A DNA stretch of 64,000 nucleotides from Cephalotus follicularis. Lineage: Eukaryota; Streptophyta; Magnoliopsida; Oxalidales; Cephalotaceae. The notes beneath the pieces were generated by a model. That model was not told the DNA's origin. It saw only the letters and a list, made by a program, of their open reading frames with translations, and made no database searches. This document shows positions 1 through 64,000 of the stretch, piece by piece. Position 1 is the first letter of the stretch; every line of letters begins with the position of its first letter. The DNA lies in contig BDDD01005075.1 in NCBI GenBank assembly GCA_001972305.1, positions 2,609 through 66,608 on the forward strand. The letters are read 5' to 3'. The position numbers were made by a program, and so were the translations under genes.

Positions 1-3
1 GAT

Positions 4-448
4 TGGTACATATCTTGTTAGAATAAGAATATATATACTACGCACGATTTAAACAATACCGATATAGTGAACACAAAATAGTGTATTAACTTCATCAAAT
101 TAATAATGGATGAATATGATCACTACGGGGCTGTATTCCAACCTACGGACCGTACCTCCGACACTCTGACCAATGGAATTAAGGAATACAGTTTTGAACA
201 AGGTTCAGGTATCCAAGTGATTACGGGTGTTTCACTTTGATACTGAACCTTGTTCAAACTGTATTCCTTATTCCATTGGTCAGAGTGTCGGAGGTACGGT
301 TCGTAGGTTGGAATACAGCCGCCGTAGTGATCATATTCATCCATTATTAATTTGATGAAGTTAATACACTATTTTATGTTCACTATATCGGTATTGTTTA
401 AATCGTGCGTAGTATATATATTTCTTATTCTAACAAGCATATGTACCA
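4..448. repeat. Giant near-perfect inverted repeat (hairpin / foldback)
   Basis: Seen directly: the left arm, from about 4 to 215, is the reverse complement of the right arm, about 241 to 448, with only scattered mismatches, around a loop of roughly 25 bases. Pairing stops at base 4 and at 448, so this looks like the full extent, although the window begins only three bases further out. No open frame of note lies in it. It could be a foldback transposon, a MITE with very long terminal repeats, or an inverted duplication of a retrotransposon end. The last is possible because TGTTAGAATAAG near base 18 looks like a copia LTR start. A transcript would form a very long double-stranded RNA. Confidence 0.9.
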
Positions 449-2440
449 TGGTTACCTTATTCCTTATGTCAAACTTGTTCCAAGTCATAGGTTCACTTTG
501 TGGGCATTAGTGAACCGGATAGACTTGCGCGTATGTTGCTTGCTCATGGAATCGGGGGATGGATTCTCTCACTACCATCTGTGTTGGACACTAGGGCAAA
601 TACGGGGTGCACGCTGGGTGCGTGTACACTGAACAGGACCCGCGTAGGAGACACTGTTTGGATAGTCACTATTCTCGTGTCAGTAGTGATTCCTACTTGT
701 TGCGGTTGTGTATAAGTGATCATCACTTAGCGAGTTTTATAACTCGTCTGATCCTTAGACCTGAGCGACTACTTTATATTGTATGGAGACGGTTATGCTT
801 TGATCTACACCTTACCCAGTCCTTGCGCAGGGCTGGCAATCGGGTGGTCTTTGGGTATGATCGAATCTATACGAATATAAGTGAGTGCGCAATAAGGGAT
901 TGTCACACCTGAGCGAAGGTGATCGACCCTATTATTGTCTGATTATACTTTGGACTTATGAAATCCTTGGCCAACGTTGAGGTAGACTGGAAATTAGATT
1001 TCCGGAGAGTTTACCAAAGGTCCTAGTAATGATCAGATATTTTAGCCATTGAGGTACTATCTAGGGTTGACACATATCCTTACCCTAGTCCTCAATCGGG
1101 GCCAAGTATGACAAGGGATTATAGTACACGCGAACCGACGACTTAGAAAATCTAGAGTTAATGAGGTGTGTATTAAATTATGGGAAAATTAATTAGATTA
1201 ATTTTTCCATCAGGATAATATTAGATATTATTCCTAGAGCATTTAAATCGTCGAGGACTATTTAGAATGGCTAAACCGAGCCCTAGGGGTATTTCGGTAA
1301 TTTATGAACACCTCTCGTTTTGACCAAGTTTTCAAAGGGTCCCTGCCTTATAATATTAGATCTTTAATATGTTGGACATATTAAGTCTTGGTGTCAAATG
1401 TCGGTTGTGTGGATTTTGCATTTTGTGGAAACACATATGCTTGATCTTACTTAACCAATATTTGAAGGGTACAAGAGTTAGACTCTTTATGCTTGACTGG
1501 CCAAAAGGCGTCGATGTCTTTTAGAAAGACGCCGATGCTTTTCCCTGATAAAGACGTCAATGTCTTTTAGAAAGCATCGATGTGCTTTAGTGCCACGTAG
1601 CAAAGGCGTCGACGTCTTTTGGAAGGCGTCGACGTCTTTGAGCAGAACGTGGAACCTGTGCACGAGCCCATTTCGTGGGCACGATTTCTCTCTCATCTCC
1701 AGCAACCATCTCCAGTTCTTGCACGTTTTAGAAATGTGGGAATCATGGCTTCGGACACCCAGGGAGTGAAGGCCATGATCCTATGTGAATGGGAGATTGG
1801 GAGAGAGAATTGTAGGCTAGTTATATGCATTTCTGCAGAAAGTGAAAAAGTTATTTTTTTTACTGGGCAAGAGGCTTCGATTCTCTATGCAGATTGTGTG
1901 TTCCCTTTAGTTGAAATACACCAAGCAAGGCTTATCTAGGGTGGATTGTTTATTGACTTCATTGGTCATAATCAATACTCTTTTTTTAAGCTAAGTGAGA
2001 GAGAGAGTGAGTTCAAGTACTTTGATTAGACTGGTTGGATTGCTTGCTGTTCCTGAGGCTTGGAGAACATCAAGGGAATCTACTCAAGCTTGTAGCGGCA
2101 AAGAAAGAAGGAGCCTTCACCCACTGGTATAACCTTTGGTCCCTCTTCTTCTTGCCATGCTTGTGTGTCACTATTGTTTGCAATGGTGACACCAATTCAA
2201 TTATGTTGATGCTATTGTGATCCATGCAGTATGTGAACGTGCCATTATGGATTGGTTTTGATATATAGGGTGTTCTTCCGCTGTATGTTTATATATTTAA
2301 ATTTTTATTCTATACCCTACACACCTATGTCCTTTTTGGCACCGGATTCGGTTTGTACGATTCCATCAGTGACATGGGACCTCTTGTCCTTTTGTCATTA
2401 AAGAAAACATTCTTTAATACTTTTTTTCCTCTTGCATTCA
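449..2440 (+). mobile_element. K: Ty1/copia-type LTR remnant, plus orientation
   Basis: From about 450 to 720 this matches the reverse complement of the copia LTRs of J and H: the block CAAGTCATAGGTTCAC and the TTTGGATAGTCA block occur in the same order. K is therefore a related LTR in the opposite orientation. It contains a GTCGAC-type motif array at 1508-1635. The first 250 bp or so expected from the J and H LTRs are missing, and their place is taken by the hairpin at 4-448. The right end is unclear: the sequence becomes J LTR by about 2440, and CCCTACACA near 2323 is a possible LTR terminus. No coding region is credible. Confidence 0.55.
1508..1635. repeat. GTCGAC-type palindrome array in K
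   Basis: Six 10-bp units start at about 1508, 1529, 1554, 1574, 1606 and 1626. Spacings are 21, 25, 20, 32 and 20. Units read GCGTCGATGT, ACGCCGATGC, ACGTCAATGT, GCATCGATGT and GCGTCGACGT (twice). Each is followed by a T-rich stretch such as CTTTTAG. Confidence 0.85.
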
Positions 2441-4052
2441 ATGCTCAAGTCAACTCTCTAGCTTCCTAAACACACCTTTCTTTTCCCACCAACTTCTCTT
2501 AAGTTGATAAGTGCCGCGTGTCAGCCTAACATGGTGTCAACGACATTTGTCTCTTCTTATCAAGGAGTCAACGCCAACGATAAGATGAAACAGGCTATCT
2601 CATCCTTTCACAGAGTCAACGCATGCTCTTCATAGCATTAACGAATATAGTCTCTATTTCTAATGGTGTCAACGTATGTTCTTCATAGCATTAACGCCCA
2701 GCGACTTAACTATACATGGCATCAATGCATGATCCTCATGGTGTCGACTCCTAAGGTATAGGATGAGACAATATCTTCTATTTTCAACTCTCTGCTTGGA
2801 ATTTTTCATCGTGGCATTGCATGGATCTTTATCCAGAAAATGAAATAGCCACTAGCAAAGTAACATTTCTCCGATGTCATCCTTTCACTAAATGACATGT
2901 GTCCCATACACGTGTAAGCCTGTTCAAAGTCAAGCAGGACCCGAAAGCATGTTGATCTCTGGTATGATGCTAAATTCCTAGAACATCCCGATTTTTGTTA
3001 CGACTATTCTAACAATCACCGACTATTAAAACAACTCTGGTGTGAATTCCATTCACCCCCTTGATCCGTGTATTACCACGTCTATCAATCATAGTCCAAA
3101 TAGCCAGTACTTTACTCAGTCATCGGTATATGTGTCATGTTTCACTAGTCATACTTGGCTCCGATCACAGTCTAGGGTTTGGATGAATGTCACCTCTAGA
3201 TTTTCTATGATAACTATAAATCTATAAATACACTGAGACTATCGGCAGACCTCCCATGGAAACCTCTCGTTCCCAGTCCACCTATGCTTGATCATGACTT
3301 TTAAGTCTACAATGTACATAGATAAATCGATCCAATCACCCTCAGCATGGGTGTAACAATCCCCTACTGTGCACTCGCTCATACATCTCAATGCAGCTCC
3401 CACAAGACCCAAAGAGAACCCTTTTTCCAGCACGTGGGTTGTGCTGGGGAAGGTGGAAACCAAAGTCAAGCAATTACCACACAATGCATGCTACTCGGTC
3501 AGGTCAAAGGAGACAACGCAGGATATAGACCTACTAGTCACCATAGACTATACACTACCGAGACCTTAGGAATCCTATTGACATTGGGTATTGACTATCC
3601 AAATAGGTTTCCTATTGGTGGGTCCATTCAGTGTCATGCTCTCAGCACGCACCTCACATCGCTTTAGGGATCCACCCAAATGGCAATGAGATAATCGCCC
3701 TCCCTCCCTGGGAGAAGGCATAATATGACAAGTCTTCACGGTTCATCAATTGCCCTAAGAAAGTGAACCTATGACTTGGAACGGTTTGTTAGAAGGAGTA
3801 AGGACCTCATTCTCATAGCCTCCTTGGCACGGGATTCAACCCTCATGGTGTGACAGGGAGGTATATGACATACAGTTAATTGTAAATAATTATTCTATTC
3901 CATTTGGTTTGTTGGGATAGACCATATAGCCTTGACAATATAATTTATATATGCATAAAACAAGAAGGGGATTCAAAATTGTATAAATCAATAGTGTATA
4001 TATACATCCAATGAGCCATATTGTGGCTTACAGGGACACCCCTAACCCGACA
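2441..4052 (-). mobile_element. J: 3' LTR remnant of outermost copia element
   Basis: This matches solo LTR I (25487-33535) along its length, including the motif array, the block near 2890-3250 and the block CATAGGTTCAC (minus strand). It ends at CCCGACA (4052), so the LTR starts TGTCGGG on the minus strand, directly beside a polypurine tract and a copia RNase H remnant. The outer part of the LTR, equivalent to about the first 800 bp of I in window order, is missing where K begins. J is thus truncated at this side. Its other end lies beyond the window, past gypsy E. Confidence 0.8.
2534..2750. repeat. GTCGAC-type palindrome array in J LTR
   Basis: Eight units start at 2534, 2565, 2613, 2635, 2666, 2688, 2719 and 2741. 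Spacings are 31, 48, 22, 31, 22, 31 and 22, so the array behaves as a 53-bp tandem repeat with two motifs per unit. Units include GTGTCAACGA, GAGTCAACGC, GCATTAACGC, GCATCAATGC and GTGTCGACTC. Confidence 0.85.
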
Positions 4053-4064
4053 ATCTCCCACTTG
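4053..4064 (-). promoter_or_regulatory. Polypurine tract of J
   Basis: On the minus strand this reads CAAGTGGGAGAT, the usual Ty1/copia plus-strand primer site, immediately before the LTR start TGTCGGG. Confidence 0.85.
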
Positions 4065-5238
4065 GCCCTATAGCCATGATGACCTATAGCCTAAGCTCAT
4101 TGCACTTCTATGTCTCTCCAGAACAGTGCTGCTCAAGGCCTTGGTCAGTGGCTCTGCTAAATTTGCCTCCGTGGAAACTATCTCAAGGGTAATGTCTCCT
4201 CTGTCAATGATCTCTCTAATTAGGTGATACCGTCGCTGTATATGCAAGGAGCGATGATGAGACCGTGGTTCTTTGGCGTGTGCAACGGCCCCATTGTTGT
4301 CACAGTACACCACAATAGGACGTGCAATTGTTGGAACCATTCGCATCCAAACAGCTTCCTTGGCAACATTAGAGGCTGCAACATATTTAGCTTCTGTTGT
4401 GGATTCAGCAGTAATTTCCTGCATTGAACTCCTCTAGCTCATGGCACCACCGTTCAGGACGAAAACATATCCTAATACGGCCCTGTGCTCATCCGGATCA
4501 CTGTTGAAACTAGAGTCTGTATAGCCCTCTAATCTCAACTCACTATCTCCTTCATAGACCAAGAAGGTATCCTGAGTCCTTATCAGGTATTTAAGAACCC
4601 CCTTGACTATTTCCCAGTGATTCTCACTGGGATGGGACTGAAATCGACTAGCCATGCCTATGGCATATGCGACATCAGGCCTAGTACATAGCATGGCATA
4701 CATGATGGAACCAACAGTCAAAGTATATGGCTGCCTACTGATACGAACCCTCTCCTCATTTGTCTGTGGAGACATCCTCTTGGAGAGGTGAATTCCCTAT
4801 CCAATCAGTAGAAGGCCACGCTTGGAATTCTGAAGGCCATACCGTTTCAACACCTTGCTGATATACTGGCTTTGGGAGAGTCCCAGCAACCTATTAGACT
4901 TGTCGCTATAGATCTTTATACCCAATATATAGGAAGCCTATCCCAAATCCTTCATGGAGAAGTTCTTGGATAACCATACTTTAACGGACTACAACATACC
5001 CACATCATTCCCTATGATCAGTATGTCATCCACGTATAGTACCAAGAAAGTGATGTTTGGGCCATTCTGTTTCCAGTAGACACAAGGCTCATCCACATTT
5101 TTGATGAAACCGAAAGTCTTAACGGCCTTGTCAAAACAGATGTTCTAGCTATGGGATGCTTGCTTAAGGCCATAGATAGACCTTTGGAGTTTATGCACTC
5201 TATGTGGATGCTCCTTGGATGTAAACCCCTCGGGTTGG
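4065..5238 (-). pseudogene. J: copia RT C-terminus and RNase H remnant
   Basis: The minus-strand reading gives the RT active site YVDD (codons at 5025-5036). It continues into the connection and RNase H region: VGSIMYAMLCTRPDVAYA and LKYLIRTQDTFLVYEG (frame 4434-4775), then STTEAKYVAAS, YCDNNGAVAHAKEPRSHH and a C-terminal GYRSSWL (frame 4068-4424). RT copies the element RNA and RNase H degrades the template. The frame is broken by a stop near 4430 and by changes between 4776 and 5238. The reading frame would continue into 33600-34569 if H and one TSD copy (GTTGG, 5234-5238 and 33595-33599) were removed: H is inserted in the LEEDIYM...EGF segment of RT. Family membership is clear; the copia clade is not assigned. 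Confidence 0.9.
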
Positions 5239-7876
5239 TGTTGGAAAGGCATAATCAGGGTTGGAACCTATTTGGACATAAGGGTTGTAGAATACATTTA
5301 AAAAAAAATTAATCCCTACAATGGGATACCCTAATGTGCAAGGTCAAACATTGTTCAAATAGGCCCTAGGATATATAATTAGGGTATCGATTGAACCATC
5401 TAAACATTCCAAGCATGTAGGGTTGGTGGATTGGAGCTGGGAATACTATACCCGAAAATTGATCACTCCAATTTTCCGCACTAGGGTAACACACCAATAC
5501 CCTAACACATTTGCTCCAAACCCTAAACCCAATCCTAGATAAACCCTAAGGGTTTTCTAGTGTACAAAATGGCAGTAATTGGGATTGGGAAGGGTTGCAT
5601 ACCCTGCCCCAGTATCCCGAAATGCAACCATTCCAACACCATAGCACCAAACAAAATTCGGGTTAGGGAATGCACACAAACACCATAGCATGCAACCCTC
5701 GAAACCCGAATTGCAATTCACATACCCTAAGGGTATGGAATGAACATGGAGCCTACAAGAAAACACCAGGGATGGGATGGCAATCCCAACCCTCAACCCA
5801 ACACAAAAAGGATCTATAAACATCACACAATCATAAAGGAAATGTTAGAATTCAAGAACTTAATTCTTTGCCCACATCCTAAAATTGTGTGCTCCTCCAA
5901 ACTTCAAATCAATGAATCCATCTTCACATTAAATCTTCCGCATGCTCACAGCAGCAACAAATGTGAAACAAGATCCCATGAAGAGAAGGTTGGAGTTACA
6001 CCATCTAAACTAATGTTCATCATAAGCGCATATGGAATCCATGAAAGAAACCATCACCACCTATTATGAACTTTGGATGGTGAAAGGGTGATCTATTGTG
6101 ATCATTTTCTCCCTTTAAAGCAAGCTTTCAATGTCTCCATTGATGGAGGAGATGGATGGAAGAAAGGAGAAGGAGAGAGAGACGGGTGGAGAAGAGAATT
6201 AAGAGAAAGTCCAAAAGCGTGTTAAAAGTAAGTCAACAAAAGACATTTTAAATATCTCTTTGCATGCCAATCCGTATATCACACATGACTCACCATCTTC
6301 TCTCATTATTCTCCTCTCTAATAAGGTCACATGGACGGCTACATAATTGATCAAAGGAGTCGTGTGCATTTCCAAATGCAAGGTGACGTATGCTTAGTTG
6401 AAAAGTCAACTAAAGTAGGCTACATTTAGGGCATGAATTTGGGTCATGTTTATTTACCATTCTCTTGAAAATGTTAAGGTCCAATTTTTAGGAAAATGAA
6501 ACCCAAAATTTTGGCCCAATAGGGAATAGAATCCCTCTCCCAATTTCGTACAAATGGCACCCCATAAGCTCTCAACATAAATACGGGAACATTTCATTAT
6601 GTCGATGCTCACACTCACTTCATAAGAAGTAATACATGTCAAGCAAATGAAATATTCTCTATCAAAGTAACATCTCTCTTAGATGCTAACCTCTCACTAA
6701 ATGACATGTCTCTCTCACATCAACCTATTCCAATATAAGGTAGGACCCGAAAGCCTGGTTGGAATTCTGATACAATGATATATTTCCCAAACCATCCCAT
6801 TGTTCTGGTATGACCACCCCAATAGTCTTTAGACCATCTAAATAGTCCCAGTGTGATCTTAAATCACCCCAGGATCCGTGGACCACAAGGAACCACGTCC
6901 ATCATATGTTACCCAGTTCAATAGTGCTTTATCACTGTCATCGGTTTATGTGCCCGTATCCTTTGATATCTCGGCTCTGACCGTGACTAGGGTTTGGATT
7001 AATGTCACCCCTAGGTAAAACGTGATAAATATAATTCTATGAATGCATTGAGACTATAGGAGATGTCCCAGGAAACTGCCTATTCCCAATATCCAATTGT
7101 CTAGCCGGAACTTTAAGTCGTCAATGGTCACATATGTTATAGAGCCTATAACCCTCAACATGGGTGTGATGATCCCGTCTTGCGCACTCGCCTGTACATC
7201 TCATTGGAGCTCCCACAAGGCCCAAATACAACCCTTTTGCCACCACGTGGCTAGTGCTGGGGAAGGCAGAAATCAAAGCCAAGTGATTACTACACAACGC
7301 ATGCCACCTGCTCAAGTCTTAGGATATAACGTATATCAAGTATGATTTACTAGTCCGTTTTGACTAAACACTACCGCGACAATAGGAACTCTTTTGACAG
7401 AGATGTTGACTCCCCAAATAGATAACCTATATTGGGTCGATTCAGTGTCATGCCTCTGCAGGTACCCACATCAACTTTAGGGTAAACCCAAATGGCAATG
7501 AGATTATCCATCGCCCACAGACAAGAGGGCAAGCATAATACGGCAAGTCTTTGCGGTTCATCAATTGAGCTAAAATTGTGAACCTATGACTTGGAACTTT
7601 TGTCATAAGGGAGTAAGGATCTCATTCTCATAACCTCTCAGGCACGAGATCCAACCCTTTACAGACAAAGCGCTATATGTGTATTCAATTGACATGGTGA
7701 TCAACTGATCCGTTGAGATGGTTTGGGATATTACATATAGTCAGATGCCAATATATATTAAATATGCACAATAGAGCACGAATGGAATTAAGAATGTACG
7801 ATTCAAGAGTATGTCATACGTTGAGAACATATGTCTGCAGCCTCCTCATGGCTTACAGGGATGCCATAATCTAACA
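5239..7876 (-). repeat. H: 3' LTR
   Basis: It starts TGTTGGAAAGG and ends CTAACA, which are the LTR termini TG...CA. It is colinear with 22951-25486 plus 33541-33594. Telomere-like AAACCCTA words lie near 5518-5556. From 6640 to 7860 it shares diverged blocks with the J and I LTRs, so these copia families are related. Confidence 0.92.
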
Positions 7877-7888
7877 ATCTCCCACTTC
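7877..7888 (-). promoter_or_regulatory. Polypurine tract of H
   Basis: On the minus strand this reads GAAGTGGGAGAT, directly before the LTR start TGTTAGATTA. Confidence 0.85.
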
Positions 7889-8495
7889 GAGCTCAAGCCA
7901 TAGAGACCTACAGCCTAAGCATTTTGCATTCCCCTGCCTCTTGAGAATTGCGCGTTGCTTTGGTCAGTGAGTCTGCTAAGTTCGCTTACGCTGCGCGACT
8001 CTCTCTTTGGTGACATCTACGCTTGTGATGTTTCCTATATTTCCTCTATAACGTCTCTTTCGAGTCATTTTCATTAAACATGATCTCCATGATCAAATGA
8101 TATTGTTGCTGTATATGTTCGGTGCAGCAATGAGATGCGAGTTCCATGGCCTGTGCTAAAGCCTCCATTAGTGTCATAGTCACCACAACTGGACAAACGA
8201 CAGATGGAATCTCTATAATGTTCAAGCGTGAACATCTGCATCCAAACCACCTACCATTACCGGTATCACAGGTTGCAACATACTTTTATTCCATTGTGGA
8301 GTATGCAGTCCTCGACTGCCACAAACTCCTCCAACTCACACAGCACGTCCATTCAAGATCAACACATATCCTGAAGTGGATTTGTGATCATCCGGATCAC
8401 AATAGAAACTAGAGTCAATCTAACTCTTACGTTTCAATTCACTATCTTCTCCAATTGTCAAGAAAAAATCCTGAGTCTTTCACAGGCATTATGTC
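7889..8495 (-). pseudogene. H: copia RNase H remnant (distal piece)
   Basis: DNA-level similarity to the J RNase H region (4065-4600) is clear. The blocks for the RT-to-RNase H connection and for the RNase H domain are in the same order, but the reading frame is lost and I find no long open frame. It stops at the ATGTC (8491-8495) that duplicates at 18416-18420, where gypsy A is inserted. The sequence resumes at 18421 with the block homologous to J near 4600 (CCCAGTG...GGACT). It was a replication enzyme domain and is now non-functional. Confidence 0.8.
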
Positions 8496-9800
8496 TGTCA
8501 CACCCCATTTTCCACAAAGACAACATATATGGAGATATCAGTTATAAATAATAATCCAGCATTCAACATTAAATGAAATTTCATTAAAGAAAGTAGAAGC
8601 ATTCCATTGTTGGATTATAATAAAATAGTTATCCACACGCAGCCCATACTAGGTGCTTACACGATACAGAACAAGTTATCCTTTACATATTGGAAATGTA
8701 AAATAACAACAACGGAGTATGATCGTTATTACAATAGAAGACATAGTAAATAACAACCTTAAGCAAGATAGAATCTCTCCAATAAAGCTTCAGCAACTTG
8801 ATCAACACCTTCGTCAATCTGAAATTGTAGGGGTTAGCCTTTGTCCTCACTCGGCTAAGTAGGAATAAAGCATGAGAAAGAATATATAAATGTAAACATG
8901 TATGACATTTTATTTTTGAAATAGCATATATAATAAGTATTTCCAATATTTATGAGAAATCATGCCAAGTGGCCACAGACAATACAATTCAGGAATACCG
9001 CACAAGGGTAAAATCAATCAATAAAGTTGTTTGGGTGTCACATGTCGCTAACTCCTAGCACCAATTGCGCACCACCTAACTATCACCCTACACTCCGAAG
9101 ATGATAGATCAGGTCAATTCTGCCAGCATTTAGTGGGCAGGTCACAATCAGGATCTGCATTGCAGATAAGTGTGGTGGAAGCTCTAGCCAACTCCTGGCA
9201 CATAGGACCACCCCGTAGCCAGTGATTTCTCATATCACTCGACCAACGGCAATAACATAAACAAACAATTCAATCAATTCAATAGCAATATTACATATAT
9301 CTATAATATGCAATATAATAGTTGTTTTCTTTTAGAAACATTTAACAATTTAGTGACCGTACCTCCCGTTTTGAGTAAACGGTATTCAATACAGTAGTGG
9401 TACCTCTTATTGGAGGAAAATCAGTAACTTAGTGACAGTAACTTTTCATTTGGAAAACAATAGTAAGAAAATCCATATTTGTGCTTATAGCACTAGTTGA
9501 TTTAATCCTTGAACTTAAGTGAGACAATAGTGTTTTGAACACATACATTACTTATAACAGCAGCATAATATAGCAACTTAACAATAGGAACAATAGCAAT
9601 TCAAGGATTCAATAAAGTATCTAAGCACAACCATAGTCGTTCCTACGCAATTCATACAATGGATGCATAAGTTGTTTAATATTTGAAATATAACTACCTA
9701 TGACCAGGATTGAATGTTACAATCATCCTATGTGGAGGCCAGGGTAATTACATATCACTTAAGCCTAAACAACAGCTAATATCAGTAATTTGTCACTTAA

Positions 9801-9913
9801 CAGTCGGTTGTTCATAAGAATAGCCTGCTGTTTTCATTAAGCAGTCAGTTGTTTGTCCTTAACAGTTGGTTGTTTACATTGAGCAGTCGACTGTTAGGTT
9901 AAACAGTCGACTG
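9801..9913. repeat. Palindrome array 1 in A 3' LTR (leader side)
   Basis: Six units start at 9801, 9821, 9842, 9863, 9884 and 9904, with spacings 20, 21, 21, 21 and 20. Two are perfect CAGTCGACTG; the others are CAGTCGGTTG, TAGCCTGCTG, CAGTCAGTTG and CAGTTGGTTG. Spacing matches A2, B, C1 and C2 exactly. On the minus strand it lies downstream of the TATA-like site. Confidence 0.92.
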
Positions 9914-10547
9914 TTTTTGTCCAGAAATGTTAGGCAGTAGTTTAACCAAAATAGAGTATGCAAGTTCAACTTCCAATTAAAACAAAATAATAACACGCAA
10001 TCACAGAGAAATTATCCAGACATGCTATACATATCATATCTTCAAAAACATGTCAATACCCCTACCTCAAATGCTATCCCGAAATCAAATTGAGTTGATT
10101 TCTCTCTTTAGTGTCCAAAGCTCTTTCACTCAACAATCCTCCAATCTCAGCAATTAATCTATATAGTAGCATGTTTACATGCATATACATTAAAACCTGT
10201 AAGTTATTTTGTTTATCTAATCATGATAACAACTATAATCCAATCAGTAGCTTATAGTAATCTCCTAAGCTTCAAACTCTTCTTTGCCAATTTACTTAAT
10301 TCAATCCTCAACTCCAAGCTTTATCATTTCATGTTCATGTTGACAATGGATATATATAGCTAACATCAGTATGTTGAACCACTAACAATCTCAATATCAG
10401 TATAACTCGGATTGGTGACTTACCAGGAAATCAAAGCTTCAAAATCTCTTTGAACTCAAGCCTTCAACATGCACTCCAAGAATTCCTTCAGCAAGAGTTC
10501 CTCTATTTTCTCAATGATTTCTAACACTCACATTCAACTCTCACAGT

Positions 10548-10558
10548 TGATATAGAGG
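10548..10558 (-). promoter_or_regulatory. TATA-like box, A 3' LTR
   Basis: On the minus strand this reads CCTCTATATCA. The same site is at 17854 (A), 31935 (B), 42490 and 49950 (C), always 260-280 bp downstream of palindrome array 2. Functional assignment is inference. Confidence 0.6.
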
Positions 10559-10832
10559 TTTTAAAAACCTTAGAACTCGTCAGATCCCATTGATTCAGCC
10601 TTATCCTTTTTCTCTCTCTCTCTCTCTCATCCACATTTCTTTGTTTTGTTTCTTTCTTCAGTGTTTGCAGGTGTGCAGAGATGGAGAACACATGCAAGGC
10701 ACTCAGTCTGCATTGCCAACAGCTGGCGACAATTCCTTTGCATGGCTAACATGTCCCTATACACATGTTAATCAATTGCCACGCCTCTGCCCTGTTTGAC
10801 CTGCCATGCACAGACACCTGTCTGAACTCGAC

Positions 10833-10910
10833 CAGTCGACTATCTTTATCCGGCAGTCGGTTGTCCACTTATGGCAGTCCAGTCGACTGTTACCCTATGA
10901 CAGCCGGCTA
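10833..10910. repeat. Palindrome array 2 in A 3' LTR (U3)
   Basis: Units start at 10833, 10854, 10880 and 10901, with spacings 21, 26 and 21: CAGTCGACTA, CAGTCGGTTG, CAGTCGACTG and CAGCCGGCTA. The array lies upstream of the TATA-like site on the minus strand. Confidence 0.9.
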
Positions 10911-11060
10911 TTGGTTGCTTATTTTGGTTACTTAAGCTTATTCGCTCAATTAAATCAATAGCCGCAAGTGATATAACAATTGGACATTAAAATTCAATGT
11001 AATGCATATTTTATTCATCAAGAGTACAATATACACTAATTGCAAATTGCGGTTATTACA

Positions 11061-11096
11061 TTCCCTCCTCCTTAAAGAAAATTCATCCCCGAATTT
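11061..11096 (-). promoter_or_regulatory. Polypurine tract and preceding stem-loop of A
   Basis: On the minus strand the tract reads AAGGAGGAGGGAA next to the LTR start. Just upstream is a short stem (AAATTC at 11079-11084 pairing with GAATTT at 11091-11096). The same arrangement is found in C, D and G. Confidence 0.8.
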
Positions 11097-11101
11097 AGCC
11101 T

Positions 11102-12100
11102 TTACATTCTGAACAAGTGATGGAAGGTCTCCATCATTTCGGCTTCACGCTCCCATGTAGCTTCCTCAGCTCCATGAAAAAGCCACAGCACTTTTACCAT
11201 AGGAATAGTCTTATTCCTCAATACTTTCTCCATTCGATCCACAATCCTCATCGGCGTCTCTTCATAAGATAAGTTATCACTGATGAATATAGGGTCGTAG
11301 CTCAATATGTGAGATGGGTCGGGTACATATTTCCGTAACATAGAAACATGAAATAGGTTATGAACATTTGACAAACTGGGCAGTAGTGCAATCTAATATG
11401 CCACTTCCCCCACTCTCTCCAGTATGTCATAAGGTCCAATGTACCTTGGAGCCAACTTCCCCTTGAGGCCAAAACGGCGTATCCCTTTCGAAGGTGATAT
11501 CTTCAGGAAAACATGATCCCCCTTCTCGAATTCTAGCTTTCTCCTCTTTATATCAGCGTAACTCTTTTTCCGGCTCTGTACAGCTAGTAGTCTCTTCTTG
11601 ATCACTTCCACTTTATCAGTAGTCTCTTGTACCAAGTCTGGTCCCGACACTTATTTCTCACCCACCTCATCCAAGAAAATAGGCGATCTGCACTTTCTCC
11701 CATACAAGGCTTCATAGGGAGCCATTCTAATGCTGGTGTGATAGCTGTTGTTGTAAGAGCACTCAATCAGTGACAGATGATCCTCCCAACCCCCAGCGAA
11801 ATCAATCATACAAGCCCACAGCATATCTTCAAGGGTCTCAATGGTACGCTTGAACTGTCTGTCAGTCTATGGGTGGAACGTAGTACTGAAGTTCAATGAT
11901 GTTCCCATCACCGCTTGGAACTTCTTCCAGAACCTTGAAGTGAATCTAGCATCATGGTCACACACAATACTGACCGGCACTCCATGCAATCTCGGTATCT
12001 CCCGGATATACAATAGAGCCAACTTCTCTATAGAATACGTCATGTTCATTGGAAGAAAGTGAGCAGACTTAGTGAGTCTGTCCACTACAACCCACACTGC
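11102..12100 (-). pseudogene. A: integrase core C-terminal part and chromodomain
   Basis: Integrase inserts the cDNA; the chromodomain is thought to steer chromoviruses to heterochromatin. The fragment at 11867-12097 holds WVVVDRLTKSAHFLP and the second catalytic Asp in VCDHDARF. After it comes a stop (Gln to TAG near 11862). The third catalytic residue, Glu in the usual QSERT context (as in C), is Lys here (QFKRT). Fragment 11393-11650 carries the GPYDILERVGEVAY segment. Fragment 11102-11374 is the chromodomain: KVLRNKTIPMVKVLW, then FHGAEEATWEREAEM. More stops lie near 11651 and 11390. Several look like CAG/CAA-to-TAG/TAA transitions, as expected from cytosine-methylation decay. Confidence 0.93.
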
Positions 12101-14032
12101 TTAATGCTGGTTTTGTGACCTCGGTAACCCTGACACGAAGTCCATGGTGACATGCTCCCATTTCCACCCAACCACTGGTAACGATTGTAGCAGTCCCACA
12201 GGTTTCTGATGTTCAGCCTTCACTCTCTGACAAGTCAAACATCTGGCTACATACTCAGCAATCTCTCTTTTCATACCACTCCAACAGTAGTTCCTTTTCA
12301 GGTCATGCCACATCTTGGAACTTCCAGGGTGAACACTGTATCTTGACTTGTGGGCTTGCTGCAGTAGCTCATCCCTAATGCTCTCATCATTCGGAATGCA
12401 TACCCTTCCTTGGAACCTCAGTATACCATCAGTATGGATGGAGAAGTTAGAATCAGTGTCTAGGTTCTCACGAATACTCCATAACTCAGTGTCACTATAT
12501 TGAGCAGTTAGAATATGCTCCAGTAGTTCCGGTTGTGCTCTAAGGTTTGCCACAATAACTCGTCGGGAAACCATGAACGGATTCCATCTCTGAAATTCCT
12601 CCAATAGCTTCCACTGTGAAACCATTGCTCCAACAATCATTGCCTTGCAACTCAACGCATCAGCCACTACATTCGCCTTTCCTGGGTGGTATTGAATGTT
12701 GCAGTTATAATCATTAAAGAACTCCACCCATCGTCTCTGTCTCATGTTGAGTTCCTTCTTGGAAAATAAATATTTTAAATTTTTGTGGTCAGTGAAGATC
12801 TCAAATTGAGCACCATAGAGGTAGTGTCTCCATTTCTGCAAATCGAATACTATGGCTGCCAACTCAAGATTGTGTACAGGATAATTTTCTTCATACGGCT
12901 TTAACTTTCTCGATGCGTATGCAATCACCCTACCATGTTGCATAAGAACGCATCCCAATCCATTCCCAGAAGCATCAGTATAGACAGTAAAACCCTCATT
13001 ACGCTCCGGTAATGCCAACACTGGAGCCGAAATCAACCGACTCTTCAACTCTTGGAAACTTGCCTCACAAGATTCATCCCACACAAAACTTGACTTCTTT
13101 TGAGTCAACCGTGTCAATGGTGTAGCCAGCTTCGAAAACCCTTTGATGAACCTTCGGTAGTAGCCAGCCAATCCCAAGAAGCTACGAACCTCAGTAACGC
13201 TCCTCAGTTGGGGCCAATCAACAATACTCTCTATCTTCGAAGGATCCACCAACAATCCTTCACTCGACACAATATGACCTAGGAAAGTCACATGATACAG
13301 CCAAAACTCGTACTTGCTGAATTTGGCGAATAACTGTTCCTTTCGTAATGTCTGTAACACAATCTTCAAATGCTGCATGTGCTCCTCGATACTCCCCGAA
13401 TAAATCAGGATGTCGTCTAAGAATATAACGAAAAACTGGTCAAGATAGGGCTGGAACACTCTGTTCATCAAATACATAAAGGCTGCAAAAGCATTTGTCA
13501 AACCAAACGGTAGTATCAGAAATCCGTAATGCCCATATATGGTTCGAAATGCTGTCTTCTCCACATAACCTTTTCGGATCCTCAACTGATTATAACATGT
13601 TATCGGGTCAAGTTTTGAGAATACAGTTGAGCCTTGCAATTGGTCGAACAACTCCTCAATATGTGGCAGAGGATACTTGTTCTTCACAGTTACCTGATTC
13701 AGCAGCCTGTAATCGATGCATAGCCACATTGATCCATCCTTCTTTTTAACAAACAAGACCGGTGCTCCCCACTGTGACACACTTGGTTTGATGAAGCCCT
13801 TATCCATATAATCCTGCAATTGAGTCTTCCACTCCTTCAATTCAGCAGGAGCCATTCGGTACGAAGCTTCTGATATAGGAGCAGTCCCAGGCATTAGTTC
13901 AATGCTAAACTCTACATCTCTCTCCGGTGGAAAAGAAACAAGATTATCCGAAAACACGTCAGGAAAATCACATACAATAGGAAGTTGCTCAATACTAGGC
14001 GTACCTTTAGTATGATCAATCACATACGCCAA
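12101..14032 (-). pseudogene. A: RT, RNase H and integrase N-terminal open segment (643 aa)
   Basis: This is the longest open stretch in the window. Residues 1-60 are the protease-RT linker. RT runs from about 85 to 250 and keeps all three catalytic Asp: D142 (FSKLD) and D206/D207 (FLDDIL). RNase H runs from about 345 to 470 with D353 (YTDAS), E390 (NLELAA) and D415 (FTDHK). The integrase zinc-binding HHCC region and the first catalytic Asp, D631 (VTMDF), follow. It ends at an internal stop where C has Glu (QNQ-H-stop versus QNQHEAVW). RT motifs show damage outside the active site, for example LDPITCYNQ where C has [10 protein letters not shown] premature stop near 14070 (Arg to TGA) separates it from protease. 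RT chemistry may be intact but no complete polyprotein can be made. Confidence 0.94.
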
Positions 14033-14079
14033 ATAGCATTCACATCCTTGCTTGAGATATTTCTGTGCTCAAGTATACG

Positions 14080-14520
14080 AAATGATCGGAGCAGAAATAT
14101 TCTTCTCTTTGATAAACTTGCACTCAGTCCCATCTTGAAGATAAAAGGTCATCATCTTGTTATAGCAATCAACACAAGCATGATGAGCATACAGCTAGCC
14201 CATCCCCAAGATTACATCAAAATCCCAGATAGGCAACACTATCAAGTCAGCAGATAACTGAATCCCAGCTACTGTGATCGCAATTGTTCATTATAGTATC
14301 GGACAGAAGACAAGTACCCGCTGGAGTACTCACCTCCAATACATAAGGTAAACTAGAAGACACACCATGCAAGTTGCAAGCAAATTCAGATGCAATGAAT
14401 GAATGTGTCGCACCAGGACCAATCAATACATGAGCTAGTATGTCAGATATAAAAATGGTACCTCCCACAATAGTAGTAGATTATGGCATATCATCTTTAG
14501 ATAAGGTATAGACCCTACCT
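14080..14520 (-). pseudogene. A: aspartic protease remnant
   Basis: The segment HVLIGPGATHSFIASEFA (frame 14247-14468) aligns with HVLIDPGATHSFIASSFA in element C. The catalytic Asp is replaced by Gly, so the enzyme is dead. Retrotransposon protease cuts the gag-pol polyprotein. The frame is lost downstream of MNNC and resumes in shifted frames towards 14080. Confidence 0.85.
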
Positions 14521-14559
14521 TTCACAATCCCTTTTCCATTATCCCTTCGCGGTTGAGCA

Positions 14560-15687
14560 GCCCAACACTACAACTTGCTCCAGCACCTCCCTGTTGGTCG
14601 CGTGCTTGATCCCTCATCATTGGAGAACCATTCAGCATATGTTCTTGTGAGCCACACCTCAAGCATTTCCCCATCTTTTTCCAACACTCAGTCTCATCAT
14701 GGTTCTGGCGACCACAAAAAGTACATCCACCCGAATTCTGTTGACTGCTTTGGTTAGGAGTCCTTGATCGTGATTTACTGCATCGAGAACCTCCGTGACC
14801 CCGGTTACCAGACTTTGATGATTTAGCAGGATTATTACTTCCCCGCCCTTATGATTGTGCGGGCCTCGATTGATTAGCACGAGCCTGCTCCACTCTCCTT
14901 TCATTAAAGTTGCCCTCCAGAATTCTTTCCCTTTCAGAAATATCTACAAAAGAAGTTAGTTGCAACATTAACAGTTTAGATCTGATGTCAGGTCGAAGGC
15001 CTTTCAGGAACCTTCTGATCTTCATCGATTCACCCTCCACAAGATAGGGTGTGTGCCTTGCTAGCTCCACAAATCTAGTTTGGTAGTGAGCTACCGTCAT
15101 ATCTCCTTGACGTAACTCCATTAGCTCGGTCTCCCTCCGGTCACGTTCCCTCTGTGGAAGATAAGCTGCAGAGAACTCAGACTGGAATTTGTCCCAAGTC
15201 CTGTCAAGTCCACGAGATTGCCACTTTGCTTCAGTCATCTCCCACCAATAGGTAGCCTCACCCCATAAGCGGTATTAGCAAAGTTGAGCTTCTGCTCATA
15301 AGTACACTCCAAAGCAGCAAATATTTTCTTTAGGTCTCTAATCCACTGCTTCGCCATAGTAGCATTTAACTCACCATTGAATGTCGGAGGATTCTGTCTC
15401 ATGAACCACTCCAAATCTCTGCCAAATCCACCAGTATGAAAAGCTTCAGGAGCATGCTGATAGGCTCGGTTAGCCTCGTACATCTGTCGAATCTGTTCCA
15501 TGTTCTCCGCATTGGCTTGAATCTGTTGTTTGACAAGGTCAGCCATGCGGTCAAAATTACTCCTCTCATCTTGCACTGGAGGAATATTTATTCCTTCATT
15601 CACTGGTGGATCATTTCCATGTACTGGCGGAGCATTGGTTCCTTCGTCGGCTCTACACCTTCCCCTTCTACCTCTTCGTAGATCCAT
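14560..15687 (-). pseudogene. A: gag (capsid and zinc knuckles), frameshifted
   Basis: The start is at 15687 (MDLRRGRRGR), shared with C. The frame 15235-15687 ends in GVRLPIGGR because one base is missing near 15280. The correct frame resumes as YRLWGEATYWWEMTEAKW and continues in 14849-15238 through RFVELARHTPYLVEGE and FLKGLRPDIRSKLL, the retrotransposon gag core. A further shift is needed to read the zinc knuckles near 14590-14730: the first is intact (CTFCGRQNHDETEC), while the second ends in Ser instead of Cys. Gag packages element RNA into virus-like particles in the cytoplasm. Confidence 0.9.
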
Positions 15688-15761
15688 TTTGTTTCCTATA
15701 TGCAATGACATAATCATTTGGAAAACATTCGATTAATTACCGAGAAACTTATCCCAGCGAT

Positions 15762-15790
15762 AGCTTATTTAAAAATAAGCTCTGATACCA
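15762..15790 (-). promoter_or_regulatory. Primer-binding site of A with adjacent hairpin
   Basis: On the minus strand 15779-15790 reads TGGTATCAGAGC, complementary to the 3' end of plant initiator tRNA-Met. It overlaps a perfect hairpin at 15762-15781 (arms AGCTTATTT and AAATAAGCT). Confidence 0.9.
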
Positions 15791-17102
15791 TGCCGTCACA
15801 CCCCGTTTTCCACAAAGACAACATATATGGAGATATCAATTATAAATAATAATCCAGCATTCAACATTAAACGAAATTTCATTAAATGAAAGAAGAAGCA
15901 TTCCATTGCCAGATTATAATTAAATAGTTATCCGCACGCAGTCCATACTACGTGCTTACACGATACAGAACAAGTTATCCTTTACATATTAGAAATGTAA
16001 AATAACAACAACGGAGTATGATCGTTATTACAATACAAGACATAGTAAATAACAACCTTAAGCAAGATAGAAGCTCTCCAATAAAGCTTCAACAGTGCTT
16101 GACCAACACCTTCGTCAATCTGAAATTGTAGGGGTTAGCCTTTGTCCTCACTTGACTAAGTAGGAAAAAAGCATGAGAAAGAATATATAAATGTAAACAT
16201 GTGTGACAGTTTATTTTTGAAATAGCATGTATAATAAGTATTTCCAATATTTGTGAGCAATCATGCCAAGTGCCCATAAACAATACAATTCACGAATACC
16301 GCAGAAGGGTAAAATCAATTAAGACAGTGGTTTGGGTATCACATGTCGCTAACTCCTAGCACCAACTGCGCAGCACCTAACTATCACCCTACACTCCGAA
16401 GATGATAGATCAGGTCAATTCTGCTGGCATTTAACAGGCAGGTAACAATCAGGATCTACATTGCAGATCAGTGTGGTGGAAGCTTTAGCCCACTCCTGGC
16501 ACACAGGACCACCCTGTAGCCAGTGATTTCTCCTATCACTCGACCAACGGCAATAACATAGACAAACAATTCAATCCATTCAATAGAAATATTACATTTA
16601 TCTATAATATGCAATATAATAGTTGTTTTCTTTTAGAAAGATTTAACAGTTCAGTGACCGTACCTCTCGTTTGGAGGAAACGGTATTCAATACAGTAGTG
16701 GTACCTCTCATTGGAGGAAAATCAGTAACTTAGTGACAGTAAGTTTTCATATGGAATAAAATCGTAAGAAAATCCATATTTGTGCTTATAGCAGTAGTTG
16801 ATTTAATCCTTGAAATTAAGCGAGACAATAGTGTTTTGAACACATACACTATCTTATAACAGCAGAATAATATAGCAGCTTAACAACATGAACAATAGTA
16901 ATTCAAGGATGCAATAAAGTATCTAAGCATAAGCATAGTCGTTCTTACGCAATTCATACAATGGATGCATAAGTGGTTTAATATTTGAAATATAACTACC
17001 TATGGCCAGGATTGAATGTTACAATCATCCTATGTGGAGGCCAGGGTAATTACATATCACTTAAGCCTAAACAACAGCTAATATCAGTAATTTGTCAGTT
17101 AA

Positions 17103-17215
17103 CAGTTGACTGTTCATAATAATAGCCGACTGTTTTCATTAAGCAGCCGACTGTTTATCCTTAATAGTCGGCTGTTTACATTGAGCAGTCGACTGTTAGG
17201 TTAAACAGTCGACTA
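17103..17215. repeat. Palindrome array 1 in A 5' LTR
   Basis: Six units start at 17103, 17123, 17144, 17165, 17186 and 17206 (20, 21, 21, 21, 20): CAGTTGACTG, TAGCCGACTG, CAGCCGACTG, TAGTCGGCTG, CAGTCGACTG and CAGTCGACTA. Confidence 0.92.
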
Positions 17216-17853
17216 TTTTTGTCCAGAAAGGTTAGGAAGTACTTTAACCAAAATAGAGTATGCAAGTTCAACTTTCAATTCAAACCAAAATAATAACATG
17301 AAATCACAGAGAAATTATCCAGACATTCTATACATATCATTTCTTCTAAAACATGTCAATACCCCTACCTCAAATGCTATCCCGAAATCAAATTGAGTTG
17401 ATTTCTCTCTTTAGTGTCCAAAGCTCTTTCACTTTAACAATCCTCCAATCTCAGCAATTAATCTATATAGTTGCATGTTTACATGCTTATACATTAAAAC
17501 CAGTAAGTTGTTTGATTTATCTAATCATGATAACAACTATAATCCAATCAGTAGCTTATAGTAATCTTCATAAGCTTCAAACTCTTCTTTGCCAGTTTAC
17601 TTAATTCAATCCTCAACTCCAGGCTTTATCATTTCATGTTCATGTTGATAGTGGATATATATAGCTAACATCAGTATGTTTAATCCACTGACAACCTCAA
17701 TATCAGTATAACTCGGATTGGTGACTTACCAGGAAATCAAAGCTTCAAAATCTCTTTGAACTCAAGCCTTCAACATGCACTCCAAGAATTCCTTCAACAA
17801 GAGTTCCTCTATTTTCTCAGTGATTTCTAACACTCACATTCAACTCTCACAGC

Positions 17854-17864
17854 TGATATAGAGG
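17854..17864 (-). promoter_or_regulatory. TATA-like box, A 5' LTR
   Basis: On the minus strand this reads CCTCTATATCA, preceded on that strand by a GA-repeat run (17913-17933). This is the copy that would drive the element transcript. Confidence 0.6.
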
Positions 17865-18140
17865 TTTTAAAAACCTTAGAACTTGTCAGATCCCATTAAT
17901 TCAGCCTTATCCTTTCTCTCTCTCTCTCTCTCTCACATGCACACTTCATTCTTTTGTTTCTTTCTTCAATGTTTGCAGGTGTGCACAGATGGAGAACACA
18001 TGCAAGGCACTCAGACTGCATTACCAATAGCTGGTGACAATTCCTTTGCATGGCTAACACGTCCCTGTACACATGTCAATCAATTGCCACACCTCAACCC
18101 TGTTTCACCCGCCATGCACAGACACCTGTCTGAGCTCAAC

Positions 18141-18265
18141 CAGTTGACTATCGTTATCCGGTAGTCAGCTATCCACTTATGGCAGTCCAGTCGACTGTTA
18201 CCCTATGACAGTCGGATGTTCTTCTATAACCAGCCAATCAACTATTATCCTGTGACAGTCGGCTG
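18141..18265. repeat. Palindrome array 2 in A 5' LTR, expanded
   Basis: Units start at 18141, 18162, 18188, 18209, about 18235 and 18256 (21, 26, 21, 26, 21). This is one 47-bp, two-motif block more than in the 3' LTR. Confidence 0.88.
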
Positions 18266-18420
18266 TTGGTTGCTGATTTTGGTTACTTAAGCTTATTCCC
18301 TCAATTAAATCAATAACCACAAGTCATATAGCAATTGGATATTAAAATTCAATGTAATGCATATTTTATTCAACAAGAGTACAATATACACTAACTGCAA
18401 ATTGCGGTTATTACAATGTC

Positions 18421-19865
18421 TCCTTGACAATGTCCCAGTGTCTCTTCACATGGTTTGGACTTAAATCGACAAGCTAGACCTTTAGACATATGTGACATCA
18501 GGCCAAGTACGAAGTATGGAATACATGATAGAGCCTATTATCGAAGCATAAGAATACCTGTTCATTCATGTCCTCTCCTCATAAGTCTTAGAAGACATCC
18601 TCTTGGAAAGGTGAATTCCTTGGCTAATTGGCAGTAAGCCATAAATAGAATTCGTTTCCATAATATTTCTGCTACCTACTAATGTACTGGCTTTGGGAAA
18701 GTCCAAGTGACTTGATTAATCTATCTCTTATAGATCTTCATTCTCAAAACGTGGGAAGCCATTCCCAAATCCTTTACGGAGAAGTTCTTCGTTAACTGTA
18801 CTTCAACATACCTAGAACATCCTTTATGTGCAGTATGTCATCTACATATAGTGCCAAGAAAGTGATATCTGAGTTATCCTGTTTTCAGTAAACATAAGGT
18901 TTATCCATATCTTTGATGAAATAGAAAATGGATATTTTAGCTACAGGATGCTTGCTTAAGGTCGCAGACCTTTGGAGCTTGCACCTACTGTGCTAATGCT
19001 CACATTCACTTCAAAAGAAGTGACATATGTAAAGCATAATCTGAATGGACTTAAGCATTTGCGACTGGCGAGAAAGTTTCGGTATAGTCGACCTCTTGCC
19101 TTAATCTATGCCCTTTCGTGACCAATTGCGCCTTAAAGGTTTTAACCTTTTCCATTAACACCAAGCTTCATCCTGAAGATTTAGTAGCATTCGATAGGAT
19201 TTTATGCCTTCGGTTGCATTTACCAAGTCACTTACTTGGTAGGCGTATACGAAGTCAATTTTGGATTTCATGGTCTCTTACCATGCCCTGGAATCAATTC
19301 CCTTCACTGTTTCCACATAGCTGACAGGCTCGTCATCTCGCTGATGTTAGGTTTGTAAGTGCCTTCATTGAGAAAAACTTATTTCTCAAGCACTGTGAAA
19401 AACCTTTGCCTGATCTCCTCAGAAGAAGAGTGCCTTACTGAGCCTTTATCTCATGTTGGGATCCCTTCCCAAATCAGTCTCTAGAGGATTAAACCTCTAA
19501 TTCCTTTTTGTCCTATGGATTTCTACAAGGTGGAAACTCTCTTTGTTTCACCTAACTCCCACTCCTTGCTGCAATCAAGCATTCCTTCTCTAGGAATTTT
19601 GCAGTGCGCGAAACAAAAGCCTTTTGTTCACGGGGATGGTTGAAATAGAATCCTAAGCATCTCTTAGGATATTCCACAAAACCATCAACGTCTCAATCGT
19701 GCCTGCAACTTAGAAGGTTTTCACCTTCTTACATAAGGTAGACAGCCCTTAACTAAACTCTGGTTTAGGCTGGGTTTCCTCATTTAAATATCTCACTGGA
19801 TATGGAGGGAATGGATTTCAAAGGAATCCGAATGAGGATATGCTCTGCCAATTGGAGTTCATTAC
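18421..19865 (-). pseudogene. H: copia integrase to RT remnant (proximal piece)
   Basis: DNA-level colinearity with J (33600-34440 and 4600-5238) covers integrase C-terminal, the linker and RT. The RT catalytic motif YVDD is visible on the minus strand at 18837-18848. No long open frame survives. Homology to J ends near 19865 in the integrase segment (the block before GGATATGC). It continues the RNase H piece at 7889-8495, from which it is separated by gypsy A. Confidence 0.8.
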
Positions 19866-20032
19866 CTTGAATAAAAAGAGGAAGATATATAAAAGGCATA
19901 ATGGACCATACCATTATTAAAGTCTTTTGTTAGGAGCTCCTTGAATTGTTATGGAAATTGTATAAGACATTTATCTATTTCGATTAGTGTCTTGTATAAA
20001 ACATATCCATATCCACAATTCATAAATGCCAA

Positions 20033-20248
20033 TCACATTGCTGTGAATCCCTGATTCAACACCATGGCGCCAATCCATAGCATTACTAGCTCTCTTAGCT
20101 GTCTAGAGTCTTTTATCCTCCATAAAGAGACACCGATATTAGTCTCACAACCTGAGCCCATATCTCCAGTTGAACTTACATTGTAAGCCAGATAAAGTAT
20201 ATGGAAATTCCCAATACGAGGCATCTCCTGCTTTGGACTTTGGAACAC
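20033..20248 (-). pseudogene. H: probable copia protease region remnant
   Basis: The frame contains STGDMGSGCETNIGVSLW followed by IKDSRQLREL and WIGAMV. This resembles the copia protease neighbourhood, where an active-site D-T/S-G and SHI are followed by a conserved L-R-x-S-R block and a V-G-N-G-A block. It is degenerate, and the active-site triplet cannot be read with confidence. Position is correct: between integrase (19865) and the expected gag, on the minus strand. Confidence 0.5.
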
Positions 20249-22936
20249 ACTATATTTCTTCTACTGCCTTTGCTTCCCTCGATGAAAGTAGGCAAACTCC
20301 TATTAAAAATTTTAGATCCTTTCTCGAATGGAATTCCGTTTGCACTAACTACCTCTTCCTTGGGTTTTCACCCTTGGAACTTAGATTCACTTGATCTATC
20401 TCCCTCTGAGATTATTCAAGTAGGAAATCGAGGCATCACATATGAGCTCGACCTCTCTTGGTCAAAATCTACCGTTACAGTCATCTACTGGGTGTCATAC
20501 AACTCCTCGAGTTGTGCACGCATGACACACAAGGTCTGTGAGTGCATAACCCTTAGGTGCAATGGTGTCCGCATGCCAATAATTGCTAGGGTATGAGCTC
20601 GATAATCGTCGTCCCACAATTTAGCCCAACTGGCCTTGTGATGGTCGGATACATCGTTCACTAGCTCGAGGTGTATCTCAGTCATAATATGAGCGACTCT
20701 CAAGCTCGTGAGAATGTTACGCTAAATGCGTTTGAATTCATATAAAAAATAGGATATTAAAGCTTTGGAGTTTCATTTGTGTTTTAGTTGTTTGTGTTGT
20801 CTGCCATTTGAGCAATATATTGAGTATGTGAAAATCTAGCAACCTATATGAGGAAAGAGAGAGAGAATTTTAGTAGATAATTTCATTTACATGTTATTAC
20901 CGTAATCCATTGGAGTTTTTGTAATTACGGCTCCTCTCACTATTCTAATCGTATCCCACACCTCCAGGTGGAATTCGGGAAGCACCTGCCTCCTAGTGGG
21001 GATCAGAATATATCCAGCATGGTATGTAGCCCCACTTGTCAGTGGCCCGCCATATCACCTGAATAGTTAGGCATAAAGCATCATATTTGCGTTACGGCCT
21101 CGCCTTTAAAATGCAAGATCCGATACAAGTTTGGTCTCCTGACCCATACAATCCACAGCTGTTGTTGTGCCAATAGTATGACCACAGTATAAGTCAAACC
21201 CACAACCCTCAAAGAAATGAACCCCTTATGATACCCGCCCGTGTACGTGTCAGAGTAGCAAAATATAGTCACTTTGTTCCAGTGCACCTCACACTAAAAT
21301 TTAGTAGAAATGGTCATACAGGGGACCTCTGTTGTGGTTGTGCTATCCCCAGTATATCCATACTAGTAAACGAAAGCTGTGGAAGGCCAACAACAGGACA
21401 CACTTGTGCCACACCACTTATGGACTTACTATTTCTCAAATTGGAGGAATTCGGTCTCATTTAATTTTATATATTACCATAGTCGTTTTAGATAATTTAA
21501 TTATCTTCCAATCCATTTGGACATCTGAGCATGCTTGGACGTGTTTGGATTGTTTGGAAAAGAAAATACATACATCTTATGCACCCTAAAAAATGGCCTG
21601 ACTAGGGACTTTTACTATCTATGTGATCACGTGAGCCAAACGTGACCACATGGTCTCCTAGGTGATAAGAAATTTAAACTATACTTTATTACACATTTCA
21701 CCATGCATACATGGTCTTCACTTGGTCTTGCATCTTTCATGATCTCCTCTTCATGCTCATTGTTCTCAAATTTAAATAAATTACAACCTTAGTAACTTTA
21801 AAAAATAAGAATACAATGATGAGGGAGAAGAGAATTTATTTACAGTAAAAAATTAATAGACAAGAAAAATTAATGGCATGCGCGGGAAGCTTTATTACAG
21901 ACCAAATGATTAACCATATTAATAAAGCATTTATGTTTCATCCACGAAAGAAACCAAAAGTTAGGTCTAGTGCCCAATCTACCAGCATGCACAATAAATT
22001 CAAAAAATATACACATAATATTTTAATGAATAAACACGTGACAAAATTAATATTTAATGATTTGCCATTTATCTATCAGCCTAAATAAAATGCAGCTCCC
22101 ACAAAATTAATTAAAATCTAGTGACCCTTAATATAACCTCTTACTACATTTTATTCGATGGTTTCTCCACGTGAGAAAATTGAGTGAAGAATAATGCAAT
22201 AAAAAAATATTAGAATTAACTAATTTAAATATTCACATTGAATATTTGCATTATATAAGAGAACTATATGCATAAGTGAACTGAATCTATGTCCGAACTC
22301 CCTGGTACATATATATAACATCTAAACAGTATTCCAGCCAGTAACTGTGCAAAGAATGCACAAAAACTGCAAAGAAAAGCTCGTCGGAAACTTTCAGGCA
22401 ACTTGAAGTAATCGTGCTGGAAAATATCAATAGGAGTGCAGAAAACTGCCAGAATCTTAGCAAGCAATGCAAGAAACTTTTCAGAATAATCCTGCACTCA
22501 GACAATCACTAACCAGTGCGAGTTTATTCTTTGGGCAACTACCAAATAATCTGCACTCATTAGTGCAAAAAATCTATGCAGAAATCCCGCACTTTACCAA
22601 CTTTCGAACTCAAATTCATGACACTTTTAAACGCCCGTTTAATGACATTTCAAGGTCCGTTCGAAATCCTAAATCATACATAAGGATGTTAGAATGCCCT
22701 TTGCATCATTTAACATCCAATGTATTAATCTATGGATCACCAAACTATCCATTAAAAGAGTCATTTACACAAGTTCAATTCATTGGCAAAAAGTAACTTG
22801 GAATATCACATTCCAAATGACCTAAAAATTGCCAACTAACACTCTAGGGTTTTGGGAGTCCAATTTCGACCAACTTAAAGAGACTTAATGACAAGTCAAT
22901 AATACTAAAAAGAGGTCCAATTGAGTCTAATCAAGG
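20249..22936 (-). other. H: gag-equivalent and long leader region, unrecognised
   Basis: Here gag and the 5' untranslated leader of H should lie. The frame at 20485-20703 (HIMTEIHLELVNDVSDHHKA) is open for 72 codons, but I do not recognise it and see no zinc knuckle. From about 20760 to 22936 the sequence is AT-rich, with no usable frame and several GCACT words near 22430-22600. It is either decayed gag plus leader or a long non-coding leader. Confidence 0.5.
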
Positions 22937-22948
22937 GCTCTGATACCA
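22937..22948 (-). promoter_or_regulatory. Primer-binding site of H
   Basis: On the minus strand this reads TGGTATCAGAGC, matching the 3' end of initiator tRNA-Met, two bases from the LTR end. Confidence 0.92.
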
Positions 22949-25900
22949 CTTGTTGGAAAGGCATAACGAGGGTTGGAACCTATTTGGACATAAGGGTTAC
23001 GGATTACATTTAAAAAAATTTCAATCCCTACAAAGGGGTAGCCTAACGTGCAAGGTCCAACATTTTTCCAATAGGCCCTAGGATCTCTAATTAGGGTATC
23101 AATTGAACCATCTAAACATTCCAAGCATGTAGGGTTGGTGGATTGGAGCTGGGAATACTCTACCCGAAAATTGATCACTCTAATTTTCAGCACTAGGGTA
23201 ACACACCAATACCCTAACACATTTTCTCCAAACCCTAAACCCAAACCTAGATAAACCCTAAGGGTTTTCTAGGGTACAAAATGGAAGTAATTGGGTTTGG
23301 GAAGTGTTCCATACCTTGCCCCAAAATCCTGAAATGCAACCATTCCAACACCATAACACCAAACAAAATTTGAGTTAGGGAATGCACACAAACACCATTG
23401 CATGCAACCCCCGAAACCCGAATTGCCATTCACATACCCTATGGGTATGGAATGAACATGGAACCTGCAAGAAAACACCAAGGCTGGGACAGAAATCCCA
23501 GACCGCAACCCAACGCAAAAAGGCTCCATAAACAGCACACAATCATAAAGGAAATGTTAGAATTCAAGAACTTAATTCTTTGTCCACATCCTAAAATGGT
23601 GTGCTCCTCCAAACCTGAAATCAATGAATCCATCTTCACGTTAAATCTTCCCCATGCTCACAGCAGAAAAAATGTGAAACAAGATCCCAGGAAGAGAAGG
23701 TTGGAGTTACACCATCTAAACTAATGTTCATCATAAGTGCAAATGGAATCCATGAAAGAAACCATGACCACCTATTATGAACTTTGGATGGTGAAAGCGT
23801 GATTTATTGTGATCATTTTCTCCCTTGAAAGCAAGCTTTCAATGTCTCCATTAATGGAGGAAATGGAGGAGACGGATGGAAGAAAGGAGTAGGAAAGTGA
23901 GATGGGTGGAGAAGAGAATTAAGAGAAAGTCCAAAAGTGTGTTAAAAGTAAGTCAACAAAAGACATTTTAAATATCTCTTTGCATGCCAATCCGTATAGC
24001 ACACATGACTCACCATATTTTCTAATTATTCTCCTCTCTAATAAGGTCACATGGACGGCTACACAATTGATCAAAGGATCTGTGTGCATTTTCAAATTCA
24101 TTATTTACCATTCTCTTGTAAATGTTAAGGTCTAATTTTTAGGTAAATGAAAGCCTAAAATTTTGGCCCAATAGGGAATCAAATACCTAACCCCAATTCG
24201 TCCAAAAGGCCCCCCCATAAGCTCTCTCCATAAATAAGTGCAAATGCACTTACTAGTTCACAATAAACCCTTCGCCGGGAACATTTCATTATGGCGATGC
24301 TCCCACTCACTTCATAAGAAGTGATACATGTCAAGCAAATGAAATATTCTCTGGCAAAGTAACATATCTCTTAGATGCTAACCTCTCACTAAATGATATG
24401 TCTCTCGCACGTCAACCTGTTCAAATATCATGCAGGACCCGAAAGCCGGGTTGGAATTCTGGTACAATGATATATTTCCCAGAACATCCGATCGTTCTGC
24501 TACGACCATCCCAATAGCCTTTCGACCATCTAAATAGCCTCGGTTTGATCTTTAATCAACCCCGGATCCGTGGACCACAAGGTACCACGTCTATCATATG
24601 TTACCCGGTTCACCAGTGTTTTATCACTATCATCGGTTTATGTGCCGCAAAATCCTTCGTCATCTCGGCTACGATCGCGACTAGGGTTTGGATTAATGTC
24701 ACTACTAGGTAAAACGCGATAACTATAATTCTATGAACACATTGAGACTATGAGAGATATCCCAGGAAACCTCTTGTTCCCAATCTCGCAATGTCTGGCC
24801 AGAATTTTAAGTCATCAATGGTCATAGATGTTATAGAGCCTATAACCCTCAACATGGGTGTGACGATCCCGTCTTGCGCACTCGCCCATACATCTCAATG
24901 TAGCTCTATCAAGGCCCAAAGACAACCCTTTTACCACAAAGCCAAGCGAAAACTACAAAACGCATGCCAGCCGCTCAAGTCTTAGGATACAACATAAATC
25001 ACGTATGATTTACTAGTCCTCTTTGACTAAACACTATCGTGACAATAGGAACTCTATTTGACTGAGATGTTGACTCTCCAAATAGATAACCTATATTGGG
25101 TCGATTCAGTATCATGCCTCTGCACGCACCTGTATCAGCTTTAGGGTAAACCCAAATGGCAATGAGATGATCCATCCCCCACACACCAGAGGGCAAGCAT
25201 AATACGGCAAGTCTTTGCGGTTCATCAATTGCCCTAAAATTGTGAACCTATGACTTGGAACTTTTTTCACAAGGGAGTAAGGATCTCATTCTCATAACCT
25301 CTTAGGCACGAGATACAACCCTTTATGGACAAGGCGCTATATGTGTATTCAATTGACATGATGATCAACTGATCCGTTGAGACGGTTTGGGATAGTACAT
25401 ATAGTCAGATGCCAATATATATTAAATATGCACAATAGAATACGTATGGAATTAAGAATGTACGATTCAAGAGTGTGTCATACGTTTGTTGGGAACGCGT
25501 GGCCCACGCGTAGCAGATGACTTATCAATTTGGATAATAGGATTTAGGGCTGATTAACTTTAATTTTCCACAGATAGATTAATCCCCAAGCAATGGGATG
25601 CCCTAATCTGATTCCGAATTGTCCCAATAAATGCAAAGGAACTCTAATCAACATTCAAACAAACTGAAACCAAAACCAAGCATAGGACGAAACGGGTCAG
25701 AAAAGCTAGGGTTGTCGTAAACCCTAGAAATGGACTCTAAACTTAGGCTCACAAGGAAACACACAAAACCCTAGCTTCTAGTCCAATCAACCCACACCCA
25801 AGCATCGCTAACCCTAAGGGATGACAAACAAAGCACCAAAGAAAACCATGGAGGTTTGACTAGGATACACATGCCCTAGAACCAACCCACTGCCACGGCG

Positions 25901-26171
25901 CCAAGAGGAAGAACAAGAAAAGATTCTTATCAATGGTGAAGACTCCTTCCTTTAAGATAATCTCCCTCTACTCTTTATCCCCAAAAGCACCAAGCTCCTC
26001 CAAGCAAATCCTCAAACCACGGATGAGGAAGATGAAGGCCAAGTGTTTAACCTACACTAAATCACTCTAGGTAAAGTTAAGAAGCAATGTGCAAGTTATC
26101 TCCACCTATTATGACCTTTGAGTGGTGGAAGGAGGCTTGAAAATGGCTGCAAATCGCACCAGGCGACGTAG

Positions 26172-26202
26172 GTGTCAATGTGTAGGCGATAGGCGTCGAC
26201 GC
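26172..26202. repeat. Leader-side palindrome pair in I
   Basis: GTGTCAATGT at 26172 and GCGTCGACGC at 26193 are spaced 21 bp, downstream of the TATA box on the minus strand. Confidence 0.75.
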
Positions 26203-26286
26203 GTACGCTAGCAGGAAGAAGAGAAAGCACGGTAGGGAAGAGAGACAAAGAGAAAGAGTCAAATGTGTTCAACAAGCTTCTCTCAA

Positions 26287-26300
26287 GCCTTTTATAGTGT
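26287..26300 (-). promoter_or_regulatory. TATA box of I
   Basis: On the minus strand this reads CACTATAAAAGGC, close to the plant consensus. The main palindrome array of I begins about 40 bp upstream. Confidence 0.7.
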
Positions 26301-26341
26301 TGACTTTCTCTCTCCACAGACCCGGGCATCAGCTTGTCAAG

Positions 26342-26647
26342 GCGTCAATGCCATACGTCTCATATTATCTAGGCATCAACGCCATGGATAAGATGAAACA
26401 TGCGCCTAGTCTCATTTGTCTTCGCGTCAACGCCTAAAACCCATAGCGTCAATGCGTAAACCTACTGGTTTTTAAATCGTCAAGGCCATGCTCTCCATAG
26501 TGTTAACGCCCAACGGATCAATCCAGTTATGGTGTCAACGCATGCTCTCCATGGTGTCGACGTTTAAAGGTACTGGTTTTGTGTGCGTCAACGCCAAGCA
26601 ACTCAACTAGACATGGCGTTGACGCATGCTCTTCATTGCGTCGAGAC
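26342..26647. repeat. U3 palindrome array in copia LTR I
   Basis: Units start at 26342, 26373, 26424, 26446, 26477, 26500, 26532, 26554, 26585, 26616 and 26638. Spacings are mostly 22 and 31, about two and three helical turns. Units include GCGTCAATGC, GCATCAACGC, GCGTCAACGC, GTGTCGACGT and GCGTTGACGC. The array lies directly upstream of the TATA box. Confidence 0.88.
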
Positions 26648-29600
26648 AAAGATGAGACAATCTCTTCTATTTTCAAAACCCTTCTCATGGAATATTTCAT
26701 AGTGGCATTGAATGGACCAAAATCCATCAAATGAAATACTCACTAGCAAAACAACATCTTCCCTGATGTTTTCCTTTCACTAAATGATATGTGTCCCACC
26801 ACATATCAACCTGTTCAAAGTCACGCATGACCCGAAAACCTGTCGTTCTTCGGTATGATGATAAATTCCCAGAACATCCCATTATCTGGTATGACCGCTC
26901 TAACAATACACCGACTATCAGAGTAGCCCCGGTGTGAGCGCCAGTCACCCCCAGATCCGTGTATTACCACGCCTATCAATCATGGTCCAAATAGCCAGTC
27001 GCTTTATCCAGGCATCGGCATATGTGTCATGTTTGCCTCGTCACACTTGGCTTCGATCACAGCCTAGGGTTTGGATGAATGTCACCCCCGGTATTGCTAT
27101 GATAGCTATGAATCTACGATCGCACTAAGACCATTGGTAGACCTCCCACGGGAACCTCTCGTTCCCATTCTGCCTATCCCTAATCAGGACTTTTAAGTCT
27201 GCAACATACATATATAAATAGAGCCAGTCACCCTCAGCTCAGGTGTGACGATCCACTATTGTGCACTTGCCCATACATCTCAATGCAGCTCCCACAAGAC
27301 CGAAAGACAACCCTTTTTCCAGCACCTGACTATTGTTGGGGAAGGCAAAAATCAAAGTGAAGCACTCACCACACAATGCATGCCAACCGCTCAGGTCAAA
27401 GGAGACAACGCAGGCTATAGACCTACTAGTCACCATAGAATATATACTACGAGTCCATAGGAATCATATTGACATTGGGTATGGACTATACAAATAGGTT
27501 TCCTATTGGTGGGTCTGTTCAGTGTCATGCTCTCTAGCATACATCTCACATTTCGCTTTAGGGATAAACTCAATTGTCCACGAGATAACCAACCTCCACT
27601 GCTAACCCGAGGGGAAGCTTAACATGACAAGTCTTCATGGTTCATCAATGACCCAAAGAAAGTGAACCTATGACTTGGAACATTTGTCACAAGGAGTAAG
27701 GACCTCATTCTCATAGCCCTATCGGCAAGAGATCCAACCCTTTGATGTGACAGGGCGCGATATGACATACAGTTAATTACGTATAATTATTCTATTTCTT
27801 TTGGTTGGTGGGGATGAGCCACATAGCCTTGCCAATAAATAAATATGCACATGAAATAGAAAAGGAATTTAGAATTGTATAAATGAAGAGTGTTTATATA
27901 CAAAAGAGCCATATCGTGGCATACCTGGACACTGTAACACCCCCGAACGACGGGAGTCGTTACGGTTTCCTAATCCAAAACTGAACATAACGTATACATA
28001 TATCAAGGCTCGACTTTATTCCTTTTATCAAAATTTTATCTTATCTTTTATTCAAATACATGATGGTCTAAACATAACATTCATAATCTAAAACATAGTC
28101 TAAAACTTTATTCATAAACTAAAAACATAAACATAAGCCAAATTCTTAAACATAATCCTTAAGTCAACTATTGAAATAATAAATCAAAAGGTACTTATTG
28201 TTCATAGACTAATCCTAACAGAAACATAGTAAGATGAAACTCCTATATGATCCTCAGACATGGTGGACATCACTCATCACACGTTTCCCAGATGCTGTCC
28301 CAGAATACCTGCCGCATGGAAACAAAAAATGCGACTGAGCAAACCTCAGTACTGATATAGAATTATAAAATATAAAACGATACTTTAAAGGATAGAAAAT
28401 ACCTAAACCTTTAAATATCATATAACTCATGTATACGATAATTTAACATTATTTCAGAAAATGAAGGAAAGTAGTAACATAAACAATTCTATCAATTCAA
28501 AACCAATATTCGCATTTCAAAACGTTTGACAAATTTTCAAATCGATATCCGAAGGCAGAATATGATTTTCAAGCAATATTCAAGTTTCAAATCGTAATTC
28601 AAGTTTCAAATCCAAATATATATTTCAAAACAGTATCCGAAAAAATATTCAAAATTTCTTTAACATTATCCGAGTTAAAGATTCCAAAACAAAAACTTAT
28701 CTGATTCCATAATCTCATCACAAAGATCCAAAACAAATAATAGAGATTTATCCGATTCCATAATCTCATCACAGAGATCCAAAATTTCATACACATATAC
28801 ATAAGTGCAAGGGGTTTGCACGGCCTACATGCTCCGACGGAAAGACGTGTACGGCACTACACAATCAATCCCCAAAATCCGAATCCTTAACATATCCTAG
28901 GATGGACCCATACGCCTCTATCATACATAACGGATCCATAAATCCACCTCATGGGATTTATTCATAACATAGAGAGACACCGTAGTCTAATCATACCGCT
29001 ACGGAAGTGTCATTTCCCGTGCCAGGCCTACGACATGCCTATGGTACCTCCATAGGTAGGAAATATGTCTGTATATCCTTGTTCCAAAATATTGTTTATT
29101 CCAAAACAATTTAAAAACATATTTTCTAAATCATTTTCCGAACATATTATAATCATTAACATATTTCCTAATGGGAAAGTCATGTTCATTTAACATACTT
29201 CGATAGTGGAAGTCATGTTCATTATCAAAATCAGTATACTTTTTTAATCGAAAATTAACTCATTTATTTTCAAAATAAAGAGACGATTGTATAACACTTC
29301 GTAAACATTTCAGAGTTGAATTATAAAGCCAGAAAATATTCATTTTCACAAAAATATCTTATCGACTTTATTTCTAAACATATCAAAATATGGAGCATAA
29401 CGGAGTTCATAAAATCGAAGGGATCATATTCATAAAACAAAACTGAATTCCTTTCAGTAAAACTGAAGGAATAAGCGAAGAACGAATCCGTACCTTAAGC
29501 GATCACAAAAATGACTTACGAATTGATCAACAAATTTCTAATTGTCCCTCGTAGCACAAAAATCTAAAAGATACAATATCATGCACATAAGGATTCAAAA

Positions 29601-29710
29601 ACTAATTTTGAATATTAAAACAGAAGTTAAACAGTGTGTAAAACATATTCCAATTCATTAGAAGAACAAACAAACAACAAAACTTGAAACCAGATTTTAC
29701 TGGACAAAAC

Positions 29711-29896
29711 CAACCGATTGTTACAAAATCTAGTCGACTGTTTGGGGCATGGCAGTCGACTGTATCACATGGCCAGCCGATTACACAAACAAAGCTAGAA
29801 GCAGTCGACTGTGACAGGGGTCTAGTCGACTGTGCAAGATAAAACAACTGATTGTTTTACAAGGCAACCGACTACTCAAAGTCTAACTGTTGACTG
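29711..29896. repeat. Palindrome array in L
   Basis: Units start at 29711, 29731, 29753, 29774, 29802, 29823, 29845, 29865 and 29887. Spacings are 20, 22, 21, 28, 21, 22, 20 and 22. The first seven spacings are identical to those in D, where the order is a mirror of itself. A further unit, CAGCCGACTG at 32531, continues the phase once B is removed. Solo LTR B landed inside this array. Confidence 0.92.
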
Positions 29897-31054
29897 TTTA
29901 TGTCAAACCCCGTTTTCCAATTTCATACCATTAAGACAAGCCTATATGGTGATATCAGTATTAAACATACATTCCAGCATTTCATTCAACAGTATATAAA
30001 CAATATGCGGAAGCAGTCAATAAGCCGGAATATAAATACAAGCCGTCCGCACGCATCCCATACTACGTGCGGGTACAAGTCAAATATTATCCTTAACATA
30101 AGGAAATACGATAGCAACGGGGTATGAACCGTTCAATCCAAAATACAACATCATAACAGAAATAACAACCTTCAACCGAAAGTAGAAGCTCTCCAAGCTT
30201 CAGCCACAAACTCCAAGTCTTCGCTTAATCTGAAACTGTAGGGGGGTTAGCCGTTGTCCTCACTTGGCTAAGTAGGAAGATAATGCATGCTAAGGAATAT
30301 ATGAATGCAACAAGTATGACAGTTTATATATAAAATATCATTTCAATGGGCCAATATATAAGCAAACATGCCAAGTGGCCATAAACAATACATATGCAAG
30401 AATACCGCACAAGGATACAATCAATTCATACAGTGGTTGGGTGACACCTGTCGCTAACTCCTAGCACCAACTGTGCACCACCTAACTATCACCTTCACTC
30501 AGAAGATAACAGGTAGGTAACATTTACTACCGGCGTTGGCGGGTAGTTTAATAGTGAATTCTGCAAGGCAGACAGTTTGGGTGATGCTCTGGTCAACTCC
30601 TGGCACCCAGAATCACATCCGTAGTCAGTGATATCCTCCATCACAAACTACGGTAGTAGCATAGACAATCAATTCAATCAGTTCAGTTCAATGATATTAC
30701 ATATATATACGATATGCAATATAAAATGTTTCTTTAGAACATATAACATTTCAGTGATCGTACATCTCATATGAGGAAATGATATCAGTACAGCCGTGGT
30801 TTCCAATTCAGAAACAAACAGTAGGTGATAAAACAATAGTTGATAAATCAGTAGTTTCTTGTAAATAATGGTTTTCATATGAAAATGGTGTTTAAACCAT
30901 GAATTGTGCATAGTTCGTTTGATCGTTGTAATATCAATAGTAGTGATGTCAAATAACATCAAACAGTATATACTATATGGTGGTAGCATATACAATTCAA
31001 TAACAATACAAAACAGTAGCAATTAAATCCATGTTATGCAATTTCTACCCAGAA

Positions 31055-31167
31055 CAGTCGACTGTCCTCAAGAATAGTCGATTGGTTTGGTTGAGTAGTC
31101 TACTGCTTTGCCTTGGCAGTCGACTGGATAGGTTGAGTAGTCGACTGCAATTATGAACAGTCGACTG
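31055..31167. repeat. Palindrome array 1 in B
   Basis: Six units start at 31055, 31075, 31096, 31117, 31138 and 31158 (20, 21, 21, 21, 20). CAGTCGACTG occurs three times, with TAGTCGACTG, TAGTCGATTG and TAGTCTACTG. Confidence 0.93.
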
Positions 31168-31934
31168 CTTCTACCCAGAAATGTAGGCAATAGCAGTTTG
31201 TATGCAATGCAATGTCCAATTTCACACATGCAATCATACAGAAAATAGCATACATAGTATGCACAAAATATCTTCCATAACATATCACTACCCCTACCTA
31301 AAATGCTATCCCAAGATCAGTTGGATTTGATCTTTCTCTTTAAAGCTTCCAAGCCTTTTCCCAATAATCCTTTGAACCCAGCAAGTTCAATCTATGTATG
31401 CATGTTTATGGACACATGCATCAGTACCAATAGGTCTCAGTAAACACTTATAACAATCACAATTCCAACAGTGGCTAATTACTAGCTCATTGAGTCTTGA
31501 ACATCACTCTTACCATTCTACAACTTTCTCTTTGAACTCTATGTCAAATATCATTAATTTTCGGGTTCATTGATCTTAACTTGTTTTGACAGGAGGCATA
31601 TATATCTAGGAAACCAGTAAGCATATCCTGACCTTAACATCAACTATAATCCAATCTAGAGGTTATAGTCATCATTTCCACTTGATCCATTTACAATTTC
31701 CATTTCAATTCTAGAGTCTGTTATCTTTAATTATGTTAACAGAAGGTATCCAATATTCTCCTAGTTACATTTTTGTCATAACATCAGAGAATTCGGATTA
31801 AAAACTTACCAAGAGACCAAAGCTTCAAAGTTCCTTCTTGAGCTCTCTAAATCCTCAATGCAAGCTCCATTAATCTTTAGCACATTCTCACTTCACTCAG
31901 TGTTTTTCCAACACACAGACAGCTTATGGACAGC

Positions 31935-31945
31935 TGATATAAAGG
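31935..31945 (-). promoter_or_regulatory. TATA-like box of B
   Basis: On the minus strand this reads CCTTTATATCA, the same site as in A and C. Confidence 0.6.
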
Positions 31946-32217
31946 TTAGGAACCTTTGAATTCGCCAGAGCATTTACTCAGCTCCTCTCACTCCTTCTCT
32001 CTCTCACATGCATTCTTCTTTCTCCCTTCATTCTATCTCTTTCTTACCTTTCTCTTCTTTCCATTCTGTTTTGCAGGTTGCAGGAGGATAGAAGACATGC
32101 AAGCATACCTTTTTTCATGCTCTGGCATCTCCTGTCTCGTGTGACACCTGCCCACCATGCAACCCCCCTTTTGATTCAGTCCAACAGGCCTGCACAGACA
32201 CCTGTTCTGTACCGATC

Positions 32218-32345
32218 CAGTCGACTGGAGGCATTGGCCAGTCGACTGTCCACAATATGCACCAGACAGTCGACTGCTCCCCTGTGACAGTCGGCTGCCC
32301 CTTCATAAACTAGGCAGTCGACTTCCCCCCTGAGGTAGTCGGCTG
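32218..32345. repeat. Palindrome array 2 in B
   Basis: Units start at 32218, 32239, 32267, 32288, 32315 and 32336 (21, 28, 21, 27, 21): three 48-bp blocks of two motifs each. Confidence 0.92.
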
Positions 32346-33599
32346 CCAAGGGCTGTTTTAGGGTTTCTTAGTTTGTTACTTCATCAATTGTACATCCATT
32401 CGTTCCAAGCATTTACCAATCATAAATTATAATAATTGGACACATAATTCAATTAAAATGTATATTTTTTTCAAACATGGAAATCGATATACATTAATTG
32501 AATTTGCGATTATTACAGTTTACATAGACAGCCGACTGTTATGGGCGACAGAACAGCAGAAATCTAACAAACCTATGCCAATTTTCTATCAAAAACAATT
32601 TACCACATTACTAGAGGATCATAATCATTTACATGGGACTTATGTGACACAACAATTGCATTTAAACACAAAGAATCATGCAATGGTGATCTTACTTTAA
32701 GGAGAAGCAAATTTCAATTCATTGCATACTTAGTCATATAGCCAATTTACTGTCCAAATTTCTAACCATTTATTATTAACACCTGATTACAGCCTATATA
32801 AGACACCTCGGGACTTGCTAACAGTCTCAGAAACATTAACGGAGCATGCATGGCAGAAATCAAATTGAACTCTAATAGTTTATGTGTAAACACAAACAAA
32901 ATCATAACAAAACATGATATCCACCCATAACTTAAACAATGATGCACAAAGGAAAACAAACCTGATTCGGTGAAGCAAAGAAGAACAAAACATGTTCCTA
33001 ATCCTTGCAAGTTCAGCTACCAGGCGCAGAAAAATAATAGAGGCAAAAACATTGAATAATGGCATACATATACCACAAGGAAGAGGCAAAAATCGGCCGA
33101 GATAAGGAAAAAGAATCCAAAATCTGCTAGGATAGGGGAAGCGGGCAGAAAATACGGGATTGAGAGAGAGAATGAAGGAAGAGAATCAGTTTTGGGAAGG
33201 AAGAAGGAAGAAACCTATGGAGATGGACATAAGAAATAGAAAGCAAATAGGTTTTTAAATAGCTAAAAAGATTTATTTTCCAAATAAAACAATCTTACCG
33301 TATTACTAATATAAAAACTGTTTTAGAAATTAATTTAAAATACCAAACAATTTATTTTTCTTATCCATAATCATATTCCAAAACAAAAAATATCAAAAGC
33401 CCAAAGAACATATCATATAGCCCAAAACACAAGAGCCCATAAATCAAAAATAGGCCAACATATAACAAAACAAATAAAAATCCCGAACATATGCACATGA
33501 ACAAACGGGGTATTACAGATACCCCTAAGCTAACAACGTTGAGAACATATGTCTGCAGCCTCCTCATGGCTTGCAGGGACACCCTAATCTAACAGTTGG

Positions 33600-34569
33600 A
33601 CATATAAATGTCCTCTTCAAGAAAGCCATTCAAGAAGGTTGTCTTGACATCCATTTTCCATATCTCATAATTGTAATGAGTGTCAATATCAATCAATATC
33701 TGGATGGACTTAGGCATAGCGACTGGTGAGAAACTTTCGGTATAGTCGACGCCATGTCGTTGCCTATACCCTTTTGCGATCAATCATGCTTTGTAAGTCT
33801 CTATCTTACCATCAGCGCCAATCTTCCTCTTGAAGATCCATTTGCAACCAATAGGATTAATACCCTCTGGTGCATCGACCGAGTTCCTTACTTGGTTGTC
33901 ATCCATGGAGTCCATCTCGGATTTCATGGCCTCTAGCCATGCCATGGATTCAGTGCTCTTCACTGTTTCCTCATAGCTAATAGGCTCGTCATCATCGATG
34001 TCGTTGAGTTAGTCAGTGCCCTCAATGAGAAAGCCTATCTCTCAGGCACTGTTGGAACTCTGCCTGATCTCCTCATTTGAGGAGCGCCTAATTCCTTCTC
34101 ATATTGTGGGCTTTCACTAGGTGATAACTCTCTCAGTTCCACCTTGCTCCCATTGTTCCCATCAAGCAGGTATTCCTTCTCTAGGAATGTAGCAGTTCGC
34201 GAAACAAATACATTGTGATAGTTGGGAAGGTAAAACTAGTATCCTCTTGACTCTTTAGGATACCCCACAAACTGGCAACGATCCACTCGTACTTGCAGCT
34301 TATAAGACTCTTGCCTCCTAACATAAGCTGGACAGCCCCAAAACCTTAAATGGTTTAGACTGTGTTTCCTCCATTTAAATACCTCAAAAGGAGTAGAGGG
34401 GAAGGATTTTGAAGGAATCCGGTTTAGGATGTGCATAGCCGCCTGTAGTGCATAACCCCAGAATGATATAGTAAGATCCGCGAAGACATCATGGACTGGG
34501 CCATATTCATCAAGGTCTGATTCCTCCGTTCGGACACACCATTATGTTGTGGTGTTCCTGGAGGTGTCT
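33600..34569 (-). pseudogene. J: copia integrase to RT N-terminal remnant
   Basis: Frames on the minus strand read TPPGTPQHNGVSERRNQTL (integrase core, up to 34569), then ILNRIPSKSFPSTPFEV and LNHLRFWGCPAYVRRQ (34236-34436, integrase C-terminal). RT N-terminal follows: MIAKGYRQRHGVDYTESFSPVA and WKMDVKTTFLNGFLEEDIYM (33589-33783). The catalytic Asp of RT motif A is in MDV. The segment joins 4065-5238 across H. Stops and small shifts separate the frames. Gypsy E is inserted at 34570 inside the integrase core, so the upstream gag and protease parts lie outside the window. Confidence 0.92.
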
Positions 34570-35821
34570 TGTCACACCCCGTTTTCACAAAGACAAAAGC
34601 AGTTGTGCAATTAACATATAAATCCGGCTTAGGAAAATTATGATAAAATTTAAAACTTTCCATAACAGTTGGTGTCTTGCGGAAGCATTATACTATAAGC
34701 CAAATATAAAAACGTAACACGCATCCCATACTACGTGTCACAAAAATACTTAATCTAGTAAAATAATCCAGTTCAACTGCCCACAGAACGGAGCGTGATT
34801 AAAACATTATCCATTAACGACGTAAAAAGAGTAAACTAAAAGTACGGTGCACAACCACCATTTAATACAAACCAGGTCAACAAAAACCAAAAGAGTACAA
34901 TTCCAAATAAGGACATTGTTAAAACTTGTTCCTCATCCATGATGGTCCATACCCGGTCCACTGCATCAATCTCAAATAGTAGGGGGTTAGCCTCTGTCCT
35001 TACTCGGCTATGTATAAGTGCAATTCAGGATCAATGTTAATGCATGGCATGTAATGGATGCACAGTGATGCAGTACGGTATATATAATAGTATATACATA
35101 TGTACATATATATATGTATATCAGTAGTACGGTTGTAACCCGGCCAGGGATACATCACACAGTCACAGTCGTGTCTGCAAAGGACCAGTCATAGTAAGTC
35201 CACAAAGGGACTAGTTGGTCAGTACGAACGAACGCCGCCAGCTCTTGGACCCACGTCGCACTCTTACTTCGGTCCCGACTCCGGACAACACGAAGCAAGC
35301 CAACAGTCCAGAGAGTTACCCAACCAACTCTTGGCTCCTAGGTCAACCCTGCCACTAGCCATTGCTGGCAACCTCCGCCATGCAACTAGTGCAGCACAAT
35401 CACAGTCCAATCACCAAACAGTCACAGTCCAGTCAAAGTACAGTCAAGCAAGTATGATAGTAATTATTTGATAAAAACTACAACAGTTTATTTCAAGTCT
35501 TTTAAAGATTATAACACTTGAAATCGTGCATTTTCATTGCATAGAAAATACTTTAGATAGTTTACAGTATTGGAAATCATTTTTCCCGGTCATTCGAAAA
35601 TATGCATTTGTCAAATATATATTTCTGTACAAATTGATGATTCATTAAAAATCATACAAGTATTTCTAAAATAATGAAACGATTTTAGAACGCAGTTACA
35701 GTCCATTCACAGTCAATTTTATCAATTCAAATGCAATGCACACATATGCTCTAAATGCATCTAAACTTGATTCGGGTCATCATACGTCATTTAAGCGAAC
35801 ATATTCCAACAATGCGTTAAA

Positions 35822-36158
35822 GCGTCGACGTTTATCATTTAGGCTCCGAAGCTTATATCCTCTGAGCATTGATGTTCAACTCCATAGCGTTAGCGCGTTC
35901 CAGTGATCTCAAGGCATTGATGTCCAATTCATACGCGTCAACGCTCAAGCTGGGGAACCCTAAGTACCAGTGCTTTACTTAAGGCGTCGATGCTTTAAGG
36001 TAGGAACCTTAGACGTCGACGTGTAATGCATTTGTATTCATGAAAAACAACCCAAAGAGTCGATGCTTTCCTATAGAGTCGACGTTTGACACGCCATTAG
36101 TACCAGTTCTATGTATCACAGTACAAAACGTTGACGCTTATAACGTGAGCATCGACGG
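35822..36158. repeat. Palindrome array 1 in E LTR
   Basis: Clear units start at 35822, 35866, 35887, 35914, 35935, 35984, 36013, 36057, 36077, 36128 and 36149. Close pairs are 20-21 bp apart, linkers 27-29, and 44-51 where one unit has decayed. Units include GCGTCGACGT, GCGTTAGCGC, GCGTCAACGC, GCGTCGATGC and ACGTTGACGC. Confidence 0.87.
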
Positions 36159-36937
36159 TTACGTGACCAGATCATCATCTTCCTCCTCTCATTACCAAAC
36201 CAGGGAATTCCCAAACCAAAATACAGGCAATTCAACATGAAATACATCCAGAAAACGACATGCAATAACAAATTACATATCCAGCATATCAAGGCATCAA
36301 TCCAGTAACCAAACTCAGTCCAAAACAGTCAGGGATAATCATGCATATCACCCATAAACAAACATCAATTTTGAACTCGAATTTGCAAGAATAATTCCCC
36401 TACCTCTGGCTTCCAGTGAGAAGCCAAAAGTCCACCCCTTTTAGACCTCAATCCAGTAACTTTGAGCTCCCAGGTTCAGTTTGGTTGCTACCAATTCAAG
36501 CCAATAGGTTTTGTCCAAGTTCCAAGCTCTCCCTTGGCTCAACAACGGAGGAAGATGATCTCCCTCTCACTCTCTCTTCTGGCTTCTTTGTTTCTTACTG
36601 TGTTTCTTTCCCTACAGCAATTCGGTTGTAGAGGTGAAGAGAGAGGAGCATTCTTATTCAAGTAGAATTTTTTTTCCATCTGCATAAATGGTAGAACTCA
36701 TCTCCTCCTCACACCTGGTTGCATGGCGTACCAGGTGTCTTATCCCTTCTTCCATCCTTGCATGCACCATCACATGCCTCCCCTCTTCGGTCCTTTTCAG
36801 TACTGGCAAGTCAGGGTACCATAGTGCATGCTCAACACATCATAAACTACATGTGAAGGCTCCTGAGGAGTGGCATTTCCCCACCTCCATGTGACACGTT
36901 TCCTATCTGTTTAAAGGCGCCTGATACACTACGCCAA

Positions 36938-37087
36938 GCTTCGACGATTATATTTAAGCGTCAACGCTTATAGCGTTATACCTCAAAGGCGTCGACACTA
37001 TCAGTAGGCATCGATCTGCATGTGCATGATTTCATGGGCTCAACTTTACTTCATAGGCGTCGATGCTTTCAATCAAGGCGTCGACGC
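36938..37087. repeat. Palindrome array 2 in E LTR (U3)
   Basis: Units start at 36938, 36958, 36989, 37008, 37057 and 37078 (20, 31, 19, 49, 21). They include GCGTCAACGC, GCGTCGACAC, GCGTCGATGC and a perfect GCGTCGACGC at 37078. Confidence 0.87.
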
Positions 37088-37309
37088 TTTAGCCCAATAT
37101 TTCAACATTTCAGTTCAATAAACGCCTTTGTATTTCCTTTCTCAATTTGCCACATAATCAAATAGAAATTTCATCATTTCTCTTCTGAATCAATATTATA
37201 AATGGGAAATAATCATCAAAGTCGGGAATTTTTCTATTATCATTAATTCCATAATAAGATTACATTTGAAATTCAAATATTACAATATGCGAAAATCCCA
37301 GGCATTACA

Positions 37310-37325
37310 TCCACCTCGACTTCAA
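37310..37325 (-). promoter_or_regulatory. Polypurine tract of E
   Basis: On the minus strand the sequence AAGTCGAGGTGGA abuts the LTR start TGTAATGCC. Confidence 0.75.
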
Positions 37326-38601
37326 GAAATTTCATCCTCAAAATTAAAACAATACTAAAACAAATACGGGTAACGCTCTCGGATATCATCCTCACGTTCC
37401 CAAGTGGCCTTATCCGACCAGTGGAATTGCCATTGAACCTTTACCATGGGGATGGTTCGGTTCCTCAGTACCTGCGTCTTCCAGTCCAGAATCCGCACAG
37501 GTAATTCCTGACAAGATTAGTCATCCCGCACAGTAACTAAATCATAATCAAAGACATGTGGCTGGTCTCAGATATATCCTCTCAGCATATACACATGGAA
37601 GACATCATGCACATTTGACAGTGCAGGAGGTAATGCAAGCTGATAAGCTACCTCTCCAACTCTCTTCGGAATCTCAAAAGTACCAATATAGTGCGGAGCT
37701 AACTTTCCCTTCTTCCCAAATCTTTGCACACCGTTTCATGGTGAAACCTTTAACAATACATGATCACCAACGTCGAAAGTCAAAGGTCTCCTCTTGACGC
37801 TATCAACATAGCTCTTCTGCCGGCTTTGTGCCGTAAGTAGCTTCTCCTAGATAACCTTGACTTTCTCAGAAGTCTCATCCACTAGATCCAACCCAAGCAA
37901 CGATCGCTCACCAACCTCATCCCAACGAATGGGTGATCTACACTTTCTCCCATACAAAGCCTCATATGGTGCCATACAGATACTGGAGTGATAGCTGTTG
38001 TTATATGAAAACTCTATCAGGGGAATGTGATCCTTCCAAGTACCAACAAAGTCTATAACATAGGCTCGAAGCATATCCTCCAATGTCTGGATGGTACTGC
38101 CCATCGGTCTATGGTTGAAATGCAGTACTCAGGTTCAGTTTTGTTCCAAAAGCTGTTTGAAGCCTCTTCCCAAAGTTGGAAGTGAAGATAGACTCTCTGC
38201 CACATACTATGCTCATGGGAACCCCGGGCAACCTTACAATCTCCTTGATGTATAAACGGGCCAACTTGCTCGCAAAATCCGTGACATGGGTAGGGAAAAA
38301 ATGTGCAAATTTGGGAGCCTATCCACAATAACCCACACTACATTGTGACGGTTTCGAGTCAGAGGGAAACCCGAAACAAAGTCCATAGTTATGTGCTCCC
38401 GTTTCCACTCCGCCACTGGCAAAGACTGCAACAATCTTGTTGGTCTCTAGTGTTCAGACTTGACTTGCTGGCAAGTCAGACACTTCGCAACGTACTCAGC
38501 AATCTCCTGTTTCATGCCAGACCACCATTAATTCCTCTTCATATCCTAGAACATTTTCGGGCTACCAGGGTGAATGCTTTACTGAGATATGTGAGCCCCG
38601 T
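37326..38601 (-). pseudogene. E: integrase core and chromodomain remnant
   Basis: From the high-coordinate end the frames read VEWKREHITMDFVSGFP-like text (38234-38434, first catalytic Asp in TMDF), then HSMWQRVY-type shifted sequence. TLEDMLRAYVIDFVGTWKDHIPLIEFSYNN and [21 protein letters not shown] follow (37847-38104). A chromodomain can be read near 37360-37500 (VLRNRTIPMVKVQW, then DKATWEREDD). At least two frameshifts and several stops occur. D is inserted at 38601/38602, with CCCGT as TSD, in the integrase zinc-binding region. The role matches that of the A and C integrases. Confidence 0.88.
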
Positions 38602-39177
38602 TGTAATACCCCGTTCGTTCACGTCCATATTTCGGATTTTAAATTTGATTTATTGGTTGTGTTGGCATATTTTGCTGTGCCATAATGTGTTCTTCAGGTT
38701 ATGTGAATTTTAACTTAGGGCTTTTCGTATTTATTAGAATATGAATGTTGGAAAAGCAAAAACTTATTGTTTTGTATTTTAAAATCAGTTTTTAAAATAA
38801 TAATATGGTTGGTGAATATTAATTTGGGCTTTTATGTTTTAGGCTTAAAGACGTTAATTTTGGGGTGTGGAATATTGGTTGGACTATGTACGTGAATAAG
38901 TAAAATAAATTGAATTATATTTTGTATAAATATAATATCATTTATTATTATTATTTCGGCCTATTTTAATTTATGAGCTATATGATAATATAATTTTTAG
39001 GCTTTTATGACTTAGGCTAAATAATACCATCTTTGGGCTTTTGCTAAATTATTGGAATAGGGATTATGGGAAAGATAAAATCAATTATTTGTATTGTAAA
39101 TTAGTTTAAATTAGTTTTATTTATTATAAATGGCAAATAGTTTTATTAAGGAATAAAACCTTATTTTTGGTTAAAGG

Positions 39178-39188
39178 CTTATATTTTT
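39178..39188 (+). promoter_or_regulatory. TATA-like box, D 5' LTR
   Basis: CTTATATTTTT is followed by a CT-rich leader (39190-39300). The copy in the 3' LTR is at 51910. Confidence 0.5.
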
Positions 39189-39876
39189 CCCTTTTATTTC
39201 TTTCCCTCTCCCTGTCTCTCACGTATTCTTCCTTCATGCTGCCCAAACCGATTTCTTTCCTTCTTCCTCTCCCTCAATCCCGAATTGTGTGCCTCTTTCC
39301 CTATTTTAACAGATTTTGGATTCCTTTTCTGCATTACCATGACCTAAATTACCTTTTTCATATTCTATATGTATGCTATATGTTCATTGTTGTGCCTCCA
39401 TTGCTTATCTCTCTCCTTGAGCCGAACCTGCATGATTAGAAGTTGTTTTTGTCTTCATTGCTTCATTAAATCAGGTTTGTTATCATCCACTGTTATGGTT
39501 TAGCATTTAGTTTTGTGATCAAAGTCTTTTTGCATGATTGGTTGCTAGTATGTTTTGTTTTTTTGATTTTCTGCAACCATGGTTTCTATACCTGTCAACA
39601 TGCTTTAGGTAGATGATACATACTGGTTTTGATTAAGGATAATGATTAAAGATAGAAAACTTGATCATATAAGCATGCATGCAATGAATTGAAATTGCTT
39701 CTCTTTAAAGAAAGATCACCCATTGCATAAACTTTTTGATTCTGGATGTTTAAATGCCACGGTTAAGTCACATAAGTCTTGTTTAAATGTTGGTAACCAT
39801 CTGGTAATGTTGTAATATAGTTTTGACAAAAAATTGGAATTGAATTGCTGTGTTTTTGCTGTTCTGTCGCCCAGAA

Positions 39877-40040
39877 CAGTCGACTGCATCTTGAAACAGT
39901 CGACTGTTTGGCCTTGCACAGTCGACTGGACCCCTGTCCCACTCGACTGGATTCAACCCAGTTTCAGTAGTCGGCTGCCGATGTTGTGTAGTCGACTGCC
40001 ACCCTATGAGTAGTCGACTGGACCCTGTTACAGTCGACTG
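39877..40040. repeat. Palindrome array in D 5' LTR
   Basis: Eight units start at 39877, 39897, 39919, 39940, 39968, 39989, 40011 and 40031 (20, 22, 21, 28, 21, 22, 20). Four are perfect CAGTCGACTG, with TAGTCGACTG twice, CACTCGACTG and TAGTCGGCTG. It lies about 690 bp downstream of the TATA-like site. Confidence 0.94.
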
Positions 40041-41614
40041 GAATTGTCCAGAAAAATTTCTGGTTTTAAGTTTTGTAATCCGTTTGTTCGTCTAATGATT
40101 TGGAGTCTGTTTAAAACACTGTTAAATTACTGTTTGATGTTTGGAAGTGATATTTGAATACTTATATGAATGATATTGCATCTCTTAGATTTTTGTGCTT
40201 CGAGGGACTTTTAAATTGTTGATCAATTCTTCTATCTTTGTTGTGATCGCTTAAGGTACGGATTGTCACACCGCGTTATTCGGTTCGATAACATTAAGAC
40301 AAGCATATGTGGTGATATCAAGAATAAGCATACTTAATCCAGCATTTCGTTCAATATCTCAAATTAAAATATATGCGGAAGCATTCATCTGGATTATAAC
40401 ATAAGTCATTCGCACGCAGCCCATACAACGTGCAGGTACACACAACAGCAATATCCTTTAAACATAAGGAAAAGTACAGCAGTCACGGGGTATGAACCGT
40501 TCATTACAATTCAATACATCAACATAAACAATAACCTTAAAAGTTAGACAGAAGCTCTCCAAGCTTCAGCAGCAAGCTCCAAACGTCCTTGCTCAATCTG
40601 TAATTGTAGGGGTTAGCCGTTGTCCTCACTTGGCTAAGTAGGAAGATAATGCATGCTAAGGAATATATGGATGCAATATGTATGATAGTTTATATAAAAA
40701 TAACATTTAGTATCCCAATGAATAAGCAACCATGCCAAGTGGCCATGGACAGTACAATGCAAGTATAATGCACAAGTGTACAATCAATTCATACAGTGGT
40801 TTGGGTGTCACATGTCGCTAACTCCTAGCACCAACTGTGCACCACCTAACTATCACCCTATGCACCGAGGATGACAGAACAGGTAACATTTACTACCGTC
40901 GTTGGCGGGTAGTTTAACAGTAAGTTCTGCAAGGCAGACATTTGAGGTGATACTCTGGCCAACTCCTGGCATCCAGGATCAATTCCGATCAATTCCGTAG
41001 TCCGTGATATCCTCCATCACTCGACTACGGCAATAAACATAGACAAACAATTCAAGCATTTCAATAGCAATATTACATATGTTAACAATATGCAATATAA
41101 AGGTTGTTTTCTTTAGAAACATATAACAATTCATTTATCGTACGTCTCATGTGAGGAAAACGACATCAATTCAGTAGTGGTTTCCAGTTTGGGAAACAAA
41201 ATAGTAGGTACCTCTCATGTAGGAGGAAAATCAGTAGTTCATTTAGCATTAGTCTTTCAATTTGAAAATGATAGTTAATATCATAATTTTGGGTACATAG
41301 CCCATAGTTGGTTTCCAATCTTGAAACATCAGTGGTAGTGGTGTTAATAGCACCAAAACAGTATATACTAATATGAGGTAGCATATACAGTAACAATAAT
41401 CGAAAGCAGTAGTAATTCAAGGAATTACGAGGAAATAGCATTCCATAGTCATTCATGTGCAACTTTCACAAGAAGTGCGTACATTGTTTTAATCTTGAAA
41501 TGTAATTGTATATGAGGCCATGATAGACTGTTCTAATCATCCATGTGAAGGCCAAGTTAATTACATTTCAAATGGAGGCCTTAACAGGACTTATATCAGT
41601 AATTTTACCCAGGA

Positions 41615-41727
41615 CAGTCGGCTACTCTCAAGAACAGTCGGCTGTCTTGATTGAGTAGTCGACTGTCTTGTATTGACAGCCGACTGGATACATTGAGTAG
41701 TTGACTGTCATGAAGAAAAATCGAATG
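41615..41727. repeat. Palindrome array 1 in C 3' LTR
   Basis: Six units start at 41615, 41635, 41656, 41677, 41698 and 41718 (20, 21, 21, 21, 20). They include CAGTCGGCTG, TAGTCGACTG, CAGCCGACTG and TAGTTGACTG. The last unit (AAATCGAATG) is the most decayed but stays in phase. Confidence 0.9.
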
Positions 41728-42489
41728 CTCCTGCCAAGAAATGCAGGCAGTAGCAGTTTATGTGCAATTCAAAGTCTAATGCCAGTCAATTCAATGCAAA
41801 CAGAAATATAACATACATGATATGCATATAATATCTTCCATAACATATCACTACCCCTACCTCAATTGCTATCCCAAGATCAATTGGGTTTGATCTTCCT
41901 CTTTAAGTTTTCCAAGCTTTCACCAACCAACCCTTCAATTCCAGCAAGATTAATCTATACAATGCATGTTATGGACACATGCATTAGTACCAGAATTTCA
42001 GTAACCTTATGACACTCCAAACAACAGTAGTTAATCATTAGTTCCTTAAGTTTCATACTATCCCTTTTTACCACATCTCTAGCCCTTTGTGTCCAACTAC
42101 ATCAATTCAGTGCCTTTTAAACATGTGGACAGAAGATGTGCATGTTTATACCTAAGGGAATCGGTAAGCTTATCATGGCAACTAACAACAACTACCGTCC
42201 AATTTAGAGATTATAATCTTCACCTTACTTGAACCATATGCTACATTCCATATCAATTCAATTCTAGAAGTTTGTTAACCTTAACCATGTTAACAGAAGA
42301 TTAAACATTCCCCCAGATACATAATCATAATAACAACAGAGAGTTCGGATTGAGAACTTACCAAGAGAGACCAAAGCTTCAAAGGCTCCTTCTTTGAGTT
42401 CTCTACATCCTTCCAAAGCAAGCCTTCCCAATTCCAGCAATTCTCCTCATTCAGTGTTTTCCAACACTCACCTTCAGCTCCTGGACAAC

Positions 42490-42500
42490 TGATATAAAGG
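42490..42500 (-). promoter_or_regulatory. TATA-like box, C 3' LTR
   Basis: On the minus strand this reads CCTTTATATCA. Confidence 0.6.
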
Positions 42501-42761
42501 CTTTGAGACTTTGAATTTGCCAGGCACCATTACTCAGCCTCTCCCCCTTTCTTCTCTCTCTCACATGCACCTCTTTTCTTCACCTTTCTCTCTTCAATTT
42601 TGCAGGTTGCAGGTCTGCAATTGCAGATGGAATAGAGGGCATGCAAGCACTCTAATTTGCATGTTCTGGCAGGTGGTGACATGCATTTTGCATGCATGCC
42701 ACATTTAGAACACTTGGCATCCCTGTCACTGCGCCTGCCAGGTACCTGTGCAGGCCCATTC

Positions 42762-42840
42762 CAGTCGACTGGATGCATGGAGCAGTCAACTGCCCACTCA
42801 CGCCTCAGACAGTCGACTGGTCCCCTGTGATAGTCGGCGG
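42762..42840. repeat. Palindrome array 2 in C 3' LTR
   Basis: Units start at 42762, 42783, 42810 and 42831 (21, 27, 21): CAGTCGACTG, CAGTCAACTG, CAGTCGACTG and TAGTCGGCGG. Confidence 0.92.
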
Positions 42841-43008
42841 TCGAGCTGTTTTAGGGTTTCATAAGTTGGACACTTCACCAACTGTACCTCCATTCTTCCC
42901 ACGCAATTTCCAACACAATTTTATAATAATTGAACATTAAATTCAAATGAGTGCACATTTTATTAATCAATATTACAATGTACACGAATTGAATTTGCGG
43001 TTATTACA

Positions 43009-43045
43009 TTCCTCCGTCCTTAAAGAAAAATTCGTCCTCGAATTT
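43009..43045 (-). promoter_or_regulatory. Polypurine tract and preceding stem-loop of C
   Basis: On the minus strand the tract is AAGGACGGAGGAA next to the LTR. A 7-bp stem (AAATTCG at 43028-43034 with CGAATTT at 43039-43045, loop TCCT on the plus strand) precedes it. Confidence 0.85.
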
Positions 43046-43049
43046 AGCC

Positions 43050-44433
43050 CGTACATTCTGAACAAGTGGGGGAAAGTCTCCATCATTTCGTCTTCACGTT
43101 CCCACGTGGCTTCCTTGGCTCCGTGAAAACGCCACAGCACCTTTACCATAGGAATGGTCTTGTTCCTCAGTACTTTTTCCATTCGATCCATTATCCTCGT
43201 CAGCCTTTCTTCATAGGACAATTTAGGACTGATGAATCCAGGGTCGTAGCTCAAAATGTGCGACGGGTCAGGCACGTATTTCCGTAACATGGAGACATGA
43301 AATACGTTATGCACATTCAACAAACTAGGCGGTAGCGCAATCTGGTATGCTACCTCCCCCACTCTATCCAGTATCTCGTAAGGTCCAATATACCTTGGAG
43401 CCAATTTCCCCTTGAGGCCAAAACGGTGTATCCCTTTCGAAGGAGAGACCTTCAGGAACACATGATCTCCCTTTTCGAACTCCAGCTTTCTCCTTTTGAC
43501 ATCGGCGTAACTCTTCTCCCGACTCTGTGCAGCTAGCAGTCTCTTCTTGATCATTCCCACTTTATCAATGGTCTCCTGTACCGAGCTCAGTCCCAGCACT
43601 TGTCTCTCAACTACTTCGTCCCAGTAAATAGGTGATCTACATTTTCTCCCATACAAGGCTTCATAGGGAGCCATTCCAATGTTGGTGTGAAAACTGTTGT
43701 TGTAGGAGAACTCAATCAGTGCAAGATGATCCTCCCAACTCCCAGCAAAATCAATCATGCAAGCCCGTAGGATATCCTCCAGAGTCTGAATCGTACGCTC
43801 GGACTGTCCATCGGTCTGTGGGTGGAATGCAGTGCTAAAGTTCAAGGTTGTCCCCATCGCTGTTTGGAACTTCTTCCAGAACCTTGAAGTAAATCTAGCA
43901 TCTCGACCGCAGACAATACTGACTGGCACTCCATGCAATCTCACTATCTCCCGGATATACAATCGAGCAAGCTTCTTGATAGAATACGTCATGTTCATCG
44001 GAAGAAAGTGTGCAGACTTAGTGAGTCTGTCCACTACAACCCACACCGCTTCATGCTGATTTCGTGACCTCGGCAATCCTGACACAAAGTCCATGGTCAC
44101 ATGCTCCCATTTCCATTCAACCACTGGCAGCGATTGTAGCAATCCCGCAGGTTTATGATGTTCAGCCTTCGCTATCTGGCAGGTCAAACATCTCGCTACA
44201 TACTCAGCAATATCTCGCTTCATACCACTCCACCAGTAGTTCTTTTTCAGGTCGCGCCACATCTTGGTACTTCCTGGGTGGACACTGTATCTCGATTTGT
44301 GAGCTTGTTGCAGTAGCTCATTCTTGATAGTCTCGTCATCAGGGAAACATATCCTCCCTCGGAACCTCAACATGCCATCAGTATGAATGGAGAACTCAGA
44401 ATCAGCGTCTAGGTTCTCACGAATACTCCACAA
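43050..44433 (-). pseudogene. C: integrase and chromodomain
   Basis: An open frame of 486 codons starts at 44433 and runs into the LTR (to 42973). The zinc-binding HHCC is H45, H52, C82, C85. The first catalytic Asp is D115 (VTMDF). The second should be in the IVxDRDxRF motif but reads IVCGRDARF: residue 176 is Gly instead of Asp. The Glu, 36 residues on, is intact (E212, QSERT). GPYEILDRVGEVAYQ follows, then a chromodomain (KVLRNKTIPMVKVLW, KEATWEREDEM). A stop where A has Tyr (LTAQ-stop-SDSEL) separates it from RNase H. Family function is cDNA integration; with Asp176 lost it should be inactive. Confidence 0.94.
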
Positions 44434-44445
44434 TTCAGAGTCACT

Positions 44446-45240
44446 TTACTGAGCAGTAAGGATACGTTCCAGAAGTTCCGGTTGTGCTGTCATACTTGCC
44501 ACTATAACTCCACGGGAAACCATGAACGGAGTCCATCTCTGAAATTCCTCCAGTAGTTTCCACTGTGAAACCATTGCTCCAGCAATCATTGCCTTGCGAC
44601 TCCGCGCATCAGCCACTGCATTCGCCTTGCCCGGGTGGTATTGAATATTGCAGTTATAGTCATTGAAGAATTCCACCCATCGTCTCTGTCTCATGTTGAG
44701 CTCCTTCTGCGAAAATAGATATTTCAAACTTTTATGGTCAGTAAAGATTTCAAACTGAGCCCTATAGAGATAGTGCCTCCATTTCTGCAAAGCAAATACT
44801 ATGGCTGCCAGTTCCAGTTCATGTACGGGATAGTTTTCCTCGTACGGCTTCAACTTTCTCGATGCGTATGCAATCACCCTGCCATGTTGCATAAGAACGC
44901 ATCCCAATCCTTTCCCGTAAGCATCAGTGTAGACAGTAAATCCCTCATTACCCTCAGGTAATGCCAACACTGGAGCCGAAACCAACCGATTCTTCAACTC
45001 TTGGAAACTTGTCTCACAAGACTCGTCCCACACAAAATTGGACTTCTTCTGAGTCAACTGTGTCAGTGGTGCAGCAAGCTTCGAGAATCCCTCGATGAAT
45101 CTGCGGTAATAGCCAGCCAATCCTAAGAAACTATGCACCTTCGTAATGTTCCTCGGTTGGGGCCAATCAACAATGCTTTCAATCTTTGAAGGATCCACTA
45201 ACAATCCTTCACTCGACACTATGTGACCTAAGAAAGTCAC
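44446..45240 (-). pseudogene. C: RT thumb/connection and RNase H
   Basis: The 264-codon frame starts [13 protein letters not shown] and includes [20 protein letters not shown], the RT connection. RNase H carries its acidic residues in YTDAYG (about 106), HELELAA (about 140) and FTDHKS (about 165). It ends before the stop that separates it from integrase. An upstream stop (SK-stop-EFW, where A has Tyr) cuts it from the RT palm at 45241-45258. Confidence 0.93.
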
Positions 45241-45258
45241 ATGATCCAGCCAAAATTC

Positions 45259-45729
45259 TCACTTGCTGAATTTGGCGTACAACTGTTCCTTCCGTAGTGT
45301 CTGCAATACAATCTTCAAGTACTGCATGTGTTCCTCAACGCTCTCTGAGTAGATCAGGATATCATGTAAGAATATCACAACAAACTGATCAAGATAAGGT
45401 TGGAACACTCTGTTCATCAGACACATAAAGGCTGCAGGAGCATTAGTCAAACCAAACGGCAGTATCAGAAACTCGTAGTGCCCATATCTGGTTCGGAATG
45501 CGGTTTTCTCCACATCACCTTCTCTGATCCTCAACTGATGATAACCTGTTCTTAGGTGAAGTTTGGAGAATACAGTTGAGCCTTGCAATTGGTCGAACAG
45601 CTCCTCAATATGTGACAGAGGATACTTGTTCTTCACCGTCACTTGATTCAGCAGCCTGTAGTCGATGCATAGACGCATCGATCCATCCTTCTTCTTCACA
45701 AATAGAACCGGTGCCCCCCATGGTGACAC
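45259..45729 (-). pseudogene. C: RT palm/fingers with two catalytic Asp lost
   Basis: The 156-codon frame reads [23 protein letters not shown] through [11 protein letters not shown]. Motif A, FSKLD in A, is FSKLH here (residue 58). The FLDD catalytic pair is FLHD (residues 121-123). Two of the three metal-binding Asp are therefore His, and both changes are G to C on the coding strand. Polymerase activity should be abolished. The segment upstream ends in a Gln-to-TAG stop (45760 area). Confidence 0.93.
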
Positions 45730-45762
45730 ACTTGGTCTGATGAAGCCCTTGTCAAGATAATC

Positions 45763-47280
45763 CTACAATTGAACTTTCAACTCCTTCAGTTCGGCAGGAG
45801 CCATTCGGTACGGTTCTTTAGATATAGGAGCAGTCCAAGGCAGTAGTTCAATGCTGAACTCTATATCTCTCTCCGGTGGAAGTGAAGTGAGATCATCTGG
45901 AAATACATCAGGAAAATCACATACAACTGGAACTTGCTCTATACTAGGCATACCTTTCGTATGATCAATCACATACGCCAAATAGCCTTCACACCCTTGC
46001 TTGAGATACTTATGTGCTCGAGTATATGAGATGATCGGGGCAGTAACATTCTTCTCCCCGATAAACTTGCACTCCGTCCCATCTTGAAGATAAAAGGACA
46101 TCATCTTGTTATAGCAGTCCACACAAGCATGATGAGCATATAGCCTATCCATCCCCAAGATTACATCAAACTCTCGGATAGGTAACACTATCAGGTCAGT
46201 GGATAATTCAATCCCAGCTACCACGATTTCACAGTCCTTCATAACAGTATCAGATAAAAGACAAGTACCCGCAGGAGTACTCACCTCCAAAACATATGGT
46301 AGTCTAGAAGTAACACCATGCAACTTGCGAGCAAAACTAGATGCAATAAAAGAATGTGTTGCACCAGGGTCAATCAGTACATGAGCTAATATTCCAGATA
46401 TGTAAATAGTACCTCCCACAACAGTAGTAGATTCTGGCACATCATCTCTAGATAAGGTGTAGACGCTACCTTTCACAATTCCCTTTCCGGTATCCTTCCG
46501 CGGTTGAGCAGCCGCAACACTACCACTTGCACCAGCACTTCCCTGTTGGCCGCGTGCATGATCCCTCATCTTTGGACAATTACTCAGCATGTGTTCTTGT
46601 GAGCCACACCTCAAGCACTTTCCCATCTTCTTCCAGCAGTCGGTCTCATCATGGTTTTGACGACCGCAAAAAGCACATCCACTTGCATTCTGCTGACTGT
46701 TCTGGCCCGGAGTCCTTGATCGTGTGCGTCGATATCCTCCTTGCCCTCTGTTGTCAGATCTAGTTGACTTAGCAGGATTATTACTTCCCTGCCCCTGTGA
46801 CTGTACAGCCCTCGATTGATTAGTACGAGTCCGTTCTGTCCTTCTCTCATTAGCATCTTCTTCGAGAATCATCGCCTTCTCAGGAACTTCAACAAAAGAG
46901 GTCAGCTGCAACATCAACAATTTGGATCTGATGTCTGGTTGAAGGCCTTTTAGGAACCTCCAGATCATCCATGACTCAACCTCCACAAGATAACGCGTGT
47001 GTCTTGCCAGCTCCACAAATCTGGTCTGGTACTGAGCTACCGTCATGTCTCCCTGACGTAACTCCATCAACTCTGTCTCCCATCGGTCACGCTCTATCTG
47101 TGGAACATATGTTGCAAAGAACTCAGACTGAAATCTGTCCCAAGTCCTGTCAAGTCCACGAGATCCCCACTTTGCTTCAGTTCTTTCCCACCAGTAAGTT
47201 GCCTCGCCCCACAAGCGGTACACAGCAAAATTGAGCTTCTGGTCATCAGTACATTCCAGAACAGCAAATATTTTCTCCAA
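45763..47280 (-). pseudogene. C: gag core, two zinc knuckles and aspartic protease
   Basis: A 505-codon open frame. Residues 20-140 are the gag capsid core (YRLWGEATYWWE, RFVELARH, FLKGLQPDIRSKLL). Basic Q/R/S-rich linker at 145-200. Two CCHC knuckles: CAFCGRQNHDETDC (202-215) and CLRCGSQEHMLSNC (222-235). Protease has DPGATHSFI with its Asp at residue 304. The linker to RT ends at KELKVQL before a TAG. This is the best preserved gag/protease in the window. Gag and protease are in one frame, as usual for plant chromoviruses. Confidence 0.95.
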
Positions 47281-47634
47281 GTCTCTTATCCATCGCTCGG
47301 CAACAGTAGCATTCAGTTAACCATTGAAAGTCGGAGGATTCTACCGCATGAACCACTCCAAATCTCTGCCGAAACTACCAGCATGACAAGGTTCAGGTGC
47401 TGGCTGATAGGCCCGGTTAGCCTCATACATTTGCCAGATCTGTTCCATGTTCGCAGCATTTGCTTGCATCTGCTGACGGAAAAGATCAGCCAGGTTGTCA
47501 AAATTACTCCTCTCATCATGGACTGGAGGAATATTCACCCCTTCATTCATTGTCGGGTCATGTCCATGTGCTGGCGGTGCATCAACTCCTTCGTCGGCTC
47601 TACGCCTTCCCCTTCTTCCTCTTCGTAGATCCAT
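47281..47634 (-). pseudogene. C: gag N-terminus
   Basis: It starts at an ATG (47634) with MDLRRGRRGRRRADEG, shared with A, and continues through NMEQIWQMYEANRAYQPAPE to GRDLEWFMR. Two stops (Gln to TAG and Glu to TAA) between 47281 and 47340 separate it from the 505-codon frame. The sequence is in frame across them, so this is a single gag with point nonsense mutations. Confidence 0.92.
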
Positions 47635-47716
47635 TCAATTTCCTATATGGAATGACAACATCATTAGGAAACAGTTCACTTAATTTCTGAGAAACTTATC
47701 ACAGCTAGCATATATG

Positions 47717-47732
47717 GAATATGCAACCATGC
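47717..47732 (-). promoter_or_regulatory. Primer-binding-site position of C, altered sequence
   Basis: At the position where A has TGGTATCAGAGC, C has TGGTTGCATATT on the minus strand. The flanking bases (GAGAAACTTATC and ATGC) align. Either the site was replaced or a different primer is used. Confidence 0.6.
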
Positions 47733-49073
47733 TGTCACACCCCGTTATTCGGTTCCATAACATTAAGACAAGCATATGTGGTGATATCAAGAATAAGCGT
47801 AAATAATCCGGCATTTCGTTCAATATCTCAAATTAAAATATATGCGGAAGCATTCATCTGGATTATAACATATGTCATCCGCACGCAGCCCATACTACGT
47901 GCAGGTACACACAACAGCAATATCCTTTAAACATAAGGAAAAGTACAGCAGTCACGGGGCATGAACCGTTCATTACAATTCAATACATCAACATAAACAA
48001 CAACCTTAAAAGTTAGACAGAAGCTCTCCAAGCTTCAGCAGCAAGCTTCGAACGTCCTTGCTCAATCTATAATTGTAGGGGTTAGCCGTTGTCCTCACTT
48101 GGCTAAGTAGGAAGATAATGCATGCTAAGGAATATATGGATGCAATATGTATGACAGTTTATATAAAAATAACATTTAGTATCCCAATGAATAAGCAACC
48201 ATGCCAAGTGGCCATGGACAGTACAATGCAAGTATACCGCACAAGGGTACAATCAATTCATACAGTGGTTTGGGTGTCACATGTCGCTAACTCCTAGCAC
48301 CAACTGTGCACCACCTAACCATCACCCTATGCACCGACGATGACATAACAGGTAACATTTACTACCGGCGTTGGCGGGTAGTTTAACAGTAAGTTCTGCA
48401 AGGCAGACATTTGGGGTGATACTCTGGCCAACTCCTGGAACCCAGGATCACTTCCGTAGTCCGTGATATCCTCCATCACTCAACTACGACAATAAACATA
48501 GACAAACAATTCAAGCATTTCAATAGCAATATTACATATGTCAACAATATGCAATATAAAGGTTGTTTTCTTTAGAAACATATAACAATTCATTTATCGT
48601 ACGTCTCATGTGAGGAAAATGACATAAATTCAGTAGTGGTTTCCAGTTTTGGAAACAAAACAGTAGGTACCTCTCATGTAGGAGGAAAATCAGTAGTTCA
48701 TTTAGCATTAGTCTTTCAATTTGAAAATGATAGTTAATATCATAATTTTGGGTACATAGCCCATAGTTGGTTTTCAATCTTGAAACATCAGTGGTAGTGG
48801 TGTTAATAGCACCAAAACAGTATATACTAATATGAGGTAGCATATACAGTAACAATAATCGAAAGCAGTAGTAATTCAAGGAATTACAAGGCAATAGCAT
48901 TCCATAGTCATTCATGTGCAACTTTCACAAGAAGTGCGTACATTGTTTTAATCTTGAAATGTAATTGTATATGGGGCCAAGATAGACTGTTCTAATCATC
49001 CATGTGAAGGCCAAGTTAATTACATTTCAAATGGAGGCCTTAACAGGACTTATATCAGTAATTTTACCCAGGA

Positions 49074-49186
49074 CAGTCGGCTGCTCTCAAGAACAGTCGG
49101 CTGTCTTTGTTGAGTAGTCGACTGTCTTGTATTGACAGCCGACTGGATACATTGAGTAGTTGACTGTCATGAAGAATAATCGAATG
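49074..49186. repeat. Palindrome array 1 in C 5' LTR
   Basis: Units start at 49074, 49094, 49115, 49136, 49157 and 49177 (20, 21, 21, 21, 20). Confidence 0.92.
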
Positions 49187-49949
49187 CTCCTGCCTAGAAA
49201 TGCAGGCAGTAGCAGTTTATGTGCAATTCAAAGTCTAATGCCAGTCAATTCAATGCAAACAGAAATATAACATACATGATATGCATATAATATCTTCCAT
49301 AACATATCACTACCCCTACCTCAATTGCTATCCCAAGATCTATTGGGTTTGATCTTCCTCTTTAAGTTTTCCAAGCTTTCACCAACCAACCCTTCAATTC
49401 CAGCAAGATTAATCTATACAATGCATGTTATGGACACATGCATTAGTACCAGAATTTCAGTAACCTTATGACACTCCAAACAACAGTAGTTAATCATTAG
49501 TTCCTTAAGTTTCATACTATCCCTTTTTACCACATCTCTAGCCCTTTGTGTCTAACTACATCAATTCAGTGCCTTTTAAACGTGTGGACAGAAGATGTGC
49601 ATGTTTATACCTAAGGGAATCAGTAAGCTTATCATGGCAACTAACAACAACTACCATCCAATTTAGAGATTATAATCTTCACCTTACTTGAACCATATGC
49701 TACATTCCATATCAATTCAATTCTAGAAGTTTGTTAACCTTAACCATATTAACAGAAGATTAAACATTCCCCCAGATACATCATCATAATAACAACAGAG
49801 AGTTCGGATTGAGAACTTACCAAGAGAGACCAAAGCTTCAAAGGCTCCCTCTTTGAGTTCTCTAAATCCTTCCAAAGCAAGCCTTCCCAATTCCAGCAAT
49901 TCTCCTCAATTCAGTGTTTTCCAACACTCACCTTCAGCTCCTGGACAGT

Positions 49950-49960
49950 TGATATAAAGG
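49950..49960 (-). promoter_or_regulatory. TATA-like box, C 5' LTR
   Basis: On the minus strand this reads CCTTTATATCA. It would drive the C transcript. Confidence 0.6.
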
Positions 49961-50221
49961 CTTTGAGATGTTGAATTCGCCAGGCACCATTACTCAGCCT
50001 CTCTCCCTTTCTTCTCTCTCTCACATGCACCTCTTTTCTTCACCTATCTCTCTTCAATTTTGCAGGTTGTAGGTCTGCAATTGCAGATGGAATAGAGGGC
50101 ATGCAAGCACTCTAATTTGAATGTTCTGGCAGGTGGTGTCACGCATTTTGCATGCATGCCACATTTAGAACATTTGGCATCCCTGTCACTGCGCCTGCCA
50201 GGTGCCTGTGCAGGACCATTC

Positions 50222-50300
50222 CAGTCGACTGGATGCATGGAGCAGTCGACTGCCCACTCACGCCTCAGACAGTCGACTGCTCCCCTGTGACAGTCGGCTG
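50222..50300. repeat. Palindrome array 2 in C 5' LTR
   Basis: Units start at 50222, 50243, 50270 and 50291 (21, 27, 21). Three are perfect CAGTCGACTG and one is CAGTCGGCTG. Confidence 0.93.
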
Positions 50301-50960
50301 TCGAGCTATTTTAGGGTTTCATAAGTTGGACACTTCACCAACTGTACCTCCATTCTTCCCAAGCAATTACCAACACAATTTTATAATAATTGGACATTAA
50401 ATTCAAATGGGTGCACATTTTATTAATCAATATTACAATGTACACGAATTGAATTTGTGGTTATTACATGGATCTTCGTTCCTTGATATACTCTGGTGAT
50501 TTTATAAAAATAAATCAGTTATATGTTTTTGTGAAAATGTACGGATTCTTCGTTCTTGGCTTATTCCTTCGGTTTTACTAAAATGAATTTAAATATGTTT
50601 TCATGTTAGAACCCTTATTTAAACTATATTATGTCTTTTAGTTTTTGACTTAGAATTATGTTAAGCTTTTGGTTTATGTTTAACCTTCCAGATTATATTT
50701 AAGTTTTAGATTATGAATAAAGATTTCAGACTATTTATTAGATTACATGGTTATGTTTAGACCATCACGCAATTCGAATAATAGATGAGTTAATATTTTG
50801 ATAGTAAGAATAAAGGCGAACCTTGATTTATAGTTAAATATGAATATATGCTAAGTTATAATTTGATAAAAAGAATAAAATTGAGCCATGTTATAAGATC
50901 AGTTATGAATAGTCTAGGATTAGGACCCGTGATGACTCCCTCCGAATCGGGGGTGTTACA

Positions 50961-51333
50961 GAAATGGTATCAGAGAATAGGTTTTGCTTTCCTTAGAAGA
51001 CTTGTCTACGTTTGATCTGTGAGATTGGGTAGACATTGGGTTATGATTTTTGTTGTGATCTTTCTGACATGTTTGTTGTTTCGACCTTGGTTTCTTTGTT
51101 GCTGTTGTGTTATGTTTTGGATTTATGTTTTCGCCTTAACGACACGTTAGACTGCAAACGCTCCAGGTATTGTTTTGGTTTGGTAACTGTAAGAAGTTTG
51201 TTTTGATTGATAAGTCAACTTATGCTATGAGAACTGAATCGTTTGTTATGCATATTGGTGTGTCTTTTCTGTTATTTTTTCGGATTGATATATGTTAAGA
51301 TTTCGGGACGAAATCTTTTTAAGGGGGGACGGA
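50961..51333 (+). other. D: complete 373-bp internal region
   Basis: It begins four bases before the primer-binding site TGGTATCAGAG (50965-50975), matching initiator tRNA-Met. It ends with a polypurine tract AAGGGGGGACGGA (51321-51333). A 9-bp stem (AAGATTTCG at 51297-51305, CGAAATCTT at 51309-51317, loop GGA) directly precedes the tract. No gag or pol sequence is present and no frame is credible. The middle is T-rich. Confidence 0.93.
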
Positions 51334-53393
51334 TGTAATACCCCGTTCGTTCACGTGCATTTTTCGGATTTTGAATTTGATTTATTGGTTGTGTTGGCAT
51401 ATTTTGTTGTGGCATAATGTGTTCTTTGGGTTATGTGAATTTTAACTTAGGACTTTTCGTATTTATTAGAATATGAATGTTGTAAAAGCAAAAACTTATT
51501 GTTTTGTATTTTAAAATCAGTTTTTAAAATGATAATATGGTTGGTGAATATTATTTTGGGCTTTTATGTTTTAGGCTTAAAAACGTTAATTTTGGGCTGT
51601 GGTATATTGGTTGGACTATGTACGTGAATAAGTAAAATAAATTGAATTATATTTTGTATAAATATAATATCGGTTTTTATTATTATTTCGGCCTATTTTA
51701 ATTTATGAGCTATATGATAATATAATTTTCGGGCTTTTATCACTTAGGCTAAATAATACCATCTTTGGGCTTTTGCTAAATTATTGGAATAGGGATTATG
51801 GGAAAGATAAAATCAATTATTTGTATTGTAAATTAGTTTAAATTAGTTTTATTTATTATAAATGGCAAATAGTTTTATTAAGGAATAAAACCTTATTTTT
51901 GGTTAAAGGCTTATATTTTTCCCTTTTATTTCTTTCCCTCTCCATGTCTCTCACGTATTCTTCCTTCTTGCTGCCCAAACCGATTTCTTTCCTTCTTCCT
52001 CTCCCTCAATCCCGAATTGTGTGCCTCTTTCCCTATTCTAACAGATTTTGGATTCCTTTTCTGCATTACCATGACCTAAATTACCTTTTTCATATTCTAT
52101 ATGTATGCTATATGTTCATTGTTGTGCCTCCATTGCTTATCTCTCTCCTTGAGCCGAACCTGCATGATTAGAAGTTGTTTTTGTCTTCATTGCTTCATTA
52201 AATCAGGTTTGTTATCATCCACTGTTATGGTTTAGCATTTAGTTTTGTGATCAAAGTCTTTTTGCATGATTGGTTGCTAGTATGTTTTGTTTTTTTGATT
52301 TTCTGCAACCATGGTTTCTATACCTATCAACATGCTTTAGGTAGATGATACATACTGGTTTTGATTAAGGATAATGATTAAAGATAGAAAACTTGATCAT
52401 ATAAGCATGCATGCAATGAATTGAAATTGCTTCTCTTTAAAGAAAGATCACCCATTGCATAAACTTTTTGATTCTGGATGTTTAAATGCCACGGTTAAGT
52501 CACATAAATCTTGTTTAAATGTTGGTAACCATCTGGTAATGTTGTAATATAGTTTTGACAGAAAATTAGAATTGAATTGCTGTGTTTTTGCTGTTCTGTC
52601 GCCCAGAACAGTCGACTGCCTCTTGAAACAGTTGACTGTTTGGCCTTGCATAGTCGACTGGACCCCTGTCCCACTCGACTGGATTCAACCCAGTTTCAGT
52701 AGTTGGCTGCCGATGTTGTGTAGTCGACTGCCACCCTATGAGTAGTCGACTGGACCCTGTTACAGTCGACTGGAATTGTCCAGAAAAATTTCTGGTTTTA
52801 AGTTTTGTAATCCGTTTGTTCGTCTAATGATTTGGAGTCTGTTTTAAACACTGTTAAATTACTGTTTGATGTTTGGAAGTGATATTTGAATACTTATATG
52901 AATGATATTGCATCTCTTAGATTTTTGTGCTTCGAGGGACTTTTAAATTGTTGATCAATTCTTCTATCTTTGTTGTGATCGCTTAAGGTACAGATCTTCG
53001 TTCCTTGATATACTCTGGTGATTTTAGAAAAATAAATCAGTTATATGTTTTTGTGAAAATGTACGGATTCTTCGTTCTTGGCTTATTCCTTCGGTTTTAC
53101 TAAAATGAATTTAAATATGTTTTATTATGTTTAAGTTTTAGATTATGAATAAAGATTTCAGACTATTTATTAGATTACATTGTTATGTTTAGACCATCAC
53201 GCAATTCGAATAATAGATGAGTTAATATTTTGATAGTAAGAATAAAGATGAAACCTTGATTTACAGTTAAATATGAATACATGCTAAGTTATAATTTGAT
53301 AAAAAGAATAAAATTGAGCCATGTTATAAGATCGGTTATGAATAGTCTAGGATTAGGACCCGTGACGACTCCCTCCGAATCGGGGGTGTTACA
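51334..53393 (+). repeat. D: 3' LTR
   Basis: It starts TGTAATACCCC after the polypurine tract and ends GGGGGTGTTACA before TSD CCCGT. A TATA-like site is at 51910. Confidence 0.94.
52609..52772. repeat. Palindrome array in D 3' LTR
   Basis: Eight units in the same order and spacing as 39877-40040. A few differ by C-to-T changes in the core (GTCGAC to GTTGAC). Confidence 0.93.
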
Positions 53394-53398
53394 CCCGT

Positions 53399-54917
53399 AA
53401 AGCAACTCACTCTTCAAACTGTCACCATCCAGAAGACACACTCATCCCCGAAATCTCAAGATACCGTCAGAATGCATCTGAAAATCTTACTCGGGCCCTA
53501 TACTCTCGCGAATCTACAGCAATTTAGGAATAGCGACTGTGCATCCTTTATATGATCCAGTAGTGCTGGTTGGGCTCGTATGCTAGCCACAAAGACCCCC
53601 GGTGACCGATTAAATGGAGACCACCTCTGGAAGTCTTCTAACATCTTCCACTGAATTACCATCGTGCTAGCAATCATAGCCTTACGGCTTAAGGCATCCG
53701 CAATCACGTTCGCCTTTTCGGGATGATACTAAATACTGCAGTCATAGTCGTTAAAGAACTCTTCCCATCTTCGTTGTCTCATATTCAGCTCATCCTGACA
53801 GAATAGGTACTTCAGTCTCTTGTGATCAGTGAAGATCTCAAACTGTGCCCCGTAAAGATAGTGCCTCAATTTCTGAAGAGCAAATATAATCGTTGCCAGT
53901 TCAAGATCGTGCGACGGGTAGTTCTCTTCATATGGCTTCAACTTCCTCGAAGCATGTGCAATCACTATGCCTCGTTGCATCAACATGCAACCTAGACCCT
54001 TACCCAAAGCATCACTTTAAACTGCAAAGTCATCATTACCATCAGGTAATGCCAAGATAGGAGCAAAAACCAACCGATCCTTCATCTGACAAAAACTAGC
54101 TTCGCAATCTTCATCCCAAATAAATAAGGTCTTCTTCTGGGTTAGTCTTGTCAAAGGTACAGCAATCGTCGAGAAGTTCTGAATGAACCTCCGGTAATAA
54201 CCCGCCAAGCCAAGAAAACTGTGCACCTCTGTCACATTCCTTGGTTGTGGCCAGTCTCACACCACCTCAGTCTTTGATGGATCCACCACCAAACCCTCTC
54301 TAGACACAATTTGGCCAAGAAAGGTCACATGGTCGAGCCAAAACTCACATTTGCCAAACTTGACATACAACCGATGCTCTCTGAGAATCTGTAGCACTAA
54401 CCTCAAGTGGTACGCATGCCACTCTTCGATCCTTGAATACACCAGTATGTCATCAATAAACACTACAACAAATTGGTCCAGGTATGGTCAGAATACGTCA
54501 TTCCTCAATGACATGAATGTTTCCGGTGCATTGGTGACATCAAACAGAATTACCAAGAACTCATAGTGACCATACCACATCTGGAAGGCAGTCTTCTCTA
54601 TGTCTCCTTCCCTCACTCTCAACTGGTGGTAAACCAATCTCAAATCTAGTTTGGAAAATACTCTTGACCCTTGCAGTTGATTGAACAAATCCTTAATGTG
54701 CGGAAGAGGATACTTGTTCTTGATGGTGGCCTTATTCAACATCTGGTAGTCGAGGCAAAGCCTTATCGACCCATCCTTCTTTTTCACAAACAGACCTTGT
54801 GCGCCCCACAGAGAAACACTGGGACGAACAAAACCCTTATCAATTAGGTCTTGCAACTGTAACTTCAACTCTCACAACTCTGCAGGAGCCGTCTGATAAG
54901 GTGCCTTAGAAATAGGA
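53399..54917 (-). pseudogene. E: RT and RNase H remnant
   Basis: From high to low coordinates: [19 protein letters not shown] and [20 protein letters not shown], motif A FSKLDL (54488-54868); FIDDILVYS with both catalytic Asp, and [14 protein letters not shown] (54257-54463); [19 protein letters not shown] (54017-54235); RNase H with [19 protein letters not shown] and [11 protein letters not shown] (53729-54007); ADALSRKAMIAS (53498-53707). Several stops and small shifts divide the frames. The piece ends at TSD TAGGA (54913-54917), where solo LTR F interrupts the protease-RT linker. Confidence 0.92.
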
Positions 54918-56740
54918 TGTAACGCCCCCGACCCGAGTCCACTTTATGCTCAAAGCGAGCCTTGAGGAATCGATGCGTTACGTGGGGCAAACCATTAACC
55001 ATAAAATAGTTTAATCATTTAACGATCCATTAACCATTCAATTTTTAAGTTAGATTTAAAACCTAACATCATTACTCAACGGAAACATCACATCATATTC
55101 AATAGCTTCAAAGGATCACAATATACTTATAACTTTAAACACCGAATTTCAAAGTATCATATTCTCATTATCATGATCGTTACTAATACCTTTGCATGTG
55201 TACATCGCTTATTATATGACATTTCACAGCAGAAAACCTAAACTTATTACATGATTAGACATTCATATTCGTTTCTCACCTTTACCATTAACTTCTCATA
55301 CTCTCAAGTATGTTCAATAACTTTTGACATCATCGTCTTACTTGAAAACATCATAAACTATAGCATTCATTTCCTTACTTTAAAATCTATACATCATCTA
55401 TCATAAAATGTTACGCAACAGAAAACATTAACGCATGATATGAAGCATTAAACTTCATAGCATAACATACTTCCTTTTCGATACTTCGTTTACGAACTTC
55501 TTCCAAAGCTCGTACTTTAACGTTTGACGTGTCCTGGAAAAGCATTTGAAAACAAGACATTGAAAGGAGTGAGCTCAAATAGCCCAGTAAGGATCGTAGT
55601 CATAAAACATCATTGGAATCCATTGTTTTTGATAATCTTTATCAAAACGTTTGCAATCATACATTTCAAAACATCATTGAAAACCATCTTCTAGTTTTAT
55701 AAAACTAGTACATTTCCAAAATCATTCTTTTGCTGGTATATAGTCTAGCCATACTTGAAAACATTATTAAAATCATTTTCTGGTATATTTTGTAAAACCA
55801 AAACATTTCACATTCATTTTCTTTATCTGATCATATCTCATGATTCAGATGATTTCATAAATAACTGATGGGTCATAAAACATAAAGGACCCAATGAACC
55901 ATTTCAACATTCTCTTCACCGGGGCATTGTGCACTCTTCGATTACTATCCTTACATCACATGCATGTCCGTGAGCACTATACGCTCCATTAACATCGAGC
56001 ATCTCGCTCCATTAACATTGAGCATCTCACTCCATTAACATTAATCTTTACTAGATTAATCCTCCCTGGATCGCAATCCAGGAGTTGTTCATATCAGTTC
56101 GTTACCATTTCCATTTCATTAAATCATTTCATAAAACATTTCTTAATACTTTGAGTATAACATTTCTTTCACAATTCATAGAACATTTTCATCACTTTGA
56201 GTAATTCGACTCAAATTATTCATAAAACAGCTTTGCATAACATTTCTAAATCTTGAATTTCATATAGAAAAAAACACTTTCAGAGAAAACTTAAAACATA
56301 AACATTAAAGTAGACATCTTCACGAATTCAGAAAGCTCAAGTTCATAAAAATTGGTTGAGAATCGAATCTGTTATGAATTTTTAAAGTGGTTGGTTCCAT
56401 ATGAAAACAGGACATGAGCAGTAAAATGAAACATGGATTCTCATCAAGAATTCGACAGAACTTCGAGAAGCATAAAACATATCAGTTAAAGAAGACATCT
56501 TGAAGTTTCTAAAACATTAAAGTATTTGAAATTTCATCAAGAATTGAGCATGATTTGAATAAAACAATATGTTGTATAATTTTGCAGTAAAACAGAGGAA
56601 CTTTGATAAAAATGGGTATGGAATTTCCTTACCCTACTTTGATCTCCTTCTCTCTTTCTCTCCCATGAATTTTCCTCTTATTCCCAGCAAAAAAACTCTT
56701 CCTTTCCTCAGTCAAAAATGACTGAACTCAGCCTTCATTG

Positions 56741-56752
56741 CCTATAAATAGG
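56741..56752 (-). promoter_or_regulatory. TATA-type site of F
   Basis: CCTATAAATAGG reads as a TATA element on either strand. On the inferred minus orientation it lies about 220 bp downstream of the motif array. Confidence 0.5.
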
Positions 56753-56970
56753 CTGGTAGCTTGGGGAGCAAGTCTTCTCCCTTTCTCTCATGACTCAACA
56801 CTCTTAGTTGCCCATGTGCTAAATTTAATCCAACCAAATGGTGAAACTTGTTATATCATCTGAAAACATCTCAAATCCTTCTCCCATGGCCTTCCACGTG
56901 TCCATAATTAATGAATTTAACTCACAAAAGGACAAAAAGATAGACTTTGGCAACTAGTCCGCAGCTCAAA

Positions 56971-57302
56971 ACGTCGGCGCTTCTCTTCTAAGCGTCGCCG
57001 CTTACGGCTTTGACTTAAGTTCTTCAACTCTCTCCTCGACTAAAGCGCTGACGCTTCTCTTTCAAGGGTCTCCGCTTTCGAGTCTCATCCAAGTCAACAG
57101 GGCATACTTTGACTTCAAAGCATCGAAGCTTACATTTAGGGCATCGTCAGTTTCACCAAGCGTTGTCGATTTCATCCAAGCGTCATCGGTTAGAGGAATT
57201 TGTCCAAATTGAAAATGCACTGGTTTTAACAGGCGTTAGAAGAGGTCCAAGCGTCAAAGGTTAACTATCAAAGCGTCGCCGCTTTACTTGGAACCGTCGG
57301 CG
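56971..57302. repeat. GCG-N4-CGC motif array in F
   Basis: Units start at 56971, 56992, 57045, 57066, 57120, 57141, 57160, 57180, 57233, 57251, 57273 and 57293. Close spacings are 18-22, wide spacings 53-54. The best units are GCGTCGCCGC, ACGTCGGCGC and GCGCTGACGC. The central GTCGAC has drifted towards GTCGCC, but the GCG and CGC ends and the spacing persist. Confidence 0.82.
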
Positions 57303-57487
57303 ATTAAGCCAATCTTCTTCCATTTCCACCACATATACAAATAGCCAATTTTTATTTCCTTCCGGAACCCCCGAACCCCCCCAGCGTTAGGGTCATATCA
57401 CGGGTCCCTTGAAACATTTGCCAATCTCATCAATGGCAACCATATATCCATATAACTTTAACAAAATTTCCCGGTCATTACATAGGA

Positions 57488-59204
57488 GCCGTACCGGGTA
57501 CCAGGTCAATCACAAACTCCATACTCCTCTTTGGTGGTAAGGACCCTAAGTCTGCAAGAAACACATCCAGAAATTCACTTACAACAGGAATTTCTTCAAT
57601 CCTCTTACCTTTCTCATTCCTCCAATTAATCACGTAGGCCAGATACCCTTTGTGGCCTTTCTCTTGATATTTTGACGCCCAAATGAAGGATATAATTGGC
57701 GTTGAAAACCCCTTGTCTCCCTTGAACAGAAATGTCTTTCCATCGGGTTGACAAAAATCCACAGTCTTCTTATAGCAGTCCATGTGGGCGTGATGTGCTG
57801 ACAACCAATCCATTCCTAGAATGACATCAAAGTCATGAATGGGTAAAACAATCAAATATGCATACAGTGGAACATCTACCATAGTCATCTCACAACCCCT
57901 ATACACTGAATCCGTATACATGGAGTCCCCAGCGGGTGTACTAACATCAAGCATATATGGCATGCAGTCAGGTGTTACATCTGAGCATGATGCAAAACAT
58001 GAGGGGATAAAAGAATGAGATGCTCCAGGGTCCATCAATATACCCTAGCAAAAAAACCACAAATATACAAGGTACCTCCAACAATAGAAGTCAACTCCGG
58101 AACTTCTGTCTGAGTGACTGTGAAGACTCTACCTTTTGTGATACCCTTGTCAGTATCCCTTCGTTGTGACGGCCCAGCTGCCGCACCGCTACTACTTGCG
58201 GGTCCCGTCGGTACTGTCGTTGGACTCTTCAGGAAATCTTGCACAGTATGACCAGGTACCCCACACCTCAAGCACCATCCATTGAGCTTCCAGCAATCTT
58301 TCTGTTGGTGGCCCACACGACCACAATGAAAACAACCTTCGGATCTGGAATTACTCCCCTGACTGGGAGAACCCCGAGAATCAGTCTACTATGATCTGTT
58401 CTTCGATGACTTCGTCAGACAACCACTGCCTTGCCATTTTGACGATGATGGCCTAGATTGCATAGGATTCTGTTTCTTCTGTTGTGTGCGCGCCCTCTCC
58501 GCACGGTCTTCACTAGATATGCTCTCTAGTAGTCTCGCTTTCTGAGCGACCTCCACAAAAGTCCCCAACTCCATAGCCCTGATTCTTGACCATAGATCCT
58601 GTCACAGACCCCTCAAAAGCCTTTATATCTTCTTCTCATCATTAGCCACCAGATAGGGTGAATGTCTGGCTAGCTCCATGAACCTTGCTTGATACTCTGC
58701 CATTGTCATCTCCCCCTGTCGCAACTCCTAGAGCTCCGTCTCCCGCCACTCTTGCTCAATCCGAGGAACATAGGTCTCCAAGAACACTGTCTGAAACCTA
58801 TCCCAAGTGCTGTCAAGCCTCCGAGCCTCCCACTTCGCCTTAACCATATCCAACCAATGAGTGGCCTCCCCCCATGGACGATATACTGAAAACTTCAATT
58901 TTTGATCATCCGTACAGTCCATCACTTCAAAGATCATTTCCAAATCCTGTAGCCATCTCTCCGCAATGGTGGTGTCAAGTTCCCCTCGGAAACTGGGCGG
59001 ATTCTGCTGCATCAATCTCTCGAGGTGCCTTCCAAACATATTACCATCCGCCAGTGGGAAATGGTCAGGAGCTCTGTGTCATGGCCGAGCCTGAGCATAA
59101 TATTGGAGCATCTCCTCCATATTAGCCGCATTAAAGGCCATCTGCTGCTGAAAGTAATCCGCAATACGGGCCATCGGACCCCTCTCATCTTGGAGGACAT
59201 TCAC
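57488..59204 (-). pseudogene. E: gag and protease remnant
   Basis: Gag N-terminal part: FGRHLERLMQQNPPSFRGEL, YRPWGEATHWLDMVKAKWEARRLD (58728-59039), then a stop at RETEL. The middle continues in broken frames (MELGTFVEVAQKARLLE, 58389-58574). Zinc knuckles near 58260-58330: the first is intact (CFHCGRVGHQQKDC), while the second has lost its last Cys (CLRCGVPGHTVQDF). Protease at 57488-58038 has MDPGASHSFIPSCF with its Asp present, and YLIVLPIHDFDVILGMDWL. Element G is inserted at 59205, in the gag N-terminal region, so the start of E gag is beyond the window. Confidence 0.92.
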
Positions 59205-59589
59205 TGTAACACCCCCGATTCGGAACCGGGATCACTCCCGATTCAGGATCGGTGTGTCACACAAAACTGAACTAAAAACATATTAAAGATCTTAATCTTA
59301 ATCATCATCAATACGTGGTGGTTCTAAAAATCTGAAAACATGTATAATCATGGAACATAAACTGAATCTGAAACATAATCTGAAAACTTTGTCATAAACC
59401 AAAATCACAGTACTGTTTAGATAACTGGCCTATACACGACCATAACACTACTAAGAACATAACAAGATCAAACTCCTAGATGATCTTCTGACATAGGGTA
59501 ACTCTCTCATCACACTTGCCCATGCTGTCCCTGAAAACCTGCCGCATGGAAAACAAAAAAAACGCGGTTGAGCAAACCTCAGTACAGAT

Positions 59590-59960
59590 ATAGAATCATA
59601 AAACAGTTTACAAACAGTTTATGAAACAAATCAGTTACGAAACAACATAAATACAAAACAAATCAGATGTGAATCAAAACAGAACGGTTACGAAACAAAA
59701 CAGAATAGTTACGAATCATAACAGATCAGTTACGAATCAGAACAGAACGAAACAAAACAGTATCCGAAACAAAGCAGTTTCCCAAAACGAAACGGTATCC
59801 GAAACAAAACAATATCATGCTCGATACAGTATCTGAAACAAACACAATACGATACAAAACATCTTACGAAACGAAACACTTTACGAAACAGAAAAGAACA
59901 ATTCACGGAACAAAAGAAAACAGTTTTTGAACAGTACCAAACAAATAGATTACGGAACAA
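59590..59960. repeat. Degenerate short tandem repeat in G LTR
   Basis: Variations on ACGAAACAAAACAG and ATCAGTTACGAA recur about every 14-22 bases with poor conservation. Low complexity, not coding. Confidence 0.7.
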
Positions 59961-61559
59961 AACAAACAGTAAACGATAAATGATAATTTAAAAGTAGTAA
60001 GATTTCAAAAGTTAACTCAAAACAAAAATCTTAAGCAATATATCAGTTTAAACATTCTTTGAAGTCACATATGAATTTTCATAAAAACCAAATCCATAAC
60101 TTTCAAAACATACATGAAACCTTTCAAAACAGAAGTTCTATACTGAGGCACATAATGTATCACATATCAGATCACACGTCAGATCACATATAGCAAGGGA
60201 GTAGCTAATTCCACATGCCCACTAGAATTGAAGTGTACGGCACTACATATATCAATTCTCATAACATATCATATATCTGATCACACCTCGGATCACATAT
60301 CTGATCACATCTCAGATCACATAAACTAGAATCGATTCATACGCCTCTATCATACATAGCGGATCCATAAATCCACCTCATGGGATTTATTCATACACTC
60401 AGAGACGCCGTAGTCTAATCACACCGCTACGAAAGTGTCACGTCCCCGTGCCAGACCCACAACGTGCCTATGGTACGCCCCATTGGTGGGTACAATACTC
60501 AGTATTCATTTCAAAAATATTGATTTATCAAAATCAATTTAAAATCACATAAAATATGCTTTCACAAAACATATCGGAAAACCACTCACAACGGTATCAT
60601 AACATACATTTCATAACATATCGTATCCTTTCATATCATATGTATAAATTCGGAAACATTTATAAATGTAAAAAACGAACTTCATTTTCGAAACATGTCA
60701 AAACCATAAAACATTATCAATTTCTTAAACGAAGTAGCTTAGCAAAACTGTTTTCAGTTCGAAATATCAGATAGCCAAGGAAACGATAGAAATCCGTACA
60801 TATCCATTAGGCAATAAAATGTTTATTCAATCAAAAACCGATCGATGATAACCAAGAAATGAGATCCATACCAAATACAGAATCTGAAGTTATCTCAAAT
60901 AAAATCAGAAGGATAGCCAAGAAAGAAGGACATCCGTACTTCATTTACTAAAACAAAACCGAATTTATCTCAACAATACCGAAGGAGATATCAATGAACG
61001 AAACATTCATACAAAAATAAAATCGAATTCATTTAAACAAAACTGACAGAGAAATCCAAAGCAAAGAGAATCCGTACAATAACGAAAGATAAAGCTGAAA
61101 TTCATTCCTTAACAAACCAGTAGGAGGGTATCAAAGAAAGAGTTATCTGTGCCTCATGCGATCACCAAAACAACCTCAAGAATATGTATCGGGACTTCTC
61201 TAGACATCTCATCGGTTGTTGAAAATATCTAACAGAAATAAAATCGTTCTCATAAGGACTTGAAATAAAATCAGACCTCAACTCATGGGTCATTATACAC
61301 TGATCATAACCATATAAGATAACAATAGGTTTAATACGCCCAATTCGCAGAAGTCTCATCTAAACATAATATCGAATTCGCTAAGGTAAGTCCAAGTTGT
61401 CTAATTCATCCAATTTCGAATCATAATACTAGTTCAGCTCATAATATTGTAAAACGATTACAGAAATACATAATTCAACCGAAAATAGAATTTAACGGAA
61501 TAGGGTTCAGAGTTTACCGAAAGCAGTCAAAACGGAGCACAGAGCCATAATCACATCGC

Positions 61560-62130
61560 GGAACTGGAACGGATCACACCTATGCGAAGAGCGGAGTCGG
61601 AAAACTGTCTGAAAACATGTTGCCGGAGACAGCCGCGGGTGGGCTCACGCGCCGCCGCTGGCCAGCGCGTGTCTATCATGCGTCGCCGGTCAGTAGGCGT
61701 GAGGGTCCGATCTGGAGTGTTTGATGTCGGTGATCACATATTCATGGCGCATTTGCCATGAAATCACCGCGTTTGGCCAGAACGAAGACGTTTGACCGCG
61801 ACTGGACTTTCGCCGATATGCTTTTCCGGCATCACCAAGGGTCGGGGCTGGTCGGGTTCGCTTCCTCTCGTCACCAGGATGCTGAATATGACCTTGGCTT
61901 GTCTTGACGATCACCGGAGCGGGAGCTATGGCGCTCGACAGTGGCAGGGAGAGAAGAAGTCGCGCACGCCGAAGGAGACGTCGGTCGGTGCAGGGGTTAG
62001 GTCCGGTGGACTCAGGAGGTTGCGGGGGTTCGACCGGTGCCTTCACCGGTGCCATATCGGTGCCGACGGCGACGGCAAAGGGTGAGAGGGGAGAGAGAAC
62101 GGGGGAGAGAGAGGTGGCCAGGAGAGAGAG
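61560..62130. other. GC-rich island inside G LTR
   Basis: Markedly richer in G+C and CpG than any other stretch here. On the minus strand it follows a CT-rich leader (62090-62150) and contains a 121-codon frame with an ATG at 62055 (MAPVKAPVEPPQPPESTG). I do not recognise the product. It may be a short leader ORF, a captured host exon, or chance. Confidence 0.6.
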
Positions 62131-62411
62131 AGCGTGTGTGGGAGAGAAATAATTTTTAATACAAAATAGGGTTTTCTAATTGCTTAAAAGTGCTGAAATT
62201 GGTTTTAACAAATAAACAAAAAGCCAAAATATTTTATTTATTCATAGACTTAATATCAAAACCCACTAGCCTAAGGCCAAAACCCGCTTAGCCTAGCCAA
62301 AAGCAAAACAAACCGAAAAACGGGCAGTCAACAAACAGAAAAAAAATCGACAGCCCACACGAAACAAATCGAAAAGCCCGAAAAATCTACACGGAAAAAT
62401 GGGATATTACA

Positions 62412-62447
62412 TTTCCACCCCCCTGAAAAGGATTTCATCCCGAAATC
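62412..62447 (-). promoter_or_regulatory. Polypurine tract and preceding stem-loop of G
   Basis: On the minus strand AGGGGGGTGGAAA abuts the LTR. A stem (GATTTC at 62431-62436 with GAAATC at 62442-62447) precedes it, as in D. Confidence 0.85.
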
Positions 62448-63638
62448 TATAACCCCTACTAACCTGAAACAAACAGATTATCCAGACAGAACGCGCCATA
62501 TCATATCAATAGAAACCTCAAACCATATGTGAAAACAGTATGAATAACCATTACAACCATACTCTTAGGATTTCCCGAAAATCGGGCATGATGTATTCGT
62601 TTATCGGACTCCGTGCCACCTGATAAACCACAGTTTATATGTTTGGAGATCAACTCTCATATCTCATCACAGTTTATATGCTGGGGTTCAACCCGTACCA
62701 GACTATATCACCACTAAATCAAATATACCATTTGCACGCGATAGACAATCCTTTCAATACTCTCAAAGATGAGCTTAATCATATCCACTAATATCATAAG
62801 CATCCAAAAGATAATCATGTCAATGAAATAATCAATTGAGTACATTCTAACTCTTATAATCTCCCAAAAATTAGGCATGTAGTATTCGTTTATCGGACTT
62901 ATGCCCCCTGAAAAGAAAACACAATTTATATCCACACTCCCGAAGGAGGAACAATCAATTATAATTAGGCTCAGCCCTCAGTAAACCACAATTTAAGTCC
63001 GAATCATCATTCCAATCTCTCAAATATGAACTCATGCATATCCAATACATCAACATACATCTCATAAGCACTGCCACATGTCGGCAGGTTGATAACTGAA
63101 TAAACATATCTTTAAGTTACCTCTTATACATAACAAGTCTCATAAATCTATACAATTTAGTTTATGAACAAAAGGCACTCTTTACAAATCATATAAACAA
63201 ATCCATATCCATTATCATAAGCAATAAATGTGTGCAGAGGTGTAGCAGATATATATAATATTGATCATGTGAGATGCATACCTAGCATAAAAGATGTGAA
63301 CAATGCCATATCATATCCATATAAGCCATAACACAATCTGTCATTAGTAACTCCACCATATGTCATCATCCAAAGCCTTTTATCCATATCAATCCATGAC
63401 CATGCTATATCTATTACATTTCATATCCGTTTGCGGTCCATATCCATTTACAATCTATATTCGTTTATGATTCATAGCCATATAGCACTCCACTAGGAAT
63501 GTAGAGGTAAACTCCATATGTAGTTGACATCGAGGGGTTGACTAAATACATATACTGTCACATATCAGCATATATAAGCAGTTAACTGTCACATCGGTCC
63601 ATTCACAACTATTTCGAGCATCCATGCAATGTCCACCA
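62448..63638. other. G: 3' interior, non-coding
   Basis: AT-rich, with no credible frame on either strand. The block around 62570-62640 (GTATTCGTTTATCGGACT) recurs at 62880-62940, an imperfect duplication about 310 bp apart. CATATCC words are frequent between 63250 and 63480. Confidence 0.6.
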
Positions 63639-63848
63639 TTCAATAACAGTCCATCCGATCACTAACCGTTCAATAACGACCCTTATGATCACTGTCTGAT
63701 CAATAACGATCCATTCGATCACTGTCTATTCTATAACGGGTCACACGATCTCTATCCATTCAACAATGGTCCTTACGATCACGATCTGTTCAATAACGGT
63801 CCTTAACGATACTATGCGATCAATAACGATACACTAGCCATCCATACA
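63639..63848. repeat. 30-bp minisatellite, seven units
   Basis: Units begin TTCAATAACGG (or ATCAATAACGA) at 63639, 63669, 63699, 63729, 63759, 63789 and 63819, with an exact 30-bp period. Each contains a CGATCAC-like core. Stops interrupt the only open frame. Confidence 0.9.
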
Positions 63849-64000
63849 CTATCCATTCACAATGACCATTCATATTCTATCTCGATCAACCACTATTCGA
63901 TACAGAAGTTATCCAGACAATAATTATGCCTTTCGGCCCATTCGATCGATCGCTTAGCATTACGGCTCATTCGGTCTGTCTTTTAATCGCTATACAGTTG

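Follow-up and report, generated by a model that had tools for sequence, protein, structure and literature searches.

Palindromic GTCGAC-core site arrays in the LTRs of gypsy-type and copia retrotransposons: candidate binding sites for a shared host factor

LTRs of both gypsy-type and copia retrotransposons in the 64 kb window, the whole stretch of DNA analysed (64,000 nucleotides), were found to carry arrays of short palindromic sites with the core GTCGAC. With somewhat better than even confidence, these arrays are taken from sequence comparison to be LTR regulatory site clusters for a DNA-binding protein that acts as a dimer and recognises dyads, and that is probably one of the host's transcription factors.

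Site arrays and the LTRs that carry them

GTCGAC occurred 49 times in the window against 5.1 ± 2.0 expected from 60 dinucleotide shuffles, and ranked first of the 64 six-base palindromes by over-representation across the whole window. One-mismatch sites spaced 19-23 bp apart formed 52 pairs, compared with 1.8 in shuffles (maximum 6). A decay-tolerant 10-mer caller, tuned to the motif and applied to this one 64 kb window, returned 119 sites compared with 19.3 in 100 shuffles. Of these sites, 103 fell in 19 arrays, an array being defined as at least three sites and the number of arrays varying with the caller, while the shuffles yielded 0.04 arrays each (n = 100). A sequence-only reading of this DNA had counted 17 arrays and proposed a shuffle control; the arrays are confirmed and similar clustering was absent from the shuffles, although the count differs.

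The sites fell into two classes, both dyad-symmetric around GTCGAC, and each LTR was nearly pure for one of them. Class 1, CAGTCGACTG, was present in the gypsy-type A, B, C, D and L, and class 2, GCGTCGACGC, in gypsy E, LTR F and the copia LTRs J1, J2 and J3 (Table 1). LTRs accounted for 113 of the 119 sites within 40,461 bases, the other 6 lying in 23,539 non-LTR bases. Site numbers per LTR were 8-12 in A, B, C, D, L, E and J2, 7 in J3, 5 in F and 4 in J1. Each array-bearing LTR surpassed the highest value among 100 shuffles of its own sequence; in F the array was weak, with 3 clustered sites where 100 shuffles gave 0. For clustering, GTCGAC ranked first among the 64 palindromes in seven class 1 LTRs only (A3, A5, B3, B5, C, D5 and D3); its rank was 6 of 64 in L and 4 to 25 in the class 2 LTRs, where A+T-rich or other palindromes were ahead.

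Table 1. LTRs and site arrays located in the 64 kb window.
Feature	Positions	Strand	Sites and junctions	Basis
Copia J3, J-type LTR, bounds approximate	219..2299	+	class 2 array 1508-1635	self-BLAST
Copia J1 3' LTR, low end uncertain	2300..4052	-	class 2 sites 2666-2728; PPT AGTGGGAG at 4062, LTR start 4052	self-BLAST
Copia I 3' LTR	5239..7985	-	no array	self-BLAST
Gypsy A 3' LTR (A3), Tekay-like	8496..11060	-	class 1 arrays 9801-9913, 10769-10889	self-BLAST; target-site duplication (TSD) ATGTC
Gypsy A 5' LTR (A5)	15795..18415	-	class 1 arrays 17103-17215, 18077-18265; PBS 15790	self-BLAST
Copia I 5' LTR	22951..25486	-	no array; PBS 22948	self-BLAST
Copia J2 LTR	25487..27932	-	class 2 array 26342-26625, pair 26172-26202	self-BLAST
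L, D-type LTR split by C	27933..33517	-	class 1 array 29711-29874, extra site 32529	self-BLAST
C, solo LTR, A/B type	29901..32517	-	class 1 arrays 31055-31167, 32218-32345	self-BLAST; TSD GTTTA
Gypsy E 3' LTR, ABC-type by ends, low end approximate	34690..37309	-	class 2 arrays 35822-36022, 36958-37087	profile match E=7.8e-12
D 5' LTR (D5), first part	38602..40263	+	class 1 array 39877-40040	self-BLAST; TSD CCCGT
Gypsy B 3' LTR (B3)	40264..43008	-	class 1 arrays 41615-41707, 42762-42819	self-BLAST; pol, weak chromodomain match
Gypsy B 5' LTR (B5)	47733..50468	-	class 1 arrays 49074-49166, 50222-50300	self-BLAST
D 3' LTR (D3)	51334..53393	+	class 1 array 52609-52772	self-BLAST
F, solo LTR inside E, gypsy by ends and length only	54918..57482	-	weak class 2 array 56971-57054	TSD TAGGA

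Both gypsy and copia coding types were identified among the carriers, in agreement with the earlier claim that they share one core. The earlier list of carriers held for gypsy A, B, C, D, L and E, LTR F and copia J, but not for copia I, whose 3' and 5' LTRs contained no array and only 1 and 0 sites by the site caller, the matching of the earlier label to this element being uncertain. No array was called in the D-like LTR N (59200-62460). The region 34690-37309, which adjoins copia coding sequence, was assigned to the 3' LTR of gypsy E. The solo LTR C sits within the array of L, and the remainder of the D 5' LTR lies at 50470-50960, beyond the nested B. A domain scan of the coding pieces of A and B identified gag-PR-RT-RH-INT domains; the chromodomain matches of 19.3 bits (B) and 15.8 bits (A) were both under the 25.1 cut-off, and A and B are presumably Tekay elements, a label that also leans on LTR length and ends. 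In J2 a TATA box, TATAAAAGG, lies approximately 45 bp beyond the main array and ahead of the site pair. Among the arrays inspected, J2 was the sole case of a TATA box shortly after the array, and the idea of such a box directly after every array was set aside.

Variation and conservation of the sites

The dyad symmetry of the arms was kept across families, as CAG/CTG or GCG/CGC, and an AAG/CTT flank was present outside the class 2 arms of E, F and J3. The LTR of E is of ABC type but carries class 2 at both array positions, unlike its relatives A, B and C. Because of this, and because the ABC and D/L types share arrays alone, site class does not track LTR ancestry.

Variant cores differed between the classes. 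In class 1, GTCGGC/GCCGAC occurred at 15 of 72 sites as against 6 of 72 for GTTGAC/GTCAAC; in class 2, GTTGAC/GTCAAC occurred at 8 of 38 and GCCGAC at 1. Since GTCGGC/GCCGAC arises by T-to-C or A-to-G changes, the earlier explanation of most variants by CpG decay fails for the most frequent variant of class 1, though it fits class 2 better. The non-deaminating bases A2 and T9 were invariant in 31 of 31 sites of A5, B5 and C, while T4 varied (0.77). Changes from C to T and from G to A were equal in number (26 and 26), revealing no sense-strand bias. The arrays exceeded the rest of their own LTR in CpG per 100 bp in 13 of 13 measured and in CpG observed/expected in 11 of 13, the exceptions being D and L.

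The earlier reading also had gypsy and copia arrays share a layout whose spacing persists. Spacing was regular in class 1, mostly 20-22 bp with some of 27-28, and looser in class 2 (20-22, 31-32 and other values). Array units lie in loose 21-bp tandem repeats and, in aligned arrays, were gained and lost between LTR copies. Helical phasing was rejected as proof of one-face binding, as class 1 fits a 6.9-bp period better than one of 10.5.

Palindromes were clearly better kept than the surrounding LTR in three of five between-family comparisons, and in three of the four within class 1. Identities inside and outside the palindromes were 0.900 and 0.738 for C-B5 (p=9.9e-5), 0.818 and 0.645 for C-A5 (p=5.1e-5) and 0.787 and 0.639 for D3-L (p=0.0059). 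A sliding-mask control gave values of at most 0.002 for four C-B5 and C-A5 masks, 0.018 for L-D3 and 0.067 for D3-L. Palindromes also exceeded the intervening spacers (0.900 vs 0.731 in C-B5; 0.836 vs 0.562 in C-A5). No significant conservation was detected for B5-A5 (0.717/0.655, p=0.19; sliding mask 0.06 and 0.27), nor for J1-J2 (0.625/0.673, p=0.27; with corrected bounds 77/110 vs 1207/1578, p=0.13). The evidence of selection is confined to class 1, because the J1-J2 comparison was negative. Slower change of the palindromes between families suggests that they are likely a protein docking site; homogenisation between units could imitate such conservation.

Within LTR pairs the direction was opposite (pooled odds ratio 0.34, p=5e-6). 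In the A pair, palindromes changed more after insertion than the rest of the LTR (0.806/0.941, p=4.6e-6), and this pair alone was individually significant; the ratio of ratios gave p=1.8e-6 for A, 0.051 for B and 0.13 for D. The B result depends on the row that defines the sites, the trend disappearing with sites from B3 alone (0.975/0.972). The whole pattern fits selection during the active life of the elements that may have been followed by methylation decay.

A host factor and the competing explanations

A dimeric host factor would bind the predicted LTR sites and so either promote the element's transcription or shield it. The array could serve as an enhancer, as its end some 45 bp ahead of the TATA box in J2 would allow. 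Availability of one and the same factor, or factor family, may be what led unrelated families to a common core. With units apparently coming and going, changes in the factor's preference or in the pressure of silencing could move a family from CAGTCGACTG to GCGTCGACGC. Host origin of the factor is suggested because the scan of A and B pieces detected gag-pol domains alone. If one host factor serves unrelated retrotransposon superfamilies, it would constitute a common switch for many plant-genome repeats, and taking it away would directly test what allows retrotransposons to fire in plants. Such a reversal, with sites kept between families and lost within pairs, would likewise give a sequence-only test for functional LTR sites in any plant genome.

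Inheritance by all Tekay-like LTRs of one ancestral array that outlived its surroundings, the copia arrays being separate, is considered unlikely. The A, B and C arrays are alignable, as are those of D and L, and in A, B, C, D, L and E the distance between LTR start and inner array is comparable (~980-1490). However, profile search found that ABC and D/L share only the arrays, matched in both orientations, and spacer similarity was absent in six ABC vs D/L pairs. Ordinary descent, which the sequence-only reading had set against its own proposal, can explain the sharing within A/B/C and D/L but neither the class of E nor the copia arrays, in which class 2 recurs in J. That reading had offered a shared host factor or an exchanged module, of which the former is favoured here. 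Copying of the array from one family into another, through recombination or template switching, is decidedly unlikely: it would account for non-homologous LTRs with the same motif and for the extended AAG..CTT class 2 consensus common to E, F and J3, but with palindromes masked, spacer similarity was absent from all 13 array pairs whose LTRs have no known homology (lowest p 0.12). The spacer test is weak for old events because four homologous-LTR pairs (A2-C2, E1-C1, E2-C2 and J2-J3) were negative too.

A function in the transcript, where repeated palindromes would fold or dimerise for packaging or as a source of small RNA, is very unlikely. Five of eight arrays fold with z <= -3.3 (to -7.8) against -2.0 to +0.7 in six control stretches, and maize Sirevirus palindromes have been proposed as a small-RNA source (Bousios 2016, as related in PMC10760457). 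Folding is, however, expected of repeated palindromes themselves and was discounted as evidence of function; the E and J2 arrays reached only z -1.0 to -2.6, and G-U-sparing changes were not in excess on the sense strand. Stripping of methylation by an element-encoded protein that binds the arrays, as VANC does in VANDAL transposons, is highly improbable, even though tandem short non-coding motifs diverge together between relatives in VANC targets (PMC5735166), E has switched class, and an extra ORF is said to occur in active sunflower Tekay elements (PMC12844716). In degraded copies and a subset of ORFs, six of seven scanned A and B sense-strand pieces contained gag-pol domains and one (15238-15732) had no match; the antisense frame 47062-47625 had no domain match either, and copia elements with the same core would require a shared factor. 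Neutral tandem repeats without function can hardly be credited. The loose 21-bp layout, the gains and losses of units and the lack of conservation in J1-J2 and B5-A5 agree with such repeats, but in three comparisons between families the palindromes survive better than the remaining LTR sequence, in pair A they change faster after insertion, and unrelated LTRs have the same core.

Comparison with known systems

Plant U3 enhancer repeats in Tnt1 and Tto1 are repeated activator sites. The DRE/CRT core is RCCGAC, readable on one strand in 18 of 35 non-GTCGAC class 1 cores, a resemblance of sequence alone; class 2 variants, in contrast, are mostly not DRE-like (GCCGAC in 1 of 38). A literature search with the string CAGTCGACTG gave no retrotransposon title among the matches listed. 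A paired-site pattern in IMG/VR gave 10 loci, nine with 0-3 one-mismatch sites and one (L004) with five but without plant-like context, and no relative of the B RT was found there.

Sirevirus repeated motifs (RM) consist of a short dyad palindrome repeated many times in the LTRs, upstream of a TATA box, and have been called Sirevirus-specific and missing from classic copia (Bousios et al. 2010, PMC2829016). The present arrays resemble them in their many LTR dyad palindromes, in the TATA box downstream in J2 and in the core, Table 3 of that paper giving CGGTCGACCG for Vitis, with GTCGAC, and ACAATCGATTGT for Tnd-1, with a TCGA centre. At least 8 palindrome copies per LTR, the RM number, were present in A, B, C, D, L, E and J2. 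The CGG-CCG signature of RM was absent from the family consensuses here, and the published Tnd-1 motif also lacks it (PMC2829016). The carriers differ, being Tekay-like gypsy and copia J. The Sirevirus PPT octamer, AGGGGGAG, lies 10 bp upstream of the 3' LTR with several copies in the linker, which averages 1.5 kb between pol and 3' LTR (PMC2829016). The J1 3' junction had a single AGTGGGAG, one of the two commonest classic-copia PPT variants (PMC2829016), with no AGGGGGAG nearby and no long linker, the open frame ending at 4071 and the LTR starting at 4052. These tests cover J1, at whose junction the Sirevirus PPT and linker are lacking; L interrupts the junction of J2. A Sirevirus 5' LTR/PBS junction reads CA/ATTGG or AGTGG, then TATCAGAGC (PMC2829016); that of the array-less copia I, CA AGTGGTATCAGAGC, fits this pattern, which may also occur in classic copia.

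The CpG-rich stretch inside a Tekay LTR recalls the Del/Tekay LTR CpG islands (PMC4029996), a study that reported no islands in eudicots and whose main text, by term search, makes no mention of palindromes or tandem repeats. Arrays in Tekay-like gypsy and in copia lacking the Sirevirus features, together with the concerted class switch, appear to be new. The switch resembles the VANC targets of VANDAL, which PMC5735166 describes as short tandem motifs of 8-9 bp (YAGTATTAC, AGTTGTCC) in non-coding TE DNA, switching type together between relatives. VANDAL elements are, unlike these, DNA transposons with an element-encoded binder, and the scan of A and B pieces revealed no binder gene here. Tentatively, it is possible that one plant factor family was captured independently by Ty3/gypsy Tekay and non-Sirevirus Ty1/copia elements, whose LTRs would then be methylation-sensitive dyad-site arrays (CHG-CG-CHG or CG-CG-CG) whose class switches are concerted; this would parallel, in LTR retrotransposons, the arms race of VANC motifs, with a host protein as the intermediary.

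Nested elements and their palindrome arrays

Self-comparison, Pfam, PBS/PPT context and target-site duplications (TSDs) resolved the window into plant LTR retrotransposons inserted within one another, whose copies are degraded; all results derive from this one window. The gypsy label of D, L and F was taken from the LTR ends (for D also from the PPT flank), these three having no coding part. D has an inter-LTR span of only 373 bp (38602-53393 overall); its PBS-like and PPT-like signals lie on the strand opposite to its neighbours, and it is apparently a non-autonomous element. We read E as a single gypsy element interrupted by D and F. Among the 120 matches listed for the gag-protease ORF of B, the best, at 85% identity and 66% query coverage, belonged to Cephalotus follicularis, so this species or a close relative of it is probably the host.

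Elements and other features of the window
Feature	Type	Positions	Strand	TSD or flanks	Remarks
A	gypsy	LTRs 8496-11060, 15795-18415	minus	ATGTC	in coding region of I
B	gypsy	LTRs 40264-43008, 47733-50468	minus	CGGAT/TGGAT (4/5 matching)	in 5' LTR of D
C	solo LTR	29901-32517		GTTTA	in L, between two sites of its array
D	gypsy	LTRs 38602-40263 + 50470-50960, and 51334-53393	plus	CCCGT	
L	D-type LTR				
E	gypsy	3' LTR ~34690-37309; pieces 37309-38577, 53399-59194			low end of LTR approximate; LTR start TGTAATGCC at 37309
F	solo LTR	54918-57482		TAGGA	inside E
N	D-like LTR	~59205-62460			adjoins gag end of E, where its 5' LTR was expected
I	copia	LTRs 5239-7985, 22951-25486			
J1, J2	copia		minus		bounds approximate
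J3	copia		plus		bounds approximate
Open frame	188 aa	47062-47625	plus		antisense to B gag; no Pfam match
Inverted repeat	likely foldback or MITE-like	4-448			window edge; 94% self-complementary over ~450 bp
Tandem arrays	30/90-bp and ~17/21-bp units	63636-63828, 59610-59926			short; no relation to palindromes

GTCGAC occurred 49 times against 5.1 ± 2.0 expected from 60 dinucleotide shuffles and stood out among the 64 six-base palindromes, the runner-up being GCATGC (35 against 11.6). A decay-tolerant caller tuned to the motif identified 119 sites (10-bp near-palindromes with this core), 103 of them in 19 arrays of at least three; 100 shuffles yielded 19.3 sites and 0.04 arrays, none giving more than one array. 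LTRs accounted for 113 sites in 40,461 bases, compared with 6 in the other 23,539. Clustering in every array-bearing LTR exceeded the maximum of that LTR's own 100 shuffles. No array was called in N or in either LTR of I (I5, I3). The insertion of C suggests that the array of L may have served as a target, in this one case. GCATGCATGC occurred four times, in LTRs of B and D (39673, 42690, 50150 and 52405).

Site class and LTR ancestry

Two site consensuses were distinguished. Class 1, CAGTCGACTG, occupies A, B, C, D and L, where it numbers 72 sites over 8 LTRs if both LTRs of each pair are included; class 2, GCGTCGACGC, occupies E, F and J1-J3. Apart from a single stray site in each of J1 and J2, every LTR held one class. 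The extended consensuses were dyad-symmetric throughout, with arms differing by family (AAG...CTT common to E, F and J3). In a motif-free ranking GTCGAC led in seven class 1 LTRs, ranked 6 in L and ranked 4 to 25 in E3 (the 3' LTR of E), F, J1, J2 and J3, where the sites were more decayed. An IMG/VR contig picked up by a pattern scan (L004:57-367) has, over ~310 bp, five matches to CAGTCGACTG with at most one mismatch each, among similar decayed words.

Site class did not track LTR ancestry. E shares its LTR start with A and B, and the A/B/C LTR profile matches it in the last 300 profile positions (E=7.8e-12), yet both arrays of E (LTR positions 224-353 and 1174-1489) are class 2 and those of A, B and C (~150-300 and 1148-1463) class 1. 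Against D and L, the same profile matched in the arrays alone, in both orientations.

The sequence-only reading had offered a shared host factor or a module exchanged between families. With palindromes masked, spacers were still more similar than in their 150 shuffles in 3 of 24 pairs (A1-B1, B1-C1 and D-L) and in none of the 13 whose LTRs have no known homology (lowest p 0.12), so that recent copying of arrays between families is disfavoured. Four pairs from homologous LTRs (A2-C2, E1-C1, E2-C2 and J2-J3) also lacked similarity, and the test thus weighs against recent exchange only.

Conservation and change of the sites

Between families, sites were kept better than the rest of the LTR in C-B5 (90/100 identical against 1775/2406), C-A5 (99/121 against 1449/2248) and D3-L (63/80 against 1040/1627), where 5 and 3 denote 5' and 3' LTRs. 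B5-A5 was not significant (81/113 against 1556/2376, p=0.19; with sites defined from one row, p=0.0066 or 0.32 depending on the row used). Sliding-mask controls gave p ≤0.002 for the C-B5 and C-A5 masks, 0.018 and 0.067 for L-D3, and 0.06 and 0.27 for B5-A5. For class 2, J1-J2 was likewise not significant, at 77/110 against 1207/1578 (p=0.13) with the final J1 bounds and 75/120 against 1440/2139 (p=0.27) with a J1 segment reaching into J3. Selection on the palindromes, as read from these alignments, is shown for class 1 only.

Within the A pair, sites changed faster than their surroundings (83/103 identical against 2316/2461, p=4.6e-6). The B (86/90 against 2573/2645) and D (77/80 against 1940/1979) pairs leaned the same way without significance, the lean of B disappearing with sites from B3 alone (78/80 against 2581/2655). 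Pooled, 246 positions were the same and 27 different in sites, while the corresponding counts outside were 6829 and 256, for an odds ratio of 0.34. Transitions made up 25 of the 27 changes, the pattern to be expected if cytosines in CG and CHG are methylated; these are the only cytosine contexts in the class 1 sequence. A2 and T9 were invariant in all 31 sites of A5, B5 and C; T4/A7 showed 23 changes over the 72 class 1 sites, which are not deamination. Of the class 1 cores other than GTCGAC, 18/35 read RCCGAC, the DRE/CRT core, on one strand; the resemblance is a lead, not a test.

A putative binding protein and known systems

The favoured reading is that the clustered sites, in the LTR control region, would be bound by a dyad-recognising protein. 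A function in RNA through pairing might be proposed from the folding of five of eight arrays at z ≤ -3.3 (six controls, -2.0 to +0.7), but repeated palindromes must fold. Under selection on pairing, the sense strand should show an excess of C-to-T and A-to-G changes, and no such bias was found (26 C-to-T, 26 G-to-A; 13 T-to-C, 10 A-to-G). DNA sites fit better than RNA structures. The putative DNA-binding protein is more likely a host factor, which stands as a candidate, than encoded by the elements, because the same core occurs in two superfamilies and Pfam found gag-pol domains alone in the scanned pieces of A and B; an extra ORF is reported in sunflower Tekay elements (PMC12844716).

The main array of J2 ends ~45 bp before TATAAAAGG, with one further site pair beyond it, the layout described for Sireviruses by Bousios et al. 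2010 (PMC2829016). No TATA box placed as in J2 was seen in the gypsy LTRs. That paper describes palindromic repeated motifs in 13 Sireviruses, including CGGTCGACCG (Vitis) and ACAATCGATTGT (Tnd-1), and states their absence from classic copia; the kind of array is therefore already known and the core itself in print. As far as the literature listings show, what is new comprises arrays in Tekay-like gypsy elements and in copia elements whose J1 copy was negative in Sirevirus PPT and linker tests, one core across superfamilies in a single genome, the concerted difference in site class and the test by reversed conservation. Cross-superfamily sharing has a precedent in maize, where copia elements and Helitrons are reported to have one palindrome in common (PMC10760457). 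The nearest behaviour to the present arrays is that of VANC target motifs, which multiply in tandem and change together (PMC5735166; PMC10398659).
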